Part shown: positions 1-64,000 of the stretch, one piece after another
Layout of the letters: each line of letters starts with the position of its first letter
Position numbering within the stretch: the stretch's first letter is position 1
Assembly: GCF_934924865.1 (NCBI RefSeq)
Contig: NZ_OW235315.1
Coordinates: 1,364,001-1,428,000 of the forward strand
Length of the DNA: 64,000 nucleotides
Source: Tepidibacter aestuarii
GTDB taxonomy: Bacteria > Bacillota > Clostridia > Peptostreptococcales > Peptostreptococcaceae
Direction: 5' to 3'
Position numbers and translations under genes: made by a program
Notes under the pieces: model-generated
The model's database searches: none
Told to the model about the DNA's origin: nothing
The model's input: the letters and a program-made list of their open reading frames with translations, nothing else

Positions 1-915
1 GTAGCTGTATCTGGAAGATCTATGGTGAATGTAGTTAATGTAGCTAAGGAATTAGGATATTTAACTCTTCCAGAAGATATATTAATAGATCTTAATGAAA
101 TTAACAATTATGCTCACAATGAATTGGTTATAATAACTACAGGATCTCAAGGAGAGCCTATGTCAGCACTTTCTAGAATGGCAGCATCAGAACATAAAAA
201 AATGGAAATTGAAAAAGGCGATTTAGTAGTAATATCTGCTCATGCTATACCTGGAAATGAAAAAACAGTTTCAAGAGTTATAAATCAGTTATTTGAAAAG
301 GGAGCAGACGTTATATACGATGATTTAGCTGATATACATGTTTCTGGTCATGCTTGCAAAGAAGAATTAAAACTTATGCATAGATTGGTTAATCCTAAAT
401 ACTTCATACCTGTTCATGGTGAATATAGACACTTAAAGCAGCATGCTGAACTTGCAAGATCATTAGGAATGCCAAGTGAAAATATATTTACAATCAATAC
501 AGGATCTGTTGTTGAATTTGGCAAAAGCCATGCAAGACTGGCTGGATATGTTCCTTCTGGAAATATACTTGTAGATGGGCTTGGTGTTGGAGATGTTGGA
601 AATATAGTTTTAAGAGACAGAAAACACCTATCAGAAGATGGACTTATGGTGGTTGTTGTAACTATATCAAAAGAAAATGGAAAAGTTATAGCAGGCCCAG
701 ATATAATTTCAAGAGGTTTTGTATATGTTAGAGAGTCAGAGGATTTAATAGAAAAAGCAAAGATTGTAGTAAGAGAAGCTTTAATTCAATGTGAAAGTAA
801 GCAAATAAGAGAGTGGGCATATTTAAAAAATACTATAAAAGATGAACTTAAGAATTATCTATATGAAAAAACTAAGAGAAATCCTATGATATTACCTATA
901 ATTATGGAAGTTTAA
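1..915 (+). CDS. rnj: Ribonuclease J, C-terminal part (5' end outside window)
   Basis: RNase J is a metallo-beta-lactamase/beta-CASP ribonuclease (5'-3' exonuclease and endonuclease) in mRNA decay and RNA maturation. The frame is open from base 1, so the N-terminal catalytic lobe lies upstream of the window. Visible are the beta-CASP motif TTGSQGEPMSALSRMA, the SAHAIPGNE segment, the HVSGH and PVHGEYRHL histidine motifs, and the C-terminal domain (GLGVGDVGNIVLRDR, DIISRGFVYVRESE). About 304 residues of a protein usually near 555 are present. A terminator follows at once, so it ends its transcription unit. The paralogue (J1 or J2) cannot be decided here. Confidence 0.93.
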   Translation, partial: VAVSGRSMVNVVNVAKELGYLTLPEDILIDLNEINNYAHNELVIITTGSQGEPMSALSRMAASEHKKMEIEKGDLVVISAHAIPGNEKTVSRVINQLFEKGADVIYDDLADIHVSGHACKEELKLMHRLVNPKYFIPVHGEYRHLKQHAELARSLGMPSENIFTINTGSVVEFGKSHARLAGYVPSGNILVDGLGVGDVGNIVLRDRKHLSEDGLMVVVVTISKENGKVIAGPDIISRGFVYVRESEDLIEKAKIVVREALIQCESKQIREWAYLKNTIKDELKNYLYEKTKRNPMILPIIMEV

Positions 916-923
916 TAAATGAT

Positions 924-964
924 TAAAAAAGGATGCAATTAATGTTAATCGCATCCTTTTTTTT
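924..964 (+). terminator. Rho-independent terminator after RNase J
   Basis: GGATGC and GCATCC arms, extended by an AT-rich inner stem, are followed by eight Ts. Confidence 0.85.
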
Positions 965-989
965 ATGCTTTTTTTACCAAATCTCAAAT

Positions 990-1020
990 TGTATAATAAA
1001 GGCTTCAAAGTGTCAAAATA
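990..1020 (+). promoter_or_regulatory. Candidate forespore sigma (sigF/sigG-type) promoter for dacF
   Basis: TGTATA, a 16-nt spacer and GTCAAAATA lie just upstream of dacF. This resembles forespore sigma promoters, and dacF is a known sigF target in Bacillus. The match is by eye only. Confidence 0.4.
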
Positions 1021-1046
1021 TAACTAAAATGAGGTGAGGTGAAAAA

Positions 1047-2189
1047 ATGAAAAAAAAGTTAAGTTTAATTTTAACTATGATACTGATTATATCTTCATTT
1101 ACTTCATTTGCAAATGAAGATATGAATTTAAGTTCAAAATCTGCTATATTGATAGATGCAAATAGCGGAACAATTCTATTTGAAAAAAATTCCCATGAAA
1201 AATTACCTCCAGCTAGTGTGACAAAGATAATGAGTATGCTGCTTACGATGGAAGCTTTGAGTGAGGGAAGAATAAAATTAGATGATAAGGTGACTATAAG
1301 TGAAAAAGCATCCAGTATGGGAGGGAGTCAATTATATCTAGAGCCTGGAGAAGTCAAAACGGTTGATGAATTACTCAAAGGTATAGCTGTTGCTTCTGCT
1401 AATGATGGATGTGTAGCCATGGCAGAACACATCTATGGAAGTGAAGAAGCATTCGTAAAGAAAATGAATGAAAAAGCACAAGAATTAGGAATGAAGGATA
1501 CACATTTTGTAAATACTAACGGATTACCTGTAGAAGATCATTACACAAGTGCTTATGACATCTCATTGATGTCAAAAGAGCTTATAAAGTATAAGGACAT
1601 TCATAAATATTTGAAAATATGGATGGATGAAATTATAGTTGGTAAAAAACAAAAGAAAATAGGTCTTGTAAACACTAATAAGCTTGTAAGATTTTATAAA
1701 GGTGCTAACGGCATAAAAACTGGATTCACCAATGAAGCTAAATTTTGCCTATCAGCATCAGCAACTAGAGATGATTTAACATTAATAGCTGTTGTCTTAG
1801 GTGCACCTTCATCTAAAGAAAGATTTAATGAAGCATCATCATTGCTAAATTACGGATTTGCTAACTATGAAACTATAAAAATATACGATCAAGATCAAGT
1901 GGTAAAGAAAATAAAATTAGAAAAAGCAGACCCTGAGAATATAGAACTTACATGTGAAGAACCACTTTATTATTTAAATAAAAAGGGAGATAAAAAAGAT
2001 TTTAAAGAAAAAATAGTTGTAGATGAAAATCTAAAATTCCCTATTAAGAAAGGTCAAAAAATAGGAGAAGTTCAAATATATAAAGACAAAAAAGTCGTTA
2101 TGAAATCAAATTTAGTATCAAATAAAGATGTTAAAAAAGCTGGTTATTTAAAAATGTTAAATAAAGTATTAAACTCAATATTAAATTAA
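1047..2189 (+). CDS. dacF: D-alanyl-D-alanine carboxypeptidase (PBP5/DacF type)
   Basis: This penicillin-binding protein trims the terminal D-Ala of peptidoglycan stem peptides outside the membrane; the DacF type modifies cortex during sporulation. It has a signal peptide (residues 1 to about 22) and the three active-site motifs: SVTK (Ser57, Lys60), SAN (117-119) and KTG (224-226). The C-terminal PBP5-like beta domain follows to residue 380, a usual full length. The ATG follows a strong GAGGTGAGGTG Shine-Dalgarno. It is a single-gene unit, possibly read from the forespore-type promoter just upstream. DacF rather than another class A carboxypeptidase is an inference from context. Confidence 0.9.
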   Translation: MKKKLSLILTMILIISSFTSFANEDMNLSSKSAILIDANSGTILFEKNSHEKLPPASVTKIMSMLLTMEALSEGRIKLDDKVTISEKASSMGGSQLYLEPGEVKTVDELLKGIAVASANDGCVAMAEHIYGSEEAFVKKMNEKAQELGMKDTHFVNTNGLPVEDHYTSAYDISLMSKELIKYKDIHKYLKIWMDEIIVGKKQKKIGLVNTNKLVRFYKGANGIKTGFTNEAKFCLSASATRDDLTLIAVVLGAPSSKERFNEASSLLNYGFANYETIKIYDQDQVVKKIKLEKADPENIELTCEEPLYYLNKKGDKKDFKEKIVVDENLKFPIKKGQKIGEVQIYKDKKVVMKSNLVSNKDVKKAGYLKMLNKVLNSILN

Positions 2190-2325
2190 AAAATTCGCTT
2201 TATGTTAACGCATAGGTCATGTCGCCAACGAGTTTTACAACTCTGTCGCTTAAAAATAGATGCTACTTAAGTTCAATCATCAATATTATATATGAGTCAA
2301 AAATTATATAATTTACTTGTAAATA

Positions 2326-2361
2326 AAAAACAGTCTAAGTTTTTACTTAGACTGTTTTTTT
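2326..2361. terminator. Bidirectional terminator between dacF and the YhcN-like lipoprotein gene
   Basis: A perfect AACAGTCTAAG / CTTAGACTGTT stem has an A-tract on one side and a T-tract on the other, between two convergent genes. Confidence 0.85.
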
Positions 2362-2363
2362 AT

Positions 2364-3026
2364 TTATCTATTAGGTGCTAATCTGTTGAATATATTTTGA
2401 AGCTCAGTGTTAAGATCTGTTATAGGTGTTCCTGCTTGTATATCTTGTCCTAATCGTTGTAAACGATTGTATACATCATTGTCTTGAGTTATAACTACTT
2501 TGTCTATATTTCTATCTGAATTTTTACAAATAGATTCTATTTGATTTTTTAATGACTTATTTAAGGTCGTTTTTGGATCTACAGCAACAACACAAGTATC
2601 TCCGTTTACAGCTACTGAAGTATCTTCAACTCCTTTTAGATTGTTACATTTATCTCTGATTGTGTTATTTAAGCCAGCATTTTTTATATTCATATTGTTT
2701 CGATAGGTATAATTTGGATTTCTAGTATCTCCTACATATTGATTAGCATTGTAGTTTGGAACCTTATTAGTTCCTACATACCCAGTAAACTGATTAGGGT
2801 TATAATTTGGAGAATTTGGATTTCCTACATAACCAGTATAAGGTATTCCTCTAAAGTTATTTGCAGTATTAGGATACGTTGTTTGATAATTAGGTGATAC
2901 CATTCCTACATTTGGATTTACGTTTGGATTTCTTCTAGCTTGTTGATTAGTACAGCCTATCATAAACGTAGACAATCCTAGTACTGTTACGGCAGTATAA
3001 ATTAATGGCTTTGAATTTTTTTTCAT
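2364..3026 (-). CDS. YhcN/YlaJ-family sporulation lipoprotein
   Basis: Members are lipoproteins of the spore inner membrane region; the molecular function is not established. The start has a signal peptide ending in a lipobox-like FMIGC (Cys25). Residues about 30-110 are low-complexity and rich in Asn, Pro, Tyr and Gly, with repeated NPNQ(F/Y)-GYVG-like units. The YhcN/YlaJ domain is about residues 115-220 (NNTIRDKCNNLKGVEDTSVA, then VVAVDP). The ATG follows a GGAGGTG-type ribosome site. It converges with dacF on a shared terminator. Confidence 0.8.
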   Translation of the reverse strand: MKKNSKPLIYTAVTVLGLSTFMIGCTNQQARRNPNVNPNVGMVSPNYQTTYPNTANNFRGIPYTGYVGNPNSPNYNPNQFTGYVGTNKVPNYNANQYVGDTRNPNYTYRNNMNIKNAGLNNTIRDKCNNLKGVEDTSVAVNGDTCVVAVDPKTTLNKSLKNQIESICKNSDRNIDKVVITQDNDVYNRLQRLGQDIQAGTPITDLNTELQNIFNRLAPNR

Positions 3027-3110
3027 AAATACACCTCCTATAAATAGTTTCTCTTTTTGGAGGAATTTTATAATGTTAGATAATTAGCAAGATATGAAAA
3101 AAATTCAAAA

Positions 3111-3353
3111 TTAATCAGAGAACGTAAAGATTCTAGTTATTCTTGTAGCTGGATTTATAACTACTGTTATTATAAGTGTAGCTGGTAATCTAGGAGATTT
3201 TGAGGTGAATTCTGTGTCAAAGTCTATATTGTTTTTTATAAGTAGGGAAATTAGCGCATTTACTTGTGCTAATTTGATTTTATCTGAATTTAGAAAACAT
3301 TGGAATGCTTCGCTTTCTAGTAGACATGCTAATTCACTACAAAAACCCTTCAT
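3111..3353 (-). CDS. Small hypothetical protein (80 aa)
   Basis: No family recognised. The gene is supported by a strong AAAGGAGAT ribosome site before the ATG and no competing gene. The N-terminal half is leucine-rich and probably helical; the C-terminal half (about 50-80) looks like beta strands. Cys5, Cys10 and Cys19 are clustered. It follows the lipoprotein gene's upstream region on the same strand, and a sporulation role is only a guess from neighbours. Confidence 0.55.
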   Translation of the reverse strand: MKGFCSELACLLESEAFQCFLNSDKIKLAQVNALISLLIKNNIDFDTEFTSKSPRLPATLIITVVINPATRITRIFTFSD

Positions 3354-3606
3354 AAAAAATCTCCTTTCTACATTATATGTAAAATAAAAATTCGCAAATA
3401 AAAAACACTCTTCTTTTTATAATATGAACTATATATATTTTATGATACTTAGGTATAAAACTGAACTTAATTTAGATGGAGTTTTTAATTTTGCTGAATT
3501 CTTAGCTTTTGGATAAAGTGTATCTATATAATTAAATTTCTTTAAAAAAATATCTGGGTTTGTTATAATAAGTAGTACCGTAGAATAAGAATGGAGAATG
3601 AAAAAT

Positions 3607-4200
3607 ATGATTGATTTTTTAATAACTCTTCCTGGTATATTAATGGCCATATCTATACATGAATTTGGACATGGATATGTAGCATATATATTAGGAGATG
3701 ACACAGCAAAAAAAAGTGGGAGGCTTTCTTTAAACCCTTTAAAGCATATAGATCCTATAGGATTTTTAATGCTAATTATTGCGCATTTTGGATGGGCAAA
3801 ACCCGTTCCTATTAATTCTAATAAATTTAAGAATGAAAGGATTGGACTTTTTTTAGTTTCAATAGCAGGAGTTGTATGTAATATAATACTTGCTATAATA
3901 TGTATATACGTATACAAGTATGAGCTTAGATATGTGAATATGTATGCACTAAATAGTATAATTTTAAGTGCTATAAGTATAAATATTGGATTTGCTGTAT
4001 TTAATTTATTGCCTATACCTCCTTTAGATGGTTCAAAAATTATATTATCTATTCTTCCAAATAAATTACATTATTATTATTTTAAATACGAGCATATAGG
4101 AAGTATTATATTAGTAATGTTAATGCTTACCGATAATATAGGTATAGTGGCAAATCCTATATACAGTGTTATAAAAAAATTAATAAATATTATACTTTAA
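3607..4200 (+). CDS. Site-2 protease family (M50) membrane metallopeptidase
   Basis: An intramembrane zinc protease of the minimal S2P type (YwhC-like). The zinc motif HEFGH lies in the first membrane helix, and the third ligand motif NLLPIPPLDG is in the last third. There are about five or six membrane helices and about 197 residues. An alternative ATG nine bases upstream is only 2 nt from GGAG, so the ATG at 3607 is preferred. It ends ten bases before scpA, so the two are probably co-transcribed. The substrate is unknown. Confidence 0.85.
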   Translation: MIDFLITLPGILMAISIHEFGHGYVAYILGDDTAKKSGRLSLNPLKHIDPIGFLMLIIAHFGWAKPVPINSNKFKNERIGLFLVSIAGVVCNIILAIICIYVYKYELRYVNMYALNSIILSAISINIGFAVFNLLPIPPLDGSKIILSILPNKLHYYYFKYEHIGSIILVMLMLTDNIGIVANPIYSVIKKLINIIL

Positions 4201-4210
4201 GGTGATTGAG

Positions 4211-4915
4211 ATGGGATATAATGTAGCTTTAAATTTTTATGAAGGCCCGATGGATCTTTTATATGATCTAATAGTAAAAAATAAAATAGATATATACGAT
4301 ATATCTATTTTTGAAATAACCAAGCAGTATTTAGATTACTTAGATGAATTGGGGAAAATGGACCTTGAGATAACTAGCGACTTTATAATAATGGCGTGTA
4401 GGCTTCTTGAAATTAAATCTAAATACTTGCTTTATAAAAAAAATGAAGAAGAAGAAGATCCTAGAACAGAGCTTATGCATCAGCTTATAGAATATAAAAA
4501 CTTTAAAAATGCATCGAATTATTTAAAAGATAGAATGTATTTAGGAGAAGGTGTATTTTATAGAAAAAAAGAAGAAATCTATATAGAAGAAAAAATGGAT
4601 TTATCGAATTTAAATATAGATATGCTTATAAAGTTTTTGCCAAGTGTTGTTAAGGAAATAAGAAAAGAAAAGACGGAAAATAAATTAGATACAATATATA
4701 AAAAGCCTACTATTTCAATAGAAGAAAAAATTTATTATGTCAAAGAACAAGTGGATAAAAAAGGAAGCTTACTATTTAAGAATCTAATAAAAACTTCAGA
4801 TAAGGAAGAAATTATAGTTACTTTTTTATCTGTTCTTGAACTTATAAAAACAAAAAATATAGTAGTAAAACAAGAAGACTACTTATCAGATATAATAGTA
4901 AAAAAGGTAGAGTGA
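4211..4915 (+). CDS. scpA: Segregation and condensation protein A
   Basis: ScpA is the kleisin subunit that bridges SMC heads with ScpB for chromosome condensation and segregation. The N-terminal SMC-binding region shows FEGPMDLL-type sequence (FYEGPMDLLYDLI), the middle has the conserved ACRLLEIKSKYLL helix, and the C-terminal winged helix is near 165-230. Length is normal at about 234 residues. An in-frame GTG three codons upstream is possible, but the ATG has better spacing to AAGGTGA. scpB follows four bases after the stop. Confidence 0.93.
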   Translation: MGYNVALNFYEGPMDLLYDLIVKNKIDIYDISIFEITKQYLDYLDELGKMDLEITSDFIIMACRLLEIKSKYLLYKKNEEEEDPRTELMHQLIEYKNFKNASNYLKDRMYLGEGVFYRKKEEIYIEEKMDLSNLNIDMLIKFLPSVVKEIRKEKTENKLDTIYKKPTISIEEKIYYVKEQVDKKGSLLFKNLIKTSDKEEIIVTFLSVLELIKTKNIVVKQEDYLSDIIVKKVE

Positions 4916-4919
4916 TTTT

Positions 4920-5450
4920 ATGGATAACAAAAGAATAAAAAATATTATAGAATCTGTATTATTCTCATATTCAGATGCTATAACAGTAAAGGAAATAAGA
5001 GAGATAGTAAATGAAGATATGAGTTCACGTGATATAGAAAATATATTAATAGAATTACAAAAAGAATATGAAGATCAAAATAGGGGAATACAAATATATA
5101 AGGTTCAAAACAAGTATCAAATGGGAACAAACAAAGAGTATGAAGAATATGTACGAAAGTTATTTGAACCTAAAAGGAAAAAAAGTTTAACACAAGCTAC
5201 TCTTGAAACATTGACAATAATAGCTTATAAACAACCTATAACCAAGGTTGAAATAGAAGAAATACGAGGGGTTAAGTGTGATAAGGCCATATCTACATTG
5301 GTTGAACACGATTTTATAAAAGAAGCTGGAAGACTTAATAAAATAGGAAAGCCTATAATATATAAAACCACTGAGGAATTTTTAAAGCTATTTGGGCTAG
5401 ATAAAATAGAAGATTTACCACCTGTTCAAGAAGAAGAAACACAAGAATAA
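4920..5450 (+). CDS. scpB: Segregation and condensation protein B
   Basis: ScpB forms the winged-helix dimer that binds ScpA in the SMC condensin. The sequence begins with the IIESVLFSY helix, and the second winged helix has the family motif ATLETLTIIAYKQPITKVEIE near residues 91-111. The tail is acidic and the length typical (176 aa). It is in an operon with scpA and the M50 protease and ends at a bidirectional terminator. Confidence 0.94.
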   Translation: MDNKRIKNIIESVLFSYSDAITVKEIREIVNEDMSSRDIENILIELQKEYEDQNRGIQIYKVQNKYQMGTNKEYEEYVRKLFEPKRKKSLTQATLETLTIIAYKQPITKVEIEEIRGVKCDKAISTLVEHDFIKEAGRLNKIGKPIIYKTTEEFLKLFGLDKIEDLPPVQEEETQE

Positions 5451-5467
5451 AATTTATTTCGTTATGT

Positions 5468-5508
5468 AAAAAAATCGCATTATGCTATAGCATGATGCGA
5501 TTTTTTTA
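5468..5508. terminator. Bidirectional terminator after scpB
   Basis: ATCGCAT and ATGCGAT arms sit between poly-A and poly-T, separating scpB from the convergent XRE-cupin gene. The T-tract overlaps that gene's stop codon. Confidence 0.85.
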
Positions 5509-6045
5509 GAAAGATGGAGGAGTAGAAACCCATAGTATAGAAGCATTTTTGCTTGTATTATTTACAATATAATGTTCTTTATCGGGAGTAAAGTAGAAAC
5601 TTTCTCCTTTTTTTATTCTAAACTTTTTGTTGCCTATATGAATTATTACAGAACCTTTTACTATATAACCGAATTCTTCTCCTTGATGAGGTCTGTCTAC
5701 TACTGTTTTACCTCCGGGTTCTATATCTACTAAAATAGGCTCCATTTCATTTTTTTGAGAATTTGGAATAAGCCAGTGGATTGTATGTTTTAATTCTTCG
5801 TTAACAGATTCGTATATATCATTTTTTTCGTAAACGATCTTTTCTTCTACAGCTTCATTAAAAAATGCATTTAAATCAGTTCCTAAGGCTTCCAGGATAT
5901 CCATTAAGGTTGCTATGGATGGAGAGGTTAAGTCTCTTTCAATTTTAGATATAAAGCCTTTTGTAAGGTCACATCTTTGAGCCAATTCCTCTTGGGTCAA
6001 TTGGTTTAATATTCTCAATCTATTAATTTTTGCTCCGATTTTCAA
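5506..6045 (-). CDS. XRE-family regulator with C-terminal cupin (PuuR-like)
   Basis: A helix-turn-helix (residues about 7-62, LTQEELAQRCDLTKGFISKIER) is joined to a cupin_2 sensor barrel (about 105-180, with HQGEEFGYIVKG and GESFYF). Such proteins often control polyamine or amino-acid genes and sense a small ligand. A GTG lies three codons upstream, but TTG at 6045 is preferred: it sits eight bases from AGGAG and gives the usual MKIG(A/E)KI start. It diverges from DUF2953-ytfJ and converges with scpB. The target is not evident. Confidence 0.85.
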   Translation of the reverse strand: MKIGAKINRLRILNQLTQEELAQRCDLTKGFISKIERDLTSPSIATLMDILEALGTDLNAFFNEAVEEKIVYEKNDIYESVNEELKHTIHWLIPNSQKNEMEPILVDIEPGGKTVVDRPHQGEEFGYIVKGSVIIHIGNKKFRIKKGESFYFTPDKEHYIVNNTSKNASILWVSTPPSF

Positions 6046-6281
6046 AATAATCACTCCTATAAGTTAGGGAAAAATGTTTTATGAATGGATTATGAGTTCA
6101 TGCCACTTTATAAGTATAATACATAATGAATAATATATCTATATTAGATAATAAGAAAAATATATTATTTACTAGAAGTAAACTTTTTGTTTACAAATAT
6201 TAAATATACAGCAAAATAAAAAAAAGTCAATAGATTTGATAAAAAAAGTATGTATTTAACTTTTTAGGAAACAATATATAT

Positions 6282-6881
6282 ATGAAAATTATTGTTTATA
6301 TATTCTTGCCTTTGATATTTTTAGGAATAATTATATTAAGTTCCAATGTGAAAATAAGCATACAATTAATTAAAAATGGACAAAATGATGAAATAGCATT
6401 TAAAATGAAATGTTTATTTGGAATTATAAAGTATGAAAAAAAATATTCTCTTCTAGGTTTGTATTTTAATCAAAAGGGAGTGAATTTAAAAACTGAACAA
6501 AATACTTCTAAGAAAGGAGAGTTAATTAATAGTTTTAAAGAAAGGATTAGTAATAAAGAAATATTAAAGGATTTTGAAAATCTAAAAGGATCAATTAAAT
6601 ATCTTTTTAAAAAAGCTGATGTCAGAAAAATGAATATAGATGCATATGTATCTAATGAAAATGTGTTTTTAAGTATATTTTTGTTTAATTTTGTAAATGC
6701 AATATATAAATACATATACGATAAAGTAGATACTAATGATTTGAAATTAAATATAAAACCTGGGTTTAATGAAAATACATTTAAAATATATATAATAACA
6801 AATTTTAATTTAAGAATAATAAATTTTATGAAGCTTTTAAAGCATTATAAAATTTTAAAAACATATAAAGGTGGTGCATAA
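6282..6881 (+). CDS. DUF2953 protein (YtfI-like)
   Basis: One N-terminal membrane helix (residues 1-23) is followed by the DUF2953 region (KMKCLFGIIKYEKKYSLLGL, later LNIKPGF). The biochemical role is unknown, but the gene is habitually found before ytfJ in spore formers, as here with three bases between them. The ribosome site is AGGAAAC, about 11 nt from the ATG. The two-gene unit ends in a strong terminator. Confidence 0.8.
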   Translation: MKIIVYIFLPLIFLGIIILSSNVKISIQLIKNGQNDEIAFKMKCLFGIIKYEKKYSLLGLYFNQKGVNLKTEQNTSKKGELINSFKERISNKEILKDFENLKGSIKYLFKKADVRKMNIDAYVSNENVFLSIFLFNFVNAIYKYIYDKVDTNDLKLNIKPGFNENTFKIYIITNFNLRIINFMKLLKHYKILKTYKGGA

Positions 6882-6884
6882 ATA

Positions 6885-7361
6885 ATGTCAGAACAACAGC
6901 ATCCAATAGAGAGTTTAATGAAAACTACTATGGAAAATATGAAAGAGATGATTGATGTAGACACTATAGTTGGAAATCCAGTTGAAACATCAAATGGGTC
7001 AGTTTTAATACCTATATCAAAGGTTTCTTTTGGATTTGCATCTGGAGGAGGAGAATACAACAAGGGACGTGTATCAAATGAAGATTCGAGTGATGCATAT
7101 CCATTTGCAGGAGGTACTGGAGCAGGTATAACTGTTCAACCAGTAGCTTTTATGGTAGTAGAAAAAGAAGAGACAAAACTTATGTATGTGGATCAAAATG
7201 CAAATATGCTAGATAATATACTTAATAAAACACCTAAGCTTATGGAGAATATACAAAGCATGTTTTCTGGAAAAGGTAAAAGTAACAATCAATCTAAACA
7301 ACAAGATGAAAATAAGCAGCAAAATAATGACTCACAAAATAATAATAATCAACAAAATTAA
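6885..7361 (+). CDS. ytfJ: Sporulation protein YtfJ (GerW family)
   Basis: GerW/YtfJ is a forespore-made protein needed for normal germination in Bacillus. The family core is residues 1 to about 110: HPIESLMKTTMENMKEMIDV, the VIGNP-like VGNPVET, SKVSFGFASGGGEY and GAGITVQPVAF. The last about 30 residues are Asn/Gln-rich low complexity. It is downstream of and probably co-transcribed with DUF2953. Confidence 0.92.
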   Translation: MSEQQHPIESLMKTTMENMKEMIDVDTIVGNPVETSNGSVLIPISKVSFGFASGGGEYNKGRVSNEDSSDAYPFAGGTGAGITVQPVAFMVVEKEETKLMYVDQNANMLDNILNKTPKLMENIQSMFSGKGKSNNQSKQQDENKQQNNDSQNNNNQQN

Positions 7362-7393
7362 AGCTGAAGGCAAAAACTTGCCTTCAGCTTTTC
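7361..7393 (+). terminator. Rho-independent terminator after ytfJ
   Basis: A perfect 13-bp AAGCTGAAGGCAA / TTGCCTTCAGCTT stem with a 4-nt loop ends in TTTT. Confidence 0.85.
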
Positions 7394-7508
7394 CTATTTG
7401 TAACCAAAACAGGTAAATGTAAATAAATTATATTAATGAGTATAGTTTGAAATTAAGTAATATGAAGTTTAGAAAATGTTATTTATATTGTGTGAAAGGG
7501 GGATTGTT

Positions 7509-8456
7509 ATGGATAACAAAGTATGTGTTGATGCAGGCAGTGAGTATTGCCCTTGTCACTTAGCTAAAAGTGGAGATTGCATAAGTTGTTCTTTGCTATC
7601 AGGAAAGGACTTGTGTGAGTGCAATTTAAAAGGAACATGTATATACCAAAAATTAAAAAAAAATAACGAAAAAATAAGTGAGCCTAGAGAAGGTATATCA
7701 TGCAAGGTACTGAAAAAAAAAGAAATACAAACTAATATATATTTACTCAGTATAAGTATACCAAAATGCCTAGCATATGAATTGATACATCCAGGATCAT
7801 ATATACTTTTGAAAGATAAAAATAGAAAAGATGATATGTTTAATAGTCCTATTTCTGTAATGAATATAGACTTAAAAAGCTATACACTCGATATAGTTGT
7901 AGAAATCTTAGGACCTAAAACAAAAGATTTATTAAATAGTGATACAGTATTTATAAAAGGACCATATACTAATGGTATATTTGGAATTAAGTATTTTAAA
8001 AAATTAAAAAGTAAAAAAGTATTGATTTTAGCAAAGGGACTCTCAAGTGTTACATTGATAAATGCAGTTAATAATCTTTTAAAGAATAATAACGAAGTAA
8101 AAGTATTTTTTGATAACACGGGTAAGAAAATTGAAGAGGTAGAAAGAAAGCTAAAAGAATTAAATTTAGAGTTGAAGCATTTTGATTTTAAAAACAATGA
8201 AAATCTAATAAAAGAAGAATTAAAAAAAGGTGTAGATATGGTATTTAGTGCAGGATCTAATCGCTTTAATAAAAACAGTATGAATATAGTCGACAGTGTG
8301 GACGATAAAATAAGTTTAGCTATAACTAACAATAATTTAATTTGCTGCGGAGAGGGAGTATGTGGTGCTTGTATTATAAATATTAAAGGTGAAAAAATAA
8401 AAACTTGCAAGACTCAAATAGAGCCAAGAGTATATCTAAAGGAGGCTTTGAAATGA
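7509..8456 (+). CDS. PyrK-like ferredoxin-reductase/[2Fe-2S] protein with extra N-terminal cysteine cluster
   Basis: It resembles dihydroorotate dehydrogenase electron-transfer subunits (PyrK) and NfnA-type proteins: an FAD-binding beta barrel (about 70-160), a degenerate nucleotide-binding half, and a C-terminal [2Fe-2S] motif CCGEGVCGACI...TC. Unlike PyrK it starts with about ten cysteines in the first 50 residues (CVDAGSEYCPCH, CISC, CECN), suggesting another metal site. The ATG follows AAGGGGG; the frame is open further upstream but without a better start. Its stop overlaps the next start by ATGA, so the two proteins are probably made together. The electron donor and acceptor are unknown. 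Confidence 0.75.
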   Translation: MDNKVCVDAGSEYCPCHLAKSGDCISCSLLSGKDLCECNLKGTCIYQKLKKNNEKISEPREGISCKVLKKKEIQTNIYLLSISIPKCLAYELIHPGSYILLKDKNRKDDMFNSPISVMNIDLKSYTLDIVVEILGPKTKDLLNSDTVFIKGPYTNGIFGIKYFKKLKSKKVLILAKGLSSVTLINAVNNLLKNNNEVKVFFDNTGKKIEEVERKLKELNLELKHFDFKNNENLIKEELKKGVDMVFSAGSNRFNKNSMNIVDSVDDKISLAITNNNLICCGEGVCGACIINIKGEKIKTCKTQIEPRVYLKEALK

Positions 8457-9733
8457 GAAAAGTTGTAGTCATAGGTGGAGGTTGGGCAGGATGTGCGGCT
8501 GCTATTAGTGCTAAAAAAGCAGGAGCAGATGTTACTTTAATAGAAAGAACTGACATGTTACTTGGACTTGGAAATGTCGGTGGGATTATGAGAAACAACG
8601 GAAGGTATACAGCTACAGAAGAAAATATTCTTCTAGGTGGTAGAGAATTATTCGAACTTACTGATGAATATTCGAGACATAAGGATATTAATTTTCCGGG
8701 ACATAATCATGCCAGCTTGTACAATGTGACACTTATAGAAAGTGCAGTTAGAAATAAATTGATTGATATGGAAATAAAGATAATTTTTAAAACAAGAGTT
8801 GTAGATGCATATGTTGAAGATAAAACTATTAAATATATAAAACTCGACAATGATACTAATATTACGGCAGATTCATTTATAGAGACTACAGGATCAACAG
8901 GACCTATGGGAAATTGTTTGAAGTACGGTAATGGTTGTTCTATGTGTGTTTTAAGATGTCCTTCGTTTGGTGGAAGAGTTAGTATTACTAAAAAATGTGG
9001 TGTAGAAGATATAATAGGAAAGAGAAAAGACGGAACTTATGGTGCTTTTAGCGGATCTATAAAGCTTAATAAAGAATCTTTAAGCGATGAAATAAGGGAA
9101 GAACTAAATAAAAATGGGGTTTGTATAATACCACTTCCTAAAGAAGAAATTAATGAAGAAAAACTAGATATAAAGGTATGTCAGCAGTATGCATTAGATG
9201 CATTTGCTAAAAATATAGTACTACTTGATACAGGTCATGCAAAATTGATGGCTCCTTTTTATCCTCTAGAAAAGCTTAGAAGGATAAAAGGGTTTGAAAA
9301 TGTAAAATTTGAAGATCCATATTCAGCTGGTATAGGTAACTCTATAAGATATTTATCTATTGCTCCAAGAGATAATAACCTAAAGGTTAACGGACTTAAT
9401 AACTTATTTGTAGCTGGAGAGAAATGTGGCCTTTATGTAGGTCATACGGAAGCTATATGTACCGGCTATTTAGCAGGTCATAATAGTGTTAGAAACATGA
9501 TAGGTATTCCACTTTTGCAGCTTCCTATAAATACAGTTATTGGAGATATAGTGTCTTATGCAAATGAAATGATGAATAAAGAAGGTGGAGATAAACTTAG
9601 ATTTACATTTGCAGGATCTATATTTTTTGAAAGAATGAAGGAAAGAAATCTATATACAACGAACCCGGATATATTGTATGAAAGAATTAGCAAGGTAGGG
9701 CTTTTGAATATATATGATGAAAGATTAATTTAA
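8453..9733 (+). CDS. FAD-dependent oxidoreductase (GidA/TrmFO-like Rossmann fold)
   Basis: The N-terminus has the dinucleotide motif VVVIGGGWAGCAAAISAKKAG and the glutamate (LIER) that binds the FAD ribose; the C-terminal FAD motif is NNLFVAGEKCGLYVGHTEA. Cysteines in GNGCSMCVLRCPS (about 170) could hold a cluster. At 427 residues it is shorter than GidA and is probably a clostridial redox enzyme rather than a tRNA modifier. ATG is chosen for AAGGAGG eight bases upstream. It is translationally coupled to the PyrK-like gene, so the pair likely forms an electron-transfer complex; the substrate is not evident. Confidence 0.8.
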   Translation: MRKVVVIGGGWAGCAAAISAKKAGADVTLIERTDMLLGLGNVGGIMRNNGRYTATEENILLGGRELFELTDEYSRHKDINFPGHNHASLYNVTLIESAVRNKLIDMEIKIIFKTRVVDAYVEDKTIKYIKLDNDTNITADSFIETTGSTGPMGNCLKYGNGCSMCVLRCPSFGGRVSITKKCGVEDIIGKRKDGTYGAFSGSIKLNKESLSDEIREELNKNGVCIIPLPKEEINEEKLDIKVCQQYALDAFAKNIVLLDTGHAKLMAPFYPLEKLRRIKGFENVKFEDPYSAGIGNSIRYLSIAPRDNNLKVNGLNNLFVAGEKCGLYVGHTEAICTGYLAGHNSVRNMIGIPLLQLPINTVIGDIVSYANEMMNKEGGDKLRFTFAGSIFFERMKERNLYTTNPDILYERISKVGLLNIYDERLI

Positions 9734-9743
9734 AAATATTGAA

Positions 9744-9778
9744 GCTGTGGCATTGGTTAGGTGCCATGGCTTTTTTAT
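9744..9778 (+). terminator. Terminator after the redox operon
   Basis: A GCTGTGGCA / TGCCATGGC stem is followed by TTTTTT. Confidence 0.8.
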
Positions 9779-10099
9779 TTAAAAATTTATAAGCTATTAG
9801 AATTTAGGTCTATTTATATTACCTATAGAAAAGTTTTCGTTACACATTTGTGTCTGGTTTTCAATAGAGTCATCTTTACCAATAAAAACAGATTTACCAG
9901 AATAAAGTACAGCTTTTATAATAGTCCCTTTTCTAATTTGTTATATGTAAATTATAGCATAAGCAAACTATATGTTTACTAAAAGTATATTTGTACATTA
10001 TGATATAAAGCAATATATATAATTTTCAAAAACATACATATAAATTAATTTTATACAAGTGTTATAGAATTAGTTTGGTAATAAAATTTTATAAGTAGA
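9779..10099. other. AT-rich intergenic stretch
   Basis: No convincing reading frame with a ribosome site, and no repeat, RNA gene or mobile element was seen. Confidence 0.5.
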
Positions 10100-10126
10100 A
10101 AAGCGATCAAAATTTTGATCGCTTTT
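10100..10126 (-). terminator. Hairpin terminator for the Csp-like subtilase gene
   Basis: The perfect palindrome AAAGCGATCAAAATTTTGATCGCTTT has T/A tracts at both ends, about 45 nt past the stop of the minus-strand gene. It could work in either direction. Confidence 0.7.
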
Positions 10127-10169
10127 AATATATTTTAATAATAGTTATCATATATATTCAATTATACTA

Positions 10170-11933
10170 TTAATCTCTGATTATTATTTTTACTATTTTA
10201 TCAAAAAAACCTTTTAAATTCAACTGTCCATATCCCCATTCCTTATCTGGGTATTTTCGTATATCTATTCTTTCAGCTCCCATTATAAAAAAGTTCTTTA
10301 TAGTTTGAGTATTCATATACATATCATTTTTTTTTCCCCATTCAAGCAATAACGCTGAAACACCTGCAGTAATTGCAGCGGAAACACTGGTTCCTGTCAT
10401 TTTTTTAAAACCATTATTAGGTGATGGTCCACTAACATTAAAACCAGGTGCTACGATTTCTGGTTTGATATTTTCATTTCTAGTATTTCCTCTCCCAGAA
10501 GATTTAACTAAACTTTTATCTTTTAATTTATATGCTCCAACAGTTAGAACCCCTTTAGCAGTTGATGGTTCTGTAATAGTTGAATTAGGCTCAGGCTCTG
10601 AAAAATGTACACTGTCAACCCAACCACTTCTAGTAATGAAACTATGAACTTTTCTATTAACAATTAAATCACCATATAAAATAATGTTCCATATCCCATC
10701 AGTTGGATTTTTGAATCGGATTGAATATAGTTGATTACCAGATAACATTTCGAACATTTCATATTTTATATATATTTCAGTTTCTTCAAGTATCAATGTA
10801 TGTTTTTCTTCTTGTTTATATTTTATATTAAATGGTATTTGAGAAATAAATTCACCAGTTGGTGACTGAATTGATATTGGCATAAGATCTGGGAAAGAAT
10901 TCCAAATATTCATTGTAAATCCTTTTACGCCTTTACCCACATTTATTTCAATTACTTTTTCTTGTTCATCTTCTTGTTCATCTTTAGAAAATTCTCCGGA
11001 GTAGTGCCTTTGTGTTAGTGCTTCATTTCCCGCTGCTACAACTACTACATTTCCTTCTTTAGCACCGACCTGAGATAAATATACTTCAGATGTACTACTT
11101 CCATCATGACCTCCCTGATTACTACCTATTCCAATACAAATAACTAATTGTTTACCTATATGTTTTTGAGCTTGCTTAGTTAAGTATTTTACAGCCATCA
11201 TCAAATCGGTACTTTGATAAGCAGTTACTGAACTATCATCAATTAAATAAAAATCCTTTAAATATTTTTTTGATTCTTTTAATTTTACTACGATAAGTTC
11301 TGAATCTGGAGCAATACCTATAAAATTTACATCTTTTTCAATTATTTTTTTTCCTGCAGCAACACCTGCTAAAAATGTTCCATGTCCAGATTTATCTTTA
11401 GTTGGAACAATTGAAAATGGATTTTCAGATTTTAAGGCTTGATTAATTTCCTCTCTTGTAAACTCTGTTCCATATTCAAATTCATCAGGAGGGTTTCCCT
11501 GAATTGTCTGATCCCAAATAGAAATAATTTTGGAAGTATCATCTTCATAGATAAAGGCAGGATGCGTATAATCGATTCCAGAATCAATAATTCCAATGAT
11601 AACATCCTTTCCTCCAAACATATCATGATATTTTTTAATGCCATTATATTCTGAAAAATGCTTTTTGTAATCTATAAGATCTTCTTCTTCATATGTAACA
11701 CCATATGGACCATATAAATTAGGAACAAGAGAGTATTTTAAATTCCCTAGCAATTGTATTCTATTTTCTTCTGATTCTTCTTTAATATGCAATATTGCAA
11801 TATCATTATTTACGATTTGATAAGATTGTGCAGTGTGATATGCTACATAATGATCCAACTTATTTAAATCACCGCCATAGTGTACTATTATATCAACATA
11901 TTGATCTGATATAATTGGGTCATCTATTCCCAT
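10170..11933 (-). CDS. S8 subtilisin-family peptidase, clostridial Csp-like
   Basis: It resembles the Csp germination proteases, which in clostridia activate the cortex lytic enzyme SleC. All three catalytic residues are visible: Asp117 (IGIIDSGID), His184 (SGHGTFLAG) and Ser516 (GTSVSAA). A long insertion separates His and Ser (the jelly-roll-like region of Csp proteins, about 300-450). There is no signal peptide; the N-terminal about 95 residues look like the Csp prodomain. It has 587 residues and the ATG follows AAGGAG. The upstream same-strand gene is a small Cys-containing protein. No sleC is in the window, so a germination role is inferred. Confidence 0.82.
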   Translation of the reverse strand: MGIDDPIISDQYVDIIVHYGGDLNKLDHYVAYHTAQSYQIVNNDIAILHIKEESEENRIQLLGNLKYSLVPNLYGPYGVTYEEEDLIDYKKHFSEYNGIKKYHDMFGGKDVIIGIIDSGIDYTHPAFIYEDDTSKIISIWDQTIQGNPPDEFEYGTEFTREEINQALKSENPFSIVPTKDKSGHGTFLAGVAAGKKIIEKDVNFIGIAPDSELIVVKLKESKKYLKDFYLIDDSSVTAYQSTDLMMAVKYLTKQAQKHIGKQLVICIGIGSNQGGHDGSSTSEVYLSQVGAKEGNVVVVAAGNEALTQRHYSGEFSKDEQEDEQEKVIEINVGKGVKGFTMNIWNSFPDLMPISIQSPTGEFISQIPFNIKYKQEEKHTLILEETEIYIKYEMFEMLSGNQLYSIRFKNPTDGIWNIILYGDLIVNRKVHSFITRSGWVDSVHFSEPEPNSTITEPSTAKGVLTVGAYKLKDKSLVKSSGRGNTRNENIKPEIVAPGFNVSGPSPNNGFKKMTGTSVSAAITAGVSALLLEWGKKNDMYMNTQTIKNFFIMGAERIDIRKYPDKEWGYGQLNLKGFFDKIVKIIIRD

Positions 11934-11991
11934 AATAAACTCCTTCCCTTAAATAATTAATATAGAACACTCTTTTTTATAATAGTAATCT

Positions 11992-12480
11992 CTAAATGTT
12001 TGTACACTCGTTGATGCAATTATCTGAAGCAATCTTAACCCACCTGTTTATATTTTGATTATATTGCTCAATACATACATTTACACATAATCGACTACCA
12101 CTTTTATTTGGTGTCAATTTTGCTCTAAATCTACCTTCTATTGATTGTAAACTAAATGTTTGCTGAGATACTGTTGTTTGCGTAGGATTGATATTAAATT
12201 GTGTAACTACATTATTACTATATTTCACAAATATGGTACAGCTATTAGAATTACAATTTCCAAATTGTACAGAAAATAAATTTATATTAGGAAACTGTAC
12301 TCCTAAAACGTGGTTGGAATTATTATAAGGCTTAGCTCCTACTGCATGATTAAAGTAAAATTCATTACCTGGATTATTAATAAATACAGGATAGAATATA
12401 GGTACATATAAATAAGGAATTTTTCTTAATTGATATAATGATATAAAAAAATATGGATAGGTCAATAAATTATAATGCAT
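11992..12480 (-). CDS. Hypothetical protein (162 aa)
   Basis: No family recognised. The first about 45 residues are rich in Tyr, Pro and Phe. Then comes an Asn-rich segment that looks like beta strands. Cysteines cluster in two places (GNCNSNSCTIF and CVNVCIEQ...DNCINECTNI), suggesting cross-linking or metal binding. There is a GGAGGATATTGT ribosome site and a methionine start. It lies 58 bases upstream of the Csp-like protease on the same strand, so the two may be one unit. A spore-surface protein would fit the composition, but that is a guess. Confidence 0.6.
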   Translation of the reverse strand: MHYNLLTYPYFFISLYQLRKIPYLYVPIFYPVFINNPGNEFYFNHAVGAKPYNNSNHVLGVQFPNINLFSVQFGNCNSNSCTIFVKYSNNVVTQFNINPTQTTVSQQTFSLQSIEGRFRAKLTPNKSGSRLCVNVCIEQYNQNINRWVKIASDNCINECTNI

Positions 12481-12925
12481 ACAATATCCTCCTTAACTAT
12501 TTTTTAGACACTACTAAATAGATTATTCAAACGTTTTAGTTTCTGTTACTATATAGAAGTAACAAAACACTATCATAAATCTAAAAAAACAAAATTCATA
12601 ATATAATTTTAAAAATTTAAAATAGAATTAAATAAATATCTATAGATATGAAAATAGAATAAAATATTATAATGACCTTGATAAAGCACATACAATAAAT
12701 CAAAATGATGATTTTATAGACTTAGCAGTTGAACAAGTAAATAGAACTTTATATTTGTATTTAAGACTCATATAAAAAATAAAAAAGTATGAATAAAAAA
12801 TATTAAAACAGCTCATAATATAATTAAGATGCTAATACATTAGATAAAATCATAAATTACAAAAGATAATTTAATTGATTAACACCCGACAAATAATTTG
12901 ACAAAATTATTTGGGAGGTAAATCT
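12481..12925. other. Intergenic stretch with a possible gene remnant
   Basis: Mostly AT-rich DNA. About 12668-12775 the plus strand reads as the end of a small protein (YNDLDKAHT, then DFIDLAVEQVNRTLYLYLRL, stop) with no start or ribosome site, suggesting a decayed gene. Confidence 0.35.
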
Positions 12926-13114
12926 ATGGAATGTATTTTAGTATCCCTATTCATTTTATTTATACATATTTATTATTTAGATATTAATATTGATGTAAAA
13001 GTTAATATTTATAATCTACAAAATAATAAATACAGTAGGATAAAATGGATACTTCTAGCTTTATTTAAATCTATTATAAGAACTTTCTTAGATTGGTTTT
13101 ATATAAAGCTTTAA
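12926..13114 (+). CDS. Small membrane protein (62 aa)
   Basis: A GGGAGG site precedes the ATG. The first about 20 residues form a hydrophobic helix, and a second amphipathic stretch ends the protein (ALFKSIIRTFLDWFYIKL). No family recognised. A terminator follows directly, and the group II intron has inserted behind that terminator. Confidence 0.5.
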   Translation: MECILVSLFILFIHIYYLDINIDVKVNIYNLQNNKYSRIKWILLALFKSIIRTFLDWFYIKL

Positions 13115-13115
13115 A

Positions 13116-13146
13116 AGGCAATCTCTTTATAGGGATTGTCTTTTTT
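13116..13146 (+). terminator. Terminator, apparent target of the group II intron
   Basis: AGGCAATC / GATTGTCT arms with TTTTTT; the intron boundary lies three bases after the T-tract. Confidence 0.85.
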
Positions 13147-13149
13147 AAT

Positions 13150-15063
13150 GTGCGCCCAGCATGGGTACAAACTAGTCGGTGAAAGTCCGATACGGGGGTT
13201 GATAGTGCCAACCGTTAGCTTAAGACAAGGGTGTCCATCGTGAGGTGGAATCTGAAGGAAGTCGGCGGCAAAACTCTGGTCTGAGGTACACGAACTACAT
13301 TTGAGGCTTAACCTTGTGGATGAGATTGCATTACAAATCAAAGTCCAAAACTATCCGAAACAAGGAAAGTAAATGTAGCAGATATATGGAGGGAAAGTTT
13401 GTGCTCTTACCTGGGGAGGTCTTACAGGTACATTATCAAAAGATGAATTTCTAGATAATAACTCATGTAGTGATACATGACTGAACGGTAAGAAGTCAGC
13501 AGAGGTCATAATACCACACTATGTGCACGTAGTGCGGGAAGGACTGAACATTAGGGAGGTGAGTAAGTTTGATATACTCGGGAAACACGAATAAAAGACA
13601 GAAAATCTCAAAAGAGAGCAAGACTGTGGAAGTAGAGTTGGAAACTCAAGGTAAACAGAATGCGTCCAGTGGTTTAACGGCGTTATCAAATTCGAAAGCT
13701 AAATCTGAAATGGATACTGAAAATTTACTCGAAAGAATTGTAAGTAAAAGAAATTTATATGAAGCATATAAACGAGTAAAGAAAAATAAGGGGAGTCATG
13801 GTGTTGATGGAATGAGAGTGGATGAACTTCTCCCCTTTCTACAAGAAAATGTCTCTTCTTTGATTTCAAATCTGTTGAATGGAGAATATAAACCACAACC
13901 CGTTAGGCGAGTAGAAATACCAAAACCAAATGGTGGAGTAAGATTACTTGGAATACCAACAGTAGTAGATCGATTAATTCAACAAGCTATAGCACAAATA
14001 TTAAATGAAGTATTTGATAAGGAATTTTCAGAAAATAGTTATGGATTTAGACCAAAAAGAAGTGCTCATATGGCACTTAAACAAGCTCAGATGTATATTA
14101 ATGAAGGCAACAGATATGTCGTAGACATGGATTTAGAGAAGTTCTTTGACACTGTTAATCATGATATATTAATGTCACTTCTAGCACGAAAAGTAAAAGA
14201 TAAGCGCGTATTAAAATTAATACGAAAGTATCTCAACTCAGGTATTATGTTAAATGGTGTGATTGTGAAATTAGAAGATGGAACACCCCAAGGTGGACCT
14301 CTTAGCCCATTATTAAGTAACATATTACTTGATGAACTTGATAAAGAACTAGAAAAAAGGGGACATAAATTTTGTCGCTATGCAGATGATGCAAATATTT
14401 ACGTTAAAAGTAAAAGAAGTGGAATAAGAGTGCTAGAAAGCATTACAAAATTTCTAGAGAAAAAGTTAAGACTGAAGGTCAATGTTGAGAAAAGTGCAGT
14501 GTCGTCTCCTATGAAAAGAAAATTCTTAGGATATAGCTTTTACTACTGTAGAGGTAGTGCTAGGTTTAGGGTTCATAATAAAAGTTATGAACGTCTTAAA
14601 GAAAAGATTAGAAAGATTACAAATAGAAATGTGAGTATGAATTTTAATTTTAGACTTAAGAAACTAAAAGAAATTACAACCGGTTGGGTGAACTACTACA
14701 AATTAGCAGATATGGGGAATAAACTAGAAGAAATAGATAAGTGGATACGCAGACGCCTTAGAGCCTGTATATGGAAAACGTGGAAGAAAACCAAAACACG
14801 ATTTAAAAACCTAAACAAACTAGGGATACCAAAACACAAAGCACTGGAATATGCGAATACACGAAAAGGACATTGGAGAATATCTGGAAGTCCAATATTA
14901 AATAAAACCATAACTAATCAAAGATTGATTAATCATGGTTTTAAGAGTTTATCTTCACAGTACAAGAAAATCAGATTGTCTTAATGAACCGCCAAGTACC
15001 GAACGGTATGCTTGGTGGTGTGAGAGGACGGTAAATAAAATAATTATTTACCTCCTACTCGAT
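13150..15063 (+). mobile_element. Group II intron, probably class C
   Basis: The 5' end GTGCGCCCAG matches the group II GUGYG boundary, followed by a structured non-coding 5' region of about 400 nt. After the ORF come domain V (ACCGCCAAG / CTTGGTGGT stem with inner TACCG-CGGTA) and domain VI (GGTAAATAA / TTATTTACC with a bulged A in CCTACTC), ending in GAT, the expected AY end. Insertion just behind a rho-independent terminator is the hallmark of class C introns, and the encoded protein lacks an endonuclease domain, which also fits. It appears complete. Confidence 0.88.
13569..14984 (+). CDS. Group II intron reverse transcriptase/maturase
   Basis: The intron-encoded protein splices the intron and copies it into DNA at the target. 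Reverse transcriptase motifs are NRYVVDMDLEKFFDTVNHD, the GFRPKRSAHMAL block, TPQGGPLSPLLSNILL and the catalytic YADD. The maturase (GIIM) domain follows (WVNYYKLADM, RRRLRACIWKTWKK, KGHWRISGSPIL). No HNH endonuclase is present at the C-terminus. TTG is chosen for GGGAGGTGAG upstream; an ATG at 13710 would also give an intact domain set. Length about 471 residues, no stops or frameshifts. Confidence 0.92.
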   Translation: MIYSGNTNKRQKISKESKTVEVELETQGKQNASSGLTALSNSKAKSEMDTENLLERIVSKRNLYEAYKRVKKNKGSHGVDGMRVDELLPFLQENVSSLISNLLNGEYKPQPVRRVEIPKPNGGVRLLGIPTVVDRLIQQAIAQILNEVFDKEFSENSYGFRPKRSAHMALKQAQMYINEGNRYVVDMDLEKFFDTVNHDILMSLLARKVKDKRVLKLIRKYLNSGIMLNGVIVKLEDGTPQGGPLSPLLSNILLDELDKELEKRGHKFCRYADDANIYVKSKRSGIRVLESITKFLEKKLRLKVNVEKSAVSSPMKRKFLGYSFYYCRGSARFRVHNKSYERLKEKIRKITNRNVSMNFNFRLKKLKEITTGWVNYYKLADMGNKLEEIDKWIRRRLRACIWKTWKKTKTRFKNLNKLGIPKHKALEYANTRKGHWRISGSPILNKTITNQRLINHGFKSLSSQYKKIRLS

Positions 15064-15231
15064 TCTCATAAAAGTATAAATAGATAATTGCCAATTATGC
15101 TATAGTTAAGATAATAACCTTAAAATATATGAGAATAATATATGAAAAAATCATCTATAGTGATAAAATTATACATATTATTTAATTATTGTATAATATG
15201 TATAAAATATGACTAAGAAGGAGTAAACACT

Positions 15232-16185
15232 ATGGGACAATTTGATAAAAATAAAAAATTATCGTTTGTATTAAATGATATTAACAGTATTCATTATGTA
15301 TTAGAGGAGTATCAGGAACTTTTGAAATCAGATCAAGTTGTTGAAGATGAGGTTTATCAGATAGAATTTGTTAAAAAAGTTGAAGATACTATTGAGCCAT
15401 TACAAAAAACGGATGGTTGCTTTGAACAACTAGATAAGCTTAGTATTTGGGGTGAAAGCCATCTGAATTTTGATACAATGGACTTCAATGGGAATGCATC
15501 AGAAACGATTTTATTTTCTCATGCTTTAAAGTTTCCAGAACTTAAAGAGAATGTTATATCTACAGCCAAAGAAATTGTATCATATTCTAGACGTCACAAT
15601 GATACTTGTAATATGTGGGTAGATGATCTGTGTGTGTTTGGTATTGAAGCATTATATTTACTGGCACTTAACATTCCTGAATATGCTTACTTAATCGGTG
15701 CTTATTTGATTCCATATTGGGATAGTGAGCATGCAGATTATGCAGTTATTTATACTTATGAAATTACAAGTCGATTTGGATTTGATGATAATATGTTAAA
15801 GATGTTTTGCTATTGTGACAATGTCGAAGCTAGAACAATTATGCTTGGTGGAGAATTTTATGGTGAACAAACAGAGCTAGACCTCGTTGAGTATTTTGAA
15901 CAAAACCCTGATAGGTATGAGCGTTTTAAAGAAATTATGATCGATAGATTTAAAGAACAAGAATTTATACAGTATTCAGAGAGTGAATATACTTCGAAAC
16001 CAATTCATTCTTTTTATGAATCTATAATGGCTTCATCTGATAGTATTGTTGAAGAATATGATGTGTGGGAAGATTCAAGTGATGCTCTAGAAGAAGTATT
16101 TATGAACAGTACTTTTAATAATGAGGCTACATTACTCCATCAAAAGATTGAAGAAATAATAGGGAAACCACTTACAGGCATATAA
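15232..16185 (+). CDS. Acidic hypothetical protein (317 aa)
   Basis: No family recognised. Strongly acidic, no signal peptide or membrane helix, probably all-helical with HEAT-like stretches (ETILFSHALKFPELKENVIS, GIEALYLLALNIPEYAYLIG). The ribosome site is GAAGGAG. A terminator with ATCTGCCAT arms follows about 120 nt after the stop. A degenerate copy of the gene plus its terminator lies at 56.4-57.4 kb at high nucleotide identity, so this block has been duplicated within the chromosome. Confidence 0.7.
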   Translation: MGQFDKNKKLSFVLNDINSIHYVLEEYQELLKSDQVVEDEVYQIEFVKKVEDTIEPLQKTDGCFEQLDKLSIWGESHLNFDTMDFNGNASETILFSHALKFPELKENVISTAKEIVSYSRRHNDTCNMWVDDLCVFGIEALYLLALNIPEYAYLIGAYLIPYWDSEHADYAVIYTYEITSRFGFDDNMLKMFCYCDNVEARTIMLGGEFYGEQTELDLVEYFEQNPDRYERFKEIMIDRFKEQEFIQYSESEYTSKPIHSFYESIMASSDSIVEEYDVWEDSSDALEEVFMNSTFNNEATLLHQKIEEIIGKPLTGI

Positions 16186-16308
16186 AATAAGAGATAGAAA
16201 CGATAGACAGGAATTAGTACATAGAAGAATAAGTAATATAATAGAGTTTAGAATTTTTTTGAAGGAAAAGAAGTTTTAGTAAAACAAGTGAATTGATATT
16301 ATTAATTG

Positions 16309-16346
16309 AAATCTGCCATGATTTATATGCTGATATGGCAGATTTT
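16309..16346 (+). terminator. Terminator after the acidic protein gene
   Basis: AAATCTGCCAT and ATGGCAGATTTT arms; the same terminator recurs behind the degenerate copy near 57.35 kb. Confidence 0.7.
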
Positions 16347-16580
16347 ATTGTTGTAAAGAACTATAACAATCCAAATGATTTTTTTAATGTTAAATATAAT
16401 AAAAATAGCTTTAGTTATAGGATACAGAAAAAATGCATCAGTAAAGACTACGGATTAGGCAATATTTATTAGTCAAAACTTACTGTTAAGGTTAAATTTA
16501 GAAGGGATGCATAGTATTTATGTAGAAATTTTATACTCTATGGCGAATAGAATGATTTAAATATAGGAGGAATATAGAAT

Positions 16581-17816
16581 ATGACAAATACTTGGATTTA
16601 TTCAGCAGATCCAAATTATTATGATGCAATAAGGGCATTTAAGGAGTTAGGTCAAGTAGATTGGAGAATGAAGAGTAATGTTGATGTTAATGATAGCGTG
16701 TACATATATATTGGATATGGAATTCAAAGCATAGCAATCAAAACTAAAGTTGTAGAGATAAATCCTGAAGAATTTATAGATGATAGTGATTATGTAATCA
16801 ATTCAGATAGAATGAATGTGGATAATAATGCAGATTATATAAGGTTGAAAATGATTGATTATTTTGATCAAGACAAAGAAAATTTAATGACTTATGAATT
16901 AATGAGAGAGAATGGCTTAAACGGATCTATTAGAGGTCCTATTAAATTAAATAATAATAAGCAGTTAAAAGAATATATTGAGCTTTCAGAAGAAAAAATG
17001 ATTAAAAACAGAATTAAAAATTTAGAAGTGTCAGATATACTTGCAAACAATCAGATAATGCATCTATTTAAATGTAGCAACTCATCAGGAATGAGAAGAG
17101 CTCACAGAACTAATACACTATCTATAATTTCTGATCATACCAAATCTTTATATGATGATAGATGGATAGATGGGATATTTCATTATACAGGTATGGGACA
17201 GGTTGGCGACCAAAGTTTAGATTATGCTCAGAACAAAGTATTATATCAATCAAATGATACAGACATTAAAGTATATTTATTTGAAGTTTTTGAAGAAGGA
17301 AAATATATCTTTGAAGGTGAAGTTGAATTATGTGATAAACCATACCAAGAAGACCAACCGGATAAGAACAATGATATAAGAAAGGTTTGGGTATTCCCTT
17401 TAAAAAGATGTAATGAAAACCAAGACGTAGTAATCAAAGATAATTCATATAACAAAAATAAAGACAAGAAAGAAAAAAAAGCTAAAAAATTATCTAACAA
17501 AGAACTTTTAGAAAAAGCAAAGAGAGCTAGAAAAAGATCAGGAACCAGGAATGTAAATACGGTTGTATATGACAGAGATGAACATGTAGCAGAGTTAGCT
17601 AAAAGAAGAGCTAATGGGATTTGTCAGTTATGTGGCCAAAAGGCTCCTTTTAACAATAAGAAAGGTGAGCCTTATTTAGAAACTCATCATATAGAGTGGT
17701 TATCTAGAGGCGGAGAAGATTCTATAGATAATACAGTAGCTTTATGTCCTAACTGTCATAAAAGAATGCATATATTAGATTGCAAAGATGACATTGAAAA
17801 GTTGAAAAATCTATAA
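16581..17816 (+). CDS. EVE/SRA/HNH modification-dependent (type IV-like) restriction endonuclease
   Basis: Residues 1 to about 135 resemble an EVE/PUA-like domain (TWIYSADPNYYDAI, then RLKMIDYF). Residues about 165-270 carry the SRA/YDG signature (DDRWIDGIFHYTGMGQVGDQ, then NKVLYQS), which flips out modified cytosines. A Lys-rich linker leads to the HNH nuclease at about 345-400 (CQLCGQ, ETHHIEWLSRGGEDSIDN, ALCPNCHKRMH), with zinc cysteines and catalytic His present. The architecture indicates cutting of DNA with modified bases, as in McrA-like enzymes. It has GGAGG upstream and its own terminator, with no methylase nearby. The family call is firm; the target modification is unknown. Confidence 0.85.
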   Translation: MTNTWIYSADPNYYDAIRAFKELGQVDWRMKSNVDVNDSVYIYIGYGIQSIAIKTKVVEINPEEFIDDSDYVINSDRMNVDNNADYIRLKMIDYFDQDKENLMTYELMRENGLNGSIRGPIKLNNNKQLKEYIELSEEKMIKNRIKNLEVSDILANNQIMHLFKCSNSSGMRRAHRTNTLSIISDHTKSLYDDRWIDGIFHYTGMGQVGDQSLDYAQNKVLYQSNDTDIKVYLFEVFEEGKYIFEGEVELCDKPYQEDQPDKNNDIRKVWVFPLKRCNENQDVVIKDNSYNKNKDKKEKKAKKLSNKELLEKAKRARKRSGTRNVNTVVYDRDEHVAELAKRRANGICQLCGQKAPFNNKKGEPYLETHHIEWLSRGGEDSIDNTVALCPNCHKRMHILDCKDDIEKLKNL

Positions 17817-17840
17817 TTAAGAGATATAAGGGAGTCTATA

Positions 17841-17873
17841 AAAACCTCCAAGGGTAGTAGTTGGAGGTTTTTT
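17841..17873 (+). terminator. Terminator after the restriction gene
   Basis: AAAACCTCCAA / TTGGAGGTTTT stem followed by Ts. Confidence 0.85.
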
Positions 17874-17883
17874 GTTATAATAT

Positions 17884-18063
17884 TTAATCTTCAAATAAAT
17901 CATTCATTAAATTTTCTATTTCTTTTCTTCTTTTCTCAGTTTCTTCAAAATCAACTCTAACTTTAGATTGTTTAGGAATTAGAATCTTAAGGATATTAAC
18001 TATAGATCATCAAGCTCAACTACAGCATAATCTCCTTCAAATCTATCAATAGTAAGCAAGTTG
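17884..18063 (-). pseudogene. DUF3006 protein remnant
   Basis: Read on the minus strand, one frame gives TIDRFEGDYAVVELDDL then a stop, and a shifted frame gives ILIPKQSKVRVDFEETEKRR ending IENLMNDLFED. Together they match a DUF3006 protein split by a stop or frameshift, with no start codon seen. A shorter tail of the same gene sits at 57.46 kb beside the second copy of the acidic gene. Confidence 0.65.
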
Positions 18064-18230
18064 ATGAAAATGCACCAAATCAATAAAAATCTACCTCGCA
18101 TACCATACCTACGTCAACACGCTAACATACAGGATTTGGCAAGTTAGATTTTCTTGTAAAATGGGGTAAGACACAAATATATATAAATAGACACAAAGAA
18201 AAAAGAAGCGATAGAGAAGTATAGAACACT

Positions 18231-18443
18231 ATGAAGGATATCGTTATAGAAAGTAAAGTTGGAAATGTTGGAGCATCAGAAGGAGCTTTTTATATGTTCT
18301 TTAGCTTTTTATTTACAAATGGATTGGTAGTATATGCTATGATTTTATGGAGAATAATAAGTTATTATTCGTGTATTATAGTTGGAGGACTAGTTACACT
18401 TTTAGTTTATCTAAGAGATTTAACAAAAAAAGTAATTGAATAA
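18231..18443 (+). pseudogene. C-terminal remnant of a lysylphosphatidylglycerol synthetase/UPF0104-type flippase
   Basis: The 70-residue frame has the end of the family pattern (G-N-V-G-A-S-E-G-AF, then RIISYYSCIIVGGLV) with two membrane helices. Full proteins are about 320 residues, so most of the 5' part is missing. It precedes the DedA-PAP2 and PAP2 genes, which also act on membrane lipids. Confidence 0.55.
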
Positions 18444-18588
18444 GGCGATTGCTTTTTTTCAATTGCTGATATATTGACAGGAAATACTCTAGAATTAGGG
18501 TATTAAAAAATTATTTTAAAGTAACAATTGTTTTATGCGTAAATACAATCGGCAATAATATAAACACAGTTAAAAACTGGAGGTATAT

Positions 18589-19878
18589 ATGGAAATAATT
18601 AAAGGATGGCTTGAACATTATGGATATATTGTATTGCTATTTGCATTGATACTTGAGTTGATAGCTCTTCCAATACCAGGGGAAGTTCTTATGAGCTATT
18701 GTGGATTTTTAGTATTTCAAGGGAAGTTAGGATGGAGTCAAAGTATTATTGTAGCTAGTCTTGGGGCAATACTTGGGATTACTTTTTCATACTGGTTAGG
18801 ATTTCGATTAGGAATACCATTTTTCAAAAAATATGGGCATTATATGCATATGGGGCCAGAAAAATTAGAAAAAACATCTAATTCTTTTACCAAATATGGG
18901 GTAAGAGTATTGGCTATAGCATATTTTATTCCAGGAGTAAGGCATATTACAGGATATTTTTCTGGAATTACGAAAATCCCATACCGCAAATTTACTTTTT
19001 ATGCATATACAGGTGCTATTATTTGGACAAGTACTTTTATTTCTTTAGGAAAAGTTCTAGGAACTAAGTGGGAAGTATTTCATCATTCAATAAAAAAATA
19101 TTTAATCATTGGATGTATAATTGTAACGTTTATTTTGATCTTAGTGCTTGCGTATAATACTTATAAAGTGCATATAGGTAACTTCATCTTAAATACACTA
19201 GAAAATATAACAGAACAGTTTAATTCTCTAGGAAAAGCAAAGATATTTATTGCTAGTATAGCTACTATTTTTCTTGGACTTTTTATTTTTATGATGGGAC
19301 TGATTCAAGATTTATTGGCTAATGAATTTCAGCAATTTGATAAAGTTATAACTTTATTGATTCAGTTGATTTTTACTGATAAATTCATATATTTAATGAA
19401 AAGTTTTGGCTGGCTAGCATCTTATAAAGTATTACTCCCGGTAATACTATTAACATTTTTATGGATTATATGCAGAGGAAGGAATAAAGCGCTTGAAATA
19501 GCTTTTTATATGTTTGTAATTATAGGAGGAGAAATATTAGATGAAGGATTACGGAAGGTTTTTCATCGATTAGGACCTTCCTATGGTGAAAGTATATATA
19601 CGTTCCCCAGTGAACAAGCTCTCGTGTCTTTAGTGATTTATGCATGTACAGTATTTGTATTCGTTAGGCATGCTAAAAGTAGATTTCTAAAAATGATCTT
19701 TTCACTGATAACAGTTATTTTACTGATAGCTATAGGATTAAATAGAATATATTTCCAATTGCAATATCCAAGTGATGTTGTTGCTGGATATGTTTTTGGA
19801 GGGGTATGGTTAAGTTTTAATATTTTTTTGTTAGAAATTTATCGATTACAAATATCAAAACCAAATAGCAAATTTTAA
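18589..19878 (+). CDS. DedA family protein fused to a degenerate PAP2 domain
   Basis: Residues 1 to about 200 are a DedA/SNARE-associated membrane domain (LIALPIPGEVLMSY, FIPGVRHITGYFSGI), the family of lipid flippases/transporters. Residues about 225-425 align with type 2 phosphatidic acid phosphatases, but the catalytic motifs are altered: RP-like KVFHRLGPS, PSEQ in place of PSGH, and NRIYFQLQYPSD in place of SRxYxxxHYxxD. Both catalytic histidines are missing. DedA-PAP2 fusions are known; this copy is predicted to be inactive as a phosphatase. The ribosome site is GGAGG. A canonical PAP2 gene follows 310 bases downstream. Confidence 0.85.
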   Translation: MEIIKGWLEHYGYIVLLFALILELIALPIPGEVLMSYCGFLVFQGKLGWSQSIIVASLGAILGITFSYWLGFRLGIPFFKKYGHYMHMGPEKLEKTSNSFTKYGVRVLAIAYFIPGVRHITGYFSGITKIPYRKFTFYAYTGAIIWTSTFISLGKVLGTKWEVFHHSIKKYLIIGCIIVTFILILVLAYNTYKVHIGNFILNTLENITEQFNSLGKAKIFIASIATIFLGLFIFMMGLIQDLLANEFQQFDKVITLLIQLIFTDKFIYLMKSFGWLASYKVLLPVILLTFLWIICRGRNKALEIAFYMFVIIGGEILDEGLRKVFHRLGPSYGESIYTFPSEQALVSLVIYACTVFVFVRHAKSRFLKMIFSLITVILLIAIGLNRIYFQLQYPSDVVAGYVFGGVWLSFNIFLLEIYRLQISKPNSKF

Positions 19879-20190
19879 TATAACTGTATTTATAGAGTTT
19901 TTGAGTTGAATATTAACTTATACTGAATAATATTTTCTTTGCGTATCAATAATAAAGCTATGAAAGAAGGTGTTAATTATGTAAAAATCATTAATAGAAG
20001 TTACTGCATTATGTTCTTATACTATAGCGGAATTAATAAATCTTAAAAATAATTTTGAATCAAAATATACTATAGGGTTTTTATGTTAAATATTAACTTA
20101 TCTATTTTTAAAATCTCTATGAACAGTAATATAATTAATGAATAATTTAATCTTTATGGTAAAAAGCCTATAGATAAGGAGAATATTTAT
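19879..20190. other. Intergenic stretch with a direct repeat
   Basis: No gene seen. A roughly 30-bp imperfect direct repeat ending TTAAATATTAACTTAT-like occurs near 19889-19922 and 20070-20103, the second just ahead of the PAP2 gene. Confidence 0.4.
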
Positions 20191-20715
20191 ATGATTGAAA
20201 TTATTAAGATGATAGATATATCGTTACTCAATTTTGTACATAATTATTTTCAAAATGATATATTTGATAAAATTATGCCTATTATAAGCTTTCTGGGAAA
20301 TGGTGGAATTATATGGATTATAATATCATTGATATTGATAACTAATAAAAAGTATAGAAAAGTAGGAATGTTGTCTTTTTTTGCATTAATATTAAGTACT
20401 ATTCTGGTAGAGGGAATATTAAAAAATTTAATGCAAAGACCAAGACCGTTTATAGAATTTACTAATATTAATTTATTAATAAAAAAACCTTTATCTTATT
20501 CTTTTCCTTCAGGGCATGCAACATCCTCGTTTGCTGCTGCAGGAGTTATAGGAAATATGATAAGAAAATATAAAGTCCTTACTATGATTTTAGCAGGACT
20601 TATTGCTTTTTCTAGAGTGTATTTATTTGTACATTATCCTGTAGATGTTATAGCAGGTATTATCTTAGGTCTAATATTATCGTATTTAATAACATATAAA
20701 TTTATAAAAAAGTAA
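20191..20715 (+). CDS. PAP2-family phosphatase
   Basis: A membrane phosphatase acting on phosphatidic acid, undecaprenyl pyrophosphate or similar lipids at the outer face. All catalytic motifs are intact: KNLMQRPRPF (about 80-89), SFPSGHATSS (about 108-117) and SRVYLFVHYPVD (about 144-155). Six membrane helices and 174 residues are typical. The ribosome site is AAGGAG. Its intact motifs contrast with the upstream fusion protein, so it may supply the phosphatase activity the fusion lacks. Confidence 0.88.
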   Translation: MIEIIKMIDISLLNFVHNYFQNDIFDKIMPIISFLGNGGIIWIIISLILITNKKYRKVGMLSFFALILSTILVEGILKNLMQRPRPFIEFTNINLLIKKPLSYSFPSGHATSSFAAAGVIGNMIRKYKVLTMILAGLIAFSRVYLFVHYPVDVIAGIILGLILSYLITYKFIKK

Positions 20716-20729
20716 ATTTGATAATAAAA

Positions 20730-20768
20730 AACTCCCAATTACTAGGCGATAGTTAGTAATTGGGAGTT
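20730..20768. terminator. Strong hairpin terminator after PAP2
   Basis: A perfect 15-bp AACTCCCAATTACTA / TAGTAATTGGGAGTT stem with a 9-nt loop lies between convergent genes. Confidence 0.75.
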
Positions 20769-20810
20769 AAATTTAAAATGAGTTTATATTGTATTTGAAA
20801 TCGATAGCAA

Positions 20811-21370
20811 TTATTTTTTTAAGTCTGATTCTAGCGTATCAACTTCATATAGTAGTTTTTGTGAAAATTCCTTTGTCATTTTGACATCTTGTTTTTGTGC
20901 CGATTCAGACATTTTTGTAATAGTATCAGAAAAGTTTTTAGCATAATCGGCATTAATATTTTCAACCTGAGCTTTTATTTTATTCCAAGTATCTATAGCT
21001 GGTTGGCTGTCTGCTTCAGCTTGATTCCAATCTCCATGTTCAGCAGTAAGCATAACTTGTATTCCGTAATAATCTAATTTTCCTACATCTGCTGGAACTT
21101 TTGGATTATATAAATCTATGAAATTGACAGTATCTAAAGTCACCTTGTTAGCTGCTAATGAAGCTTCATATTGTTTTTTAGCTTGAATTTGTTGTTTTAA
21201 ATTATTTAAGTCAGTAGTAAAATTATTGATGTGGTCCTCAGAAAATTTTTCTTCTTTAGATATAGGTTCATAAGTAGACCATTCTTTTTCTAATGCTGAT
21301 AATTTATCATTTACTTTTGCCCAATCTTGATTAGCTAAATCATTTATCATATCTTCAGCATTTGATTCCT
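20811..21370 (-). pseudogene. 5'-truncated gene for a helical, probably exported protein
   Basis: About 180 residues remain of a charged helical protein (INDLANQDWAKVNDKLSALE, then EHGDWNQAEADSQPAIDTW). There is no ribosome site or signal peptide. Upstream the frame continues through NAED and then meets a stop about 15 bases before the first terminator-leader module begins. The pattern resembles clostridial lipoproteins of about 200-230 residues with their signal sequence removed, but the family is uncertain. Confidence 0.5.
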
Positions 21371-21382
21371 AGAAAAATATCC

Positions 21383-21535
21383 AAACACAAATAATCATAT
21401 CAGTAGCCACTCAAAGCTACTGTTTTTTCTTGTACAAATATATAAGAAGTATGAAAAAATGGTATGTTATGGTAATATATACGTGGAAACAAATGAAAGA
21501 TATATATGAAAAAATATAAGGTACGGAATAGTATA
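21383..21535 (+). repeat. Terminator-leader module, copy 1
   Basis: Hairpin at 21401-21422 (CAGTAGC / GCTACTG) with six Ts, then the conserved leader including TATGGTAATATATACGTGG. The extended tail (ATATAAGGTACG) is shared with copies 4 and 9. It abuts the truncated gene on its left. A tiny frame with GGAGG (eight codons at 21571) follows, then the hydrolase gene. Confidence 0.75.
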
Positions 21536-21695
21536 ATAATGCGAATTAACAAGCTACAAGGAGGTATCATAATGGAAATTTTCAATAAACTAAAATAGTC
21601 TATATGTAAGAGTAACTACTAACTCTCTCATGTAGATTATATAAAACAAATATTTATTAAAAAATTTTACAATGTTTGTTATTGGGAGGTTAAAA

Positions 21696-22442
21696 ATGTC
21701 TTATTTTAAGTATGAAAATATTAATATATATTATAGAGTATCTGCTGAAGGGAGACCTTTAGTTATTATACATGGAGATACAGCTTCCTCAAAAATGTTT
21801 ATACCAGAATTAAAATTCTATTCTAAAAACTTTAAAGTGATTTTAGTAGATTTAGTAGGTCAAGGAAAATCTCAAAGAGTAGATAAATTACCATTAAATT
21901 ATTGGGATTTTAATGCTAATATGATTATTGAACTATGTAAGCATATTGGTATTAATGATGTTAACCTGTTAGGGACAAGCGGTGGGGCTATTGTAGCTTT
22001 AAATGCTGTATTGAAACAACCTAATTTATTTAACAGAATAATTGTAGATAGTTTTATAGGAGAAAATTTATCTTTTGAGTTTGCAAAAAAAATTGTAGAT
22101 GATAGAAAAATAGCAAAAAACAAGTTAGGTTCTAAATTGTTTTGGTTTATAATGCATGGCTTTGATTGGAAAAATGTTATTGACAAAAATACAAGCTTAA
22201 TTATTGATTTTTCAAGAAATATAGGTAATTTTTTTTATTATGAACTTAGTAACATAGAAAATAATGTTTTAATTACAGGAAGCTCCAAAGATGATTTAAT
22301 ACCTAATGTCCAAAGTACATTAAAAGCTATTAATTTAAAAATGAAAAATTCTAAATTGGTTATTTTTGAGAATGGAAATCATCCTGCTATGTTTAGTAAC
22401 AAAGAAGAGTTTAGAAATTTAGTTTTGGAATTTTTGTCCTAA
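21696..22442 (+). CDS. Alpha/beta hydrolase
   Basis: The oxyanion region HGDTASS is near residue 27, the nucleophile elbow GTSGGA near 98, the acid in SSKDDLIP near 210 and the base in GNHPAMF near 236: a full Ser-Asp-His set. About 248 residues. The ATG follows TGGGAGG; an upstream in-frame ATG overlaps the site and is less likely. Substrate unknown. It is a single gene ending in its own hairpin. Confidence 0.83.
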   Translation: MSYFKYENINIYYRVSAEGRPLVIIHGDTASSKMFIPELKFYSKNFKVILVDLVGQGKSQRVDKLPLNYWDFNANMIIELCKHIGINDVNLLGTSGGAIVALNAVLKQPNLFNRIIVDSFIGENLSFEFAKKIVDDRKIAKNKLGSKLFWFIMHGFDWKNVIDKNTSLIIDFSRNIGNFFYYELSNIENNVLITGSSKDDLIPNVQSTLKAINLKMKNSKLVIFENGNHPAMFSNKEEFRNLVLEFLS

Positions 22443-22449
22443 ATCATAA

Positions 22450-22490
22450 TAAAATACCGTATTATTCAGAATTGAATTTTACGGTATTTT
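22450..22490 (+). terminator. Terminator after the hydrolase gene
   Basis: AAAATACCGTA / TACGGTATTTT arms with a T-tract. Confidence 0.75.
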
Positions 22491-22498
22491 TATAATTG

Positions 22499-22690
22499 GA
22501 TATTCTTAAAATGCATACTAACTTATAATAATTAAATTAAATGCTACATTAGACATAAAATTAATATCATAAAAAATAAAGTATAATAAGCAATATGCTT
22601 TATTAATTCTTAAATATATATTCATTAGATATATATTGTATATAATTATAAATTACAATTAGTATTGAGTATTAAATAGTTTACATTTTA
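22499..22690 (+). repeat. Second dispersed repeat family, copy A
   Basis: Non-coding AT-rich block (begins CTTAAAATGCATACTAACTT) that recurs near 28.0 and 38.15 kb and in part at 61.9 kb. Here and at 28.0 kb it leads into copies of the same small membrane protein gene. Confidence 0.65.
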
Positions 22691-22699
22691 GATTTAAAG

Positions 22700-22945
22700 G
22701 TGGTGATTGTTTTGAATGAAGAAGATTCTAGAAAAAGTATTAGTTCTACTAAAGTTGATGAGGGGTTTGAATTATTTTACTGTAACTTAAGCTATAGAAG
22801 AAAATTTATTAGAACATTATGGTGTTCGCCTGTTTTATTGTTACTTGTACCTATATGCTCAAACAAAGTAATGGTATTCTGTTGTATTCTTTTTGCTATT
22901 CAAGCAATATATAACTATAAAAAGTGGAAATTTGAAGAAAAATGA
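22700..22945 (+). CDS. Small two-helix membrane protein, copy A (about 81 aa)
   Basis: A charged N-terminal region, a basic YRRKFIRTL stretch and two hydrophobic segments (SPVLLLLVPICS, VMVFCCILFAIQAIY) are followed by a basic-acidic tail. No family recognised. The start is unclear: AAAGGTGGTGATTG contains two GTGs and is followed by TTG; the GTGs are shared with copy B but the TTG is not. Copy B at 28.2 kb is about 80% identical, and conservation of the frame supports a real protein. Confidence 0.55.
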   Translation: MVIVLNEEDSRKSISSTKVDEGFELFYCNLSYRRKFIRTLWCSPVLLLLVPICSNKVMVFCCILFAIQAIYNYKKWKFEEK

Positions 22946-23021
22946 TAAAATTTAATGTTAAGTATTAAAATATGCTTTTGACATATAGGTAAAATATAAT
23001 ACTAATCATAGGAAAACTATA

Positions 23022-23172
23022 TAAACACAAATAGCCAAAACAGTAGCCAACCAAATCTACTGTTTTTTCTTGCACAACACAAATAGAAAGTAAATATAAA
23101 AGCATACGATATTATGGTAAAATGTATGTGGTAATTAATGGAAAAGATATAATAACGTACATTATGCGAAGT
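23022..23172 (+). repeat. Terminator-leader module, copy 2
   Basis: Hairpin at 23041-23062 (CAGTAG / CTACTG) and six Ts, then TATTATGGTAAAATGTATGTGG. Its tail (ACGTACATTATGCGAAG) is shared with copy 8 and with a site near 38.29 kb. Confidence 0.75.
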
Positions 23173-23174
23173 AG

Positions 23175-23202
23175 AAAGACTCCTAGTCAGGAGTCTTTTT
23201 TG
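23175..23202 (+). terminator. Terminator directly behind module copy 2
   Basis: AGACTCC / GGAGTCT stem followed by six Ts. No gene lies between it and the module, suggesting a lost gene. Confidence 0.75.
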
Positions 23203-23542
23203 AATAAATATCTAAATTTATGTTTAGGGCATAGTTTCTATCTAAATTATAAGGTTATGTAAAATTTAACCAGATACTTTGCGCCTGGTGACATGTTTGC
23301 TGGCTCTACCTCTAATACCTTTTATTGTAGTATTGTAAATACTAATAACCTGTGTTTTTATGGTAATGGATGGAAAAGAAATACATGAAGTGATTGATAG
23401 CATAGATTTAAGTGGCTATATGAAATAAATAATATAAAGATTACAACTAATTTACAACTATATGAAAGTTTTATAATATTTATAGTTTATTATTATATTA
23501 AATTAATAAATAAATTATCAAAAAAACAGGAGGTTGATTCAA
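23203..23542. other. Intergenic stretch with short coding-like remnants
   Basis: Frames such as RYFAPGDMFAGSTSNTFY and a short ORF ending IDLSGYMK are readable but have no start or ribosome site. Probably decayed genes. Confidence 0.35.
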
Positions 23543-24190
23543 ATGAAAATAAAAAGTAAAATAGCAGGTTTTCTAATAATGGGAATTTTAGCAGGAGGGA
23601 CAGTAGGCATTAATGCATCGGCTAAGGATTTTAATAATTTGTCAGATTCTGGAATGAAAAAGCAAGAAGCAATTTATTTACAAAGTCTAGAAAAAGTTAA
23701 AAGTGACATATCAAAAGAAGAAGCTTTAGACATTGTTGCTAATTCATATGATAAATATTTTGGGATTAAGGTAGATATTAAAAACTTTAATGATATTGAA
23801 TTCTTAAAAACTAATAGCTTTTGGACTTCAGTATACCTAGATAATGCTAATAATAAGGTTTATTTTGTAACTTTAGAGAAAGATGGAAAAGTTAAAGAGA
23901 TAGGATATGAAGGAGATAATAAATCGTTGGGAGAAATTGAACAAGCTATAGAAAAAGCAAATTCAAATAAAGAAGAAGCTATTAAAATAGGAAAAGCTTT
24001 TATACTTGAAAAAGGATTTGTAAAAAATGCTGAAGATATAAGCTTTTTAAGAGTAGGAAATAATGCAGAATATGATTTTGCATATGGAAAAGATGAAAAA
24101 ACAGGAGATGATAAAGTAGTATACATGACAATAGATGCTAGTAATAAAAAAGTAACTTCTATAAATTTTGATTTTGAAAAATCTAAATAA
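23543..24190 (+). CDS. Exported PepSY-like protein
   Basis: A signal peptide (about residues 1-27, ending NASA) is followed by about 190 soluble residues. Two regions look like PepSY-type repeats: ISKEEALDIVANSYDKYFG with a following strand, and the EEAIKIGKAFILEKG helix followed by paired strands (DDKVVYMTIDASNKKVTSI). PepSY domains are thought to inhibit or modulate proteases. ATG follows CAGGAGGTTG; an upstream ATA-rich start is less likely. Alone in its unit. Confidence 0.65.
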   Translation: MKIKSKIAGFLIMGILAGGTVGINASAKDFNNLSDSGMKKQEAIYLQSLEKVKSDISKEEALDIVANSYDKYFGIKVDIKNFNDIEFLKTNSFWTSVYLDNANNKVYFVTLEKDGKVKEIGYEGDNKSLGEIEQAIEKANSNKEEAIKIGKAFILEKGFVKNAEDISFLRVGNNAEYDFAYGKDEKTGDDKVVYMTIDASNKKVTSINFDFEKSK

Positions 24191-24221
24191 AATAGTTACA
24201 TACTAAATTATATAACCCATT

Positions 24222-24264
24222 AGCACAAAAAAATCTGTTGTTTATCTTGGAGTTTTTTGTGCTT
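24222..24264 (+). terminator. Terminator after the PepSY-like gene
   Basis: AGCACAAAAAA / TTTTTTGTGCT arms with a T-rich end. Confidence 0.65.
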
Positions 24265-24533
24265 TTAATTTTATTTATGCATAAAATATATAAATTTTGT
24301 TTATATAAAACCAAAATGTTATAAAACACATGTTTGAAAACAAGAAAAACAACTCTAAATAAACACTTTTCATAAAAAACCTCCCAATTCTATATAGGTG
24401 GACAACGAAATATATGTAAAAACCGGCCACATAGATTGAATTTTTCATTTCAATACAAATACTTATTCTTTATTTCAGCAGTAATCCATGTAGTAATTGG
24501 AAAGATTACATAAAAGGGAAAATGATAATAGGG

Positions 24534-25532
24534 CTATGTATGTATACTAAATTCATAATAATACATTACGCTTTTATATTGATTATAGGATAAATTAAGT
24601 ACAAGTAAAGAAGCAGGTGTTATAATAAAACGATAATCTATAAATCCGAATAATTTTGTAATTCCTTTACACATGCTCAGTAAGAATATACATATCTTAA
24701 TAAAACCACCTAAAATAAATGTAATGGTTATAATGATTTCTATTCTTTGTAGGACAAAACCAATGTTTATTCTTGATATAGTAGTATAAGTAGGGTAATA
24801 AGAACTTACTACAGTATGGATTCCTAACACTAAAAGATTTGTGATAGAAAGTAGCGCTAAATATGTTCCTCCTGTCAATAAACCTGTAGTATAAACTTTA
24901 TAAGGAGATCCGTTTGTCTCAAAGTTTGAAAAAATCATTGTAAATACGACTAATTGAACAAGCGGAAATGTAAAAACAGTAAAAGTACCTTCTAAAACTG
25001 GTTGGATACCATCACTTAATACAGGACGGAAATTATTTATGTCCATATTAGGAATTAATAGTATTATGATAATGACTAAAGTTATAATCGGTATATTAAG
25101 AAAAAATCCACTAAATCTGCCTAAGACCTCAATGCCTTCTTTTATTCCCCAAATACATAAAATAGCTAAAACTATCTCTGGAATAATTTGAGGCATTTCG
25201 GGAAAGCTGATTATTTTAATGAATTGACCATAGGTAACTAATATATCGCTAGCTAAAAAGAAAGCGAACCAAGTATATAATATAATGATTATTTTGCCGA
25301 TGAATTTTCCAAAGCAAATTTCAACAATATCAAATAAATCTTTATCAGGAAAAATATGATGCAGTCTTGCAAATATAAGTGTCATAGGAAATACAAGTAA
25401 TATGCCTAGAATAAAGGCTAACCATATATCTTGTTTAGCCTCTATTCCTTGTGCATATATGGAAGATCCGCCTACTAGAAACAAAAATAAGATTGCAATA
25501 CCTTGCTTATCTGAAATAACTTCTTTATTCAT
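24534..25532 (-). CDS. Spore germination permease (GerAB family), orphan
   Basis: GerAB proteins are the ten-helix B subunits of nutrient germinant receptors (APC superfamily). The start MNKEVISDKQGIAILFLFLVG and the helices GKFIGKIIIILYTWFAFFLA and FTFPLVQLVVFTMIF fit the family. At 332 residues it is about 30 shorter than usual, ending after STRL-poor sequence (VMYYYEFSIHT), so the last helix may be lost. The ribosome site is GAAGGAG. No GerAA or GerAC gene is next to it, unlike normal receptor operons. Confidence 0.82.
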   Translation of the reverse strand: MNKEVISDKQGIAILFLFLVGGSSIYAQGIEAKQDIWLAFILGILLVFPMTLIFARLHHIFPDKDLFDIVEICFGKFIGKIIIILYTWFAFFLASDILVTYGQFIKIISFPEMPQIIPEIVLAILCIWGIKEGIEVLGRFSGFFLNIPIITLVIIIILLIPNMDINNFRPVLSDGIQPVLEGTFTVFTFPLVQLVVFTMIFSNFETNGSPYKVYTTGLLTGGTYLALLSITNLLVLGIHTVVSSYYPTYTTISRINIGFVLQRIEIIITITFILGGFIKICIFLLSMCKGITKLFGFIDYRFIITPASLLVLNLSYNQYKSVMYYYEFSIHT

Positions 25533-25911
25533 TACTTACTCCTTCAAGTTTATTTATTATAAATTTTATATTAAATAGCATATTTTATATTATTCCTCAA
25601 TTACCCAAATTTATTAAAAAGCCTTGTTGAGTACTAATACAATGAATAGAATACAACGTAAATATGTAAAAACAAAAACAATTAAATTTGAAATAAATTT
25701 CAAAATCAGATAGCTGTTAATCTAAATATTAATATATATTGTACTTATATATTGTCTAAAAATAAAATTTCGTTCGTAGAAAGTCCATTAATTAATACTT
25801 AAATACCGTTTTAGGAACTAATTAGAGACTTTTTTATTATTCTATTGTAAAATTGTAGTTAATTTATATTAAATTTATTACCTTATTAAAAACACTAATT
25901 ACAGTCAAACT
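25533..25911. other. Upstream region of the GerAB-like gene with third repeat family, copy A
   Basis: No gene seen. Bases about 25765-25911 hold a block (TCCATTAATTAATACTTAAATACC-like, with a TTAA-rich inverted repeat) that recurs near 28.87 and 39.55 kb. It runs directly into module copy 3. Confidence 0.55.
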
Positions 25912-26030
25912 AAATAAACACAAACTACAAAAACAGTAGCCAACCAAAGGTACTGTTTTTTATTACAGAAATATACAATAAATATGAAGGCGTGATAAAT
26001 TATGGTAAAATAGACCTGGGAATAAATAAA
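25912..26030 (+). repeat. Terminator-leader module, copy 3
   Basis: Hairpin at 25934-25955 (CAGTA / TACTG; inner pairs weakened), T-tract, then TTATGGTAAAATAGACCTGGG. Precedes a GNAT gene. Confidence 0.75.
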
Positions 26031-26130
26031 GAATATGATGTTTAAAACGTTAGGTTGATTATACTATATGTACATAGTATATCTATAATGGAAAGTTGAG
26101 ATATTGAGCAAATTTATTAAAATTTAGGAT

Positions 26131-26152
26131 ATGATACGGTGGACCGTATCAT
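26131..26152. promoter_or_regulatory. Perfect inverted repeat upstream of a GNAT gene
   Basis: ATGATACGGT and ACCGTATCAT arms with a GG spacer; no T-tract follows, so an operator or RNA hairpin is possible. Confidence 0.4.
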
Positions 26153-26296
26153 AAGTAACGGCGGTTTTTGATATTAAAATTTCTTTTAATTTATTTGCTA
26201 TGATATACTTAGAAAATATTGGAAATAAATTTAAAATATGTTTTACATAAATAACTATTTAAAAATGTGAAGTAAACTTAAAATGGAGGATTATAA

Positions 26297-27103
26297 ATGG
26301 GTAAAAATGATTTGTTAGAACAAGTTAGTAAAATAGAGGAAATTGAACTTAAACTAACCGTATTCAATGCAAAGAGAGCACTTTCAAAAATTGATAAAAA
26401 ATTGGAGACAAAGACAATAGGAAATTGTAGCTTACTTTTTGACATCAATAGCCCTGATTCTATTTATTATAATAGAGTTAAAGGATTTGGAATGAAGGAC
26501 TTAGATAAATTAGAAAACATATTGGGTATTTATAGTGAACAAGGCATAATTCCAAGTTTTGATATGACACCGAATAATATAAATGAAGCAGTTTCATTAG
26601 CATTATTGAAACATGGCTTTACAAATTCTGAGCAATTAGTATTTATGCAATTAACTCCTGAGGCATATACAGATATTAATAAAGGTATAAAAATAGTTAA
26701 AGTAACTGAAAAAAATGCGGAAGAATTTGTGAACATAATAATTTCATCTGAAGGTGGAATGGATATTTCTAGTAAGGTAATAGGTATTAAAAAACAATAT
26801 TTTTATCAGAACAATTTTTATAATTACATTTCTTATATTGGGAATGAAGTTGCTGGAGTAGGCTCGCTTTTTATTAGTGACAATGAAGGATACATTGCTA
26901 ATGATTTTACTTTTAAAGGATTTAGAGGAAAGGGAGGTCAAACAGCGTTATTGAAATATAGGATAAATAAGGCGAAAGAATTAGGACTAGAAAAATTATA
27001 TACAGATGTTGAATTTGGATCTATTAGTCATAATAATATGGAAAAGTTAGGATTTAAAACTGTGTTTATTAATTCATTTTATACAAAGTTAAATAATCTT
27101 TAG
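26297..27103 (+). CDS. GNAT-family acetyltransferase (268 aa)
   Basis: The first about 140 residues are a less conserved N-terminal domain. The GNAT fold occupies about 145-265, with acetyl-CoA motif A in DFTFKGFRGKGGQTALLKY and motif B in the FGSISHNNMEKLGFK segment. The ribosome site is TGGAGG. It forms a single-gene unit behind module copy 3. The acceptor substrate is unknown. Confidence 0.8.
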   Translation: MGKNDLLEQVSKIEEIELKLTVFNAKRALSKIDKKLETKTIGNCSLLFDINSPDSIYYNRVKGFGMKDLDKLENILGIYSEQGIIPSFDMTPNNINEAVSLALLKHGFTNSEQLVFMQLTPEAYTDINKGIKIVKVTEKNAEEFVNIIISSEGGMDISSKVIGIKKQYFYQNNFYNYISYIGNEVAGVGSLFISDNEGYIANDFTFKGFRGKGGQTALLKYRINKAKELGLEKLYTDVEFGSISHNNMEKLGFKTVFINSFYTKLNNL

Positions 27104-27362
27104 AAGATAAAAATCATGTAGAAAATTATATGGGGTATTCATGAAGTTAAGTAAAATGTGAGTAAAATGGGTATTATGTATTAATTCCTATGTCGGTATT
27201 TTTAAGATATTGTAATTAATTTGTATGTTTTGTTGCATAAAAAGTAATGATTACATCTTATTAATGTAGATTACTTATGTATATCTTCAAAAGGATATAA
27301 TAAAGAAATTTTCATCTTTCAATTTTTCATGTCCTCTTAAAAAATAAATCATAGCCAAACTA

Positions 27363-27535
27363 TACAAATAAAACCAACAAAACAGTAGCCAATCAAAGCT
27401 ACTGTTTTTTCTTGCACAAATAAACAATAAGTATAAAATTATGTTATATTATGTAAAATACAGCTAGAAATAAATGAAAGTTATATGAAAAAATATAAGG
27501 TACGCAATCGTAGAGCATTATGAACCACTTATTTA
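27363..27535 (+). repeat. Terminator-leader module, copy 4
   Basis: Hairpin at 27383-27404 with six Ts, then TTATATTATGTAAAATACAG and the long tail (ATATAAGGTACGCAATCG). Nearly identical to copy 9, and both lead into copies of the same GNAT gene. Confidence 0.8.
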
Positions 27536-27545
27536 GGGAGGAAAT

Positions 27546-27981
27546 ATGAGCACTAGAACTTATGAATCAAAAGATTGCCAAGAAATAATTAAATTATTTT
27601 ATGAAACAGTTCATTCAATAAACTCTAAAGACTATACAGAAAAACAACTAAATGTATGGGCTTCTAAAGATATAGATTTAGATTTATGGGATAAGTCGTT
27701 TTTGAAGAATTATACAATTGTTGGATTTGGGATTTAAGCCTTAGTGGGTACTTGATAGACTTTTTGTTCATAAAAACTACCAAAAACAAGGTATTGCGAA
27801 AGAAATTGTTGAAGAATTAGAGAAGTATGCTAAAAATATTGGACTAACTACCATTAAAACAGAAGCATCAATAACAGCAAAACCATTCTTTGAAAAACAA
27901 GGGTATCGTGTTATAAAAGCACAACAGATTGAAAGAAAAGGTTAATTCCTGACTAATTATAAAATGGAAAAATATATTTAA
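27546..27981 (+). pseudogene. GNAT acetyltransferase pseudogene (copy of the 61.4-kb gene)
   Basis: Compared with the intact gene at 61431, this copy has a 6-nt insertion (extra Asp-Leu), a 24-nt deletion between two ATTGT sequences, a 1-nt deletion (GGAGAT to GGGAT) that shifts the frame, and a stop where AAAGGTCAA became AAAGGTTAA. The reading frame breaks after about 63 codons. The start and GGGAGG site are intact. Confidence 0.85.
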
Positions 27982-28015
27982 AATTAATCTAATTAGAAAG
28001 ACAGGTTAATGTACA

Positions 28016-28215
28016 ATCTTCTTAAAATACATACTACCTTATAATAATTAAATTACATATTACATTAGATATAAAATAAATACCATAAAAAAATAAAGTA
28101 CGGTAAGTAATATACTTTATTAATTCTTAAATACATATTCATTAGGTATATATATTATTGTATATCATTATAAATTACAATTATTATTGAGTATTAAGTA
28201 GTTTGCATTTTAGAT
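28016..28215 (+). repeat. Second dispersed repeat family, copy B
   Basis: Same block as at 22.5 kb, about 85% identical by eye, again immediately before the small membrane protein gene. Confidence 0.65.
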
Positions 28216-28221
28216 TTAAAG

Positions 28222-28467
28222 GTGGTGATTGTTTTAAATGAAGGAGGTTCTAGAAAAGATAATATTTCTACTAAAGTAGATGCGGGGTTTGAATTATGTT
28301 ATTGGAATTTAAGCTATAGAAGAAAGTTTATTAGAACATTATGGTGTTTGCCTTTTTTATTTTTGCTTGTACCTATATGCCCAAACACAGTAATAGCATT
28401 TTGTTGCATTCTTTTTATTATTCAAGCAATATATAACTATAAAAAGTGGAAATCTGAAGAAAAATAA
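28222..28467 (+). CDS. Small two-helix membrane protein, copy B
   Basis: Paralogue of the 22.7-kb gene: same charged start, LSYRRKFIRTLWC core, two hydrophobic segments and SYKKWKSEEK-like tail. The TTG near the start of copy A is TTA here, so the shared start must be a GTG in GGTGGTGATTG. Function unknown. Confidence 0.55.
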   Translation: MVIVLNEGGSRKDNISTKVDAGFELCYWNLSYRRKFIRTLWCLPFLFLLVPICPNTVIAFCCILFIIQAIYNYKKWKSEEK

Positions 28468-28530
28468 TAAAATTTATTGCGTATTAAATAAATTGCATCG
28501 AGTGCTACACGATGCATGGGTGTGGTGAAT

Positions 28531-28556
28531 ATAAAAAAAGACCTAAAAGGTCTAAA
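28531..28556 (-). terminator. Terminator of the Spo0E-like gene
   Basis: Read on the minus strand, AGACCTTTTAGGTCT is followed by seven Ts. Confidence 0.8.
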
Positions 28557-28557
28557 T

Positions 28558-28716
28558 TTATGTAGTCATGTATATGTATTTGTTTATTAAAATATCTAAA
28601 TCTTGACTCAATTTTATTAAATCTTGATTTTGATATAATAGTACATTATTTAAAGTCATAGCATCTAATTTTTTTCTCATTTTTTCAATTTCATTTTTAA
28701 ATTTTACTATTTCCAT
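28558..28716 (-). CDS. Spo0E-like aspartyl-phosphate phosphatase
   Basis: Spo0E-family proteins dephosphorylate Spo0A~P and delay sporulation. The 52-residue product is a two-helix hairpin with the family signature near the end (DLIKLSQDLDILINKYI, matching SQELDxxIxxY with Asp for Glu). The ATG follows AAAGGAG. Two more family members lie at 62973 and at the window's right edge; all three are on the minus strand, and this block is a near copy of the right-edge one. Which response regulator it acts on is not known. Confidence 0.82.
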   Translation of the reverse strand: MEIVKFKNEIEKMRKKLDAMTLNNVLLYQNQDLIKLSQDLDILINKYIYMTT

Positions 28717-28872
28717 ATAAACACTCCTTTTAAACTTTACGACTTTAAAGATAGGTAAACGTTTTAGTACTTATATACACACAAATTAAATTATACCATA
28801 AGTTACAAATTTGTCCATATGATTTTTGTTTATTACTTAACTTAATATTTTCAATCATTATGTGAAATTATA

Positions 28873-28995
28873 TAAATACCTAAAATCAGTTTTAGTAATT
28901 AATTAGGGGGTTTGTTATTATTTTATTGTAAAATTGAAGTCAATTTTTAAATTTATCATCAAATCAAAAATATTAATTAATATAACTAGGAGTTC
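28873..28995. repeat. Third dispersed repeat family, copy B
   Basis: Block beginning AAATACCTAAAATCAGTTTT that matches parts of 25765-25911 and 39545-39660, again running into a terminator-leader module. Confidence 0.5.
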
Positions 28996-29100
28996 ACCAA
29001 AACAGTAGTCAATCAAAGCTACTGCTTTTTCTTACACAAATATCCAATAAGTATGAAATTGTGGTATATTATAGTAAAATATATATGGGAATAAATAGGG
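28996..29100 (+). repeat. Terminator-leader module, copy 5
   Basis: Hairpin at 29003-29024 with a T-rich tract (one C), then TATATTATAGTAAAATATATATGGG. Confidence 0.75.
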
Positions 29101-29134
29101 AATATATAATAACTTAAATTACAGGGGGGTATAA

Positions 29135-29290
29135 ATGTTTAATATTGTTTTTTTTATATTTTTTGTAATTATTATTTTTAATATTGATGCAATTAAAAGT
29201 GATTTAAAAGATATACAAAAAGAAAATAAAATATTAATTAAAGAAAATCAGGAATTACGAAAAGAAATTAAAAATTTTATAGAAAAATAA
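29135..29290 (+). CDS. Small membrane-anchored coiled-coil protein (51 aa)
   Basis: A GGGGGG ribosome site precedes the ATG. Residues 1-17 are a hydrophobic helix; the rest is a charged heptad-like helix (DLKDIQKENKILIKENQELR). No family recognised. It is the only gene directly behind module copy 5. Confidence 0.5.
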   Translation: MFNIVFFIFFVIIIFNIDAIKSDLKDIQKENKILIKENQELRKEIKNFIEK

Positions 29291-29401
29291 AATTTTAAAA
29301 TTGAAAGTTGATTTAATTAATAATTTTTCAGTTTGCTGTTTTGAGTGCAACTTACTATATCTAAAATAGAATAGAATTCATAAAAGTACACCCATAACTA
29401 C

Positions 29402-29554
29402 ATGAAATTCAAGTTAGGAAATGGAGAAGAAAAAGAATTTAAAGTTTTACCTCATCAATATACAGTTATATTAGACGGTAATGTTGGAGAGCTAACATTT
29501 AAAGGATATAAATATCTTAATTTTTATATTACAAAGATTAATGAAAATCAGTAA
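29402..29554 (+). CDS. Short hypothetical protein or gene fragment (50 aa)
   Basis: An ATG opens a 50-codon frame (MKFKLGNGEEKEFKVLPHQY) ending before a terminator. No ribosome site is visible, and the beta-rich sequence looks like the end of a larger protein, so it may be a remnant. Confidence 0.3.
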   Translation: MKFKLGNGEEKEFKVLPHQYTVILDGNVGELTFKGYKYLNFYITKINENQ

Positions 29555-29573
29555 AACAAAACTCGTGCAGAAG

Positions 29574-29597
29574 AGAAGCTAAATGCTTCTTTTTTTA
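29574..29597 (+). terminator. Terminator
   Basis: AGAAGC / GCTTCT arms followed by seven Ts. Confidence 0.7.
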
Positions 29598-29753
29598 TTG
29601 CTACTATTTCTTTGAAGTAGCAATCAATAAGTCTGTGTTTTTATAGTAATTTATTTCTAATGTTTAAACAAATAACTCATTTATAATGAATGATTTTAAT
29701 TTATATTGTTCATAAAGGTTAATCGTAAATTACTATGGCAAAATATGTCGTTT

Positions 29754-29783
29754 TTGGAAGTATACTATATTATGTGGTATACT
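29754..29783 (+). promoter_or_regulatory. Candidate promoter of the Agr-like operon
   Basis: TTGGAA, an 18-nt spacer and TATACT lie about 120 nt before the first gene. A 7-bp direct repeat GTATACT (29760-29766 and 29777-29783) overlaps the spacer and -10 box and could bind a LytTR-type regulator. Confidence 0.45.
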
Positions 29784-29902
29784 GATGCTAGAAATTGACT
29801 TAATTTGTTTTATGTATGTAATTTAGCTTTATAAATATTAAATAAGTTTAAAAAATAATTTTAAAAATTAATTAAAACAATTAATTAAAGGAGAATTTTA
29901 TT

Positions 29903-30415
29903 ATGATATTTGAAATACCATGGTATGTTATATTATTTCAAACTTTACCAGAAACATTTATTTTAATTAAGCTGGGATTAAAAATATTTAATATTGATAC
30001 AAAAACAAAAGATATTTTAGTAATTTCATCTGTAATTTCTGTATTAGCATATTTTATTAGAAAAATACTATATATTGTTGGAGCTAATTTATTGTTTGGT
30101 ATTCATACACTTTTGATTACATTAACAACAGTTATTTTAGTACATAAAAAAACAAAAACGACACTATCTCATTCATTTATTAGCATTTTTACGAGTACTT
30201 TACTTGATGGTGTACTTCAAAGTGTTACAGCTCCTATTATTTTTACCATTATGAAAAAAAATATAGAGGATTTACATTTATACCCTTGGTTAAACATACT
30301 ATTCTTTTTGCCCTGTGGGATAATTATGTTAATAATTTATTTAGTAATTAAAAAGAAAAAAATTTATCTTTTAGACTTAAAATTAGATAGTAAAGACTGT
30401 GATAACATTGTTTAA
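29903..30415 (+). CDS. Five-helix membrane protein, likely sensor half of a split AgrC
   Basis: 170 residues with about five membrane helices and a short cytoplasmic tail; no kinase motifs. AgrC receptors have six or seven helices fused to a kinase. Here the helices stand alone, while the next gene carries two helices and the kinase. The two genes overlap by 17 bases in different frames, so they are translated together. That this protein binds the peptide is inferred from position and topology. The ribosome site is AAGGAG. A frameshift of an ancestral fused gene is the alternative, but each frame is free of stops and has plausible ends. Confidence 0.6.
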   Translation: MIFEIPWYVILFQTLPETFILIKLGLKIFNIDTKTKDILVISSVISVLAYFIRKILYIVGANLLFGIHTLLITLTTVILVHKKTKTTLSHSFISIFTSTLLDGVLQSVTAPIIFTIMKKNIEDLHLYPWLNILFFLPCGIIMLIIYLVIKKKKIYLLDLKLDSKDCDNIV

Positions 30416-31259
30416 AGATAAGAATATTTTAATAATAGTTACTATTCTTCTTCAATCCTTATTTATTGTAATTACCAATCAGATAATTTTTATTTCTCAA
30501 GAACTTAAATACATAAAAAAAATGTTACCGTTTACAAATATGATTGTTCTTATATTAACCATATTAGTGCTACTTTCAATAAAAGGGGTTGGAGAAAACA
30601 TTAAAAAGAAAGTAGAAGTAAATGTTTTAAAAGAATATCTTGAACAAATGAAAGATTTAATTAATACGATACAATCACACAAACATGAACATACAAGACA
30701 CATTCAAACAATACAAGCTATGCTTTACTTAGAAGAAATATCTAGTGCTAAAGAATATATAGATAATATATCTCAAAATTACAACCCTCTAACAGATATT
30801 GTATATGTAGGTAATCCTGCTCTAACAGTTCTTTTAAACTCTAAGAGAAAGGTAGCAGAGCTTAAAAATATAGAATTCGATTTTGCTATAAAATGTGATT
30901 TAAATAATATAATAACTAATTCATCTGATTTATGTAGCATAATAGGTAATATTATTGATAATGCTTTTGAGGCTGTTATTTTCAATAATTACAATAAAAC
31001 AGTAGGATTAGAAATAAAATTTGAAAATAATGGGTATCTAATATATGTATATAATAATGGTCCTCAAATTAATAAAAAAAATATGAAAAATATTTTTAGT
31101 CCTGGATATACAACAAAGAACTTTGAATCTAGAGGGTATGGGTTGTTTTTAGTTAAAAAAATAGTAGATTACTATCATGGAAGAATAGAAGTAAGATCTA
31201 AAGAAAAAACTGTATTTATAGTACATATTCCTGTAAAGGATGGGATGATAAATGATTAA
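30399..31259 (+). CDS. AgrC-like histidine kinase (GHKL type), short membrane part
   Basis: Two N-terminal membrane helices (about 9-32 and 43-62), then a dimerisation helix with HKHEHTRHIQTIQ (His96 the probable phosphate acceptor, as in SpoOB_a/AgrC kinases). The ATP-binding domain has the N box (GNIIDNAFEAV), G1 (YVYNNGPQI) and G2 (SRGYGLFLVKKIVD). The start is GTG at 30399; TTG at 30408 is possible. It overlaps the gene before by 17 bases and agrB by 8. Family certain; its pairing with the upstream membrane protein is inferred. Confidence 0.85.
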   Translation: MITLFKDKNILIIVTILLQSLFIVITNQIIFISQELKYIKKMLPFTNMIVLILTILVLLSIKGVGENIKKKVEVNVLKEYLEQMKDLINTIQSHKHEHTRHIQTIQAMLYLEEISSAKEYIDNISQNYNPLTDIVYVGNPALTVLLNSKRKVAELKNIEFDFAIKCDLNNIITNSSDLCSIIGNIIDNAFEAVIFNNYNKTVGLEIKFENNGYLIYVYNNGPQINKKNMKNIFSPGYTTKNFESRGYGLFLVKKIVDYYHGRIEVRSKEKTVFIVHIPVKDGMIND

Positions 31260-31884
31260 AAAAATTTCACAATATATAGCTGCTTTAATAGGGAAAGAAT
31301 TACAAAATGATAAAAGTAAAATAGATATTTATTCTTATGCATTAGAAATTATTATAGGAACAATATTAAAGTTAACTCTAATTATATTAATATCATTTAT
31401 ATTAGGATTGTTACCAACAACATTAGCATGTCTTATAAGTTTTATTATATTTAGACACTTTGGCGGCGGTGTTCATTTATCTACATATAATAGATGCTTA
31501 ACTGCAGGGGTCATTACCTTTTTGATTATGGGTAAATTAGCATATATCAATATTCAAATAAATGTCTTAATAACAATTGTAATAGGGACTTTTTTATTTG
31601 GTATATACAGTATTATGAAGTATATTCCTGCAGGAACTAAAAAGAAAAGAATTATTGATAAAAACCAAAGATTAAAACGAAAACAGGAAACCTTTTTTAT
31701 GTTATTTATATGGTTAATAGTTATAGTTATATTAATCAATTATAAATTGACAGCATATGCTTTTAGCTGTGTTTTAGGAGCATTAAATAGTTTCTTTTTT
31801 ATAACTCCAACGGGTTATTGGGTATTTGATACCATTGATAACATAATAGATAAAAATAAAAGGAGATGGATGAAAAATGTTTAA
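31252..31884 (+). CDS. agrB: AgrB-family accessory gene regulator protease
   Basis: AgrB is a membrane cysteine protease that cuts the AgrD precursor and forms the thiolactone or lactone ring. The conserved active-site segment FRHFGGGVHLSTYNRC is present, with His75 and Cys82 matching the His/Cys pair of staphylococcal AgrB. Five or six membrane helices in 210 residues is normal. It overlaps the kinase gene by 8 bases and agrD by 8, a tightly coupled operon. Confidence 0.93.
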   Translation: MIKKISQYIAALIGKELQNDKSKIDIYSYALEIIIGTILKLTLIILISFILGLLPTTLACLISFIIFRHFGGGVHLSTYNRCLTAGVITFLIMGKLAYINIQINVLITIVIGTFLFGIYSIMKYIPAGTKKKRIIDKNQRLKRKQETFFMLFIWLIVIVILINYKLTAYAFSCVLGALNSFFFITPTGYWVFDTIDNIIDKNKRRWMKNV

Positions 31885-32011
31885 AATTTCTAAAAGAAAA
31901 ATGATATCAACTTTAGCATCAATACTAACTTTAGTAGTATCTACGGGTGTAAGTACTAGAAGTGTTTGGATTTATTATGAACCAGATATGCCTGAAAGCT
32001 TAGATAAATAA
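31877..32011 (+). CDS. agrD: AgrD-like autoinducing peptide precursor with serine at the ring position
   Basis: 44 residues: a basic amphipathic leader (MFKISKRKMISTLASILTLV), a core (TRSVWIY) and an acidic tail YEPDMPESLDK. The tail matches the clostridial and Listeria pattern YEPxxPxxL and marks the cut site, which predicts a ring SVWIY. Ser replaces the usual Cys, so the product would be a lactone, as known for Staphylococcus intermedius-group peptides. It is too short for ordinary gene finding but has the right place, overlapping agrB by 8 bases. The exact N-terminal trimming cannot be read from sequence. Confidence 0.87.
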   Translation: MFKISKRKMISTLASILTLVVSTGVSTRSVWIYYEPDMPESLDK

Positions 32012-32023
32012 GGTTTAAGAAAA

Positions 32024-32746
32024 GTGACGAATATTTTAATTTTAGAAGATGAGGATTATACAAGAAAATTCATAAAAAAATTAGTTTTAGAAGAACCATT
32101 AGTGACTAAAGTTTATGATACATCAAATAGTGATGAAGCAATCAGTTTAGCTACTGAATATAAGCCAGATATTGTTTTAATGGATATAGAACTTGATGCT
32201 ACTGACAATTCAAATGGATTAAAAACTGCAAAAATAATTAATGCTATTAATCCTGAATCTAAATTTATTTTTATTACAGGGTACTCAAAATACGCTATAG
32301 ATGCATTCAGCGTACATCCCTATGACTATATTCTTAAACCAATAAATATTGTAAAGTTAAAATCAACTATTCATGATTTAGCTTCTATAATAAAAAAGGA
32401 GAAAAATAATATTATATCTAAGCTAACTATAAAGAATAATAATGAAATATCTTTTATACTATTTGAAAACATATTATTTTTAGAAAAACAAGATAAAAAT
32501 GTATTAATTCATACAAAAAAAGATGTTTATTACTTTCAACAAACTCTTACTGAATTAGAATCTAAATTAAGTGATAACTTCGTACGAACTCATAAGTCCT
32601 TTATAACTAATATGGATAAAGCAATAAAAATTATAGATATAGGAAACAGATCTTATGAAATTGAGTTTGCAGATACTGATAAGGTATCGTTTATGAGTAG
32701 ATATAAGTTTGAGCAAATAAAAGAAAAGATTATTCATTCTATATAG
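32024..32746 (+). CDS. AgrA-like LytTR response regulator
   Basis: An N-terminal receiver domain has acidic residues EDED (8-11), phospho-acceptor Asp54 (VLMDIEL) and the conserved Lys in YILKPINI. The C-terminal LytTR DNA-binding domain is about 135-238 (FLEKQDKNVLIHT, FVRTHKSFITNM). The start is GTG 13 bases after agrD. It is the expected output of the upstream kinase. Its targets may be the repeats at 29760 and 32919. Confidence 0.9.
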   Translation: MTNILILEDEDYTRKFIKKLVLEEPLVTKVYDTSNSDEAISLATEYKPDIVLMDIELDATDNSNGLKTAKIINAINPESKFIFITGYSKYAIDAFSVHPYDYILKPINIVKLKSTIHDLASIIKKEKNNIISKLTIKNNNEISFILFENILFLEKQDKNVLIHTKKDVYYFQQTLTELESKLSDNFVRTHKSFITNMDKAIKIIDIGNRSYEIEFADTDKVSFMSRYKFEQIKEKIIHSI

Positions 32747-32767
32747 AATGAATGATCTTTTCTTTTG
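32722..32767 (+). terminator. Terminator of the Agr-like operon
   Basis: A long stem around ATTCATTCTATATAGAATGAAT flanked by AAAAGAT / ATCTTTT, with a T-rich end; its 5' arm lies inside the last codons of the regulator gene. Confidence 0.75.
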
Positions 32768-32918
32768 TTTGGTTATACCCTAAGCATAAACGAAAAATAG
32801 AACGGGTAATTAGATTTATGTTTTATAATTTTGTGTTGGTTAGTACTAAAAAAAAGGCTAATCGCGCTATATAAATGGCTATATACACAAATTTGACAAA
32901 ATTATTAATATTTCATGT

Positions 32919-32950
32919 TAACATTAATACAAATAATAACATTAATGTTA
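32919..32950. promoter_or_regulatory. Candidate LytTR operator upstream of the exported protein genes
   Basis: TAACATTAAT occurs twice, 18 bp apart, the second inside the perfect palindrome TAACATTAATGTTA. LytTR proteins usually bind 9-bp direct repeats about 21 bp apart, so the fit is partial. Confidence 0.35.
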
Positions 32951-33035
32951 AAAATATAATGTAATTAAAAGTAAATAATAACTCAAGATTATTTATTTTT
33001 AATATAAACAAAAATTATAAATTAAGGAGGTACTT

Positions 33036-33554
33036 ATGAAAAAATTATCAAGCCTTTTCATGTTAAGTTTAGTTTTATTAGTTTTAATTACGCCTAACAA
33101 ATCATATGCAGCAGATTCTTGGAGATCAAATGATTCAGAATACCAGTTTGTAACTTGGTATTATAATGACCTAACTAATATACCTATTGGAGTTGGGTTA
33201 AGTTATAGCTACCATGTATTAGCTACTACAGGATATCAAAGTCTTACAACAAATGAGCAGGTATATTATACTATTATTGATGACCCTAATGCTGCTATTT
33301 CACAAACTTTTGATCTTAAAACAACTGTTGCAATACTAGATGGTAGCACGATAAAAACATTTTATGATATTGACTTTAATGATGGACCATCATTAGAATA
33401 TATATTTGATGGAAATGATGATGTTAATTTTGTGGCTTGTAAAGACAGAAGTACTTTCGAATATCCAGATTCAATGAAAGCGACATATTATTGGGATACT
33501 CCAGATGAATGTATTCCATCTTTTAAATCAAGAACATTAAGTATAAGTTTTTAA
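33036..33554 (+). CDS. Exported protein of unknown family (172 aa)
   Basis: A clear signal peptide (residues 1-25, NKSYA then ADSW) leads to about 147 acidic residues rich in Tyr, Asp and Thr, predicted beta-rich, with two cysteines (about 135 and 161) that could pair. No family recognised. Strong AAGGAGG site. It sits just past the Agr-like operon, under a possible LytTR operator, and 40 bases before a SurA-like exported protein, so it may be the secreted output of quorum sensing; this is inferred from place only. Confidence 0.7.
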   Translation: MKKLSSLFMLSLVLLVLITPNKSYAADSWRSNDSEYQFVTWYYNDLTNIPIGVGLSYSYHVLATTGYQSLTTNEQVYYTIIDDPNAAISQTFDLKTTVAILDGSTIKTFYDIDFNDGPSLEYIFDGNDDVNFVACKDRSTFEYPDSMKATYYWDTPDECIPSFKSRTLSISF

Positions 33555-33594
33555 TGATGTAAAAATATGTATATAATTAGTGAGGAGGGATCAT

Positions 33595-34239
33595 ATGTGC
33601 AAGAATAAAAAAATTATTATGATAATTGTAGCTTTATGCGTATTAGTTATTTCTATAGGAGTAAATGCGGATGATTTTAATAATTCAACTGTAAACATAC
33701 AAGATACAAAAGTTATTAAAAAAATGGGAAAGGATATTAAAGCCGAAAAAAACAATAATACATCTAATGAAATAGTATTAGAAATAGATGATAGAAAAAT
33801 TTCAAAGAGAGACTTAAATATAGCGAAAATATCTCTTAATACAGATGATAATAAGAAGGTTGAGAAAGTAATTACTAAACGTATGGCTACGCAGAAAATA
33901 GCTAAAGATTTAGGAATAACTGCTACTGATGATGAAGTTAAAGAATTCATTGATAAAAACAAAGAAGCTGTAAATAATAATGAAGAAGCTAAGGCTCAAT
34001 TTGAAAGTTATATTGAAGGCTTAGGAATGACAGAAAGTGAATTTTGGAATGACAAGGATATTATTAGATCTTATAAAGAAACTTTAATAACAGGAAAACT
34101 TAAGGGACAAATAAGAAAAGAATTAAAAGAGCAAAACCCTTCTAAATCACATAATGAGATAGAAAAACTTATGATAGATAAACTTGATAATATGATAAAG
34201 AAAGAAAAATCAAATATGAAAATAAAAAGAAATTACTAG
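33595..34239 (+). CDS. SurA_N-like exported protein, possible foldase without PPIase domain
   Basis: One N-terminal hydrophobic segment (signal peptide or anchor; Cys2 is too early to be a lipobox). Then the helical SurA/PrsA N-terminal fold: DDRKISKRDLNIAKISL, ITATDDEVKEFIDKN, YIEGLGMTESEFW. The rotamase (parvulin) domain of PrsA is absent; the protein ends at 215 residues. ATG follows GAGGAGG. Probably co-transcribed with the exported protein before it and perhaps helps its folding outside the membrane. Confidence 0.75.
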   Translation: MCKNKKIIMIIVALCVLVISIGVNADDFNNSTVNIQDTKVIKKMGKDIKAEKNNNTSNEIVLEIDDRKISKRDLNIAKISLNTDDNKKVEKVITKRMATQKIAKDLGITATDDEVKEFIDKNKEAVNNNEEAKAQFESYIEGLGMTESEFWNDKDIIRSYKETLITGKLKGQIRKELKEQNPSKSHNEIEKLMIDKLDNMIKKEKSNMKIKRNY

Positions 34240-34304
34240 TAATAGTATAAAATTTACTCAAAATAAATTGACATAGGTAATATACTAGAATGTGTATTAT
34301 TTAT

Positions 34305-34335
34305 AAAAAGACTTCTAGATTAAGAGTCTTTTTAG
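34305..34335 (+). terminator. Terminator after the exported-protein pair
   Basis: AAAAAGACT / AGTCTTTTT arms. Confidence 0.7.
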
Positions 34336-34461
34336 GTTGTAGCAGAGGAATAGATATAGCAGATTTCCTTTTGTAGAGTCATTACATAGTAGCTGTAATA
34401 ATAAGTAAAAAAGTATTTTTATACTTTAAATAGAGCATAAGAGAATTATTGAATAAAGTAA

Positions 34462-34644
34462 ATGAAAAATAAGTTTATCATAAACACAAACCAGCAAAAC
34501 AGTAATTACTTTAACTTAATAGAGCATTTAGAGGAAATTGGAGAAGAACTTAATATAGATATTTATCATATGGATGATTATAACAAGGGAGGAAATAAAC
34601 GTGATAAAAATGAGAGCAATCTATATTGGAGATGTAATGTTTAA
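34462..34644 (+). CDS. Small hypothetical protein, possibly broken (60 aa)
   Basis: Acidic frame (NSNYFNLIEHLEEIGEELN) without a visible ribosome site. Its last about 15 codons overlap the next gene and look unlike natural coding (Lys/Arg/Asn/Trp-rich), suggesting the original stop was lost or the frame shifted. Confidence 0.35.
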   Translation: MKNKFIINTNQQNSNYFNLIEHLEEIGEELNIDIYHMDDYNKGGNKRDKNESNLYWRCNV

Positions 34645-34816
34645 TGAGTGTAATGTGTTTGAGCTAAATGAAGAAACGAATTATTTTGAAATGTTAAATG
34701 ATAAGAAATTTGAATATAAAAAAGAAATTGTTGAGGAAGATGATAATTGGCTAATTTTTGAAGTCATTATAGGAAAAGATAAATTAGATAGTACAGCCAA
34801 ATTGATTAATAGATAG
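34601..34816 (+). CDS. Small acidic hypothetical protein (71 aa)
   Basis: GGGAGG seven bases before a GTG supports this start; ATG at 34610 is the alternative. The sequence (MRAIYIGDVMFNECNVFELN, then DDNWLIFEVIIGKD) suggests a small beta barrel. No family recognised. It ends just before module copy 6. Confidence 0.5.
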   Translation: MIKMRAIYIGDVMFNECNVFELNEETNYFEMLNDKKFEYKKEIVEEDDNWLIFEVIIGKDKLDSTAKLINR

Positions 34817-34821
34817 ACGTT

Positions 34822-34930
34822 AACCAAAACAGTAGCCAACCAAAGCTACTGTTTTTTGCTGTACAAATATACAATAAGTATGATTGAATGTTATATTATG
34901 GTAATATGTACATGAGAATTGAAGTATGAA
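34822..34930 (+). repeat. Terminator-leader module, copy 6
   Basis: Hairpin at 34830-34851 with six Ts, then TTATATTATGGTAATATGTACATG. Precedes a GNAT gene; parts of the long tail (AAAATGTAAAGTATACAATTG) reappear just before that gene. Confidence 0.8.
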
Positions 34931-35036
34931 AATAAGAGACTAAAGAAACAATCAGAGCTTCTTAAAGGTAAGTTATATGAAAAATGTAAAGTATACAATT
35001 GTAAAATAGTATGAATTAGATTGGAGAAATATAATT

Positions 35037-35558
35037 ATGGAAGAATTTAATTTACAAAATGATTATAAGATTAAATCTCTTACTGTAGAAAATATTAAAC
35101 TTGTTGAATCGTTGTGCAAAAAATGTTCAGATTATTACATATTACATGATGGAATATTACCATCCACAGAAGAAGCAAAAGAAATATTTACGGCTATACC
35201 ACCTAATAAAAGTTATGACGATAAGTTTGTTTTAGGGATATTTAATTACAGCAATGAACTAATTGGAATTATTGATATAGTAAAAGATTTCCCTGTTATT
35301 GGACAATGGATGCTTGGATTAATGCTTATTAATCCTGAAGAAAGAGGTAAGGGATTAGGTAGAATGGTACATAAAGCACTAGTACAATGGACAATTAATT
35401 TAGGATTAAAATCTCTAAGAATAGGTGTAATTGAAGATAACCATAAGGGAATTAAATTTTGGTTCGATTTAGGTTATACAAAAATAAAAGAAGTCACTAT
35501 GGGTTTTTCAAATAAAACACATATAGTAAATGTTATGACTTTGCAAGTTAACAATTAG
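35037..35558 (+). CDS. GNAT-family acetyltransferase (173 aa)
   Basis: GNAT motif A is NPEERGKGLGRMVHKALVQW (about 100-119) and motif B IEDNHKGIKFWFDLGYTKI (about 133-151). Full length. The ribosome site is TTGGAG. Single-gene unit between module copies 6 and 7. Acceptor substrate unknown. Confidence 0.83.
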   Translation: MEEFNLQNDYKIKSLTVENIKLVESLCKKCSDYYILHDGILPSTEEAKEIFTAIPPNKSYDDKFVLGIFNYSNELIGIIDIVKDFPVIGQWMLGLMLINPEERGKGLGRMVHKALVQWTINLGLKSLRIGVIEDNHKGIKFWFDLGYTKIKEVTMGFSNKTHIVNVMTLQVNN

Positions 35559-35630
35559 TACTAAAGGGTATAAATAATTACACAACATTCATTCAGAATA
35601 TAAAAAGTACTAATTACAGTCAAACTACAT

Positions 35631-35700
35631 AAACACAAATAACCAAAACAGTAGACGACTAAAGCTACTGTTTTTTATTGCACAAATAAACAAAATATAT
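35631..35700 (+). repeat. Terminator-leader module, copy 7 (short)
   Basis: Hairpin at 35649-35670 and six Ts, then TTGCACAAATAAACAAAATATATG; the rest of the leader is diverged. Preceded by the shared left flank CTAATTACAGTCAAACTA seen before copy 3. Confidence 0.7.
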
Positions 35701-35781
35701 GTAAATAGTAATAAAAAGAGTATGAAGGATAGTAAGTTATAGTGTGTTTAATTTTGTAGTTTTATGACTGATTTTTTTACT

Positions 35782-35809
35782 TTATACAAGAATATATGTT
35801 CTGTATAAT
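35782..35809 (+). promoter_or_regulatory. Promoter with LexA-like SOS box for the Y-family polymerase
   Basis: TTATAC, a 16-nt spacer and TATAAT. The spacer holds AGAATATATGTTCT (35789-35802), one mismatch from the Gram-positive LexA core GAACnnnnGTTC. The position fits repression by LexA. Confidence 0.55.
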
Positions 35810-35845
35810 TTTAGTAGTAATTATTATTTAATGAGGTGTTTTTAT

Positions 35846-37105
35846 ATGATCAAAGAGAAAATAATATTTCATCTGGACGTGAATTCTGCTTATTTATCGT
35901 TTGAGGCTGCTCATCGTTTGCAAAGGGGTGATAACTTAGACCTTAGAGAGGTATCTTCTGTGATAGGTGGGGACCCTAAAACCCGTCATGGAATAATACT
36001 TGCGAAGTCTATTCCAGCAAAAAAACATGGAATAAAAACAGGAGAAAGTATCTATTTAGCATGTAAGAAGTGTCCTGAATTGATTATAGTTCCACCAAAT
36101 TATAGTTTATATATGAAATGTTCAAATGCTTTTGTAAACATATTAAAAGAATATAGCCCTTTAGTTGAGCGGTTTTCAATTGACGAATGTTGGTTAGATT
36201 ATACTGGCATGGATATCCACTTTGGAGATCCAATTAAAGCAGCATATGAAATTAAGGAGAGAATAAAAACAGAACTTGGATTTACAATAAATATTGGTAT
36301 TGGTAATTCAAAGTTACTAAGCAAGCAAGCTTCAGAATTTGAGAAGCCTGATAAAGTACATACATTATTTAAATATGAAATAAGAGAAAAAATGTGGTCC
36401 TTACCCATAGAGGAGCTCTTTGGAGTAGGAAGAGCTACAGCTCCTAAATTTAGAAAAATGGGAATTAATACAATTGGGGATTTAGCTAATTATAATTTTG
36501 AATATATTAAATATAAGTTTAAAAGCCATGGGGAATTAATTTGGAGATATGCTAATAGGATTGACGACTCTCCTGTTAGAACAGACAATCATAGTAATAT
36601 GAAAGGATTATCTAACTCAACTACAAGATCATTTGATGTAACAAATAAGCAAGATGCTTTTATGGTCTTATTGTCTCTTGTAGAAACTGTAGCAATGCGT
36701 CTTAGGGATGCAGGCTCTTTGTGTGGAGTAATATCAGTTAGCTTAAAAAATAGCGATTTTATAAGATATTCTCACCAGAAGAAGTTATTAAGCTCAACAG
36801 ACAGTACTACTGAAATATATAATGTTGTAAAACAAATTTTTAATGAAATGTGGAAAAGAGAAACTATAAGGCAATTAGGTGTTAGAGTTACGGATATAAG
36901 TCAAAACATATATTATCAAAAGACCTTTTTTGATGAAGAAAATAAAGAAAAGAATAAGCAAATTGATAAAGCAATGGATGGTATACGACAAAAATTTGGT
37001 TCTAAATCTGTTGTTAGAGCTAGCTTTTTACATTCAGGTATAAAACCATTAACAGGTGAAGTAATAAGTGATGAAGAGTATCCTATTATGTCTAGTATAT
37101 TGTAG
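35846..37105 (+). CDS. Y-family DNA polymerase (DinB/UmuC-like)
   Basis: A translesion polymerase of the IMS family. The palm has FHLDVNSAYLSFEA (catalytic Asp and the steric-gate region) and the second acidic motif FSIDECWLDYTG. The helix-hairpin-helix region is LFGVGRATAPKFRKMGINTIGDL, and the little-finger domain runs about 240-350. About 420 residues. ATG follows GAGGTG. An upstream SOS-like box suggests DNA-damage control. The small gene behind it overlaps the operon, an arrangement common for Firmicutes DinB/UmuC homologues. Confidence 0.9.
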   Translation: MIKEKIIFHLDVNSAYLSFEAAHRLQRGDNLDLREVSSVIGGDPKTRHGIILAKSIPAKKHGIKTGESIYLACKKCPELIIVPPNYSLYMKCSNAFVNILKEYSPLVERFSIDECWLDYTGMDIHFGDPIKAAYEIKERIKTELGFTINIGIGNSKLLSKQASEFEKPDKVHTLFKYEIREKMWSLPIEELFGVGRATAPKFRKMGINTIGDLANYNFEYIKYKFKSHGELIWRYANRIDDSPVRTDNHSNMKGLSNSTTRSFDVTNKQDAFMVLLSLVETVAMRLRDAGSLCGVISVSLKNSDFIRYSHQKKLLSSTDSTTEIYNVVKQIFNEMWKRETIRQLGVRVTDISQNIYYQKTFFDEENKEKNKQIDKAMDGIRQKFGSKSVVRASFLHSGIKPLTGEVISDEEYPIMSSIL

Positions 37106-37117
37106 AGAGTGATATTG

Positions 37118-37381
37118 TTGAAAATCATTAGAAAACCCGCAGAAATGATTTGTTATTTTACTAAAGAAGGAATTCCTAACCCTATAAAATTTAGCATTAT
37201 AGGTGAAGATGATAGTTGGGTAAATATAAAAGTAGATAGAGTTATTACAAGGGATATAGACAAAAGAGCAGGTAACAGAATATATATTTTTCAGTGTCAA
37301 AGTAATATTAATGGAATTGAGAAAATATATGAATTAAGATACGTGTTAGAAAATTGTAAATGGGAGCTTTTCAAGATATAA
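37118..37381 (+). CDS. Small protein co-transcribed with the Y-family polymerase (87 aa)
   Basis: Begins 12 bases after the polymerase stop. TTG at 37118 lies five bases from GAGAGTGAT; GTG at 37109 is an alternative. The sequence is beta-rich (ICYFTKEGIPNPIKFSI, WVNIKVDRVITRDI, YIFQCQSNINGIEKIYELRY), like the small partner proteins that follow UmuC-like polymerases in Firmicutes. No named family is certain. Confidence 0.6.
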   Translation: MKIIRKPAEMICYFTKEGIPNPIKFSIIGEDDSWVNIKVDRVITRDIDKRAGNRIYIFQCQSNINGIEKIYELRYVLENCKWELFKI

Positions 37382-37396
37382 GTGTAAAAGTGCTTT

Positions 37397-37540
37397 TCAC
37401 CAAAACAGTAGCCAATCAAAGCTACTGTTTTTTACTGTATAAATATAAAGTAAGTATGAAGTTATGCTATATTGTGGTAAAATATGTGTGGAAATGGATG
37501 GAAAATATATGATGACGTACATTATGTGAAGTAAGGAGGA
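37397..37540 (+). repeat. Terminator-leader module, copy 8
   Basis: Hairpin at 37406-37427 with six Ts, then TATATTGTGGTAAAATATGTGTGG and the tail GACGTACATTATGTGAAG, shared with copy 2. Confidence 0.8.
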
Positions 37541-37548
37541 AAATTAAA

Positions 37549-37706
37549 GTGAAAAAAAACATAAGGTATATATTTTACATTTTATTTGGACTACTCTTAT
37601 TTTTTATAAACAATATAACTTTAAACTAAATGTAGGTTCGTGTATATCTTTAATCACATGTGCATTTGCATCATATATAATTGTGAACTACTTACCTCGT
37701 TTATAA
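37549..37706 (+). pseudogene. Small two-helix membrane protein with a frameshift
   Basis: GTG after AAGGAGG opens a 26-codon frame (MKKNIRYIFYILFGLLLFF) ending at a stop. The shifted frame continues as a second hydrophobic helix (VGSCISLITCAFASYIIVNY), which together would make a protein of about 52 residues. Family unknown. Confidence 0.5.
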
Positions 37707-37809
37707 TGCATCTAGAAATACTAAGAGGTAAGCTGTATTAAAAAGTGTGAAGTATGTAATCGTATAAAATTAGGAAAGAGTATGAATGTCATTAAAAGGG
37801 GTGAAACAA

Positions 37810-38139
37810 ATGGCTATACCTAATAAAAATTCAAGAAAGATAGTTGTAGGAAATGAAACTTATAGGTGGACAATTTCACCTAATAATGATTATATAGTTT
37901 TTATCGCTGAACAAGAGGAATCTAAAGGAAGAAGATTAGAAGTTTACATATACTCTGATATTAATAAATTCTGGGTAAGCTTCCCAGATATTAAAGATTT
38001 AAATCTGAAGATTATTAAACCTAAAAACGCAGAATTAATAATTTCTCAAGCCATTAATAAAGGATGGAATCCTAAAGAAAAAGGATCACCTATAACTTTT
38101 GATTTAACAGAGGATTTTTTATTGATAAGCCGTAAGTAG
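37810..38139 (+). CDS. Hypothetical protein (109 aa)
   Basis: ATG follows AAGGGGTGA. Beta-strand-rich sequence (KIVVGNETYRWTISPNNDY, then RRLEVYIYSD, KFWVSFPDI) ends in a helix and acidic strand. No membrane segment or signal peptide. No family recognised. It lies behind module copy 8 and the broken small gene. Confidence 0.6.
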   Translation: MAIPNKNSRKIVVGNETYRWTISPNNDYIVFIAEQEESKGRRLEVYIYSDINKFWVSFPDIKDLNLKIIKPKNAELIISQAINKGWNPKEKGSPITFDLTEDFLLISRK

Positions 38140-38146
38140 CAATATT

Positions 38147-38275
38147 CTTAAAATACTTATTAATTTATAATAATTAAATTACATACTGAATTAGATATAA
38201 AACAGGCATAATAAAAAAATAAAGTAGAATAAGTAATGTACTTAATTAATTTTTCAATACATATTCAAGATATAG
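38147..38275 (+). repeat. Second dispersed repeat family, copy C
   Basis: Matches 22499-22690 and 28016-28215 (ATACTTATTAATTTATAATAAT start), but leads into non-coding DNA here. Confidence 0.6.
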
Positions 38276-38352
38276 TTGGGGTTTATATGATAACGTACAT
38301 TATGCGAAGTTTAATGAATATATCAAAAGTAAAGGGCGTGGTGAAAAACTAA

Positions 38353-38402
38353 ATAAAAAAAGGTAGTACATTACAAAATTCATGTAATAAACTACCTTTT
38401 TT
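38353..38402. terminator. Bidirectional hairpin terminator
   Basis: AAAAAAGGTAGT / ACTACCTTTTTT with inner TTACA / TGTAA pairs. Confidence 0.8.
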
Positions 38403-38425
38403 AAAGAGATTTATTTTTTCTTTAA

Positions 38426-38617
38426 TTGCAACCTTTATCAATAACTATAGCAGTAATAGTTTTATTAGTTATTCTTACCTTAGGAAGTTTAGGTTTGGCT
38501 GGAGTTATTGATATTCCAAGGGGCCCATTTCCAACAGTTATAGTATCAACCACTGGATTTCAACAATATTTTCCCATCAGAGCTCTTTTGAAAAACGGGG
38601 TTAAAATAACATTATAG
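38426..38617 (+). pseudogene. Fragment of a membrane transport-like protein
   Basis: An open frame of 63 codons from TTG (ITIAVIVLLVILTLGSLGLA, then VIVSTTGFQQYFPIRALLKN). No ribosome site. One hydrophobic helix and a re-entrant-like segment suggest a piece of a larger permease. GC content is a little higher than around it. Low certainty. Confidence 0.3.
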
Positions 38618-39062
38618 ATATGGCTACGCTATAGAAAAACACAATGGGTATAGACAGTAGGGCTAAATATGCTTTCGCTCTTGCTGATTGTACTGGATGA
38701 AACTTCACCAAAATCCATACTGTAGCTGCACTTGCTAAAAATGCTGCTACAAGTAAGAATTTTACCAAGGAGAATAGCGAAACAGCAATCGAAGTCGAAG
38801 TAGGAATAAAAATTATAACCATAGTTAAAAATGTTCTCACAGCAAGCAAGAACAGACCAATAGACCCCAATCGTTTGAAGTATCCCTTTTCCCAATTATC
38901 ACAGGAGACTTCTTTGCTTTTTTTATGCTTAAAAAAGATTGTCGCAGTTGAAATCGAAAATTCTATTAGTATCCATACAGGGAAAACATACCATGCTCCT
39001 GTCCATAAAGCAATATCCCACGATTCAGCGAGCAAGTACAAAAAATGTTCAGATATTGCCAA
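38601..39062 (-). CDS. Integral membrane protein of unknown family (153 aa)
   Basis: About four membrane helices (YVFPVWILIEFSISTATIFF, LGSIGLFLLAVRTFLTMVII, LVKFLLVAAFLASAATVWIL, AYLALLSIPIVFFYSVAI). TTG is chosen because GGAGGTG lies eight bases before it. No family recognised. Base composition is richer in GC than its neighbours, which may mean a different origin. Confidence 0.6.
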   Translation of the reverse strand: MAISEHFLYLLAESWDIALWTGAWYVFPVWILIEFSISTATIFFKHKKSKEVSCDNWEKGYFKRLGSIGLFLLAVRTFLTMVIIFIPTSTSIAVSLFSLVKFLLVAAFLASAATVWILVKFHPVQSARAKAYLALLSIPIVFFYSVAISIMLF

Positions 39063-39164
39063 AATAATTCACCTCCTTTGAGACTGTTATTAAAAAACTC
39101 CTTAGATATTATTCTCAAAAGACATCTTATATTTATACTATACACCACTACTAAATTTTAACAT

Positions 39165-39343
39165 TATTTTATGGGATTAAAAATGGTTATAATTATGTAT
39201 TTTCAATTATTATAGCAATACTCTTTATTCCATCAGCGTTTATACACTATAATGATTCAGCATTAATCTATGTTTTTATTTACGGCATCTCATCTTTTAT
39301 AGGAAATTTAGTTGGTACTTTTATTCAAAGACGAAGAAAATGA
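39165..39343 (+). pseudogene. C-terminal fragment of a small membrane protein
   Basis: A frame without start reads SIIIAILFIPSAFIHYND and FIYGISSFIGNLVGTFIQRR to a stop. Two hydrophobic helices and a basic end are typical of a short integral membrane protein that lost its 5' part. Confidence 0.4.
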
Positions 39344-39893
39344 GCATTTTCTGTAGATAATATGTGTCGCAACTTTCTTATATGTTGAATTAAATAAATC
39401 AAAACGAGTTCTACAAAATCAATATTGTTGCGCTCATTAAAACAACTACATACGTTGATATAGATTAAGTAAAAGGTGATTATTTGGATCATCTTTTTTG
39501 TTTTTAAGTGCAACTTATTATATAAAAAAATAACATTATGTAAATAAAATTACGTTCCTAAAAGTCCGTTAATTAATCCTTAAATACTGTTTTAAGGATT
39601 AATTGAGGTTCTCTTTGATAGCTTTATTGTAAAATACTGATTAATTTATAGTGAAATGATTGTAAAAATAGAAAAAATATAGTTAATTTATTACAAATAA
39701 AATATAGATCAAATGGGATAGGCTTAGAGATGAGTCTATTTTTTTATGAAATCCATATCTGATATTGTAGTATTATGCGAAGTTGTTTGCATAATACACA
39801 TTTGAATAATTTTTTATTAAGTTGTAAAGTATAGTTATTATTTGTGTGAAAATGGCTATTTATTTTAACATTTAAGATAGAAAGGAAACTATT
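39344..39893. other. Gene-free stretch with third repeat family, copy C
   Basis: Bases 39545-39660 match the blocks at 25765 and 28873, including the inverted repeat TTAATCCTTAAA / TTTAAGGATTAA. A terminator-like hairpin follows. No gene seen. Confidence 0.5.
39717..39747 (+). terminator. Hairpin terminator
   Basis: ATAGGCT / AGTCTAT arms (one G-U pair) followed by seven Ts. Confidence 0.55.
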
Positions 39894-40406
39894 ATGGATA
39901 TTAAGGATAAACAAAGGCTTGAAAAATTAAAAAAACAAAATAAGTTTAAAATTGCTAAGAAACAGCTTATTAAAATGTTGCATACTAGAAATCATATAGA
40001 TATTTCTAATAAAGTTTTTATAAACTATAACTTATCAGAATCAATTCATAAAAAGGTATATGAAAGGATTAGGGAAAAAGACATAAAAATTGAGAAATTT
40101 TGCTATGAATATAATAATGCCAATGAAAAATTAGAGTGGATTTTTAATAAATTTAAACTCTATGAAAATAATAATATTCTATTTTATCCTTCAACATTTG
40201 GAATTTATTTTCGTAGCTGTAATCATTTATATTTAGATTTTCCTATTGCTATAAGTTCAACAATTAAAGAATGTAAAGATATTATATATATACTTATACA
40301 TGATATATTTGATGATTTGATTGTTGCAGAAGAAAATTTAAGTTACGGATTTATTATAAGTGAAGATGAATACCAATATGTAAGTATTGAGTATTGGGGA
40401 ATATAA
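39894..40406 (+). CDS. Hypothetical protein (170 aa)
   Basis: GAAAGGAAACTATT precedes the ATG. The start is Lys-rich and helical (DKQRLEKLKKQNKFKIAKKQ); the C-terminal half is mixed alpha/beta (NNILFYPSTFGIYFRSCNH) and acidic at the end (ISEDEYQYVSIEYWG). No signal peptide. The composition resembles small immunity-type proteins, but no family is recognised. Confidence 0.55.
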   Translation: MDIKDKQRLEKLKKQNKFKIAKKQLIKMLHTRNHIDISNKVFINYNLSESIHKKVYERIREKDIKIEKFCYEYNNANEKLEWIFNKFKLYENNNILFYPSTFGIYFRSCNHLYLDFPIAISSTIKECKDIIYILIHDIFDDLIVAEENLSYGFIISEDEYQYVSIEYWGI

Positions 40407-40627
40407 AAATAAGAACTATTTACACCAACTATTTCAGTTCTAATTGGATACTAAATCAATGATTTCATGATCAATCTATTTATTTAAGCTATAGTTTATT
40501 TAGACAGTGTAGACATGTATAAATCTTATTTATTTAGAATTGTTTTTATTGTTTTAAAACATTTATTTTATAAAATCTAGATTCTAGATAAACAGAATAA
40601 TCAATTGTATCCATAATATACAAAGTC

Positions 40628-40662
40628 CAACCTCCTCCTGAATTATATCAGGAGGGGTTATT
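40628..40662. terminator. Strong hairpin beside the ImmA-like gene
   Basis: AACCTCCTCCTGA / TCAGGAGGGGTT stem; the T-rich tail is on the plus strand. A diverged form lies near 63.3 kb. Confidence 0.5.
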
Positions 40663-40663
40663 T

Positions 40664-41170
40664 TTACATGCGCTCAAAAATACTAATAGTAGGAAAGTTA
40701 TGTAAACATAAACACCTCTTGTCATCAAGCTCCCAAGTAATTTTCTGCTTAGCCATAAACTTAAACTTCTGCATCATAAATTCTTCAGTAACATAGAAAT
40801 AATCTACCAGTTCATCAAATGTAACAGCAACAGTACTTTCAATCACCTCTATAAGCTTATCAGTAGGAACTAAAAAATCAGTAGCCCATTTCAAAGCTAG
40901 CAATTCCATTTTATCAAGCTCAAGGCGTTTGCTATAGCACATATATTTTCTAGGGGTAATATCTCCTATAGTAGTTTTATAATGTCCGATTTCCTCAGCT
41001 AGTACAATTCTATATAATCTTTCATCATTCTTAATACTTTTATTTATTAAAATTACATAATAATCTTCATTACAATAATAATAACTCAATATAGATTCAT
41101 GAAGAGGAACGAATGACTTTATTATTTCACATTTAGTAAGAATAGTTTCTAATTTTTCTGTTGAGATCAT
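40664..41170 (-). CDS. ImmA/IrrE-family phage protein
   Basis: In phage-related elements these are often zinc peptidases that cleave the repressor. The metal site reads VLAEEIGHYKT, where the first His of HExxH is Ala, a common variant in clostridial phages that may lower activity. 168 residues. ATG at 41170 is chosen for AAAGGAGG just upstream; a start 14 codons earlier has no site. It lies upstream of, and on the same strand as, the repressor-like gene at 42040. Confidence 0.75.
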   Translation of the reverse strand: MISTEKLETILTKCEIIKSFVPLHESILSYYYCNEDYYVILINKSIKNDERLYRIVLAEEIGHYKTTIGDITPRKYMCYSKRLELDKMELLALKWATDFLVPTDKLIEVIESTVAVTFDELVDYFYVTEEFMMQKFKFMAKQKITWELDDKRCLCLHNFPTISIFERM

Positions 41171-41506
41171 AGAATCCTCCTTTAAAAATACAGAACATTT
41201 GTTCTTTGTCATGTTATGGCATATATTGGAAATTTTAAAAAGTACAATAGAAAATATTTAAATAAGAACAAATTAATATTGAAAAATAGATATATTTTTA
41301 TAGTGGATGCTATTGAATCTGTTTAAAAATAAAGTTGTTTAATAAAAACTAGACATTTAATATAAAAATAACTATTCCTTAACATTAAATTACTTTTAGT
41401 ACTTTTTATTAAAATATATATTATGGTTAGAAATACTATTTACGATAATTAGTTTTTCTATTATTTATACAGTTTTATAATTTTAATAAAAAGAAGGGGG
41501 TTTTCA
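41171..41506. other. AT-rich intergenic stretch
   Basis: Promoter region of the ImmA-like gene and of the following small gene; no other gene or repeat was recognised. Confidence 0.45.
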
Positions 41507-41734
41507 ATGAACAAGATAATATTAGATGTGAAAAGTCAAATTACACAGAGACATATTTGTTTTATATTATGTTTATTATTTCCGATAGGAATAATATTTG
41601 TTCCTGGGAACTATGAAGTAAGAGTACGATCTTCAACTGATGTGATAAAAGAAAATATTATTAGAAATCAACAAAATAATGAAGTAAAAATAGGGAATGT
41701 CCTTTTAGATAGCAATAAAATAAATAATGAATAA
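41507..41734 (+). CDS. Small membrane protein (75 aa)
   Basis: GAAGGGGG precedes the ATG. One hydrophobic helix (HICFILCLLFPIGIIFVPG) and a charged Asn-rich tail. No family recognised. A terminator follows. Confidence 0.5.
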   Translation: MNKIILDVKSQITQRHICFILCLLFPIGIIFVPGNYEVRVRSSTDVIKENIIRNQQNNEVKIGNVLLDSNKINNE

Positions 41735-41738
41735 AAAT

Positions 41739-41780
41739 AAAGTACCAATAAAATTATAGTGATTGGTACTTTTCTTTTTT
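41739..41780 (+). terminator. Terminator
   Basis: AAAGTACCAAT / ATTGGTACTTT arms with TTTTTT after. Confidence 0.75.
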
Positions 41781-41837
41781 AGTTATTTCAATCAAAAAAT
41801 ATAACAACTACTAATAGAAATAGATATATTAAAATAG

Positions 41838-41886
41838 AAAAAGATTAAGAATCTCTTAAAACAGATAAGGATTCTTAATCTTTTTT
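41838..41886. terminator. Bidirectional terminator
   Basis: AAAAGATTAAGAATC / GATTCTTAATCTTTTTT arms; the right arm overlaps the end of the minus-strand remnant. Confidence 0.7.
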
Positions 41887-42036
41887 CTTTAATGTTCCAT
41901 TTGGATTATATTTTAATTTGATTAATTCGATATATTCTTCTACTTGTCTAATAGGCTCCTCTGATAATCCACCTACATCAAGATTATGGTATGCTTAAGT
42001 CTCTATTTTAGATTTATCTTTTTGCTGGTTGTTCAT
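41875..42036 (-). pseudogene. Small phage gene interrupted by a stop
   Basis: A minus-strand frame starts MNNQQKDKSKIET, meets TAA, then continues as VGGLSEEPIRQVEEYIELIK to its normal stop. One nonsense codon in about 53. It lies three bases downstream of the repressor-like gene, so it was co-transcribed with it. Family unknown. Confidence 0.55.
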
Positions 42037-42039
42037 TTT

Positions 42040-42243
42040 TTAAATATCAGTTCTACATAATAAATAATCAGTGCTAACATCGAAAAAATCAGCAATTTTA
42101 TTTAAGGTATTATTATCAGGCTCTCTTTTATCGATTTCATACATAGATAAAGAACCTCTAGATATTCCTAGTCTTTTAGCTAGTTCTGTTTGGGTAAATC
42201 CTAGAACTTTTCTTAATTCTACTAATCTATTCCCAAGAGACAT
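42040..42243 (-). CDS. XRE-family repressor-like protein (67 aa)
   Basis: A complete helix-turn-helix of the Cro/C1 type (LGFTQTELAKRLGISRGSLS, then YEIDKREP) with only a short tail (STDYLLC). ATG is set by AAAGGAGGG; a longer frame upstream has no site. It diverges from the XRE gene at 42428 across a region with repeated operators, the layout of a phage lysogeny switch. Confidence 0.82.
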   Translation of the reverse strand: MSLGNRLVELRKVLGFTQTELAKRLGISRGSLSMYEIDKREPDNNTLNKIADFFDVSTDYLLCRTDI

Positions 42244-42311
42244 AAATATCCCTCCTTTAAGTGTAGTTATATTAAAAATATACCACAAAAAGTGGCATGA
42301 AAAAAATAAAT

Positions 42312-42401
42312 GCAACTATAAGTTGCTAAAAACACAAAAAATATTGATAGCAACGAAATGTGGCATTGTAATTAAATTAAGAAATGCAACGAAATGATGC
42401 A
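42312..42401. promoter_or_regulatory. Phage switch operators
   Basis: Palindrome GCAACTATAAGTTGC at 42312-42326, and a direct repeat GCAACGAAATGnnGCA at 42350-42365 and 42386-42401, all between divergent XRE genes. Confidence 0.6.
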
Positions 42402-42427
42402 AATATAGAGGGGGTGTTAAATATTCT

Positions 42428-42721
42428 ATGATAAACAAATTATACGATTTAAGAAAAGAAACCGGATTGACACAATTAGAAATAGCTAACATTCTAAGTA
42501 TATCAAGGTCTTACTATGGAATGATTGAGACTGGAAGTAGAAATACAACCTTAGATTTAGCAATAAAAATAGCAAAAGTGTTTAATAAGAAAGTAGAAGA
42601 AATTTTTTTGGGAATAAATGCAACGAAAAAGGGCAAAGGTGTTCGGGAAATAAAGATTCATGAAGAGGGTGAGAACAATAGAAACTTTAGCACCAATAAG
42701 AAACAACATGCAAAAGTATAG
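42428..42721 (+). CDS. XRE-family regulator (Cro-like, 97 aa)
   Basis: Residues 1-62 are the helix-turn-helix (TGLTQLEIANILSISRSYYG, GMIETGSRNTTLDLA) ending in VEEIFL. The last about 35 residues are Lys/Asn-rich and may come from read-through past an original stop. GAGGGGG lies upstream. It overlaps the next XRE gene. Opposite-strand neighbour and operators suggest the early regulator of a phage switch. Confidence 0.78.
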   Translation: MINKLYDLRKETGLTQLEIANILSISRSYYGMIETGSRNTTLDLAIKIAKVFNKKVEEIFLGINATKKGKGVREIKIHEEGENNRNFSTNKKQHAKV

Positions 42722-42887
42722 AATCTACAAAGGATTAAATCAAAATCAACTAGCAAAAGAGTTAGGAGTAACAAGAGCTTACATATCAAAACTTGAAAGA
42801 CAACATTTTATTCCTGGAACTAAGCTGATGAAAAAAATATGTGAATTCTTTGAAGTTAGCTTAGGAGATATGTTCTACCTAGAGTAA
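42669..42887 (+). CDS. XRE-family regulator (72 aa)
   Basis: A second helix-turn-helix protein (LNQNQLAKELGVTRAYISKL) in another frame, overlapping the previous gene. GTG at 42669 has GAAGAGG upstream; ATG at 42708 is possible without a site. The pattern is like small antirepressors or Cro. Confidence 0.7.
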   Translation: MRTIETLAPIRNNMQKYRIYKGLNQNQLAKELGVTRAYISKLERQHFIPGTKLMKKICEFFEVSLGDMFYLE

Positions 42888-42934
42888 TAGGACAAAATTT
42901 AGAATTCATAAGATTTACAAAGGTGGGTGGAGAT

Positions 42935-43105
42935 ATGAGCAGGATAAAAACAGTAACAGTTGTACAGCCAGCTAAAGAAAACCTGGAGGAATTTGAAAGA
43001 AGAAAAGCACGAGCATTTATAAGAATATTAAGAAGTAAATATCCTGATGAAGTTTTAGACCAAGTATTTGAAAAACTTGAACAAGAGCTTAAACAAAATA
43101 ATTAG
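42935..43105 (+). CDS. Small hypothetical phage protein (56 aa)
   Basis: GGTGGGTGGAG precedes the ATG. Basic and helical (EEFERRKARAFIRILRSKYP), ending in acidic helix EKLEQELKQ. Common early-region type, no family named. Confidence 0.5.
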   Translation: MSRIKTVTVVQPAKENLEEFERRKARAFIRILRSKYPDEVLDQVFEKLEQELKQNN

Positions 43106-43411
43106 TCGGTTTAATCTGACTAAACTCTTAGTCAATTGTAGTACAAGCTCTGAAAGGGGACGATCATATGACAATTAAGAAAGGACAGAAGGAGGGGATA
43201 TTAAAGAAGATATGTATTTACATTTAAGGGCAGAGATTTAACTTCTAAATTAGAAGAAGCAATCTTAAAAGGAAGGATGCTAAAAGTATTAAACATTTAT
43301 TATTAACTTAATTGTAACAAAATGACTTGGAATAAAGTTATAGAGGAATATGGACATTACAAATATTCTAGTCAGCAGATATTTGAAAATTAAATAGAAA
43401 GGGTGTGTGAA
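43106..43411. other. Decayed small phage gene(s)
   Basis: From ATG at 43168 a short frame (MTIKKGQKEGILKK) stops; a shifted frame reads FTFKGRDLTSKLEEAILKG and then stops; a third reads WNKVIEEYGHYKYSSQQ. These look like pieces of one or two broken genes. Confidence 0.4.
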
Positions 43412-43948
43412 ATGTGCTATAGGATTCTAATGAAAAGAGAAAGAAAAAGAAAGCACTTAAGCCAAGAGCAACTATCAATTTTATTGAATGTGTCTCAGTC
43501 AGATATATCAGAATGGGAGTCAGGTAAAAGGCAAATTCCAATAGATATAAAAAAGAAGATACCTGACATATTGGATAGCAGTAGGTTAAGACTTGAAATT
43601 GTAAATGAGGTAGATAAAGATTTAATTGTTACACCATATTATTCAGGAATTAAAAGCGACCTAATAAGACTTATAGCAAAGAACATAGAAGAGGAAGAAG
43701 AATCAATTAAAGCACAAAAGGAACTATTTAATATAGTATTGGAGAACATGACAGGCAAACAATATACCAAGGAGCAAATTACAAAGATAAGTGATTTGAT
43801 GGAACAAATAGCAGATCCAGTTGGATGGAAAAGAATGCTCTTAGTAGGAGTTGAAGAAGAAATAGGAATTCCTATTAAAAGTATAAATAAACGAATTCCG
43901 AGAAAGGTAATTTCTAAGTCGTATGCTCAAATAGGGGGAAGACATTAA
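43412..43948 (+). CDS. XRE-family phage protein (178 aa)
   Basis: The N-terminal helix-turn-helix (HLSQEQLSILLNVSQSDISE, WESGKRQIP) is followed by a helical C-terminal domain of about 110 residues with acidic stretches. AAAGGG lies before the ATG; GTG three codons upstream is the alternative. The next gene starts two bases after its stop. Confidence 0.7.
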   Translation: MCYRILMKRERKRKHLSQEQLSILLNVSQSDISEWESGKRQIPIDIKKKIPDILDSSRLRLEIVNEVDKDLIVTPYYSGIKSDLIRLIAKNIEEEEESIKAQKELFNIVLENMTGKQYTKEQITKISDLMEQIADPVGWKRMLLVGVEEEIGIPIKSINKRIPRKVISKSYAQIGGRH

Positions 43949-43949
43949 G

Positions 43950-44147
43950 ATGATTAAAAATATAGAGTTTCTGATTAATCACGAGAAATACTCGCATCTA
44001 GCAGATCAATCACAAACTATAAAATCTATAAAAGTGTTATTTAAAATATCTAAAGAAAAAGGAAACTTTGATAATTTTGAAGAGGTCTTAAATACTATAG
44101 ATTCAGTAGTAGATGAAAAGTTAGCAGAAATAAAAAGAGACCTTTAA
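43950..44147 (+). CDS. Small hypothetical phage protein (65 aa)
   Basis: GGGGGAAG site; acidic helical sequence (KGNFDNFEEVLNTIDSVVDE). Translationally linked to the XRE gene before it. No family. Confidence 0.5.
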   Translation: MIKNIEFLINHEKYSHLADQSQTIKSIKVLFKISKEKGNFDNFEEVLNTIDSVVDEKLAEIKRDL

Positions 44148-44289
44148 GCGGCAACTTAAAAGTCTTAAAAAATGTTGAACATTGAATTAAAAACGCATTT
44201 GAATTATAACACGAAAAAAATGTCTCAAACAATAATTTTTATAAAAAAAATTACAAAGTTTATAAAAAAATTAAAAAGGAGATATGAAG

Positions 44290-44469
44290 ATGATATATAT
44301 AGCACTAGAAGTACTGTAAGAAATAAATGAGTGTAAACATGAGATAAAAGAACTTGATAAAGCTATAAGCCAAGTTACAAAACTAGAGTTAAAGAATTAC
44401 TTATCGGGTACAAGAGATTGGTTTGTAAATAGATTAAATGAACTTGAAAGTAAAATGCTTGCAGCATAG
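44290..44469 (+). pseudogene. Small phage gene with an in-frame stop
   Basis: AAAAGGAG precedes ATG; nine codons in there is a TAA, after which the frame continues (NECKHEIKELDKAISQVTKL) to a normal stop. About 59 residues if read through. Confidence 0.55.
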
Positions 44470-44478
44470 GAGGAAGTT

Positions 44479-44637
44479 ATGACTCTTAATGAATTAAAGA
44501 TAGAGCTTGAAGAAGCAAGAATGAGTGTTGATGATATAAAACATTATAGAGTCTTACATCTTAACTTACAAGCTATAAGGGAGCTAGAGAACAGATTAGA
44601 AAAAGAACAGGTTAATAACATAGAGGTTTCCGCTTAG
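44479..44637 (+). CDS. Small hypothetical phage protein (52 aa)
   Basis: AGGAGG site; helical and acidic (LKIELEEARMSVDDIKHYR). No family recognised. Confidence 0.5.
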   Translation: MTLNELKIELEEARMSVDDIKHYRVLHLNLQAIRELENRLEKEQVNNIEVSA

Positions 44638-44741
44638 AAAAATTTATATAAATAAAATAACGGAGGGTTAGATATATCAAACAAAACTGTACCTACAGAA
44701 TTTAAGAATGATAAGAATGGCATGATCCCCAAAACATCAAG

Positions 44742-44900
44742 ATGAAAACTATACATGAATTTTTAGATGTTATGGCAGCTACTAGAGCATACAACAGATG
44801 TGTTAAAAAAATTACTGCAGACGGATTTATGGATGCAAATATGATAGATGAAGAGTTACCCTTTCCAATCGATAACGGAGGAGAGTATAAGGATCAATGA
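44742..44900 (+). CDS. Small hypothetical phage protein (52 aa)
   Basis: ATG start without a strong ribosome site; sequence MKTIHEFLDVMAATRAYNRC, ends DNGGEYKDQ. May be the intact end of a gene broken upstream, because a frame with the GGAGGG site (44663) stops just before it. Confidence 0.4.
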   Translation: MKTIHEFLDVMAATRAYNRCVKKITADGFMDANMIDEELPFPIDNGGEYKDQ

Positions 44901-45033
44901 TTGGGTAATCAAGAAGAACCAACGAAAGAGAGAGTTAGAGGAGGAGATAAAGAATTCTCCAAAACTCAGACACATAGAACAGACGATGAAGCAGTGGGAC
45001 CAGATGTTCAAGAAACTGGAGAAAGCGAAATGA
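44848..45033 (+). CDS. Basic coiled phage protein (start uncertain)
   Basis: The part that looks real begins near 44893 (RINDWVIKKNQRKRELEEEI) and ends KLEKAK, overlapping the next start by ATGA. The first 15 codons overlap another gene and may not be translated; GGAGGAG sits about 10 nt before the natural-looking part, but no standard start codon is there. It could be slightly broken. Confidence 0.4.
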   Translation: MKSYPFQSITEESIRINDWVIKKNQRKRELEEEIKNSPKLRHIEQTMKQWDQMFKKLEKAK

Positions 45034-45137
45034 TCTGTAGTGAATGTAGTAAAAAGATAAAGGAAGTTGTATCGACTTATTCAGAGGGTAGATTCGGAAA
45101 AAAATTATGTATGAATTGTCAGAAAAAATATAAATAA
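45030..45137 (+). CDS. Small zinc-ribbon protein (35 aa)
   Basis: Two CxxC pairs (CSECSKK ... CMNCQKK) form a zinc knuckle or ribbon. GGAGAAAG site; start overlaps the previous stop. Confidence 0.5.
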   Translation: MICSECSKKIKEVVSTYSEGRFGKKLCMNCQKKYK

Positions 45138-45150
45138 GGAGCTGAGTTAG

Positions 45151-45324
45151 ATGGAAGAACAAATAGTTCAAGTATATAAAGAGTGGCATAAAAGTAGATG
45201 TTTAAGATATCCAAATTCAGTTCAGATTGATAACTTTAAACAATACTACATTCCGAGGATAAAAGCTTTGATTAATAAAAAAGGGTATGCCCCTAAAAGA
45301 GCCATAGAGAGAACTTTTAATTAA
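45151..45324 (+). CDS. Small hypothetical phage protein (57 aa)
   Basis: AGGAGC site before ATG. Basic, aromatic sequence (VYKEWHKSRCLRYPNS, then YYIPRIKALINKKGY). No family recognised. Confidence 0.5.
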   Translation: MEEQIVQVYKEWHKSRCLRYPNSVQIDNFKQYYIPRIKALINKKGYAPKRAIERTFN

Positions 45325-45573
45325 AATAGAGTAAATATATTAGAAATAAAATAAAAATCCTACCAAGACTGAGTAGAGTTGATACAAATAGAAGGTACTA
45401 ACCTTATAGAAATTAAAACTCCCACCAACATAGGGTTGAATTGGTGGGAGTAGAAGAAAAAAATATTTAGTTGTAATAGAGGGAGTATTAGCTCCCCAAA
45501 AATTAAGGTTTTAAGAAATTATCTTATTTAAATTATAGACTAAATTTATGAATTTTATACAAAATAAGGTGAA
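45325..45573. other. Gene-free stretch with a strong hairpin
   Basis: Perfect arms ACTCCCACCAA / TTGGTGGGAGT at about 45418-45453, without a T-tract. No gene seen. Confidence 0.45.
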
Positions 45574-46201
45574 ATGCTAGAAGCTATTTTATTAAATCAA
45601 ATGATTTACTGGAGTGAAAAAGTACAAGATTTTGATAAATTCATAAACGAAGAAAATGAAAGAGTTCAAAAATATAATGAAAAAAGTGAATCAATACAAG
45701 AATTAAACAATGGGTGGATCTATAAAAAAGCTTCAGAACTAAAAGAAGAATTAATGGATATAGCTTCAGAAAAAACAATAAGTCGTAAATTAGATAGCTT
45801 AGTTGAAAAAGGCTATACATTACAAATTTATAAAAGTAGACATTAATTTTTATTATGAAGCTTTAAACGTTAGCAAAGGACAAAATGACGATAGCAATAC
45901 TCCTAGTGACAATTCACAAAGCCAAAATGACGATTTAAAAAGTCATGATGACGGCTCGCAACGACACAGTGACGGAGAAATAGCAAAGGTTAAATTAAGC
46001 TCTGGAGACATATACCTATTAGAAATAACAGTATCTAGCTGTTATGACTTAACAGACAAAAGAGGAAGAAAATCAAACAAGAAAAAGCTAAGATTCATAT
46101 GCGAAACTGAGAATCTATATGTATTTGAGCATTTATCAGGACTAAGAGAATGCTTTAGTAAATACACACCAAAAGAAGAATTGAAAATTAAATTAGCTTA
46201 A
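45574..46201 (+). pseudogene. Phage replication protein (winged-helix, DnaD/RepA-like), frameshifted
   Basis: The first frame (LEAILLNQMIYWSEKVQDFD, GWIYKKASELKEEL, TISRKLDSLVEKGY) is the N-terminal winged helix of clostridial phage replication initiators. It stops at 45846, while another frame continues with a Ser/Asp/Gln linker and a C-terminal part (DKRGRKSNKKKLRFICETEN) to 46201. At least one frameshift, and the 5' end lacks a ribosome site. Confidence 0.6.
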
Positions 46202-46246
46202 TTAAAAGCATAAAAAATATAAAAAACAAATTGGAGGAGGTTGAAA

Positions 46247-46486
46247 ATGAAAGCAACAGGAGTAGTTAGAACAGTAGATCAATTAGGAAGATTAGTTTTA
46301 CCAATAGAATTGAGAAGAAATTTAAATATAGATGTTAAAGATTCACTTGAAATATATGTTGATGGAGACATGGTAGTTCTTAAAAAATATGAACCAAGCT
46401 GTATATTCTGTAGAGATGGTAGAGAGCTAAAACACTTTGAAGGAAAGAACGCATACAGCACATGTGTAGAAAAATTAAATAAATAA
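46247..46486 (+). CDS. AbrB/SpoVT-family regulator
   Basis: The swapped-hairpin DNA-binding domain is complete (GVVRTVDQLGRLVLPIELRR, LEIYVDGDMVVLKKY); a C-terminal CxxC...C segment (CIFCRDG, STC) may bind zinc. ATG is set by GGAGGAGG; a TTG two codons upstream overlaps the site. Such regulators act on transition-state genes or, in phages, on early genes. Confidence 0.85.
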   Translation: MKATGVVRTVDQLGRLVLPIELRRNLNIDVKDSLEIYVDGDMVVLKKYEPSCIFCRDGRELKHFEGKNAYSTCVEKLNK

Positions 46487-46627
46487 AAAGGTGGAACAAA
46501 AAATGAAAAATTCAATATACATATAAAGTGTATGTAATTGTGTTACGGTTGAACATCAATTAGATATAGGATTAGTTGAAAAAATACAGGGGGATAGACA
46601 TCCTCCTGGTACTCAAGGAGGTATAGT

Positions 46628-46768
46628 ATGGGAGTTTTACTGGATGCAGTTGAATTAATACAGAAAAAGATTGAGAAAGAAAATAATAGGCCATGGAAAG
46701 AAGTTATTGAAGAAGTTAAAGAAGAGTTGGAATCTAATCAGATATTTATAAAGAATGGTCTTAAATAA
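46628..46768 (+). CDS. Small acidic phage protein (46 aa)
   Basis: AAGGAGG site before ATG; helical sequence (LIQKKIEKENNRPWKEVIEE). No family. Confidence 0.5.
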   Translation: MGVLLDAVELIQKKIEKENNRPWKEVIEEVKEELESNQIFIKNGLK

Positions 46769-46941
46769 AATTTAAAAGGGATTTCATGTTTTTAATATAG
46801 ATTATTCGAATGAATGCTAGGAAATAAGCTAAAAAGAGTTTGTATTTTGATAAACAGTAAATTAACATATGGAAGATGATTATTCAATGGAAGGAGCTGA
46901 AAAAAAGCATCAGGATATATTGAACAGGATTAAAGTAAGAA

Positions 46942-47397
46942 TTAATTGCTGGTGAAAGTATCAAGCTTTTTTAAATATAAATAGAAACAGTATATTAAAA
47001 AATATGCTATTAAATATGAAAAAAAGGTAAGGAGGATATTCCAACCCTTACAATATATGACTTTTCCAAATAAGACCAATATTAACTCGAAGAGAGTTGT
47101 AATTGATGTAAATAAAAGAACAAGTATATTAGGGTTGAATTTTTTCTGATGAATTAAATAAATCATAAAACTCGAAAGAACAGCATATACACCAATATCA
47201 GCAGGTAAACGAGACATTGGACCGTGTTTTATGGGAGTAACTTTCCATAAATCAAGAAATACACCAAATTGATTAATTATGTGAGATAATACTGATCCGA
47301 ATGGAGCTATTATTAAAACTATTTTTTTATCTTTTTTAAAGAGAAATAAACCAAATATCCAAAAGGGAATAAAAAATAAAAACCAATTTTTTAACAT
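46942..47397 (-). CDS. CBO0543-like multi-helix membrane protein
   Basis: About five membrane helices. The motif PIKHGPMSRLPADIGVYAVL and the FxxKKFNPN segment match the CBO0543-type family of clostridia and bacilli; function unknown. ATG at 47397 is chosen for AGGAGTAG; the frame runs 26 codons further up without a site. A decayed copy is at 63.3-63.8 kb. It sits on the opposite strand to the phage genes and is probably a passenger. Confidence 0.6.
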   Translation of the reverse strand: MLKNWFLFFIPFWIFGLFLFKKDKKIVLIIAPFGSVLSHIINQFGVFLDLWKVTPIKHGPMSRLPADIGVYAVLSSFMIYLIHQKKFNPNILVLLFTSITTLFELILVLFGKVIYCKGWNILLTFFSYLIAYFLIYCFYLYLKKLDTFTSN

Positions 47398-47732
47398 ATG
47401 ATCTACTCCTATACCATGAAATTTTATTATGAATATTAGTATTTCAAAAAATAAATATATTAATTCAAAATGCAAATTGATAAGCTTTAAAAATAAAATA
47501 CATACAGCAAAATAAATATTTCTAAAAATATTTCCAATAGCTTTAAATGTTTCAACAAAATAATGTGAAATTATAAAGACTTTACTTAAAATATATGTAA
47601 AATGTCATAGTATGTAGAATGTAATTTTATATTTATAAAAACTAGAACTAATAAATATGGATTTAAAATTAATGAAGATTTGTGTGTTGATAAAATAAAA
47701 CAAAATAATTTAAATTAATGAAGGAATTAAAG
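47398..47732. other. Intergenic stretch
   Basis: Promoter side of the CBO0543-like gene and of the Gam remnant; a further minus-strand hydrophobic frame up to 47475 is open but lacks a start signal. Nothing else seen. Confidence 0.4.
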
Positions 47733-48287
47733 ATGAATGAAAATTATAGATTATCAGATATATTTTTAGATATTGATAAAGAAGAAAAAGAAACTTGGAA
47801 GATAGACAATGATAATACTGCGGATTGGGCCCTAGATAAGATAAAAGAATCTAGAGAGGAATAGGAGAGATTTGAAAAGGTAGCCATGGCTAAGATAGAG
47901 CAAATTAAACTAGTATTAGATCAGGAACGAAAGAAAGCAGATAATGAAATAAGCTTCTTTGAAAGTAAGCTAAGAGAATATGTTGAGACTTTGAAAATGA
48001 AAGAAACTAAAACTTAAAAAACATACTCTCTACTTTCAGGAAAAATAGTAATTAAAAAAGATAAGTCAGATTTTAAGATTGATAAAGATGTAGTACTTGA
48101 AAATATTAAAACTATAGAGGGTTATGAAGAGTACATAAAAGTTAAAGAAGATCTAGCTTGGGGAGATTTGAAAAAGAATTTAGCAATAGAAGATGGACAG
48201 ATAATTAATAAAGTTACTGGAGAAGTATTAGAAATTGAAGGGATAGAGGTAGAAATAAAGCCTGGAATATTTGAGATTAAGTTTTAA
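47733..48287 (+). pseudogene. Phage host-nuclease inhibitor Gam family, two in-frame stops
   Basis: Read through, 184 residues match the clostridial Gam type: helical IEQIKLVLDQERKKADNEIS, then FFESKLREYVETLKMKETKT, YSLLSGKIVIKKDKSDF, and EIKPGIFEIKF at the end. A TAG interrupts after SREE and a TAA after KETKT. Gam binds DNA ends and blocks RecBCD-type nucleases. Both stops make it inactive as one protein. Confidence 0.75.
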
Positions 48288-48310
48288 TAGTATCTTAGAA
48301 TATGTGAAAA

Positions 48311-48349
48311 TGTAATAATGCTAAAAGTATTGGAATTTTAGCATTATTA
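48311..48349. terminator. Long perfect hairpin between convergent genes
   Basis: GTAATAATGCTAAAA / TTTTAGCATTATTAC arms with a 9-nt loop; no T-tract, but it lies where a shared terminator is expected. Confidence 0.55.
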
Positions 48350-48356
48350 CAACTAA

Positions 48357-48497
48357 CTATTCACTCTTAACAAGTTCTTTCATACAGTAAACCGGCGATT
48401 TTAATTCACGGTGGAAATTAATACATTGACAACATTTACCGTGTCTTTCGCACTCTGTATTTGGACAAGTACAATTTTCTTTATTACATTTACTCAT
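48357..48497 (-). CDS. Cysteine-rich small zinc-binding-type protein (46 aa)
   Basis: Nine cysteines in 46 residues (CNKENCTCPNTECERHGKCC, then QCINFH and YCMKEL). Strong CCGGAGGTG upstream of the ATG. The pattern matches the small Cys-rich DUF6485-like proteins of clostridia, probably metal-binding. It is intact and on the opposite strand to the decayed phage genes. Confidence 0.7.
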   Translation of the reverse strand: MSKCNKENCTCPNTECERHGKCCQCINFHRELKSPVYCMKELVKSE

Positions 48498-48614
48498 ACT
48501 AACACCTCCGGTTATCATAATAAAAACATTTTATCATAATACAAAGTTGTCGAATAGTAGGGTTTAATAACAAAAGAAAGATTGAAATATTTTAAATTTG
48601 AGGGAGGAGAAACT

Positions 48615-49046
48615 ATGACGGATTCAAGTTACAAAAAGAATTACAAGATGGCCAACAAAGGAAGTATTTTTGAGTAGGAGATAATAAAATCAAATGAAGG
48701 ATATAAAAATAGAGGACTAGCTTTAATACAAAAGATTAGTACACCATGGCAAGTAAAAAGACAGGGAAAGAAAATAGTATCTCCATTTCTGGTGGGAAAG
48801 TCCACTCTAAATTTTAGGGAAACAGTTAAACCAGGACTTTCAATAAGTTTTGATTGTAAGGAATCAGAAGATGAAAGAGGATTACCTCTTAAACATATAG
48901 AGCCACATCAAATTGAATATATAAGGAATGCCCTGAAAATGGGTGAGACAAGTTTTATACTTTTCTATATGAAGAAGTATAATAATAGATACTTAATACC
49001 AGGATCTATAGCAGATAAGTTAGTTGAAAAGTTTAAGGAGTTATAG
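48615..49046 (+). pseudogene. RecU-family Holliday junction resolvase, one in-frame stop
   Basis: Read through, the protein starts MANKGSIFE, meets TAG, then EIIKSNEGYKNRGLALIQK, followed by the nuclease core GKSTLNFRE...SISFDCKES and HIEPHQIEYI, matching RecU (KSTxDF ... FEAKET ... HQ). The core Glu-Ala-Lys region reads FDCKES, so it may also be altered. Resolvases of this type process phage recombination intermediates. Confidence 0.72.
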
Positions 49047-49049
49047 AAC

Positions 49050-49453
49050 ATGTAAGACCTAAGAGCATACTTTTTATTGAAGATATGGAGTGGGAACCAG
49101 GAACTTCTAAACAGCCATGGATGGTTAAAATTAAAAAGGCTAATAAAGAGATTCAATATATGCTTGGATACGAATACGTTTTAGAGACCAGAAATTACTA
49201 CATAGAAAGAATGAACACAAGTCAAATCGTAGGAATACTATATCATGAACTTAGACATATAGATAAAGAGGGGGATTTAATAAACCATGATATAGAGGAT
49301 TGGGGTAACATGGTAGCTACTTTAGGCAAAGATTGGGCTACAACACAAGAATCTATACAAAATATACTAGATGATGATTTTATACAATGAGATGAACTTA
49401 GAAAAGCAGGCAGACAGATAAATATGTTTGAAACATTAAGATTGGCAAAATAA
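49050..49453 (+). pseudogene. Phage putative metallopeptidase, interrupted by TGA
   Basis: Contains RPKSILFIEDMEWEPG, YEYVLETRNYYIERMN and the zinc motif YHELRHIDKEGD, the clostridial phage metallopeptidase. A TGA replaces a likely Trp codon after DDDFIQ, and the frame goes on as DELRKAGRQINMFETLRLAK. The 5' end has no clear start; an ATG at 49085 cuts off the first strand. Confidence 0.65.
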
Positions 49454-49504
49454 AAATTTCTCAGGAAATAATAGACATAATTTTAGAGGAGGAATCAAAT
49501 AGAT

Positions 49505-49678
49505 TTGAAAGAGCTAAGTAAAAAAGAAATGTTAAAGTATCAGATGGTATCGTTTATAGATTGCGTGCTGGATGCAGCAGATAATGAAAATAAGTTAGAT
49601 TATATTAATATAGAGATAAATAATCATAATGGAAATCTTCAAATGGATTACACTTTAAGAAATAGGAAAAAAGCATAG
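49505..49678 (+). CDS. Small hypothetical phage protein (57 aa)
   Basis: TTG start about 10 bases after GAGGAGG. Sequence KEMLKYQMVSFIDCVLDAAD followed by an NIEINNHNGNLQMDY hairpin. No family. Confidence 0.45.
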   Translation: MKELSKKEMLKYQMVSFIDCVLDAADNENKLDYINIEINNHNGNLQMDYTLRNRKKA

Positions 49679-49699
49679 TAGTCCTACTGTATAAGCAGC

Positions 49700-49741
49700 G
49701 GACACTCTTAAGTCTAATACAGGCTAGGAGTGTCCTTTTTT
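49700..49741 (+). terminator. Terminator within the prophage
   Basis: GGACACTC / GAGTGTCC arms, then TTTTTT. Confidence 0.8.
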
Positions 49742-49774
49742 ATTTCAGACATAGAAATAGGAAGGGGATATAGA

Positions 49775-50293
49775 ATGATTAAGAAGGAAGTTTTTAAGAA
49801 AACAGAAGGTATGCTATATAGGTATTTTAAAGATAAAAGAGATATAAATATGATGCAGCATAAAATATTGGTACTTGAAAATAATAAGAATAAATTAGAA
49901 TATATATTGAAAAGTACACATATATCATCTTTAGAATGTATGAATGGAGATATAAAAGGAATAAGTTATGAATCAGAAAGAGTACAAACAAGTGTAGGAA
50001 AAGAAAGTTATTTTGAAAAAGCTTTGATGAAAGAGATAGATAACTTAGAAAGAGAATGTGTAGATATAAATAAGAAGATTATAAAGTTAAGGATTAAAGC
50101 TACAAACAAGGAAGCTAGACTTTTTATAGATCTTAAATATGGAGAAGGAGCTAGTTTTTACACAATAGCAGATAAGTTAAATATCAGTAAGTCTACAGCA
50201 GAAAGAAGAAGGGGTGAAATAATAGAAGATATAGCTAAGTTTTATAATTTTTATGAGATAAAAATGGGACGAAGTTGGGATTTTGCAGTTTGA
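49775..50293 (+). CDS. Phage late-transcription regulator (RinA/sigma-like)
   Basis: Coiled N-terminal part with acidic and basic helices; the C-terminal helix-turn-helix reads RLFIDLKYGEGASFYTIADK then LNISKSTAERRRGEI, as in RinA/ArpU-type activators placed just before the terminase. 172 residues. ATG follows GGAAGGGGA. Intact, unlike many neighbours. Confidence 0.7.
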   Translation: MIKKEVFKKTEGMLYRYFKDKRDINMMQHKILVLENNKNKLEYILKSTHISSLECMNGDIKGISYESERVQTSVGKESYFEKALMKEIDNLERECVDINKKIIKLRIKATNKEARLFIDLKYGEGASFYTIADKLNISKSTAERRRGEIIEDIAKFYNFYEIKMGRSWDFAV

Positions 50294-50397
50294 TTTATAT
50301 AATATAATACTAAATGAGACAGTTTCATACAGATATTGAAAAGGAAAAATACAATTCCCCCTATGAGAAACTCAATAAAAATTTATTTACAGTAGCA

Positions 50398-50453
50398 TAA
50401 TTTTTAAATAGTCTGATATTACTATATAGTAATATCAGACTATTTAAAAATTA
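50398..50453. repeat. 56-bp perfect palindrome
   Basis: Every base from 50398 to 50425 pairs with its mirror in 50426-50453. There is no loop and no T-tract, so it is not a standard terminator. It lies between the RinA-like gene and the copper amine oxidase-type gene. Confidence 0.9.
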
Positions 50454-50512
50454 CGAAAAATGTAATAATATTGAATTAAATAAATAAATTTTAAATTCAG
50501 GGAGGAATCAAG

Positions 50513-51604
50513 ATGAAAAAAGTCAAAAAAACATTATCTTTAGTTCTAGTATTGACATTAATAGTTGTAACACCTATGCTCTCTTTTGCAAAAGGAAATA
50601 GAGGTTCAGGATCGTCAAAGAGCAAAGGAAAAACTCAAAGCAGTCAGTCAAATGATTCAAAAAGTTCAAATAGCAAGAAAAGTAATGATTCAAAAGTAAA
50701 GGAAAATAGTATTTCAGAAAATAAACAAATAGAAAGTAACAAATCTACAACAGATACAGAAGAAAATAAGGAAGATACTACAAAACCAGAAACTAAAAAA
50801 ATTGATAATAAAAAAAGAAATGAAATAAAAAGAGAAATACAAAAACTTAAAAAAGAAGCAAAGAAAGCTTATTCTCGAGAGGAACTTCAGAAAATACAAG
50901 AAACAGTAAAAGAAATTAGTAGCAAATATCCTGGAATTAAAACATTACCTGTGGATAATGTAATATCTAAAAAAATGAATATGAAATTTGATACACCACC
51001 TGTTATTAAAGAAGGTAGAACATTAATTCCTGTAAGAGCTATATCAGAAGGATTCGGAGCAGATGTAAGTTGGAATCAAGAAGAGAAAAAAGTTACGATA
51101 ATAAAAGAGGGAAAAGAAATAGTTCTTCAATTAGGAAGTGATATAGCTTATATAGATGGAATTGAAACTAAGCTTGATGTTCCTGCTGAAACAATGAATA
51201 ATAGAACTATTGTACCATTAAGATTTATTGCTGAGAACTTAGGTTTAAAAGTAGATTGGGATGAGGATACTGAAACAATTGAAATTGAAGAAGGAAATGA
51301 AGATACAGATGATGAAACAACTACAGATGAAACAACTACAGATGAAACAACTACAGATGAAACAACTACTGATGGAACAACTACAGATGAAACAGCTACT
51401 GATGGAACAACTACAGATGAAACAGCTACTGATGGAACAACTACAGATGGAACAACTACAGATGAAACAACTACAGATGAAACAACTACAGATGAAACAA
51501 CTACAGATGGAACAACTACAGATGAAACAACTACAGATGGAACAACTACAGATGGAACAACTACTGATGGAACAACTACAGATGAAACAGTTACCAATAA
51601 CTAG
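50513..51604 (+). CDS. Exported protein with copper amine oxidase N-terminal-type domains and Thr-rich repeat tail
   Basis: A signal peptide (1 to about 27) leads to a Ser/Lys-rich linker, a basic coiled segment (about 95-140) and two beta-alpha units of the copper amine oxidase N-terminal (stalk) domain: PPVIKEGRTLIPVRAISEGF and NRTIVPLRFIAENLGLKVDW. The last about 100 residues are 19 five-residue units of the TTTD(E/G) type. No sorting motif or membrane anchor is visible. Strong GGGAGG site. The tail may be glycosylated and act as a stalk; repeat number probably varies. It is likely a passenger in the prophage. Confidence 0.8.
   Translation: MKKVKKTLSLVLVLTLIVVTPMLSFAKGNRGSGSSKSKGKTQSSQSNDSKSSNSKKSNDSKVKENSISENKQIESNKSTTDTEENKEDTTKPETKKIDNKKRNEIKREIQKLKKEAKKAYSREELQKIQETVKEISSKYPGIKTLPVDNVISKKMNMKFDTPPVIKEGRTLIPVRAISEGFGADVSWNQEEKKVTIIKEGKEIVLQLGSDIAYIDGIETKLDVPAETMNNRTIVPLRFIAENLGLKVDWDEDTETIEIEEGNEDTDDETTTDETTTDETTTDETTTDGTTTDETATDGTTTDETATDGTTTDGTTTDETTTDETTTDETTTDGTTTDETTTDGTTTDGTTTDGTTTDETVTNN
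51314..51598 (+). repeat. 15-bp coding minisatellite (about 19 units)
   Basis: Units of the kind ACAACTACAGATGAA or with GATGGA, in frame, encode TTDET/TTDGT. Copies differ mainly by GAA/GGA, ACA/GCT and ACA/ACT. Confidence 0.85.
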
Positions 51605-51612
51605 TGATAGTC

Positions 51613-51640
51613 TAAAAAGAGCCAACCAAGGCTCTTTTTT
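51613..51640 (+). terminator. Terminator after the repeat-tail protein
   Basis: AAAAAGAGCC / GGCTCTTTTTT arms. Confidence 0.85.
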
Positions 51641-51698
51641 AATGCAAAGAAACAAAACAAACACAAAATACATAAAGCAACTAGCATGAGGTGGTGAT

Positions 51699-51833
51699 AT
51701 GGCAAGAGCAAGAAGCCCAAATAGAGATAAAGCGAAAGAAATATATCTTGATTCTAAAGGGTTAGTAAAGTTAAAAGACATAGCAGCAGAATTAGGAGTT
51801 AGAGATTCACAAATTAGAAAATGGATTAGATGA
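51699..51833 (+). pseudogene. Terminase small subunit, N-terminal fragment
   Basis: GAGGTGGTGAT then ATG; MARARSPNRDKAKEIYLDS followed by the helix-turn-helix LKDIAAELGVRDSQIRKWIR, the start of phage terminase small subunits. It stops after 44 residues where about 150-250 are normal, and endolysin sequence follows directly, so a large deletion joined packaging and lysis modules. Confidence 0.72.
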
Positions 51834-52335
51834 TAAGAATGAGTAGAAACTTGAATGATTTGCATCCATATGTTAAGCACTTAGCTGAGAAGTTTATAGG
51901 AGGATGTAAGGGCCATGGGATAGAAGTATTAATATATTGTACATATAGAAGTATAGAAGAACAAAATAAGCTTTATGCTAAAGGGAGAACAGTTCCAGGA
52001 AATAAGATTACACAGCACAGTGGGGTAGAACAGACTTATATGAAAAGATGGGAGCAATAGGTAAATCTATAGGACTTGAATGGGGAGGTGATTTTAAAAG
52101 TATTAAAGATAGGCCGCATTTTTAATGGATGGGTGGATTTACAATGGATCAATTAAGAAACGGATGGTATCCAGCAGATCCAATAACTGTTATTGAGAAT
52201 GAGTTTGTAGTTGCAGTAAATAAATTAGTAGAAAAAGGAGTAATTAATAGTCCTAATTATTGGTTAAACAATAAAATATATAAAGTAGAATATGTAAGGG
52301 AGCTTATAAAAAATAGTGCTAAAAAATTAAAGTGA
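51830..52335 (+). pseudogene. M15-type endolysin (L-Ala-D-Glu peptidase-like), frameshifted
   Basis: The first frame has LHPYVKHLAEKFIGGC, TYRSIEEQNKLYAKGRT and a His-containing THSG site. A frameshift near 52025 follows, then LYEKMGAIGKSIGLEWGGDF and RPHF before a TAA where Gln-Trp is expected. The next frame carries a cell wall or linker part (WLNNKIYKVEYVRELIKN) to 52335. It would cut peptide bonds in peptidoglycan if intact. Confidence 0.7.
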
Positions 52336-52474
52336 TTTATAGAGTGTGACTTTTGCTTTTTACAGTAAAACAAATCTTGTGTTTAAAAATAATGTTGGTA
52401 GACAATAATACACAGTGTAATTAAAGAATTTTATACGAAATAAAAAGTATAAATAGAAAGTGAGGAACAGTTTT

Positions 52475-53182
52475 ATGACGAGACAAGAATTTATTAACAA
52501 GTCTGGTGGAGTTTTCAAAAATAATAAGTATTATAAAAACTGGGGTTCATCACAGAAAAAAGAGAATTTTTGGGATTTCTTTAATTTGAATAGTGACAAA
52601 TATCCTTATATAAAATCTATTTATGGGGGTATAGAGGTTGATGAACTTTGGAGTAAAAAGGAACACAGTATAGAGCATATTTTTCCTAAAAAGCTAATAA
52701 AAGATTATTTTAAAAACAAAGAAATTAGTGATGAAATAATAAAGGGAGCAACAACAAATCCTCTGAATTTTGCTGCTGCTCATAGAAAAATAAATTCACT
52801 TAGGGGACATCTTCCTTTTGATATAGAAGAAGATGAAGTTAAAAGAACGGTTAAAATTTATTGTGAGTCAAACTATGATCCATGGGGAATAGATCATGAA
52901 TCAGAATGGGTAATTCCAGAAATAAGTAGAGGAAACGTTGCTAGAGCAATGTTATATATGTGCTTAACATATGGAATAAAAGAATTATATCAAGAGCATA
53001 TTAATGCATATAGAAACTGGTGCAAGATAGATCCTCCAAACCTTATAGAGCTAGAATATAATGAATGGGTTTATGAAAAACATGGAATAAGAAATCCTTT
53101 TATAACATCTGATGTTGATGAAATGTTGGATTTATTGAATGATAAAGAATTGTTAGGGTCTATAATGGTAGAAAATTTATAA
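52475..53182 (+). CDS. Endonuclease I-like HNH/His-Me nuclease
   Basis: A His-Me finger nuclease of the EndA/NucM type: SIEHIFPKK holds the catalytic His, NPLNFAAAHRKINSLRGHLP the metal-site Asn and RG motif, and GNVARAMLYMCLTYG the following helix. No signal peptide is visible, unlike exported EndA. 235 residues; ATG follows GTGAGGAAC. Intact, with its own terminator. DNA or RNA target unknown. Confidence 0.8.
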   Translation: MTRQEFINKSGGVFKNNKYYKNWGSSQKKENFWDFFNLNSDKYPYIKSIYGGIEVDELWSKKEHSIEHIFPKKLIKDYFKNKEISDEIIKGATTNPLNFAAAHRKINSLRGHLPFDIEEDEVKRTVKIYCESNYDPWGIDHESEWVIPEISRGNVARAMLYMCLTYGIKELYQEHINAYRNWCKIDPPNLIELEYNEWVYEKHGIRNPFITSDVDEMLDLLNDKELLGSIMVENL

Positions 53183-53219
53183 AAATATATAGACACTAAT
53201 TATGAATTTTCTATTAATC

Positions 53220-53253
53220 TAGAGGATGTCTCCTTTTGAGATATCCTCTTTTT
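53220..53253 (+). terminator. Terminator after the nuclease gene
   Basis: AGAGGATGTCTC / GAGATATCCTCT arms, then Ts. Confidence 0.8.
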
Positions 53254-53363
53254 AATATAACAAAATAAAAATTCTTTAAAACTTTAAGCACGCATTGTGC
53301 TACTTTTTTCATATACCTTTGAATGTAAGTGAATTTGCATTTACTTCTCTGATCATAAAAAAG

Positions 53364-54287
53364 TTAGTTTAGAGAAAGAAGTCCATTTCCTTCAAATTTT
53401 TTATTGTGACCTAAAGAAACTGTATGTTTTATAAGTTGACCATAAATTTCTGCTTCTGATAATTCTCTAGCGAATTCGGCTTTACATGAATTATTTAATA
53501 AAGCAATAGCGCCAGCTACATGTGGAGCTGCCATTGATGTTCCTGTAAGTCTTGTAACTGTGTTATTTGGATAAGTTGATAAAATACCAACACCTGGTGC
53601 TACGAGGTCAACTTCATTATTGGAATTTGCAAAATTAGTAAAATTTCCTTCGAAATTGACTGCACCTACTTGAATAACCTCATTGTATGAACCTGGATAC
53701 TCGTATTCATTTGTGTGATAGTTTCCATCTCCGCTATTTCCTGCTGCACAAACAACAGAAATATTATTATCAACAGCTTCTTTAATAACTTTATACAACT
53801 TATGATTATCTTCGGTTCCACCAAGAGACATATTTATTACTTTTACTTTTTCTCCATTTGGACCTTGCCAATCAATTGCATATTTAATAGAATTTATAAT
53901 CCATTCATATGTTCCACTGCCATCTCCTGATAATGCTTTTAAAATTAATAATTTTGCTTCTGGTGCTACTCCTACTACAAAGTTATTGTTCATACTAGCA
54001 GCAATAGTCCCCGCGACATGTGTACCATGTCCTTCATTATCATCATAATTTTCTAAATCATTGCCATGATCGGTTGTGAAATTTCTTCCATCAATAATTC
54101 TATCTTTTAAGTCAGGATGATCTCTATCGCATCCTGTATCTATTATAGCAATAACAACATCCTTTCCTCTATTAGCTTTATCCCATATTTCAGGAGCATG
54201 AATCATTTCAACGCCTTGTGGCATTGTTTCTATATTTTCCTTTGTTACATCTTCTAATTTATAAGGAATTAATTTAACTTCACTCAT
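53364..54287 (-). CDS. Intracellular subtilisin (ISP type)
   Basis: A cytoplasmic S8 serine protease without signal peptide. The short N-terminal propeptide has the ISP motif LIPYKL (6-11), which blocks the active site until cut. Catalytic residues are Asp50 (IAIIDTGCD), His87 (EGHGTHVAG) and Ser251 (GTSMAAPHVAG). 307 residues, a normal length. GGAGGAAC site before the ATG. Single gene. Sequence class differs from the Csp-like subtilase at 10 kb. Confidence 0.92.
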   Translation of the reverse strand: MSEVKLIPYKLEDVTKENIETMPQGVEMIHAPEIWDKANRGKDVVIAIIDTGCDRDHPDLKDRIIDGRNFTTDHGNDLENYDDNEGHGTHVAGTIAASMNNNFVVGVAPEAKLLILKALSGDGSGTYEWIINSIKYAIDWQGPNGEKVKVINMSLGGTEDNHKLYKVIKEAVDNNISVVCAAGNSGDGNYHTNEYEYPGSYNEVIQVGAVNFEGNFTNFANSNNEVDLVAPGVGILSTYPNNTVTRLTGTSMAAPHVAGAIALLNNSCKAEFARELSEAEIYGQLIKHTVSLGHNKKFEGNGLLSLN

Positions 54288-54419
54288 ATTTGTTCCTCCT
54301 TAAAATATTTAATAGTTAATTTTAAATTAGTCTAATATTTTTATCAATTATATATTTGTCTAAATGTGATATCTGTAGTTTTAAGTGGAATGGTTTTAAT
54401 GTGTACTATCTTAATATCG

Positions 54420-54623
54420 TCAGCATATGCTAGTGTAGAAGAGTGTACTATAAATACATCCTGTTTTTAATTGAATACTTTTATAGTCTTTAATAGCAGA
54501 TCGTATGTCCTTCTTTTCTTCAGTGGATAGATAATTAGAATTATATTTCAGATGATTTTCTAGCCTATCAATTGAAAAATCTAGAGAGTTTATAATTATT
54601 TGAAGTTGATCATTAGTATACAT
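54420..54623 (-). CDS. Small hypothetical protein, paralogue A (67 aa)
   Basis: Begins MYTNDQLQIIINSLDFSIDR and continues as a charged helix (YLSTEEKKDIRSAIKDYKS). It shares MYTNDQ and the YLSxxxKK pattern with the gene at 55477. GAAGGT is the ribosome site. Helical hairpin likely; function unknown. Confidence 0.5.
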   Translation of the reverse strand: MYTNDQLQIIINSLDFSIDRLENHLKYNSNYLSTEEKKDIRSAIKDYKSIQLKTGCIYSTLFYTSIC

Positions 54624-55071
54624 AAATAACCTTCATGATTTTATTTATATTTTGATTATTGCCATGGATGGTTAAAATATTTCAATTTATAGGCTTTTAA
54701 TTAAGAAATTTCTCTTATTTATAGTATATGTAAGACTACTTCATTTATATGAATTTTTTATATACGTATATAAAAAATTCATATATTGCAATCAAAATGA
54801 CTATGTTGTGAAAACTATTAACTATTAAAAGGGCTTTGATTTTAATGATTGAATATTCACTTAACACGCATTTTATAAAAACCGTAAAATAAACTAAGGT
54901 ATTTTTTAATATTTAATGTATCATTTATATATTTTCCGCATATTATAATTTATAGAAACATTTTTATTAAAATTAACTTGTTGAAGCAAGCTAAAATTTT
55001 TATAGCCTAACATCTTCTTAATAATGTGAGAGTCTTCAGGTTTATAAAAGTTACATAAGAGAGGTGATGTA
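54624..55071. other. AT-rich intergenic stretch
   Basis: No gene, RNA or repeat recognised apart from a TTTTTTATATACGTATATAAAAAA palindrome-like region near 54760-54785. Confidence 0.45.
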
Positions 55072-55254
55072 ATGGACATACAAGCTTTAAAAATTATAGC
55101 AATATCTTTTACGGTATGCTTTGTTATGCTAGTCCTTGCATTGACCACAGGTTATTTAAAAGTTAAAATCAAATATAAAAATCTAGATTTTGAAATCGAC
55201 AGAAAAAAAGAAGAGAATATCTCGTCCAACCGTAATCGTTCAATCGACAAATAA
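55072..55254 (+). CDS. Small single-helix membrane protein A (60 aa)
   Basis: GAGAGGTGATG site before ATG. One membrane helix (residues about 7-28), then a basic-acidic tail (YLKVKIKYKNLDFEIDRKKE). It resembles the next gene in plan: helix, then K-x-K-x-K, then an LDFEI/LEIEL strand. Function unknown. Confidence 0.5.
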   Translation: MDIQALKIIAISFTVCFVMLVLALTTGYLKVKIKYKNLDFEIDRKKEENISSNRNRSIDK

Positions 55255-55356
55255 AATTTAACTTTTGGCCTAAAGTCTCTCGCCATAATTATAAAATCAA
55301 TATATATTATATTTCAATACAAAATTTTTTTTGTATTTTTTAGGAGGAAAAATAAA

Positions 55357-55500
55357 ATGATACATCTATTACCATACTTTTTACTGTATACTGGATTAGG
55401 AGTATCTTGGTTTTGTATATTATGTGTTTTGTTTAATGCTAATTTAAAGTTTAAATGTAGAGATTTAGAAATAGAGTTAGAAGGAAAACTTTCTAAATAG
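55357..55500 (+). CDS. Small single-helix membrane protein B (47 aa)
   Basis: TAGGAGG site before ATG. One membrane helix (LLPYFLLYTGLGVSWFCILC) and a tail LKFKCRDLEIELEGKLSK similar to the tail of the gene before it. Followed by a terminator. Function unknown. Confidence 0.5.
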   Translation: MIHLLPYFLLYTGLGVSWFCILCVLFNANLKFKCRDLEIELEGKLSK

Positions 55501-55704
55501 ATATTTTTTAATCAAAGGGGTTGGTATCGATTCGGTGCCAATCTCTTTTTTTTGTTTGTATATTTTTATAGTTTTGGAGTTCCTTAAACATTTTTTCTTA
55601 TCAATAGATAGGTATTCTGAGTATTTTCCTAGATAAATGTATAATTCTCTAATCGAGTATTCTAGTGATTTAAATATTACTTGAGGTTGATCATTGGTAT
55701 ACAT
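55477..55704 (-). CDS. Small hypothetical protein, paralogue B (about 75 aa)
   Basis: Starts MYTNDQPQVIFKSLEYSIRE and shares YLSxxxKK with the gene at 54420, then diverges; the last about 25 codons run through the plus-strand terminator and may not be original coding. GGAAG lies before the ATG. Possibly a damaged copy. Confidence 0.4.
   Translation of the reverse strand: MYTNDQPQVIFKSLEYSIRELYIYLGKYSEYLSIDKKKCLRNSKTIKIYKQKKEIGTESIPTPLIKKYLFRKFSF
55513..55550 (+). terminator. Terminator after small membrane protein B
   Basis: GGGGTTGGTATC / GGTGCCAATCTC pair with G-U pairs in RNA, then eight Ts. Confidence 0.65.
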
Positions 55705-55827
55705 AAAAAACTTCCATGGCTTCATTTCATATTTTGATTATAGACAACAATACAAAAGAATATAATAAAAATTTATATGTTTAAAGAACTAATGTTTTGG
55801 TATAATCAAAAACAGAGGTGAGTATAT

Positions 55828-55995
55828 ATGGGAATAAGAATTGATAAAATAGATAAAGAGTTCGAAGAAAATATTACAGAGAAAGATTTGAAAGTTATGC
55901 TTATTGCTGAAAGGTTTTTAAGAGAAAATGGATTTGCTCTTATGAAGGAATTTGAAGATGTAGTAACTAAAATAGCTTGTATTAATAATGGATAA
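55828..55995 (+). CDS. Small hypothetical protein (55 aa)
   Basis: GAGGTGAG site before ATG. Acidic, helical (DKEFEENITEKDLKVMLIAE, then RENGFALMKEFEDVV). Followed by a terminator. No family recognised. Confidence 0.5.
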   Translation: MGIRIDKIDKEFEENITEKDLKVMLIAERFLRENGFALMKEFEDVVTKIACINNG

Positions 55996-56019
55996 AATAA
56001 AAAAAGGACATATATAAAT

Positions 56020-56057
56020 AAAAATACACTACTTATAATGTAAGCAGTGTATTTTTG
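56020..56057 (+). terminator. Terminator
   Basis: AATACACTACTTA / TAAGCAGTGTATT arms (one mismatch) with Ts. Confidence 0.7.
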
Positions 56058-56205
56058 GATGTTGGTATTTTGGTGTTGATATAAAGATTTTTTGCACATA
56101 AAATATTTATATCTAAAAGTTATAATTAGATAGAAAAACTCAAAAACCTTTAAGAGGTTTTGAAATTTTACAAAGAGTTAACAAAAGAGTATATATTTAT
56201 AGTGG

Positions 56206-56382
56206 TTATATACCTATCTTGGATATTTCATTGAAAAAATCAATAAGCTTATAATAATAATCATTACTTACACTATAAGTTTCATTTTCCCAACTTACAT
56301 AAGTGATTTTTCCAATTCCTAATGATTTAGCAGCCTTGCTTATGGAAATGTTTTCTTTTTTTCTCCATAGCTTAAGTTTCAT
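56206..56382 (-). CDS. Short XRE-like helix-turn-helix protein (58 aa)
   Basis: MKLKLWRKKENISISKAAKS followed by LGIGKITYVSWENE gives a short lambda-repressor-like helix-turn-helix. No clear ribosome site. It directly borders the 5'-truncated copy of the acidic gene. Confidence 0.45.
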   Translation of the reverse strand: MKLKLWRKKENISISKAAKSLGIGKITYVSWENETYSVSNDYYYKLIDFFNEISKIGI

Positions 56383-56419
56383 AGAATAGTTACTTATTAA
56401 AAATTTAGAATATCCATTT

Positions 56420-57211
56420 GAGCTATTACAAAAAACGGATGGTTGCTTTGAGAGACTAGATAAGCTTAGTATCTGGGGTAAAAGCTATTTGAGCTTTGAT
56501 ACAATACACTTTAATGGGAATGCATCATAAACGATTTTATTTTCTCATGCTTTAAAGTTTCCAGAACTTAAAGATGATGTTATATCTACAGCCAAAGAAA
56601 TTGTGTCATATTCTAGACGCTACAAAGATACTTGTAATATGTGGGTAGATGATTTGTGTGTGTTTGGTATTGAAGCATTATATTTACTGGCACTTAACTT
56701 TCCTGAAGATGCTTACTTAATCGGTGCTTATTTGATTCCATATTGGGATAGTTAGCATGCAGATTATGCACTTATTTATACTCATGAAATTACAAGTTGA
56801 TTTGGATTTGATAATAATATGTTGAAGATGTTTTTCTATTGTGACAATGTCGAAGTTAGATCAATTATGCGTGGTGGAGAATTTTATGGTGAACAAATAG
56901 AGCTAGACCTTGCTGAGTATTTTGAACAAAGCCCTAATAGGTATGAGCGTTTTAAAGAGATTATGACTGATAGATTTAAAGAACAACAATTTATACAGTA
57001 TTCAGAGAGTGAATATACTTCGGCACCAATTCATTCTTTTTATGAGTTTATAATGCCTTCATCCGATAGCATTGTTGAAGAATATGATGTGTGGGAAGAT
57101 TCAAGTGCTGCTCTAAAAGAAGTATTTATGAATAGTACTTTTGATAATGAGGCTACATTACTCCATCAAAAGATTGAAGAAATAATAGGGAAACCAATTA
57201 CAGGTATATAA
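56420..57211 (+). pseudogene. Decayed copy of the acidic 317-aa protein gene
   Basis: Matches the 15.2-kb gene from about its codon 58 to its stop at high nucleotide identity. The 5' fifth is missing, and several stops occur (TCA to TAA in the NASE segment, TAG for Glu in the DSEH segment, TGA for Arg in TSRFG). The last 130 codons are still open. Confidence 0.9.
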
Positions 57212-57332
57212 AATAAGAGTTAGAAACTATAAACAGGAATTAGTACATAGACGAATAAGTAATATAATAGAGCTGGGGATTGATTTTAAAGAAAAAGAGG
57301 TTTTAGCAAAAAGTGAAGTAGTAAGATTAATT

Positions 57333-57371
57333 AAAATCTGCCATGGTTGGAACACTGACATGGCAGATTTT
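57333..57371 (+). terminator. Terminator behind the decayed acidic gene copy
   Basis: AAAATCTGCCATG / CATGGCAGATTTT arms, the same terminator as at 16.3 kb. A further IR (CTAAGTTACAA / TTGTAACTTAG) follows at 57396-57427. Confidence 0.75.
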
Positions 57372-57461
57372 ATTATTTTCATGAAGATAGGGGACCTAAG
57401 TTACAAATAAATAACCTTGTAACTTAGTATAAGAAAGATGGATAGGATATAATCATATTCA

Positions 57462-57540
57462 TTATTTAAAGAACTCATACATAAGATTTTCTATTTCATT
57501 TTTTCTTTTCTCAGTTTCTTCAACATTAACTACATAAGAA
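57462..57540 (-). pseudogene. Tail of a DUF3006 gene
   Basis: Minus strand reads VEETEKRKNEIENLMYEFFK to a stop, the same end as the remnant at 17.9 kb. Only the last about 25 codons remain. Confidence 0.55.
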
Positions 57541-57570
57541 TAAAACATTAAAAGATAAATATAGAACTTT

Positions 57571-58236
57571 TTATATCCACTCTACTATTTTATCCATAGT
57601 CTGTCTAGTTTTTGGTCTTGGTTCTTCCTTCCTATATCCAAAAGAAACCATGCAAGATACACTAAATTCATCTTTATTGATTATTCCTTCATTACTTAAA
57701 ATTTGATCAAGTTTTTCTCTATCAAAACCTTCTATAGGGCAAGAATCAATTCCTATTTGTGCTGCTGAAATCATCATGTTAGTAAGTGGAATATATGTTT
57801 GCTTACAAGCCCAATCAAACATAGCTCTACTGCTTTTAGTAAGTTTAAAATCATTCTCTTGAAAGCTTTTATAGAATTCACGTCTTAATTTAATAACATC
57901 TTCTGGAAGCTGTTTAACTTCTTCCATAAAATCAACTATATATTCTGAGCTATAAATCATATCTTTATTCTTCCTAGCAAGAATAATAACAAAATGACTA
58001 CAAGTAGGTAGTTGCTTTTGAGCACCCCAGCAAACAGGTTTAATTTTTTCTCTCATATCTGAGTTTTGTAGAACTAGGAACTTCCAAGGTTCAAATCCAA
58101 AAGAACTAGGAGATAATCTAGCTGTTTCAAGTATAAAATTGAAATTTTCATCAGATATATTTTTATTAATATCAAATTCTTTACAAGCATGTCTGAAATA
58201 ATTAGCTTCTATAATTTTTTCTTTTATATTGTCCAT
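57571..58236 (-). CDS. Nitroreductase-family NAD(P)H-dependent FMN oxidoreductase
   Basis: A flavoenzyme of the NfsB type. The FMN contacts are visible: RHACKEFD at the start, LSPSSFGFEPWKFLVL (about 46-61), and the AAQIGIDSCPIEGFD segment (about 160-174); the C-terminal end carries GYRKEEPRPKTR. 221 residues, full length. ATG at 58236 is chosen for AAAGGGGTG; a start four codons upstream is less likely. Substrate (quinone or nitro compound) unknown. Confidence 0.85.
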   Translation of the reverse strand: MDNIKEKIIEANYFRHACKEFDINKNISDENFNFILETARLSPSSFGFEPWKFLVLQNSDMREKIKPVCWGAQKQLPTCSHFVIILARKNKDMIYSSEYIVDFMEEVKQLPEDVIKLRREFYKSFQENDFKLTKSSRAMFDWACKQTYIPLTNMMISAAQIGIDSCPIEGFDREKLDQILSNEGIINKDEFSVSCMVSFGYRKEEPRPKTRQTMDKIVEWI

Positions 58237-58622
58237 ATAAAGAAACACCCCTTTTTAAAAGTATTATGTATAAAGATAATTTTCTTCTTTTAAAATATAC
58301 CCAACAAGGCTCATTATATGCAGTTGCATATATTAAAATTCGCTATAAGTAGTGCAAAATAAAGAAAGAGGATAAATTATGATTTTAAAATTATTGAGGT
58401 GTATTACATCGTTTCTCACCCTCACATCCTTGCGATTTATCATCAGAAAGAGTAGTAGATATTTTACTTTTATTTAAGAACGATGAATATTTAAATGATA
58501 TTTTCACTCAAAAAAGTAACATAGATGCTTTTGATTGTAGGATGTGAAAATTAAGAGGTATTCTGGGGGTTACAAAGAATACTAATTATAAAGAATAGAT
58601 TTATATTTATGAGTATAGATAT
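58237..58622. other. Gene-free stretch, possible remnants
   Basis: Short frames such as LLFKNDEYLNDIFTQKSNID are readable without starts. CACATCC and GGATGTG occur 110 bases apart. Nothing assigned. Confidence 0.35.
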
Positions 58623-59143
58623 ATGAAAAATTTTTCGAAGGCATTATTACTATTTTACTAATTGTAATGGTAACAGGAATAGTGTATGCAACGCCAAATA
58701 GTACTAAAATTGATGTTATTATTAATAAAGTAAATGTAGGAATTAATGGAGAAATAATATATGTAAAAAATTTTTTGTATAATGGGGAGACATATGTATC
58801 TATAAGAGTAATTTCAGAGGCATTAGGTAAAAAAATTGTTTGGGATGAATGAAGTATCTGGAAACAAAGCAACATTTAATTTTACTTTTAGGAATAATAT
58901 GGTTAAGGGTAGTAAAGGGCTTTATGTTAGAGATTATTTCCTTTTTGCTGGTGGGTCACTTTTAGAACGATCAGAATTAGATGATAATTTAAAAGATATT
59001 GAGTACCTAGAACCGCAACAATCTGTTACAGGTAATGTATATTATAGGGGGCTACCTGATAATACAAAAAAATTGCTATATTTGGATTTGAAGGAAAAGT
59101 AAATCAAGATGAAGTATTTAATATGGCTTTTGAAATTGAATAG
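58623..59143 (+). pseudogene. Exported protein with copper amine oxidase-type domain and DUF4352-like end, frameshifted
   Basis: One T missing from a run near 58632 separates MKN from the signal peptide frame (ITILLIVMVTGIVYA). The stalk domain follows (YNGETYVSIRVISEALGKKI). A second shift leads to FTFRNNMVKGSKGLYVRDYF and QQSVTGNVYYRGLP, and a third to FGFEGKVNQDEVFNMAFEIE and the stop. At least three frameshifts. Confidence 0.7.
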
Positions 59144-59376
59144 ATCAAAATATTGTAAGCAAAAGAGTTTCTAGAAAAGGATGAAATGATACCCAAGAAG
59201 AAGATTCTTATTTTCTTGTCATAGAGTTACCTCTTTTACTAATGAATTATATTCTGAAAAGTATAAGCCTCTACAAAATGATTAGAGGCTTTATTTTTAT
59301 AATAAACTAATATTTAATTCTCTATCATATTCAATAGCATACATGAAGGATGCTGTTATTAGATTAATTATATATA

Positions 59377-59886
59377 TCAACTGCCATATTTTATTAATCT
59401 TTTTTCGAAACAGTAGAAATCACCTTTTCGAAAAGTTACTATTCCAACTTTATTATATCCAAAGTTTTCATATAATTTGCAAGCTCGCTCATTTTGAGAA
59501 AAGGCATCTAGTCGTATTGATTCATAATTATTTTCTTTTGCATATTTTTCTGCAAATTTCATTAAATCTTTAGCTACGCCTTTGCCTTGATACTTTGGAT
59601 CAACACATAATCTATGAACGATTAAATGGTTACCTGAAATATACTTCCATTTTAATGATTCATATTCATCTTCTTGATGTTCATTTAATACTATAATGCC
59701 ATGGATAATATTTTTATCAACATATAAGTAAAGATTATTTTTAAAAATATCGTTAGAAAATATTTTTTCATTAGGATATGTATTATCCCACTGATATATT
59801 CCTTTTGACTCCATATCATTTATAGCGTTTGCAATAATATTCATAATATTATTTAAATCTTCAATAAGAGCTTTTCTAATTAGCAT
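59377..59886 (-). CDS. GNAT-family acetyltransferase (169 aa)
   Basis: Motif A is LCVDPKYQGKGVAKDLMKFA (about 94-113) and motif B AFSQNERACKLYENFGYNKV (about 126-145). Strong AAAGGAGATAAC site. Intact; alone on its strand. Substrate unknown. Confidence 0.85.
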   Translation of the reverse strand: MLIRKALIEDLNNIMNIIANAINDMESKGIYQWDNTYPNEKIFSNDIFKNNLYLYVDKNIIHGIIVLNEHQEDEYESLKWKYISGNHLIVHRLCVDPKYQGKGVAKDLMKFAEKYAKENNYESIRLDAFSQNERACKLYENFGYNKVGIVTFRKGDFYCFEKRLIKYGS

Positions 59887-60361
59887 ACAGTTATCTCCTT
59901 TATATGAACTTTAAAACGAATACTAATGTATACTATGCATATGTTGCAAGCTTAGAAACTAGTATGTAAATAATTATATATAGAATATAAATAATTGCAA
60001 TATATTCAATAATAGGTTTATGTATTTTGGATTAGTTGCAATGTTCCATATTTACCTTTTTACAAAAACAAAGTTAGTTATGTATACATAGAAAGGTACG
60101 TGGAACAGGGGTAGAATTAAATGAGAATGGTACTGCACTTTGGCTGTACTGAAAGTACTGGTAGTAGTTTACCAGAACCTAGTATTGTAATACTAACGAT
60201 TGAATGGAACGACAAAAAAGAAACTATTGAACTAAAGAAAGAAAATTAACTTCAATACAACAAAATATTCATCTTGAGGTACTGCTACCATTCATGTGAA
60301 GAAATTATTATATGTTTAAATACACTATAGTCTATCTAAAACAGTGTAGACATGTATAAAC
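59887..60361. other. Gene-poor stretch with remnants
   Basis: 60120-60249 holds a frame ending SSLPEPSIVILTIEWNDKKE and ELKKEN, with no ribosome site; it looks like the end of a lipoprotein gene whose first part is frameshifted. Near 60335 a 20-base segment (CAGTGTAGACATGTATAAA) also occurs near 40505. Confidence 0.4.
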
Positions 60362-60420
60362 CTTAGCTACTGTTTCTTCTTACACAGATAGAGAATGAGT
60401 ATATAAAATTTTATATTAAT
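60362..60420 (+). repeat. Terminator-leader module, degenerate copy
   Basis: Only the right hairpin arm (TTAGCTACTG), a T-rich tract and part of the leader (CTTACACAGATAGAGAATGAG) remain; the left arm is lost. Confidence 0.5.
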
Positions 60421-60427
60421 TTATAAT

Positions 60428-60485
60428 TGTAAGGTTAACTTGACATTGAAATTTAATGATGTTATATTTTGGATGTAAGGTTAAC
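60428..60485 (+). promoter_or_regulatory. Promoter of the XRE-deformylase pair, bracketed by direct repeats
   Basis: TTGACA (60440-60445), 17-nt spacer, TATATT (60463-60468). The 12-bp sequence TGTAAGGTTAAC occurs at 60428-60439, abutting the -35 box, and again at 60474-60485, near the likely start of transcription: a probable operator pair for the XRE protein. Confidence 0.7.
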
Positions 60486-60504
60486 ATTACAGGAGGAATA
60501 ATTT

Positions 60505-60741
60505 ATGAAAAATCGATTAAAGGAATTGCGTGAATCCCTTGAATTAACTCAAGAACAATTAGGAGAACTTGTAGGGGTATCAAGGCAAGCAATTAATGCT
60601 ATTGAAACAGAGAAGTTTGAACCTTCAATATGGTTGGCTTATGATATTTCTAAAATATTTCATTGCTCTATAGAGGAAGTTTTTAATTTTGAAGAAAGTA
60701 AAAGAAAATCAAGAGCACAGCAAAGTAGAGGTGGAATTTAA
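60505..60741 (+). CDS. XRE-family regulator (78 aa)
   Basis: Helix-turn-helix MKNRLKELRESLELTQEQLG, SRQAINAIETEKFEPSIWLA, of the YgzD-like group, with a basic C-terminus (KRKSRAQQSRGG). AGGAGG site. Its stop directly abuts the ATG of the deformylase, so both are one unit, probably controlled by this protein at the flanking repeats. Confidence 0.85.
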   Translation: MKNRLKELRESLELTQEQLGELVGVSRQAINAIETEKFEPSIWLAYDISKIFHCSIEEVFNFEESKRKSRAQQSRGGI

Positions 60742-61191
60742 ATGGCAATAAGACAAATTAGACTCTTTGATGATAAAATATTAAGAAAAAAGAGCAAAGT
60801 AGTTGAAGTAGTAGATGATAGAATAAAACAAATACTAAATGATATGGCTGATACTATGTATAATACAGAAAATGGGGGAGGGTTAGCAGCTCCGCAAATA
60901 GGTATATTAAAGAAATTGGTTGTAATAGATATGGGACAGGGGCTTATAAAGTTAGTTAATCCAATTATAATTAGTCAGGAAGGAAGTCAAAAAGTCATAG
61001 AAGGATGTTTAAGTATTCCCAATACATTTGGAAAGTTAAAAAGACCTGCAAAGGTAACTGTTCAAGCATTAAACGAAAATGGTGAGGAAATTACATTGAT
61101 AGGAACAGGAGATTTAGCAAAATGTTTTTGTCATGAAATAGATCATTTAGAAGGTATTCTTTTTACTGATTTAGTTACTGAATATATATAG
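60742..61191 (+). CDS. def: Peptide deformylase
   Basis: Removes the formyl group from the start Met of new proteins. The three motifs are complete: GGGLAAPQ (45-52), EGCLS (87-91, Cys ligand 89) and HEIDH (131-135, two His ligands and catalytic Glu). 149 residues, a normal length for the type 1 clostridial form. The gene lies apart from the usual def-fmt cluster and is co-transcribed with an XRE gene, so it may be a second, regulated copy. GAGGTGGAA is the ribosome site. Confidence 0.93.
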   Translation: MAIRQIRLFDDKILRKKSKVVEVVDDRIKQILNDMADTMYNTENGGGLAAPQIGILKKLVVIDMGQGLIKLVNPIIISQEGSQKVIEGCLSIPNTFGKLKRPAKVTVQALNENGEEITLIGTGDLAKCFCHEIDHLEGILFTDLVTEYI

Positions 61192-61248
61192 AAATATCAA
61201 TGTATTCAATTTAAAATTATTATAAGAACTAATTACAAGAAAGCTATA

Positions 61249-61425
61249 TAAATACAAACAATTAAAACAGTAGCTACCCAAAGCTACTGTTTTTTTGCAC
61301 AAATAAACAATAAGTATGAAATGAATGTTATATTATGGTAATATATACGTAGAAATAAATGAAAGTTATATGAAAAAATGTAAAGTACGCAGTTTTAGAA
61401 TATTACGAACAACTTATTTAGGGAG
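61249..61425 (+). repeat. Terminator-leader module, copy 9
   Basis: Hairpin at 61268-61289 with seven Ts, then TTATATTATGGTAATATATACG and the long tail, matching copy 4 nearly base for base. It serves as the deformylase terminator and the leader of the GNAT gene. Confidence 0.8.
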
Positions 61426-61430
61426 GAAAT

Positions 61431-61892
61431 ATGAGCATTAGAAATTATGAATCAAAAGATTGCCAAGAAGTAATTAAATTGTTTTATGAAACAGTCCATT
61501 CAATAAACTCTAAAGACTATACAGAAAAACAACTAAATGTATGGGCTCCTAAAGATATAGATTTATGGGATAAGTCGTTTTTGAAGAATTATACAATTGT
61601 ATTTGCTATAAATGATACTATTGTCGGATTTGGAGATTTAAGCCTTAGTGGATACCTTGATAGGCTTTTTGTTCATAAAAACTACCAAAAACAAGGTATT
61701 GCGAAAGAAATTGTTGAAGAATTAGAGATGTATGCTAAAAATATTGGACTAACTATCATTACAACACAAGCATCAATAACAGCAAAACCATTCTTTGAAA
61801 AACAAGGATATCATGTTATAAAAGAACAACAGATTGAAAGAAAAGGTCAATTCCTGATTAATTATAAAATGGAAAAATATATTAGAAATTAA
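61431..61892 (+). CDS. GNAT-family acetyltransferase (153 aa), intact copy
   Basis: Motif A is LFVHKNYQKQGIAKEIVEEL (about 83-102); motif B ITAKPFFEKQGYHVIKEQQI (about 118-137). GGGAGG site before ATG. The pseudogene at 27546 is a copy with the same leader. Substrate unknown. Confidence 0.87.
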   Translation: MSIRNYESKDCQEVIKLFYETVHSINSKDYTEKQLNVWAPKDIDLWDKSFLKNYTIVFAINDTIVGFGDLSLSGYLDRLFVHKNYQKQGIAKEIVEELEMYAKNIGLTIITTQASITAKPFFEKQGYHVIKEQQIERKGQFLINYKMEKYIRN

Positions 61893-61918
61893 TCTAATTA
61901 GAAAGACAGGCTAATGTA

Positions 61919-61990
61919 CAATATTCTTAAAATGCGTACTAACTTATAATAATCAAATTACATACTACATTAATTACATATAGTGTATGT
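61919..61990 (+). repeat. Second dispersed repeat family, partial copy D
   Basis: Starts TTCTTAAAATGCGTACTAAC like the copies at 22.5, 28.0 and 38.1 kb, but ends after about 70 bases. Confidence 0.6.
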
Positions 61991-62011
61991 ATAAATGAAA
62001 TAAATTAAATG

Positions 62012-62345
62012 GGTGTATAGTATTATTTATAGGAATAGGGGGTATTTTTGGAAAAGATTCAACCTATGGAATAAGAGATTTGTCTTTAGGATTAATGTTT
62101 ATAAACGTAGGAGTAAAAAGTTATAAAGTATATTATATTTTAAAAAAAGGAGTCGTACTAGATTCAGCATTATATTAATGGAATAAAATTAAATCTTGGA
62201 AGTTTGAAAAAAGGGGAATGAATAAAATTTCACTTAAGTTAGATAAAAAAGAATAGATTTCATTGTTTATGAAGAATATAATGAAAAAGTTGAGGCGTTA
62301 TTAAATGAATATATAGTTCAAAAGAAAGATGACAATGGAATGTAA
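62012..62345 (+). pseudogene. DUF5673-like membrane protein remnant
   Basis: Frames in order read FIGIGGIFGKDSTYGIRDLS (two hydrophobic parts), KKGVVLDSALY then stop, WNKIKSWKFEKRGMNKISLK then stop, and YEEYNEKVEALLNEYIVQKK to the last stop. The pattern fits a small protein with membrane helices and a DUF5673-type tail, broken two or three times. Confidence 0.5.
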
Positions 62346-62419
62346 CAAAGAATATACTATGGTGAGAATTCAATAGCACATAAAACTATTGTTGTACATT
62401 ATAATTTAAATATCAATAT

Positions 62420-62640
62420 GTATGATATATTTTGCAAAAGAAACAGGAGGAATATATCTAGAACCATATACCCAGTTACCTGATGATTATGATGCTAGAG
62501 AAAGATCTTGGTATATAAATACTAAAAAAAGGAAATTACGTCTCAGATACATGTACAGATATGAATAATGGTGATAAAGTGATTACTGTAACAAAAGGTA
62601 TTTAAGAAAATGGAAAACTATAAAATTACTCATATCTTTT
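62420..62640 (+). pseudogene. Methyl-accepting chemotaxis protein fragment (dCache domain)
   Basis: The signature YDARERSWYINT of extracellular Cache domains is preceded by GGIYLEPYTQLPDD and followed, after a frameshift in an A run, by NYVSDTCTDMNNGDKVITVT. Only this part remains; no membrane helices or signalling domain. Confidence 0.65.
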
Positions 62641-62744
62641 AAACGTATTCAACATATGCATTTAATTTCAGAGAGATTATTGAAACTGTGAGAATAAGAC
62701 TATCCACTGTTGCCAAGTTATATATAACAGCCTATTGTAATAAA

Positions 62745-62772
62745 ACAGACGCTAGTTATCTAGCGTCTGTTA
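62745..62772 (-). terminator. Terminator (minus strand)
   Basis: ACAGACGCTAG / CTAGCGTCTGT perfect arms; the T-rich side reads out on the minus strand. Confidence 0.7.
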
Positions 62773-62779
62773 AAGACTC

Positions 62780-62960
62780 ATTACCTCTAATTTTTTATGC
62801 TATCTTTTTCTTAACTCTTTCAATATCAATGATGTAGATATTCATACAATTGTTGCAAGATAAAGTATTGAAAAAATAATAGCATAATAATAAAATTCTG
62901 CACTTCCACTTTTAAATAGACTTGCCCCTATTGCTGGTACTATAGCCTGAAAAAGATCTT
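62780..62960 (-). pseudogene. Transporter C-terminal remnant
   Basis: Minus strand reads IVPAIGASLFKSGSAEFYYY and IIFSILYLATIV, then a stop; a shifted frame continues as a basic tail. It looks like the last helix or two of an MFS-type or similar carrier. Family uncertain. Confidence 0.4.
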
Positions 62961-62972
62961 AAAGGTCTTTTT

Positions 62973-63131
62973 TTATCTAATCATATTCATATACTCATTT
63001 ATTAAAACATCTAATTGTTTACCTAAATTTATTAATTCTTCATTTTTACACAAAATATCTTCATTTAGCATTATAGAAAATATCTTTTCTTTAAGTTCAA
63101 TAATTTCTTCCTTTTTCTTTGTTAAATTCAT
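62973..63131 (-). CDS. Spo0E-like aspartyl-phosphate phosphatase
   Basis: 52 residues with the family end pattern ELINLGKQLDVLINEYMN (GKQLD for SQELD) and a first helix KKKEEIIELKEKIFSIM. GGGGAAGG precedes the ATG at 63131; the frame is open nine codons further, without a site. The motif is more divergent than in the other two copies. Confidence 0.75.
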   Translation of the reverse strand: MNLTKKKEEIIELKEKIFSIMLNEDILCKNEELINLGKQLDVLINEYMNMIR

Positions 63132-63330
63132 ATTTCTACCTTCCCCTCGAAATAACACTTATATTATTTTGGTTACTTGTTTTATATATAATAATTAGAC
63201 TGTAAAAATACAAAGAAAGTTTCATAAAAGTATACAAATTTTACATATTATTCTTTAAAAAAGATATTTATTGGATAGGTGAGTTTGTATTTTCTATAAT
63301 ATACAAAATTTAAAACCTCTTGGAATCATA

Positions 63331-63760
63331 TTAGGAGGATTTATTTTTATATACTTTCAAAACTTCTAATAATGCATAAATACGAATATCTGTAAATGAT
63401 AACAAAAAGAGTATGAAGAATAGTAAGGTTAATTCTAAAATAGTACGGATTAATGCAAAAGAAATTACAAGAAAATTAGGATTAAATTTCTTATAATGAA
63501 TTAAATAAATCATAAAACTTGAAAGAACTGCATATACACCTATATCATCAGGTAAATGAGATATAGATCCATGCTTTATAGGTGTAACTCCCAAAAATCA
63601 AGAAATATGCCAAATTCATTAACTAGATGTGCTAGCATTGCTCAAAATGGAGCTATTATTAGAACAATTTTTTATCTTTTTTAAAGAGAAATAAACCAAA
63701 TATCCAAAAGAGAACAAAAAACAAAAGCCAATCTATCAACATAAAAATTACTCCTATCAC
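63331..63760 (-). pseudogene. CBO0543-like membrane protein, frameshifted copy
   Basis: Minus-strand pieces LLFFVLFWIFGLFLFKKDKK, FGIFLDFW and VTPIKHGSISHLPDDIGVYA match the intact gene at 46942 but lie in different frames, and stops occur in the second helix. The last 87 codons are open. Confidence 0.75.
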
Positions 63761-63825
63761 AATGAAAAATTATATTATGGGCTTTATTATTTGGAAAAAT
63801 AAAGATATTAATACGTAAAACGACT

Positions 63826-64000
63826 ATATTGCGTATTAAATAAATTACACCGAATGCTACACGATGGATGGGTGTGGTTAATATAAAAAAAGACCTAAAA
63901 GGTCTAAATTGATGTAGTCATGTATATGTATTTGTTTATTAAAATATCTAACTCTTGACTCAATTTTATTAAATCTTGATTCTGATATAATATTATATTA
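63826..64000. repeat. Duplicated block containing a Spo0E-like gene (copy B)
   Basis: Matches 28475-28650 at about 90% identity, including the terminator AGACCTAAAAGGTCT and the gene end; it runs off the window. Confidence 0.85.
63904..64000 (-). CDS. Spo0E-like phosphatase, 3' part (start outside window)
   Basis: The last 31 codons read LYQNQDLIKLSQELDILINK then YIYMTTSI, with the canonical SQELD signature. Compared with the copy at 28558 it has Glu rather than Asp and two extra residues at the end. Terminator directly downstream on the minus strand. Confidence 0.8.
   Translation of the reverse strand, partial: NIILYQNQDLIKLSQELDILINKYIYMTTSI

What the first reader, a model, noticed from the sequence alone, without database searches (positions are those of the whole stretch)
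21383..61425. Recurrent terminator-plus-leader module separating single-gene units
At least nine copies (near 21.4, 23.0, 25.9, 27.4, 29.0, 34.8, 35.6, 37.4 and 61.3 kb) and one degenerate copy (60.4 kb) share the same order: CAGTAGC / GCTACTG hairpin with loop CAAYCAAA-like, six Ts, then about 100 nt of conserved AT-rich leader with TATTATGGTAAWATATAYGTGG. All are on the plus strand. The genes behind them are unrelated (acetyltransferases, polymerase, small proteins). So each unit seems to carry its own start region and is closed by the next copy's terminator, like a gene-cassette array. No integrase or attC-like core is visible. It could be a mobile cassette boundary, a shared promoter that spread by recombination, or an unknown RNA element.
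Basis: partly seen in the sequence, partly recalled or inferred. Interest (0 to 1): 0.78.

Follow-up and report, generated by a model that had tools for sequence, protein, structure and literature searches.

The report
Integrase-less gene-cassette arrays in Tepidibacter
A short DNA module, a transcription stop signal followed by a start signal, separates small unrelated genes in long rows in Tepidibacter bacteria, and the genes on its two sides are reshuffled between species like integron gene cassettes, although no integron enzyme is found.

Summary
The nine named copies are real (9 matches, 0 in 100 shuffles); the 60.35-kb copy is degenerate. The window is from Tepidibacter sp. 8C15b. A second array of 13 copies lies 220 kb away; 73 full or partial copies were found in the regions fetched from four Tepidibacter genomes and one phage-plasmid. 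In 297 genomes of the order only these four and one of another family match.

The module is a synteny break: of 18 modules whose two flanks both have relatives in the held loci, the relatives are adjacent in 0, against 37 of 66 control points. The upstream tail tends to go with the upstream gene, the leader with the downstream gene; the switch lies in or near a hairpin core of about 50 nt. Modules are no more alike within than between genomes. Six of eight shared cassette blocks between two species exceed the 95th percentile of chromosomal identity; 1 of 26 other shared blocks does.

So it works like a cassette array, but is not a classical integron: IntI cut-off reached in 0 of 4 genomes, attC motif in 0 of 70 modules. 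The enzyme is unknown.

The parts
21383..21525 (+). module copy 1 (hairpin 21401-21422, T-tract, leader); first of the array
   Evidence: profile 106.5 bits; exact pattern match; homology with G003 (probably T. hydrothermalis) starts at 21383
21672..22442 (+). cassette gene, alpha/beta hydrolase; 92% identical protein in G003 behind another module
   Evidence: Pfam PF00561
23027..23172 (+). module copy 2; ends in TTATGCGAAGT (23162-23172), the half of a lox/dif-like site
   Evidence: 104.1 bits
25884..26058 (+). module copy 3 with upstream T1 tail
   Evidence: 104.0 bits; family D2
26297..27103 (+). cassette gene, GNAT acetyltransferase
   Evidence: PF00583
27333..27505 (+). module copy 4 with T1 tail
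   Evidence: 98.2 bits; family D2
27546..27737 (+). short ORF at the start of a GNAT gene related to 61431-61892 and to one in T. mesophilus; the reading frame is broken here
28991..29127 (+). module copy 5
   Evidence: 110.0 bits
34482..34504 (+). half module: end of a T1 tail plus part of the left hairpin arm (AAACACAAACCAGCAAAACAGTA), right half missing
   Evidence: sequence seen
34818..34942 (+). module copy 6
   Evidence: 106.1 bits
35037..35558 (+). cassette gene, GNAT acetyltransferase; 95.3% identical DNA in G003, homology ends inside the next hairpin's left arm
35599..35757 (+). module copy 7: T1 tail and hairpin intact, leader degenerate
   Evidence: 69.4 bits
35831..37105 (+). cassette gene, Y-family DNA polymerase
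   Evidence: PF00817/PF11799
37109..37381 (+). small cassette gene; a 94% identical protein precedes a module in the second array
37394..37531 (+). module copy 8
   Evidence: 116.0 bits
60336..60403 (+). degenerate module copy before the HTH/deformylase cassette
   Evidence: 22.3 bits, E 2.4e-5; does not fold better than shuffles
60505..61191 (+). two-gene cassette: HTH regulator and peptide deformylase; also in T. mesophilus and G003 with other neighbours
   Evidence: PF01327
61210..61392 (+). module copy 9 with T1 tail
   Evidence: 97.8 bits
61431..61892 (+). cassette gene, GNAT acetyltransferase (93% identical protein in T. mesophilus)
   Evidence: the relative matches PF13673/PF00583

Best explanation
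The module is the joint of an integron-like gene-cassette array that has no integron integrase. A cassette is a small transcription unit: leader with an extended -10 promoter, one or a few genes, a 3' tail, and a hairpin terminator that insulates it from the next unit. SHOWN by sequence: cassettes with the same gene occur in other arrays and species with different neighbours, and the switch of homology falls in or beside the module, between the hairpin base (-5) and about +45 in most pairs and up to about +88 in some. INFERRED: cassettes are joined by recombination within or beside the 30-bp hairpin core AAAACAGTAGC-CAACCAAA-GCTACTGTTTT (11-bp inverted repeat, conserved asymmetric 8-nt centre), and may move between cells on carriers such as the phage-plasmid that bears one copy; the promoter and terminator functions are also inferred. 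The enzyme is not identified. Given that it is a cassette array, I put about 45% on a dedicated recombinase acting at the hairpin, about 35% on ordinary homologous recombination between modules, about 20% on something else.
For: Second dense array in the same genome; arrays in T. mesophilus and G003 and two single copies in G002. Shared-gene pairs (protein identity >=60%) among 65 aligned copies: 7 with the same downstream gene, 6 with the same upstream gene, 0 with both. Modules whose flank relatives are adjacent elsewhere in the held loci: 0 of 18, against 37 of 66 controls in the same spans, Fisher p 5.6e-6. Linkage: in head pairs identity is raised from +46 on (76/79/87% against 56/67/47% in 2067 other pairs) and not in the hairpin (88 against 90%); in tail pairs T1 is raised (60 against 46%), +28 to +45 slightly (83 against 76%), and nothing further. 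Loop conserved (84% pairwise) while neighbours are at 42-50% upstream, 72-78% at +26 to +46 and 57% at +47 to +60. No clustering of modules by genome in five of five segments. Six of 8 gene-bearing cassette blocks between 8C15b and G003 exceed 90.5%, the 95th percentile of syntenic background; of 26 other shared blocks in the same regions 1 does. Cargo is integron-like: GNATs, Cass2/GyrI-like, NADAR, TfoX_C, HTH; 84 Pfam families among 96 ORFs. Modules with different cargo lie 2.5-12 kb downstream of relatives of one FAD-protein gene in four species. One cassette gene with a module is in a genome of another family.
Against: No recombinase is linked to the arrays; those of 8C15b lie elsewhere, and the trio inside one T. 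mesophilus array was not seen in the others. Breakpoints are not at one base: half modules end at about +3/+4 and +22 to +31 or begin at +32 to +38, and some head pairs diverge until +63 or +88. The region is plastic anyway: 29 of 66 control junctions are also split. With matches down to 40 nt, 2 of 23 modules count as adjacent (weak 44-49-nt matches). Pairs are few and not independent, and only fetched regions were compared. No same-species strains were available. Stem covariation is weak (3 compensatory cells). A plain promoter scan shows no excess (120 found, 144 expected).
Confidence: 0.72

Rival explanations
1. Ordinary RecA-dependent recombination: the module is only a repeated terminator-promoter stretch; crossovers between copies excise circles and reinsert them anywhere another copy exists. 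No dedicated enzyme.
For: No linked recombinase; variable breakpoints from about -55 to +88; copies of a region all in one orientation.
Against: Continuous near-identity is short: about 30 nt at 92% and 20 nt at 76% pairwise. No homogenisation within genomes or between adjacent copies. The loop is conserved more than a plain terminator needs (the need is my judgement).
Confidence: 0.3
2. The module itself is a small mobile promoter/terminator element (MITE-like) that inserted between existing genes; genes were shuffled by other means.
For: Isolated copies exist outside arrays and on a phage-plasmid.
Against: No empty site in the held loci: 0 of 18 modules have both flank relatives adjacent elsewhere, while 37 of 66 control junctions do. 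Leader subtypes tend to go with the downstream gene and tails with the upstream gene. No terminal inverted repeats or target duplications noticed by eye; not tested formally.
Confidence: 0.08
3. Xer- or Cre-like recombination at half sites of a lox/dif-like sequence (pdif-like modules).
For: A palindrome ACTTCGCATAA-CATATC-TTATGCGAAGT lies 24 nt upstream of a 342-aa tyrosine recombinase gene at the GC-skew switch in two species. Its right half at >=9/11 occurs at +60 to +200 in 13 of 70 modules against 3 of 255 control leaders.
Against: The left half is not enriched (>=9/11 in 2 of 70 against 7 of 255). In seven of seven head pairs identity is already raised at +81 to +110, upstream of most of these halves (+94 to +183), so the crossover was not there. 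The 13 are partly related by descent.
Confidence: 0.08
4. A relict of a true integron whose integrase and attC features have decayed or lie in an unsampled relative.
For: Cargo and array form; clusters of attC without integrase are known (PMC9024848, passages).
Against: 0 of 70 modules carry RYYYAAC...GTTRRRY (motif recalled); 0 of 4 genomes over the IntI cut-off; many hairpins are near-identical and do not look decayed.
Confidence: 0.06

Closest known systems
Sedentary chromosomal integron (for example the Vibrio cholerae superintegron; its details recalled)
   Same: Long rows of small unrelated genes mostly in one orientation, separated by similar repeats with a hairpin; cargo of GNATs, regulators, Cass2-type proteins, unknowns; same cassette in different positions and species.
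   Different: No IntI, no attC motif; the repeat carries a terminator-like and a promoter-like part so each cassette looks like its own transcription unit; the 5' leader, not only the 3' site, is shared among unrelated genes.
CALIN (clusters of attC sites lacking integrases)
   Same: Cassette arrays without an integrase; a few reported across Firmicutes (PMC9024848, passages read).
   Different: CALIN are defined by attC sites; none here by motif. [quoted passage not shown]
pdif / dif modules of Xer recombination (recalled)
   Same: Gene modules bounded by short sites, no dedicated integrase in the module; some modules here end in a lox/dif-like half site.
   Different: Breakpoints map to the hairpin and early leader, not to the half site; most modules lack it.
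MITEs and repeated intergenic elements such as BOX or REP (recalled)
   Same: Short repeats with a hairpin, dozens of copies.
   Different: In array order with cassette reassortment; no empty sites found in the held loci.

Membership tests
Integron | integron-type tyrosine recombinase IntI | tested here: not met
   TIGR02249 over its cut-off in 0 of 4 Tepidibacter genomes; sub-threshold hits are ordinary tyrosine recombinases. The 14 control genomes also had none over cut-off, so there was no positive control; completeness of the three relatives is given as 96-98%
Integron | attC sites with RYYYAAC ... GTTRRRY boxes | tested here: not met
   0 of 70 modules, -70 to +90, both strands; motif recalled. 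Controls 0 of 372, so this says absent, not depleted. attC covariance models were not available
Integron | attI and a common promoter | tested here: inconclusive
   no common sequence seen by eye at array starts; copies carry their own extended -10 pattern, 47 of 68 against 14 of 200 control windows
Integron | co-oriented arrays of reassorting small cassettes | tested here: met
   80 ORFs + and 14 - in 49 units
CALIN | two or more attC sites without integrase | tested here: not met
   no attC motif; covariance models not available
Intrinsic terminator | stable hairpin followed by a U-run | tested here: met
   9 of 10 window copies fold beyond shuffles; at least 5 T after the stem in 55 of 68 copies; 691 of 715 stem cells paired. 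Termination itself not tested
pdif module | XerC and XerD half sites at the module borders | tested here: not met
   only the right half, in 13 of 70; left half not enriched
MITE | empty sites in relatives | tested here: not met
   0 of 18 in the held loci
MITE | terminal inverted repeats and target duplications | not tested
   judged by eye only

The most novel reading that the evidence does not exclude
A second, independent gene-cassette system: a 30-bp hairpin (11-8-11 inverted repeat with a conserved asymmetric centre) that doubles as transcription terminator is the recombination site of a not yet identified recombinase, and assembles self-contained promoter-gene-terminator cassettes into chromosomal arrays in a Firmicute genus, a phylum where integrons are reported as extremely rare.
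Probability: 0.33. Interest if true: 0.88.

Novelty: new variant of a known kind. Interest (0 to 1): 0.72.

Why it matters
Integrons solve two problems, moving single genes and expressing them. Here the same array logic appears without the integron enzyme and with a different expression solution: every cassette seems to bring its own start and stop signal. If a recombinase acts on the hairpin, it would be a new gene-capture system; if plain homologous recombination does it, it shows that cassette arrays can arise from a shared terminator-promoter repeat alone. Both are testable in a cultured genus not known as a pathogen (recalled) with public long reads. Integrons are reported as extremely rare in Firmicutes (PMC9024848, passages), so an equivalent there would fill a gap.

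Tried and rejected
Rfam: only a group II intron in the window (13.2-13.5 kb RNA parts, reverse transcriptase to 15.0 kb, behind an ordinary terminator), nothing in seven array loci of 20 kb. Bacillus-type dif pattern: none in 8C15b with up to 3 mismatches; a lox/dif-like palindrome was then found by comparing two species. Defence or phage-gene enrichment among 96 cassette ORFs: scattered hits, at most 2 and 4 members per family (no background control). Viral contigs and phage records: no module. Second-array left flank searched for synteny: short or low-identity dispersed matches, uninformative. The isolated copy of 8C15b at 1.908 Mb: its two sides match different places; that of G002: matches upstream only; no empty site in either.

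Errors of mine: the pattern had seven instead of six free bases in the loop.

Dropped before counts: 73 profile hits at E<=0.1 (three more T. mesophilus copies in L135-L137 are not in the 73); 65 used in the alignment (E<1e-5 and reaching the hairpin; the 60.35-kb copy is among those left out), 68 to 71 in later scripts with slightly different cuts. Of 108 cassette ORFs listed, 96 were scanned. ORFs come from a home-made caller. The eight cassette blocks were chosen by me from 36 shared rows of at least 240 nt: they touch a module and hold gene sequence; two rows of module sequence only were left out of both counts.
Full report
WHERE IT IS. The window is bases 1364001-1428000 of the chromosome of a 3,666,533-base genome in two contigs. 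Chromosome 3,628,320 and the remaining 38,213 bases match Tepidibacter sp. 8C15b from Haiphong Bay (PMC9302160, whole text read). G001 contig 29 matches T. mesophilus JCM 16806 NODE_29 by length and pattern hit; G003 is probably T. hydrothermalis (my inference from genus, size and the plasmid record); G002 is an unnamed fourth species of the genus.

THE OBSERVATION. The nine copies are exact to within one mismatch and none is expected. The hairpin is an 11-bp stem with an 8-nt loop, followed by T's and a leader; nine of ten window copies fold better than shuffles, the 60.35-kb copy does not. A profile of nine copies finds a second array of 13 copies at 1,646-1,665 kb (L031/L032), mostly about 1 kb apart, and three weaker single copies at 1.91-2.02 Mb on the other strand. 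Across the fetched regions of four Tepidibacter genomes and a phage-plasmid there are 73 hits, partial ones included: W 10, B 13, C 1, D 2 (8C15b); H 31, h 3, plasmid 1 (T. hydrothermalis/G003); M29 6, M26 4 (T. mesophilus); two in G002. Copies of a region never point in opposite directions. In 8C15b and G003, 59 of 60 lie on the strand with positive GC skew, and skew switches sign near 1.79 and 1.81 Mb, so they run with replication (inference).

ANATOMY. Alignment of 65 copies: T1 tail of about 55 nt (clear in 24 of 65); hairpin; T-tract; CTTGCACAAATATACAA; a variable stretch; TATATTATGGTAAAATATA; then subtype-specific 5' regions. Pairwise identity is 93-94% in the arms, 84% in the loop, 42-50% upstream, 72-78% at +26 to +46, 57% at +47 to +60, 65% around the -10-like box and 40-48% beyond +80. 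Stem pairing is kept in 691 of 715 cells; of the changed cells 3 are compensatory, 17 one-sided and still paired, 24 broken, so covariation is weak support. An extended -10 pattern occurs in 47 of 68 copies against 14 of 200 control windows upstream of other genes. A plain consensus scan of 21-39 kb shows no promoter excess (120 found, 144 expected) and a terminator excess (11 found, 2.9 expected), so the promoter call rests on conservation and position only.

REASSORTMENT. Among pairs of copies, 7 share the downstream gene, 6 share the upstream gene, 0 share both (58 copies had a usable downstream and 54 an upstream ORF). With DNA flanks (at least 80 nt matched), 18 modules have relatives of both flanks in the held loci and in none of the 18 are the two relatives adjacent; 66 intergenic control points in the same spans gave 37 adjacent, and 94 points over all the held regions gave 54 (p 5.6e-6 for 0/18 against 37/66). 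With matches down to 40 nt it is 2 of 23 against 62 of 99; the two flagged cases rest on 44-49-nt matches. The region is plastic in general (29 of 66 controls split), but modules stand out. Points are not independent and only fetched regions were compared.

WHERE THE SWITCH FALLS. In head pairs, identity is above that of unrelated pairs from +28 and clearly from +46 on, not in the hairpin, and hardly in T1 (50 against 46%); in tail pairs T1 is raised, +28 to +45 slightly, nothing further. Seven telling junctions: the acetyltransferase at 35037 keeps 95% identity with G003 through T1 and eight bases of the left arm and then diverges; a similar half module lies at 34482-34504; leaders without hairpin start at +32 to +38 in three places and hairpins without leader end at +22 to +31 in two. 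In the second array the leader of copy B27342 is joined, near +88, to a fragment that in the window sits inside a two-gene stretch (33498-34284), including the 3' end of the upstream gene, which looks like capture of a gene into a cassette (direction inferred). So the breakpoints cluster around the hairpin but are not one base.

EXCHANGE BETWEEN SPECIES. Modules are as alike between genomes as within (0.923/0.923 hairpin, 0.593/0.603 at +47 to +85, five segments), and adjacent copies are hardly closer. This speaks against concerted evolution within genomes. Syntenic background between 8C15b and G003 near the terminus is 87.6% weighted, median 89.1%, 95th percentile 90.5% (25 blocks, 117 kb). 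Gene-bearing cassette blocks between them are 82.3, 88.5, 91.4, 91.9, 92.0, 92.1, 93.6 and 95.3%: 6 of 8 above the 95th percentile, 1 above the 99th; of the 26 other shared blocks of at least 240 nt in the same regions 1 is above 90.5%. A cassette of G003 has a 93.4% relative behind a module on the T. hydrothermalis phage-plasmid. A genome of another family in the order (G094) carries a divergent module with T1 and leader in front of a gene 80% identical to a Tepidibacter cassette gene, and a second Tepidibacter cassette gene (91%) 5 kb away without a clear module. Modules with different cargo lie 2.5-12 kb downstream of relatives of the same FAD-protein gene (window 8453-9733) in four species; in G002 this is one leader-only copy, and in G003 only the end of the gene was in the fetched stretch.

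CARGO. 96 ORFs from the arrays match 84 Pfam families, none in more than 5 members; GNATs lead, with Cu-amine-oxidase N domains, NADAR, GyrI-like/Cass2 ('integron-associated effector binding protein'), TfoX_C and HTH. Defence and phage hits are scattered.

ENZYME. No IntI over cut-off in 4 genomes (no positive control). 8C15b has six tyrosine-recombinase places, one of them on the plasmid, and two serine-recombinase places; none lies in the two arrays. Three tyrosine recombinases in a row sit inside one T. mesophilus array, which looks like an inserted recombinase-trio element (recalled type). A long palindrome with centre ACTTCGCATAACATATCTTATGCGAAGT lies 24 nt upstream of a 342-aa recombinase ORF at the skew switch in two species; it is a probable dif, and its arms ATAACTTCGCATA resemble those of loxP (loxP recalled). 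Its right half is over-represented behind hairpins (13 of 70 against 3 of 255), but head pairs place the crossover upstream of it.

LITERATURE. Searches on integron/attC/Firmicutes/cassette array, Tepidibacter genomes (41), cassette/terminator/intergenic repeat (48), CALIN/Clostridia (49), Tepidibacter+integron (81) and integrase-less arrays (82) listed nothing describing such arrays in the rows shown (12 of 21, 12 of 57, 1 of 1, 0, 1 of 1, 12 of 243); only open-licence PMC papers are searchable. PMC9024848, PMC8618304 and PMC10295459 were read as passages.

VERDICT. The cassette reading is well supported as to what happened; how it happens is open. Not an integron by two tested features, but it works like one.

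Noticed in passing
window 13234-14984: Group II intron with reverse transcriptase directly behind an ordinary terminator hairpin; not linked to the module.
   Followed up: partly
window 30399-32746: agr-like quorum-sensing cluster: GHKL kinase, AgrB, a 44-aa ORF and a LytTR response regulator between modules 5 and 6.
   Followed up: no
window 22498-22625, 28014-28141, 38140-38267, and about 61920 onward: A second dispersed repeat of about 128 nt behind several cassette genes (D4; the fourth place seen by eye), followed in two places by a duplicated 81-aa gene at 22700 and 28222.
   Followed up: partly
8C15b chromosome 1776531 (L142) and G003 1797462 (L150): Probable dif site with loxP-like arms (loxP recalled), 24 nt upstream of a 342-aa tyrosine recombinase ORF at the GC-skew switch; half-site copies (10-11 of 11) at window 23162, 37522, 38300 and 39773.
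   Followed up: partly
L051 6589-10610 (T. mesophilus contig 29): Three tyrosine recombinase genes in a row inside a cassette array.
   Followed up: partly
L054 about 9360-9560 (G002 contig 11): A 200-nt repeat with dozens of matches in each of the three other Tepidibacter genomes searched, unrelated to the module.
   Followed up: no
L122 6499-6684 (G094, another family): Single divergent module plus cassette gene; a possible second, very divergent copy at 9541-9623 (E 0.44).
   Followed up: partly
L046, roughly between 1629 and 8622 (G003): About 7 kb separate the start from the rest of the HTH/deformylase cassette that is continuous in T. mesophilus, as if inserted near the start of the HTH gene.
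   Followed up: no
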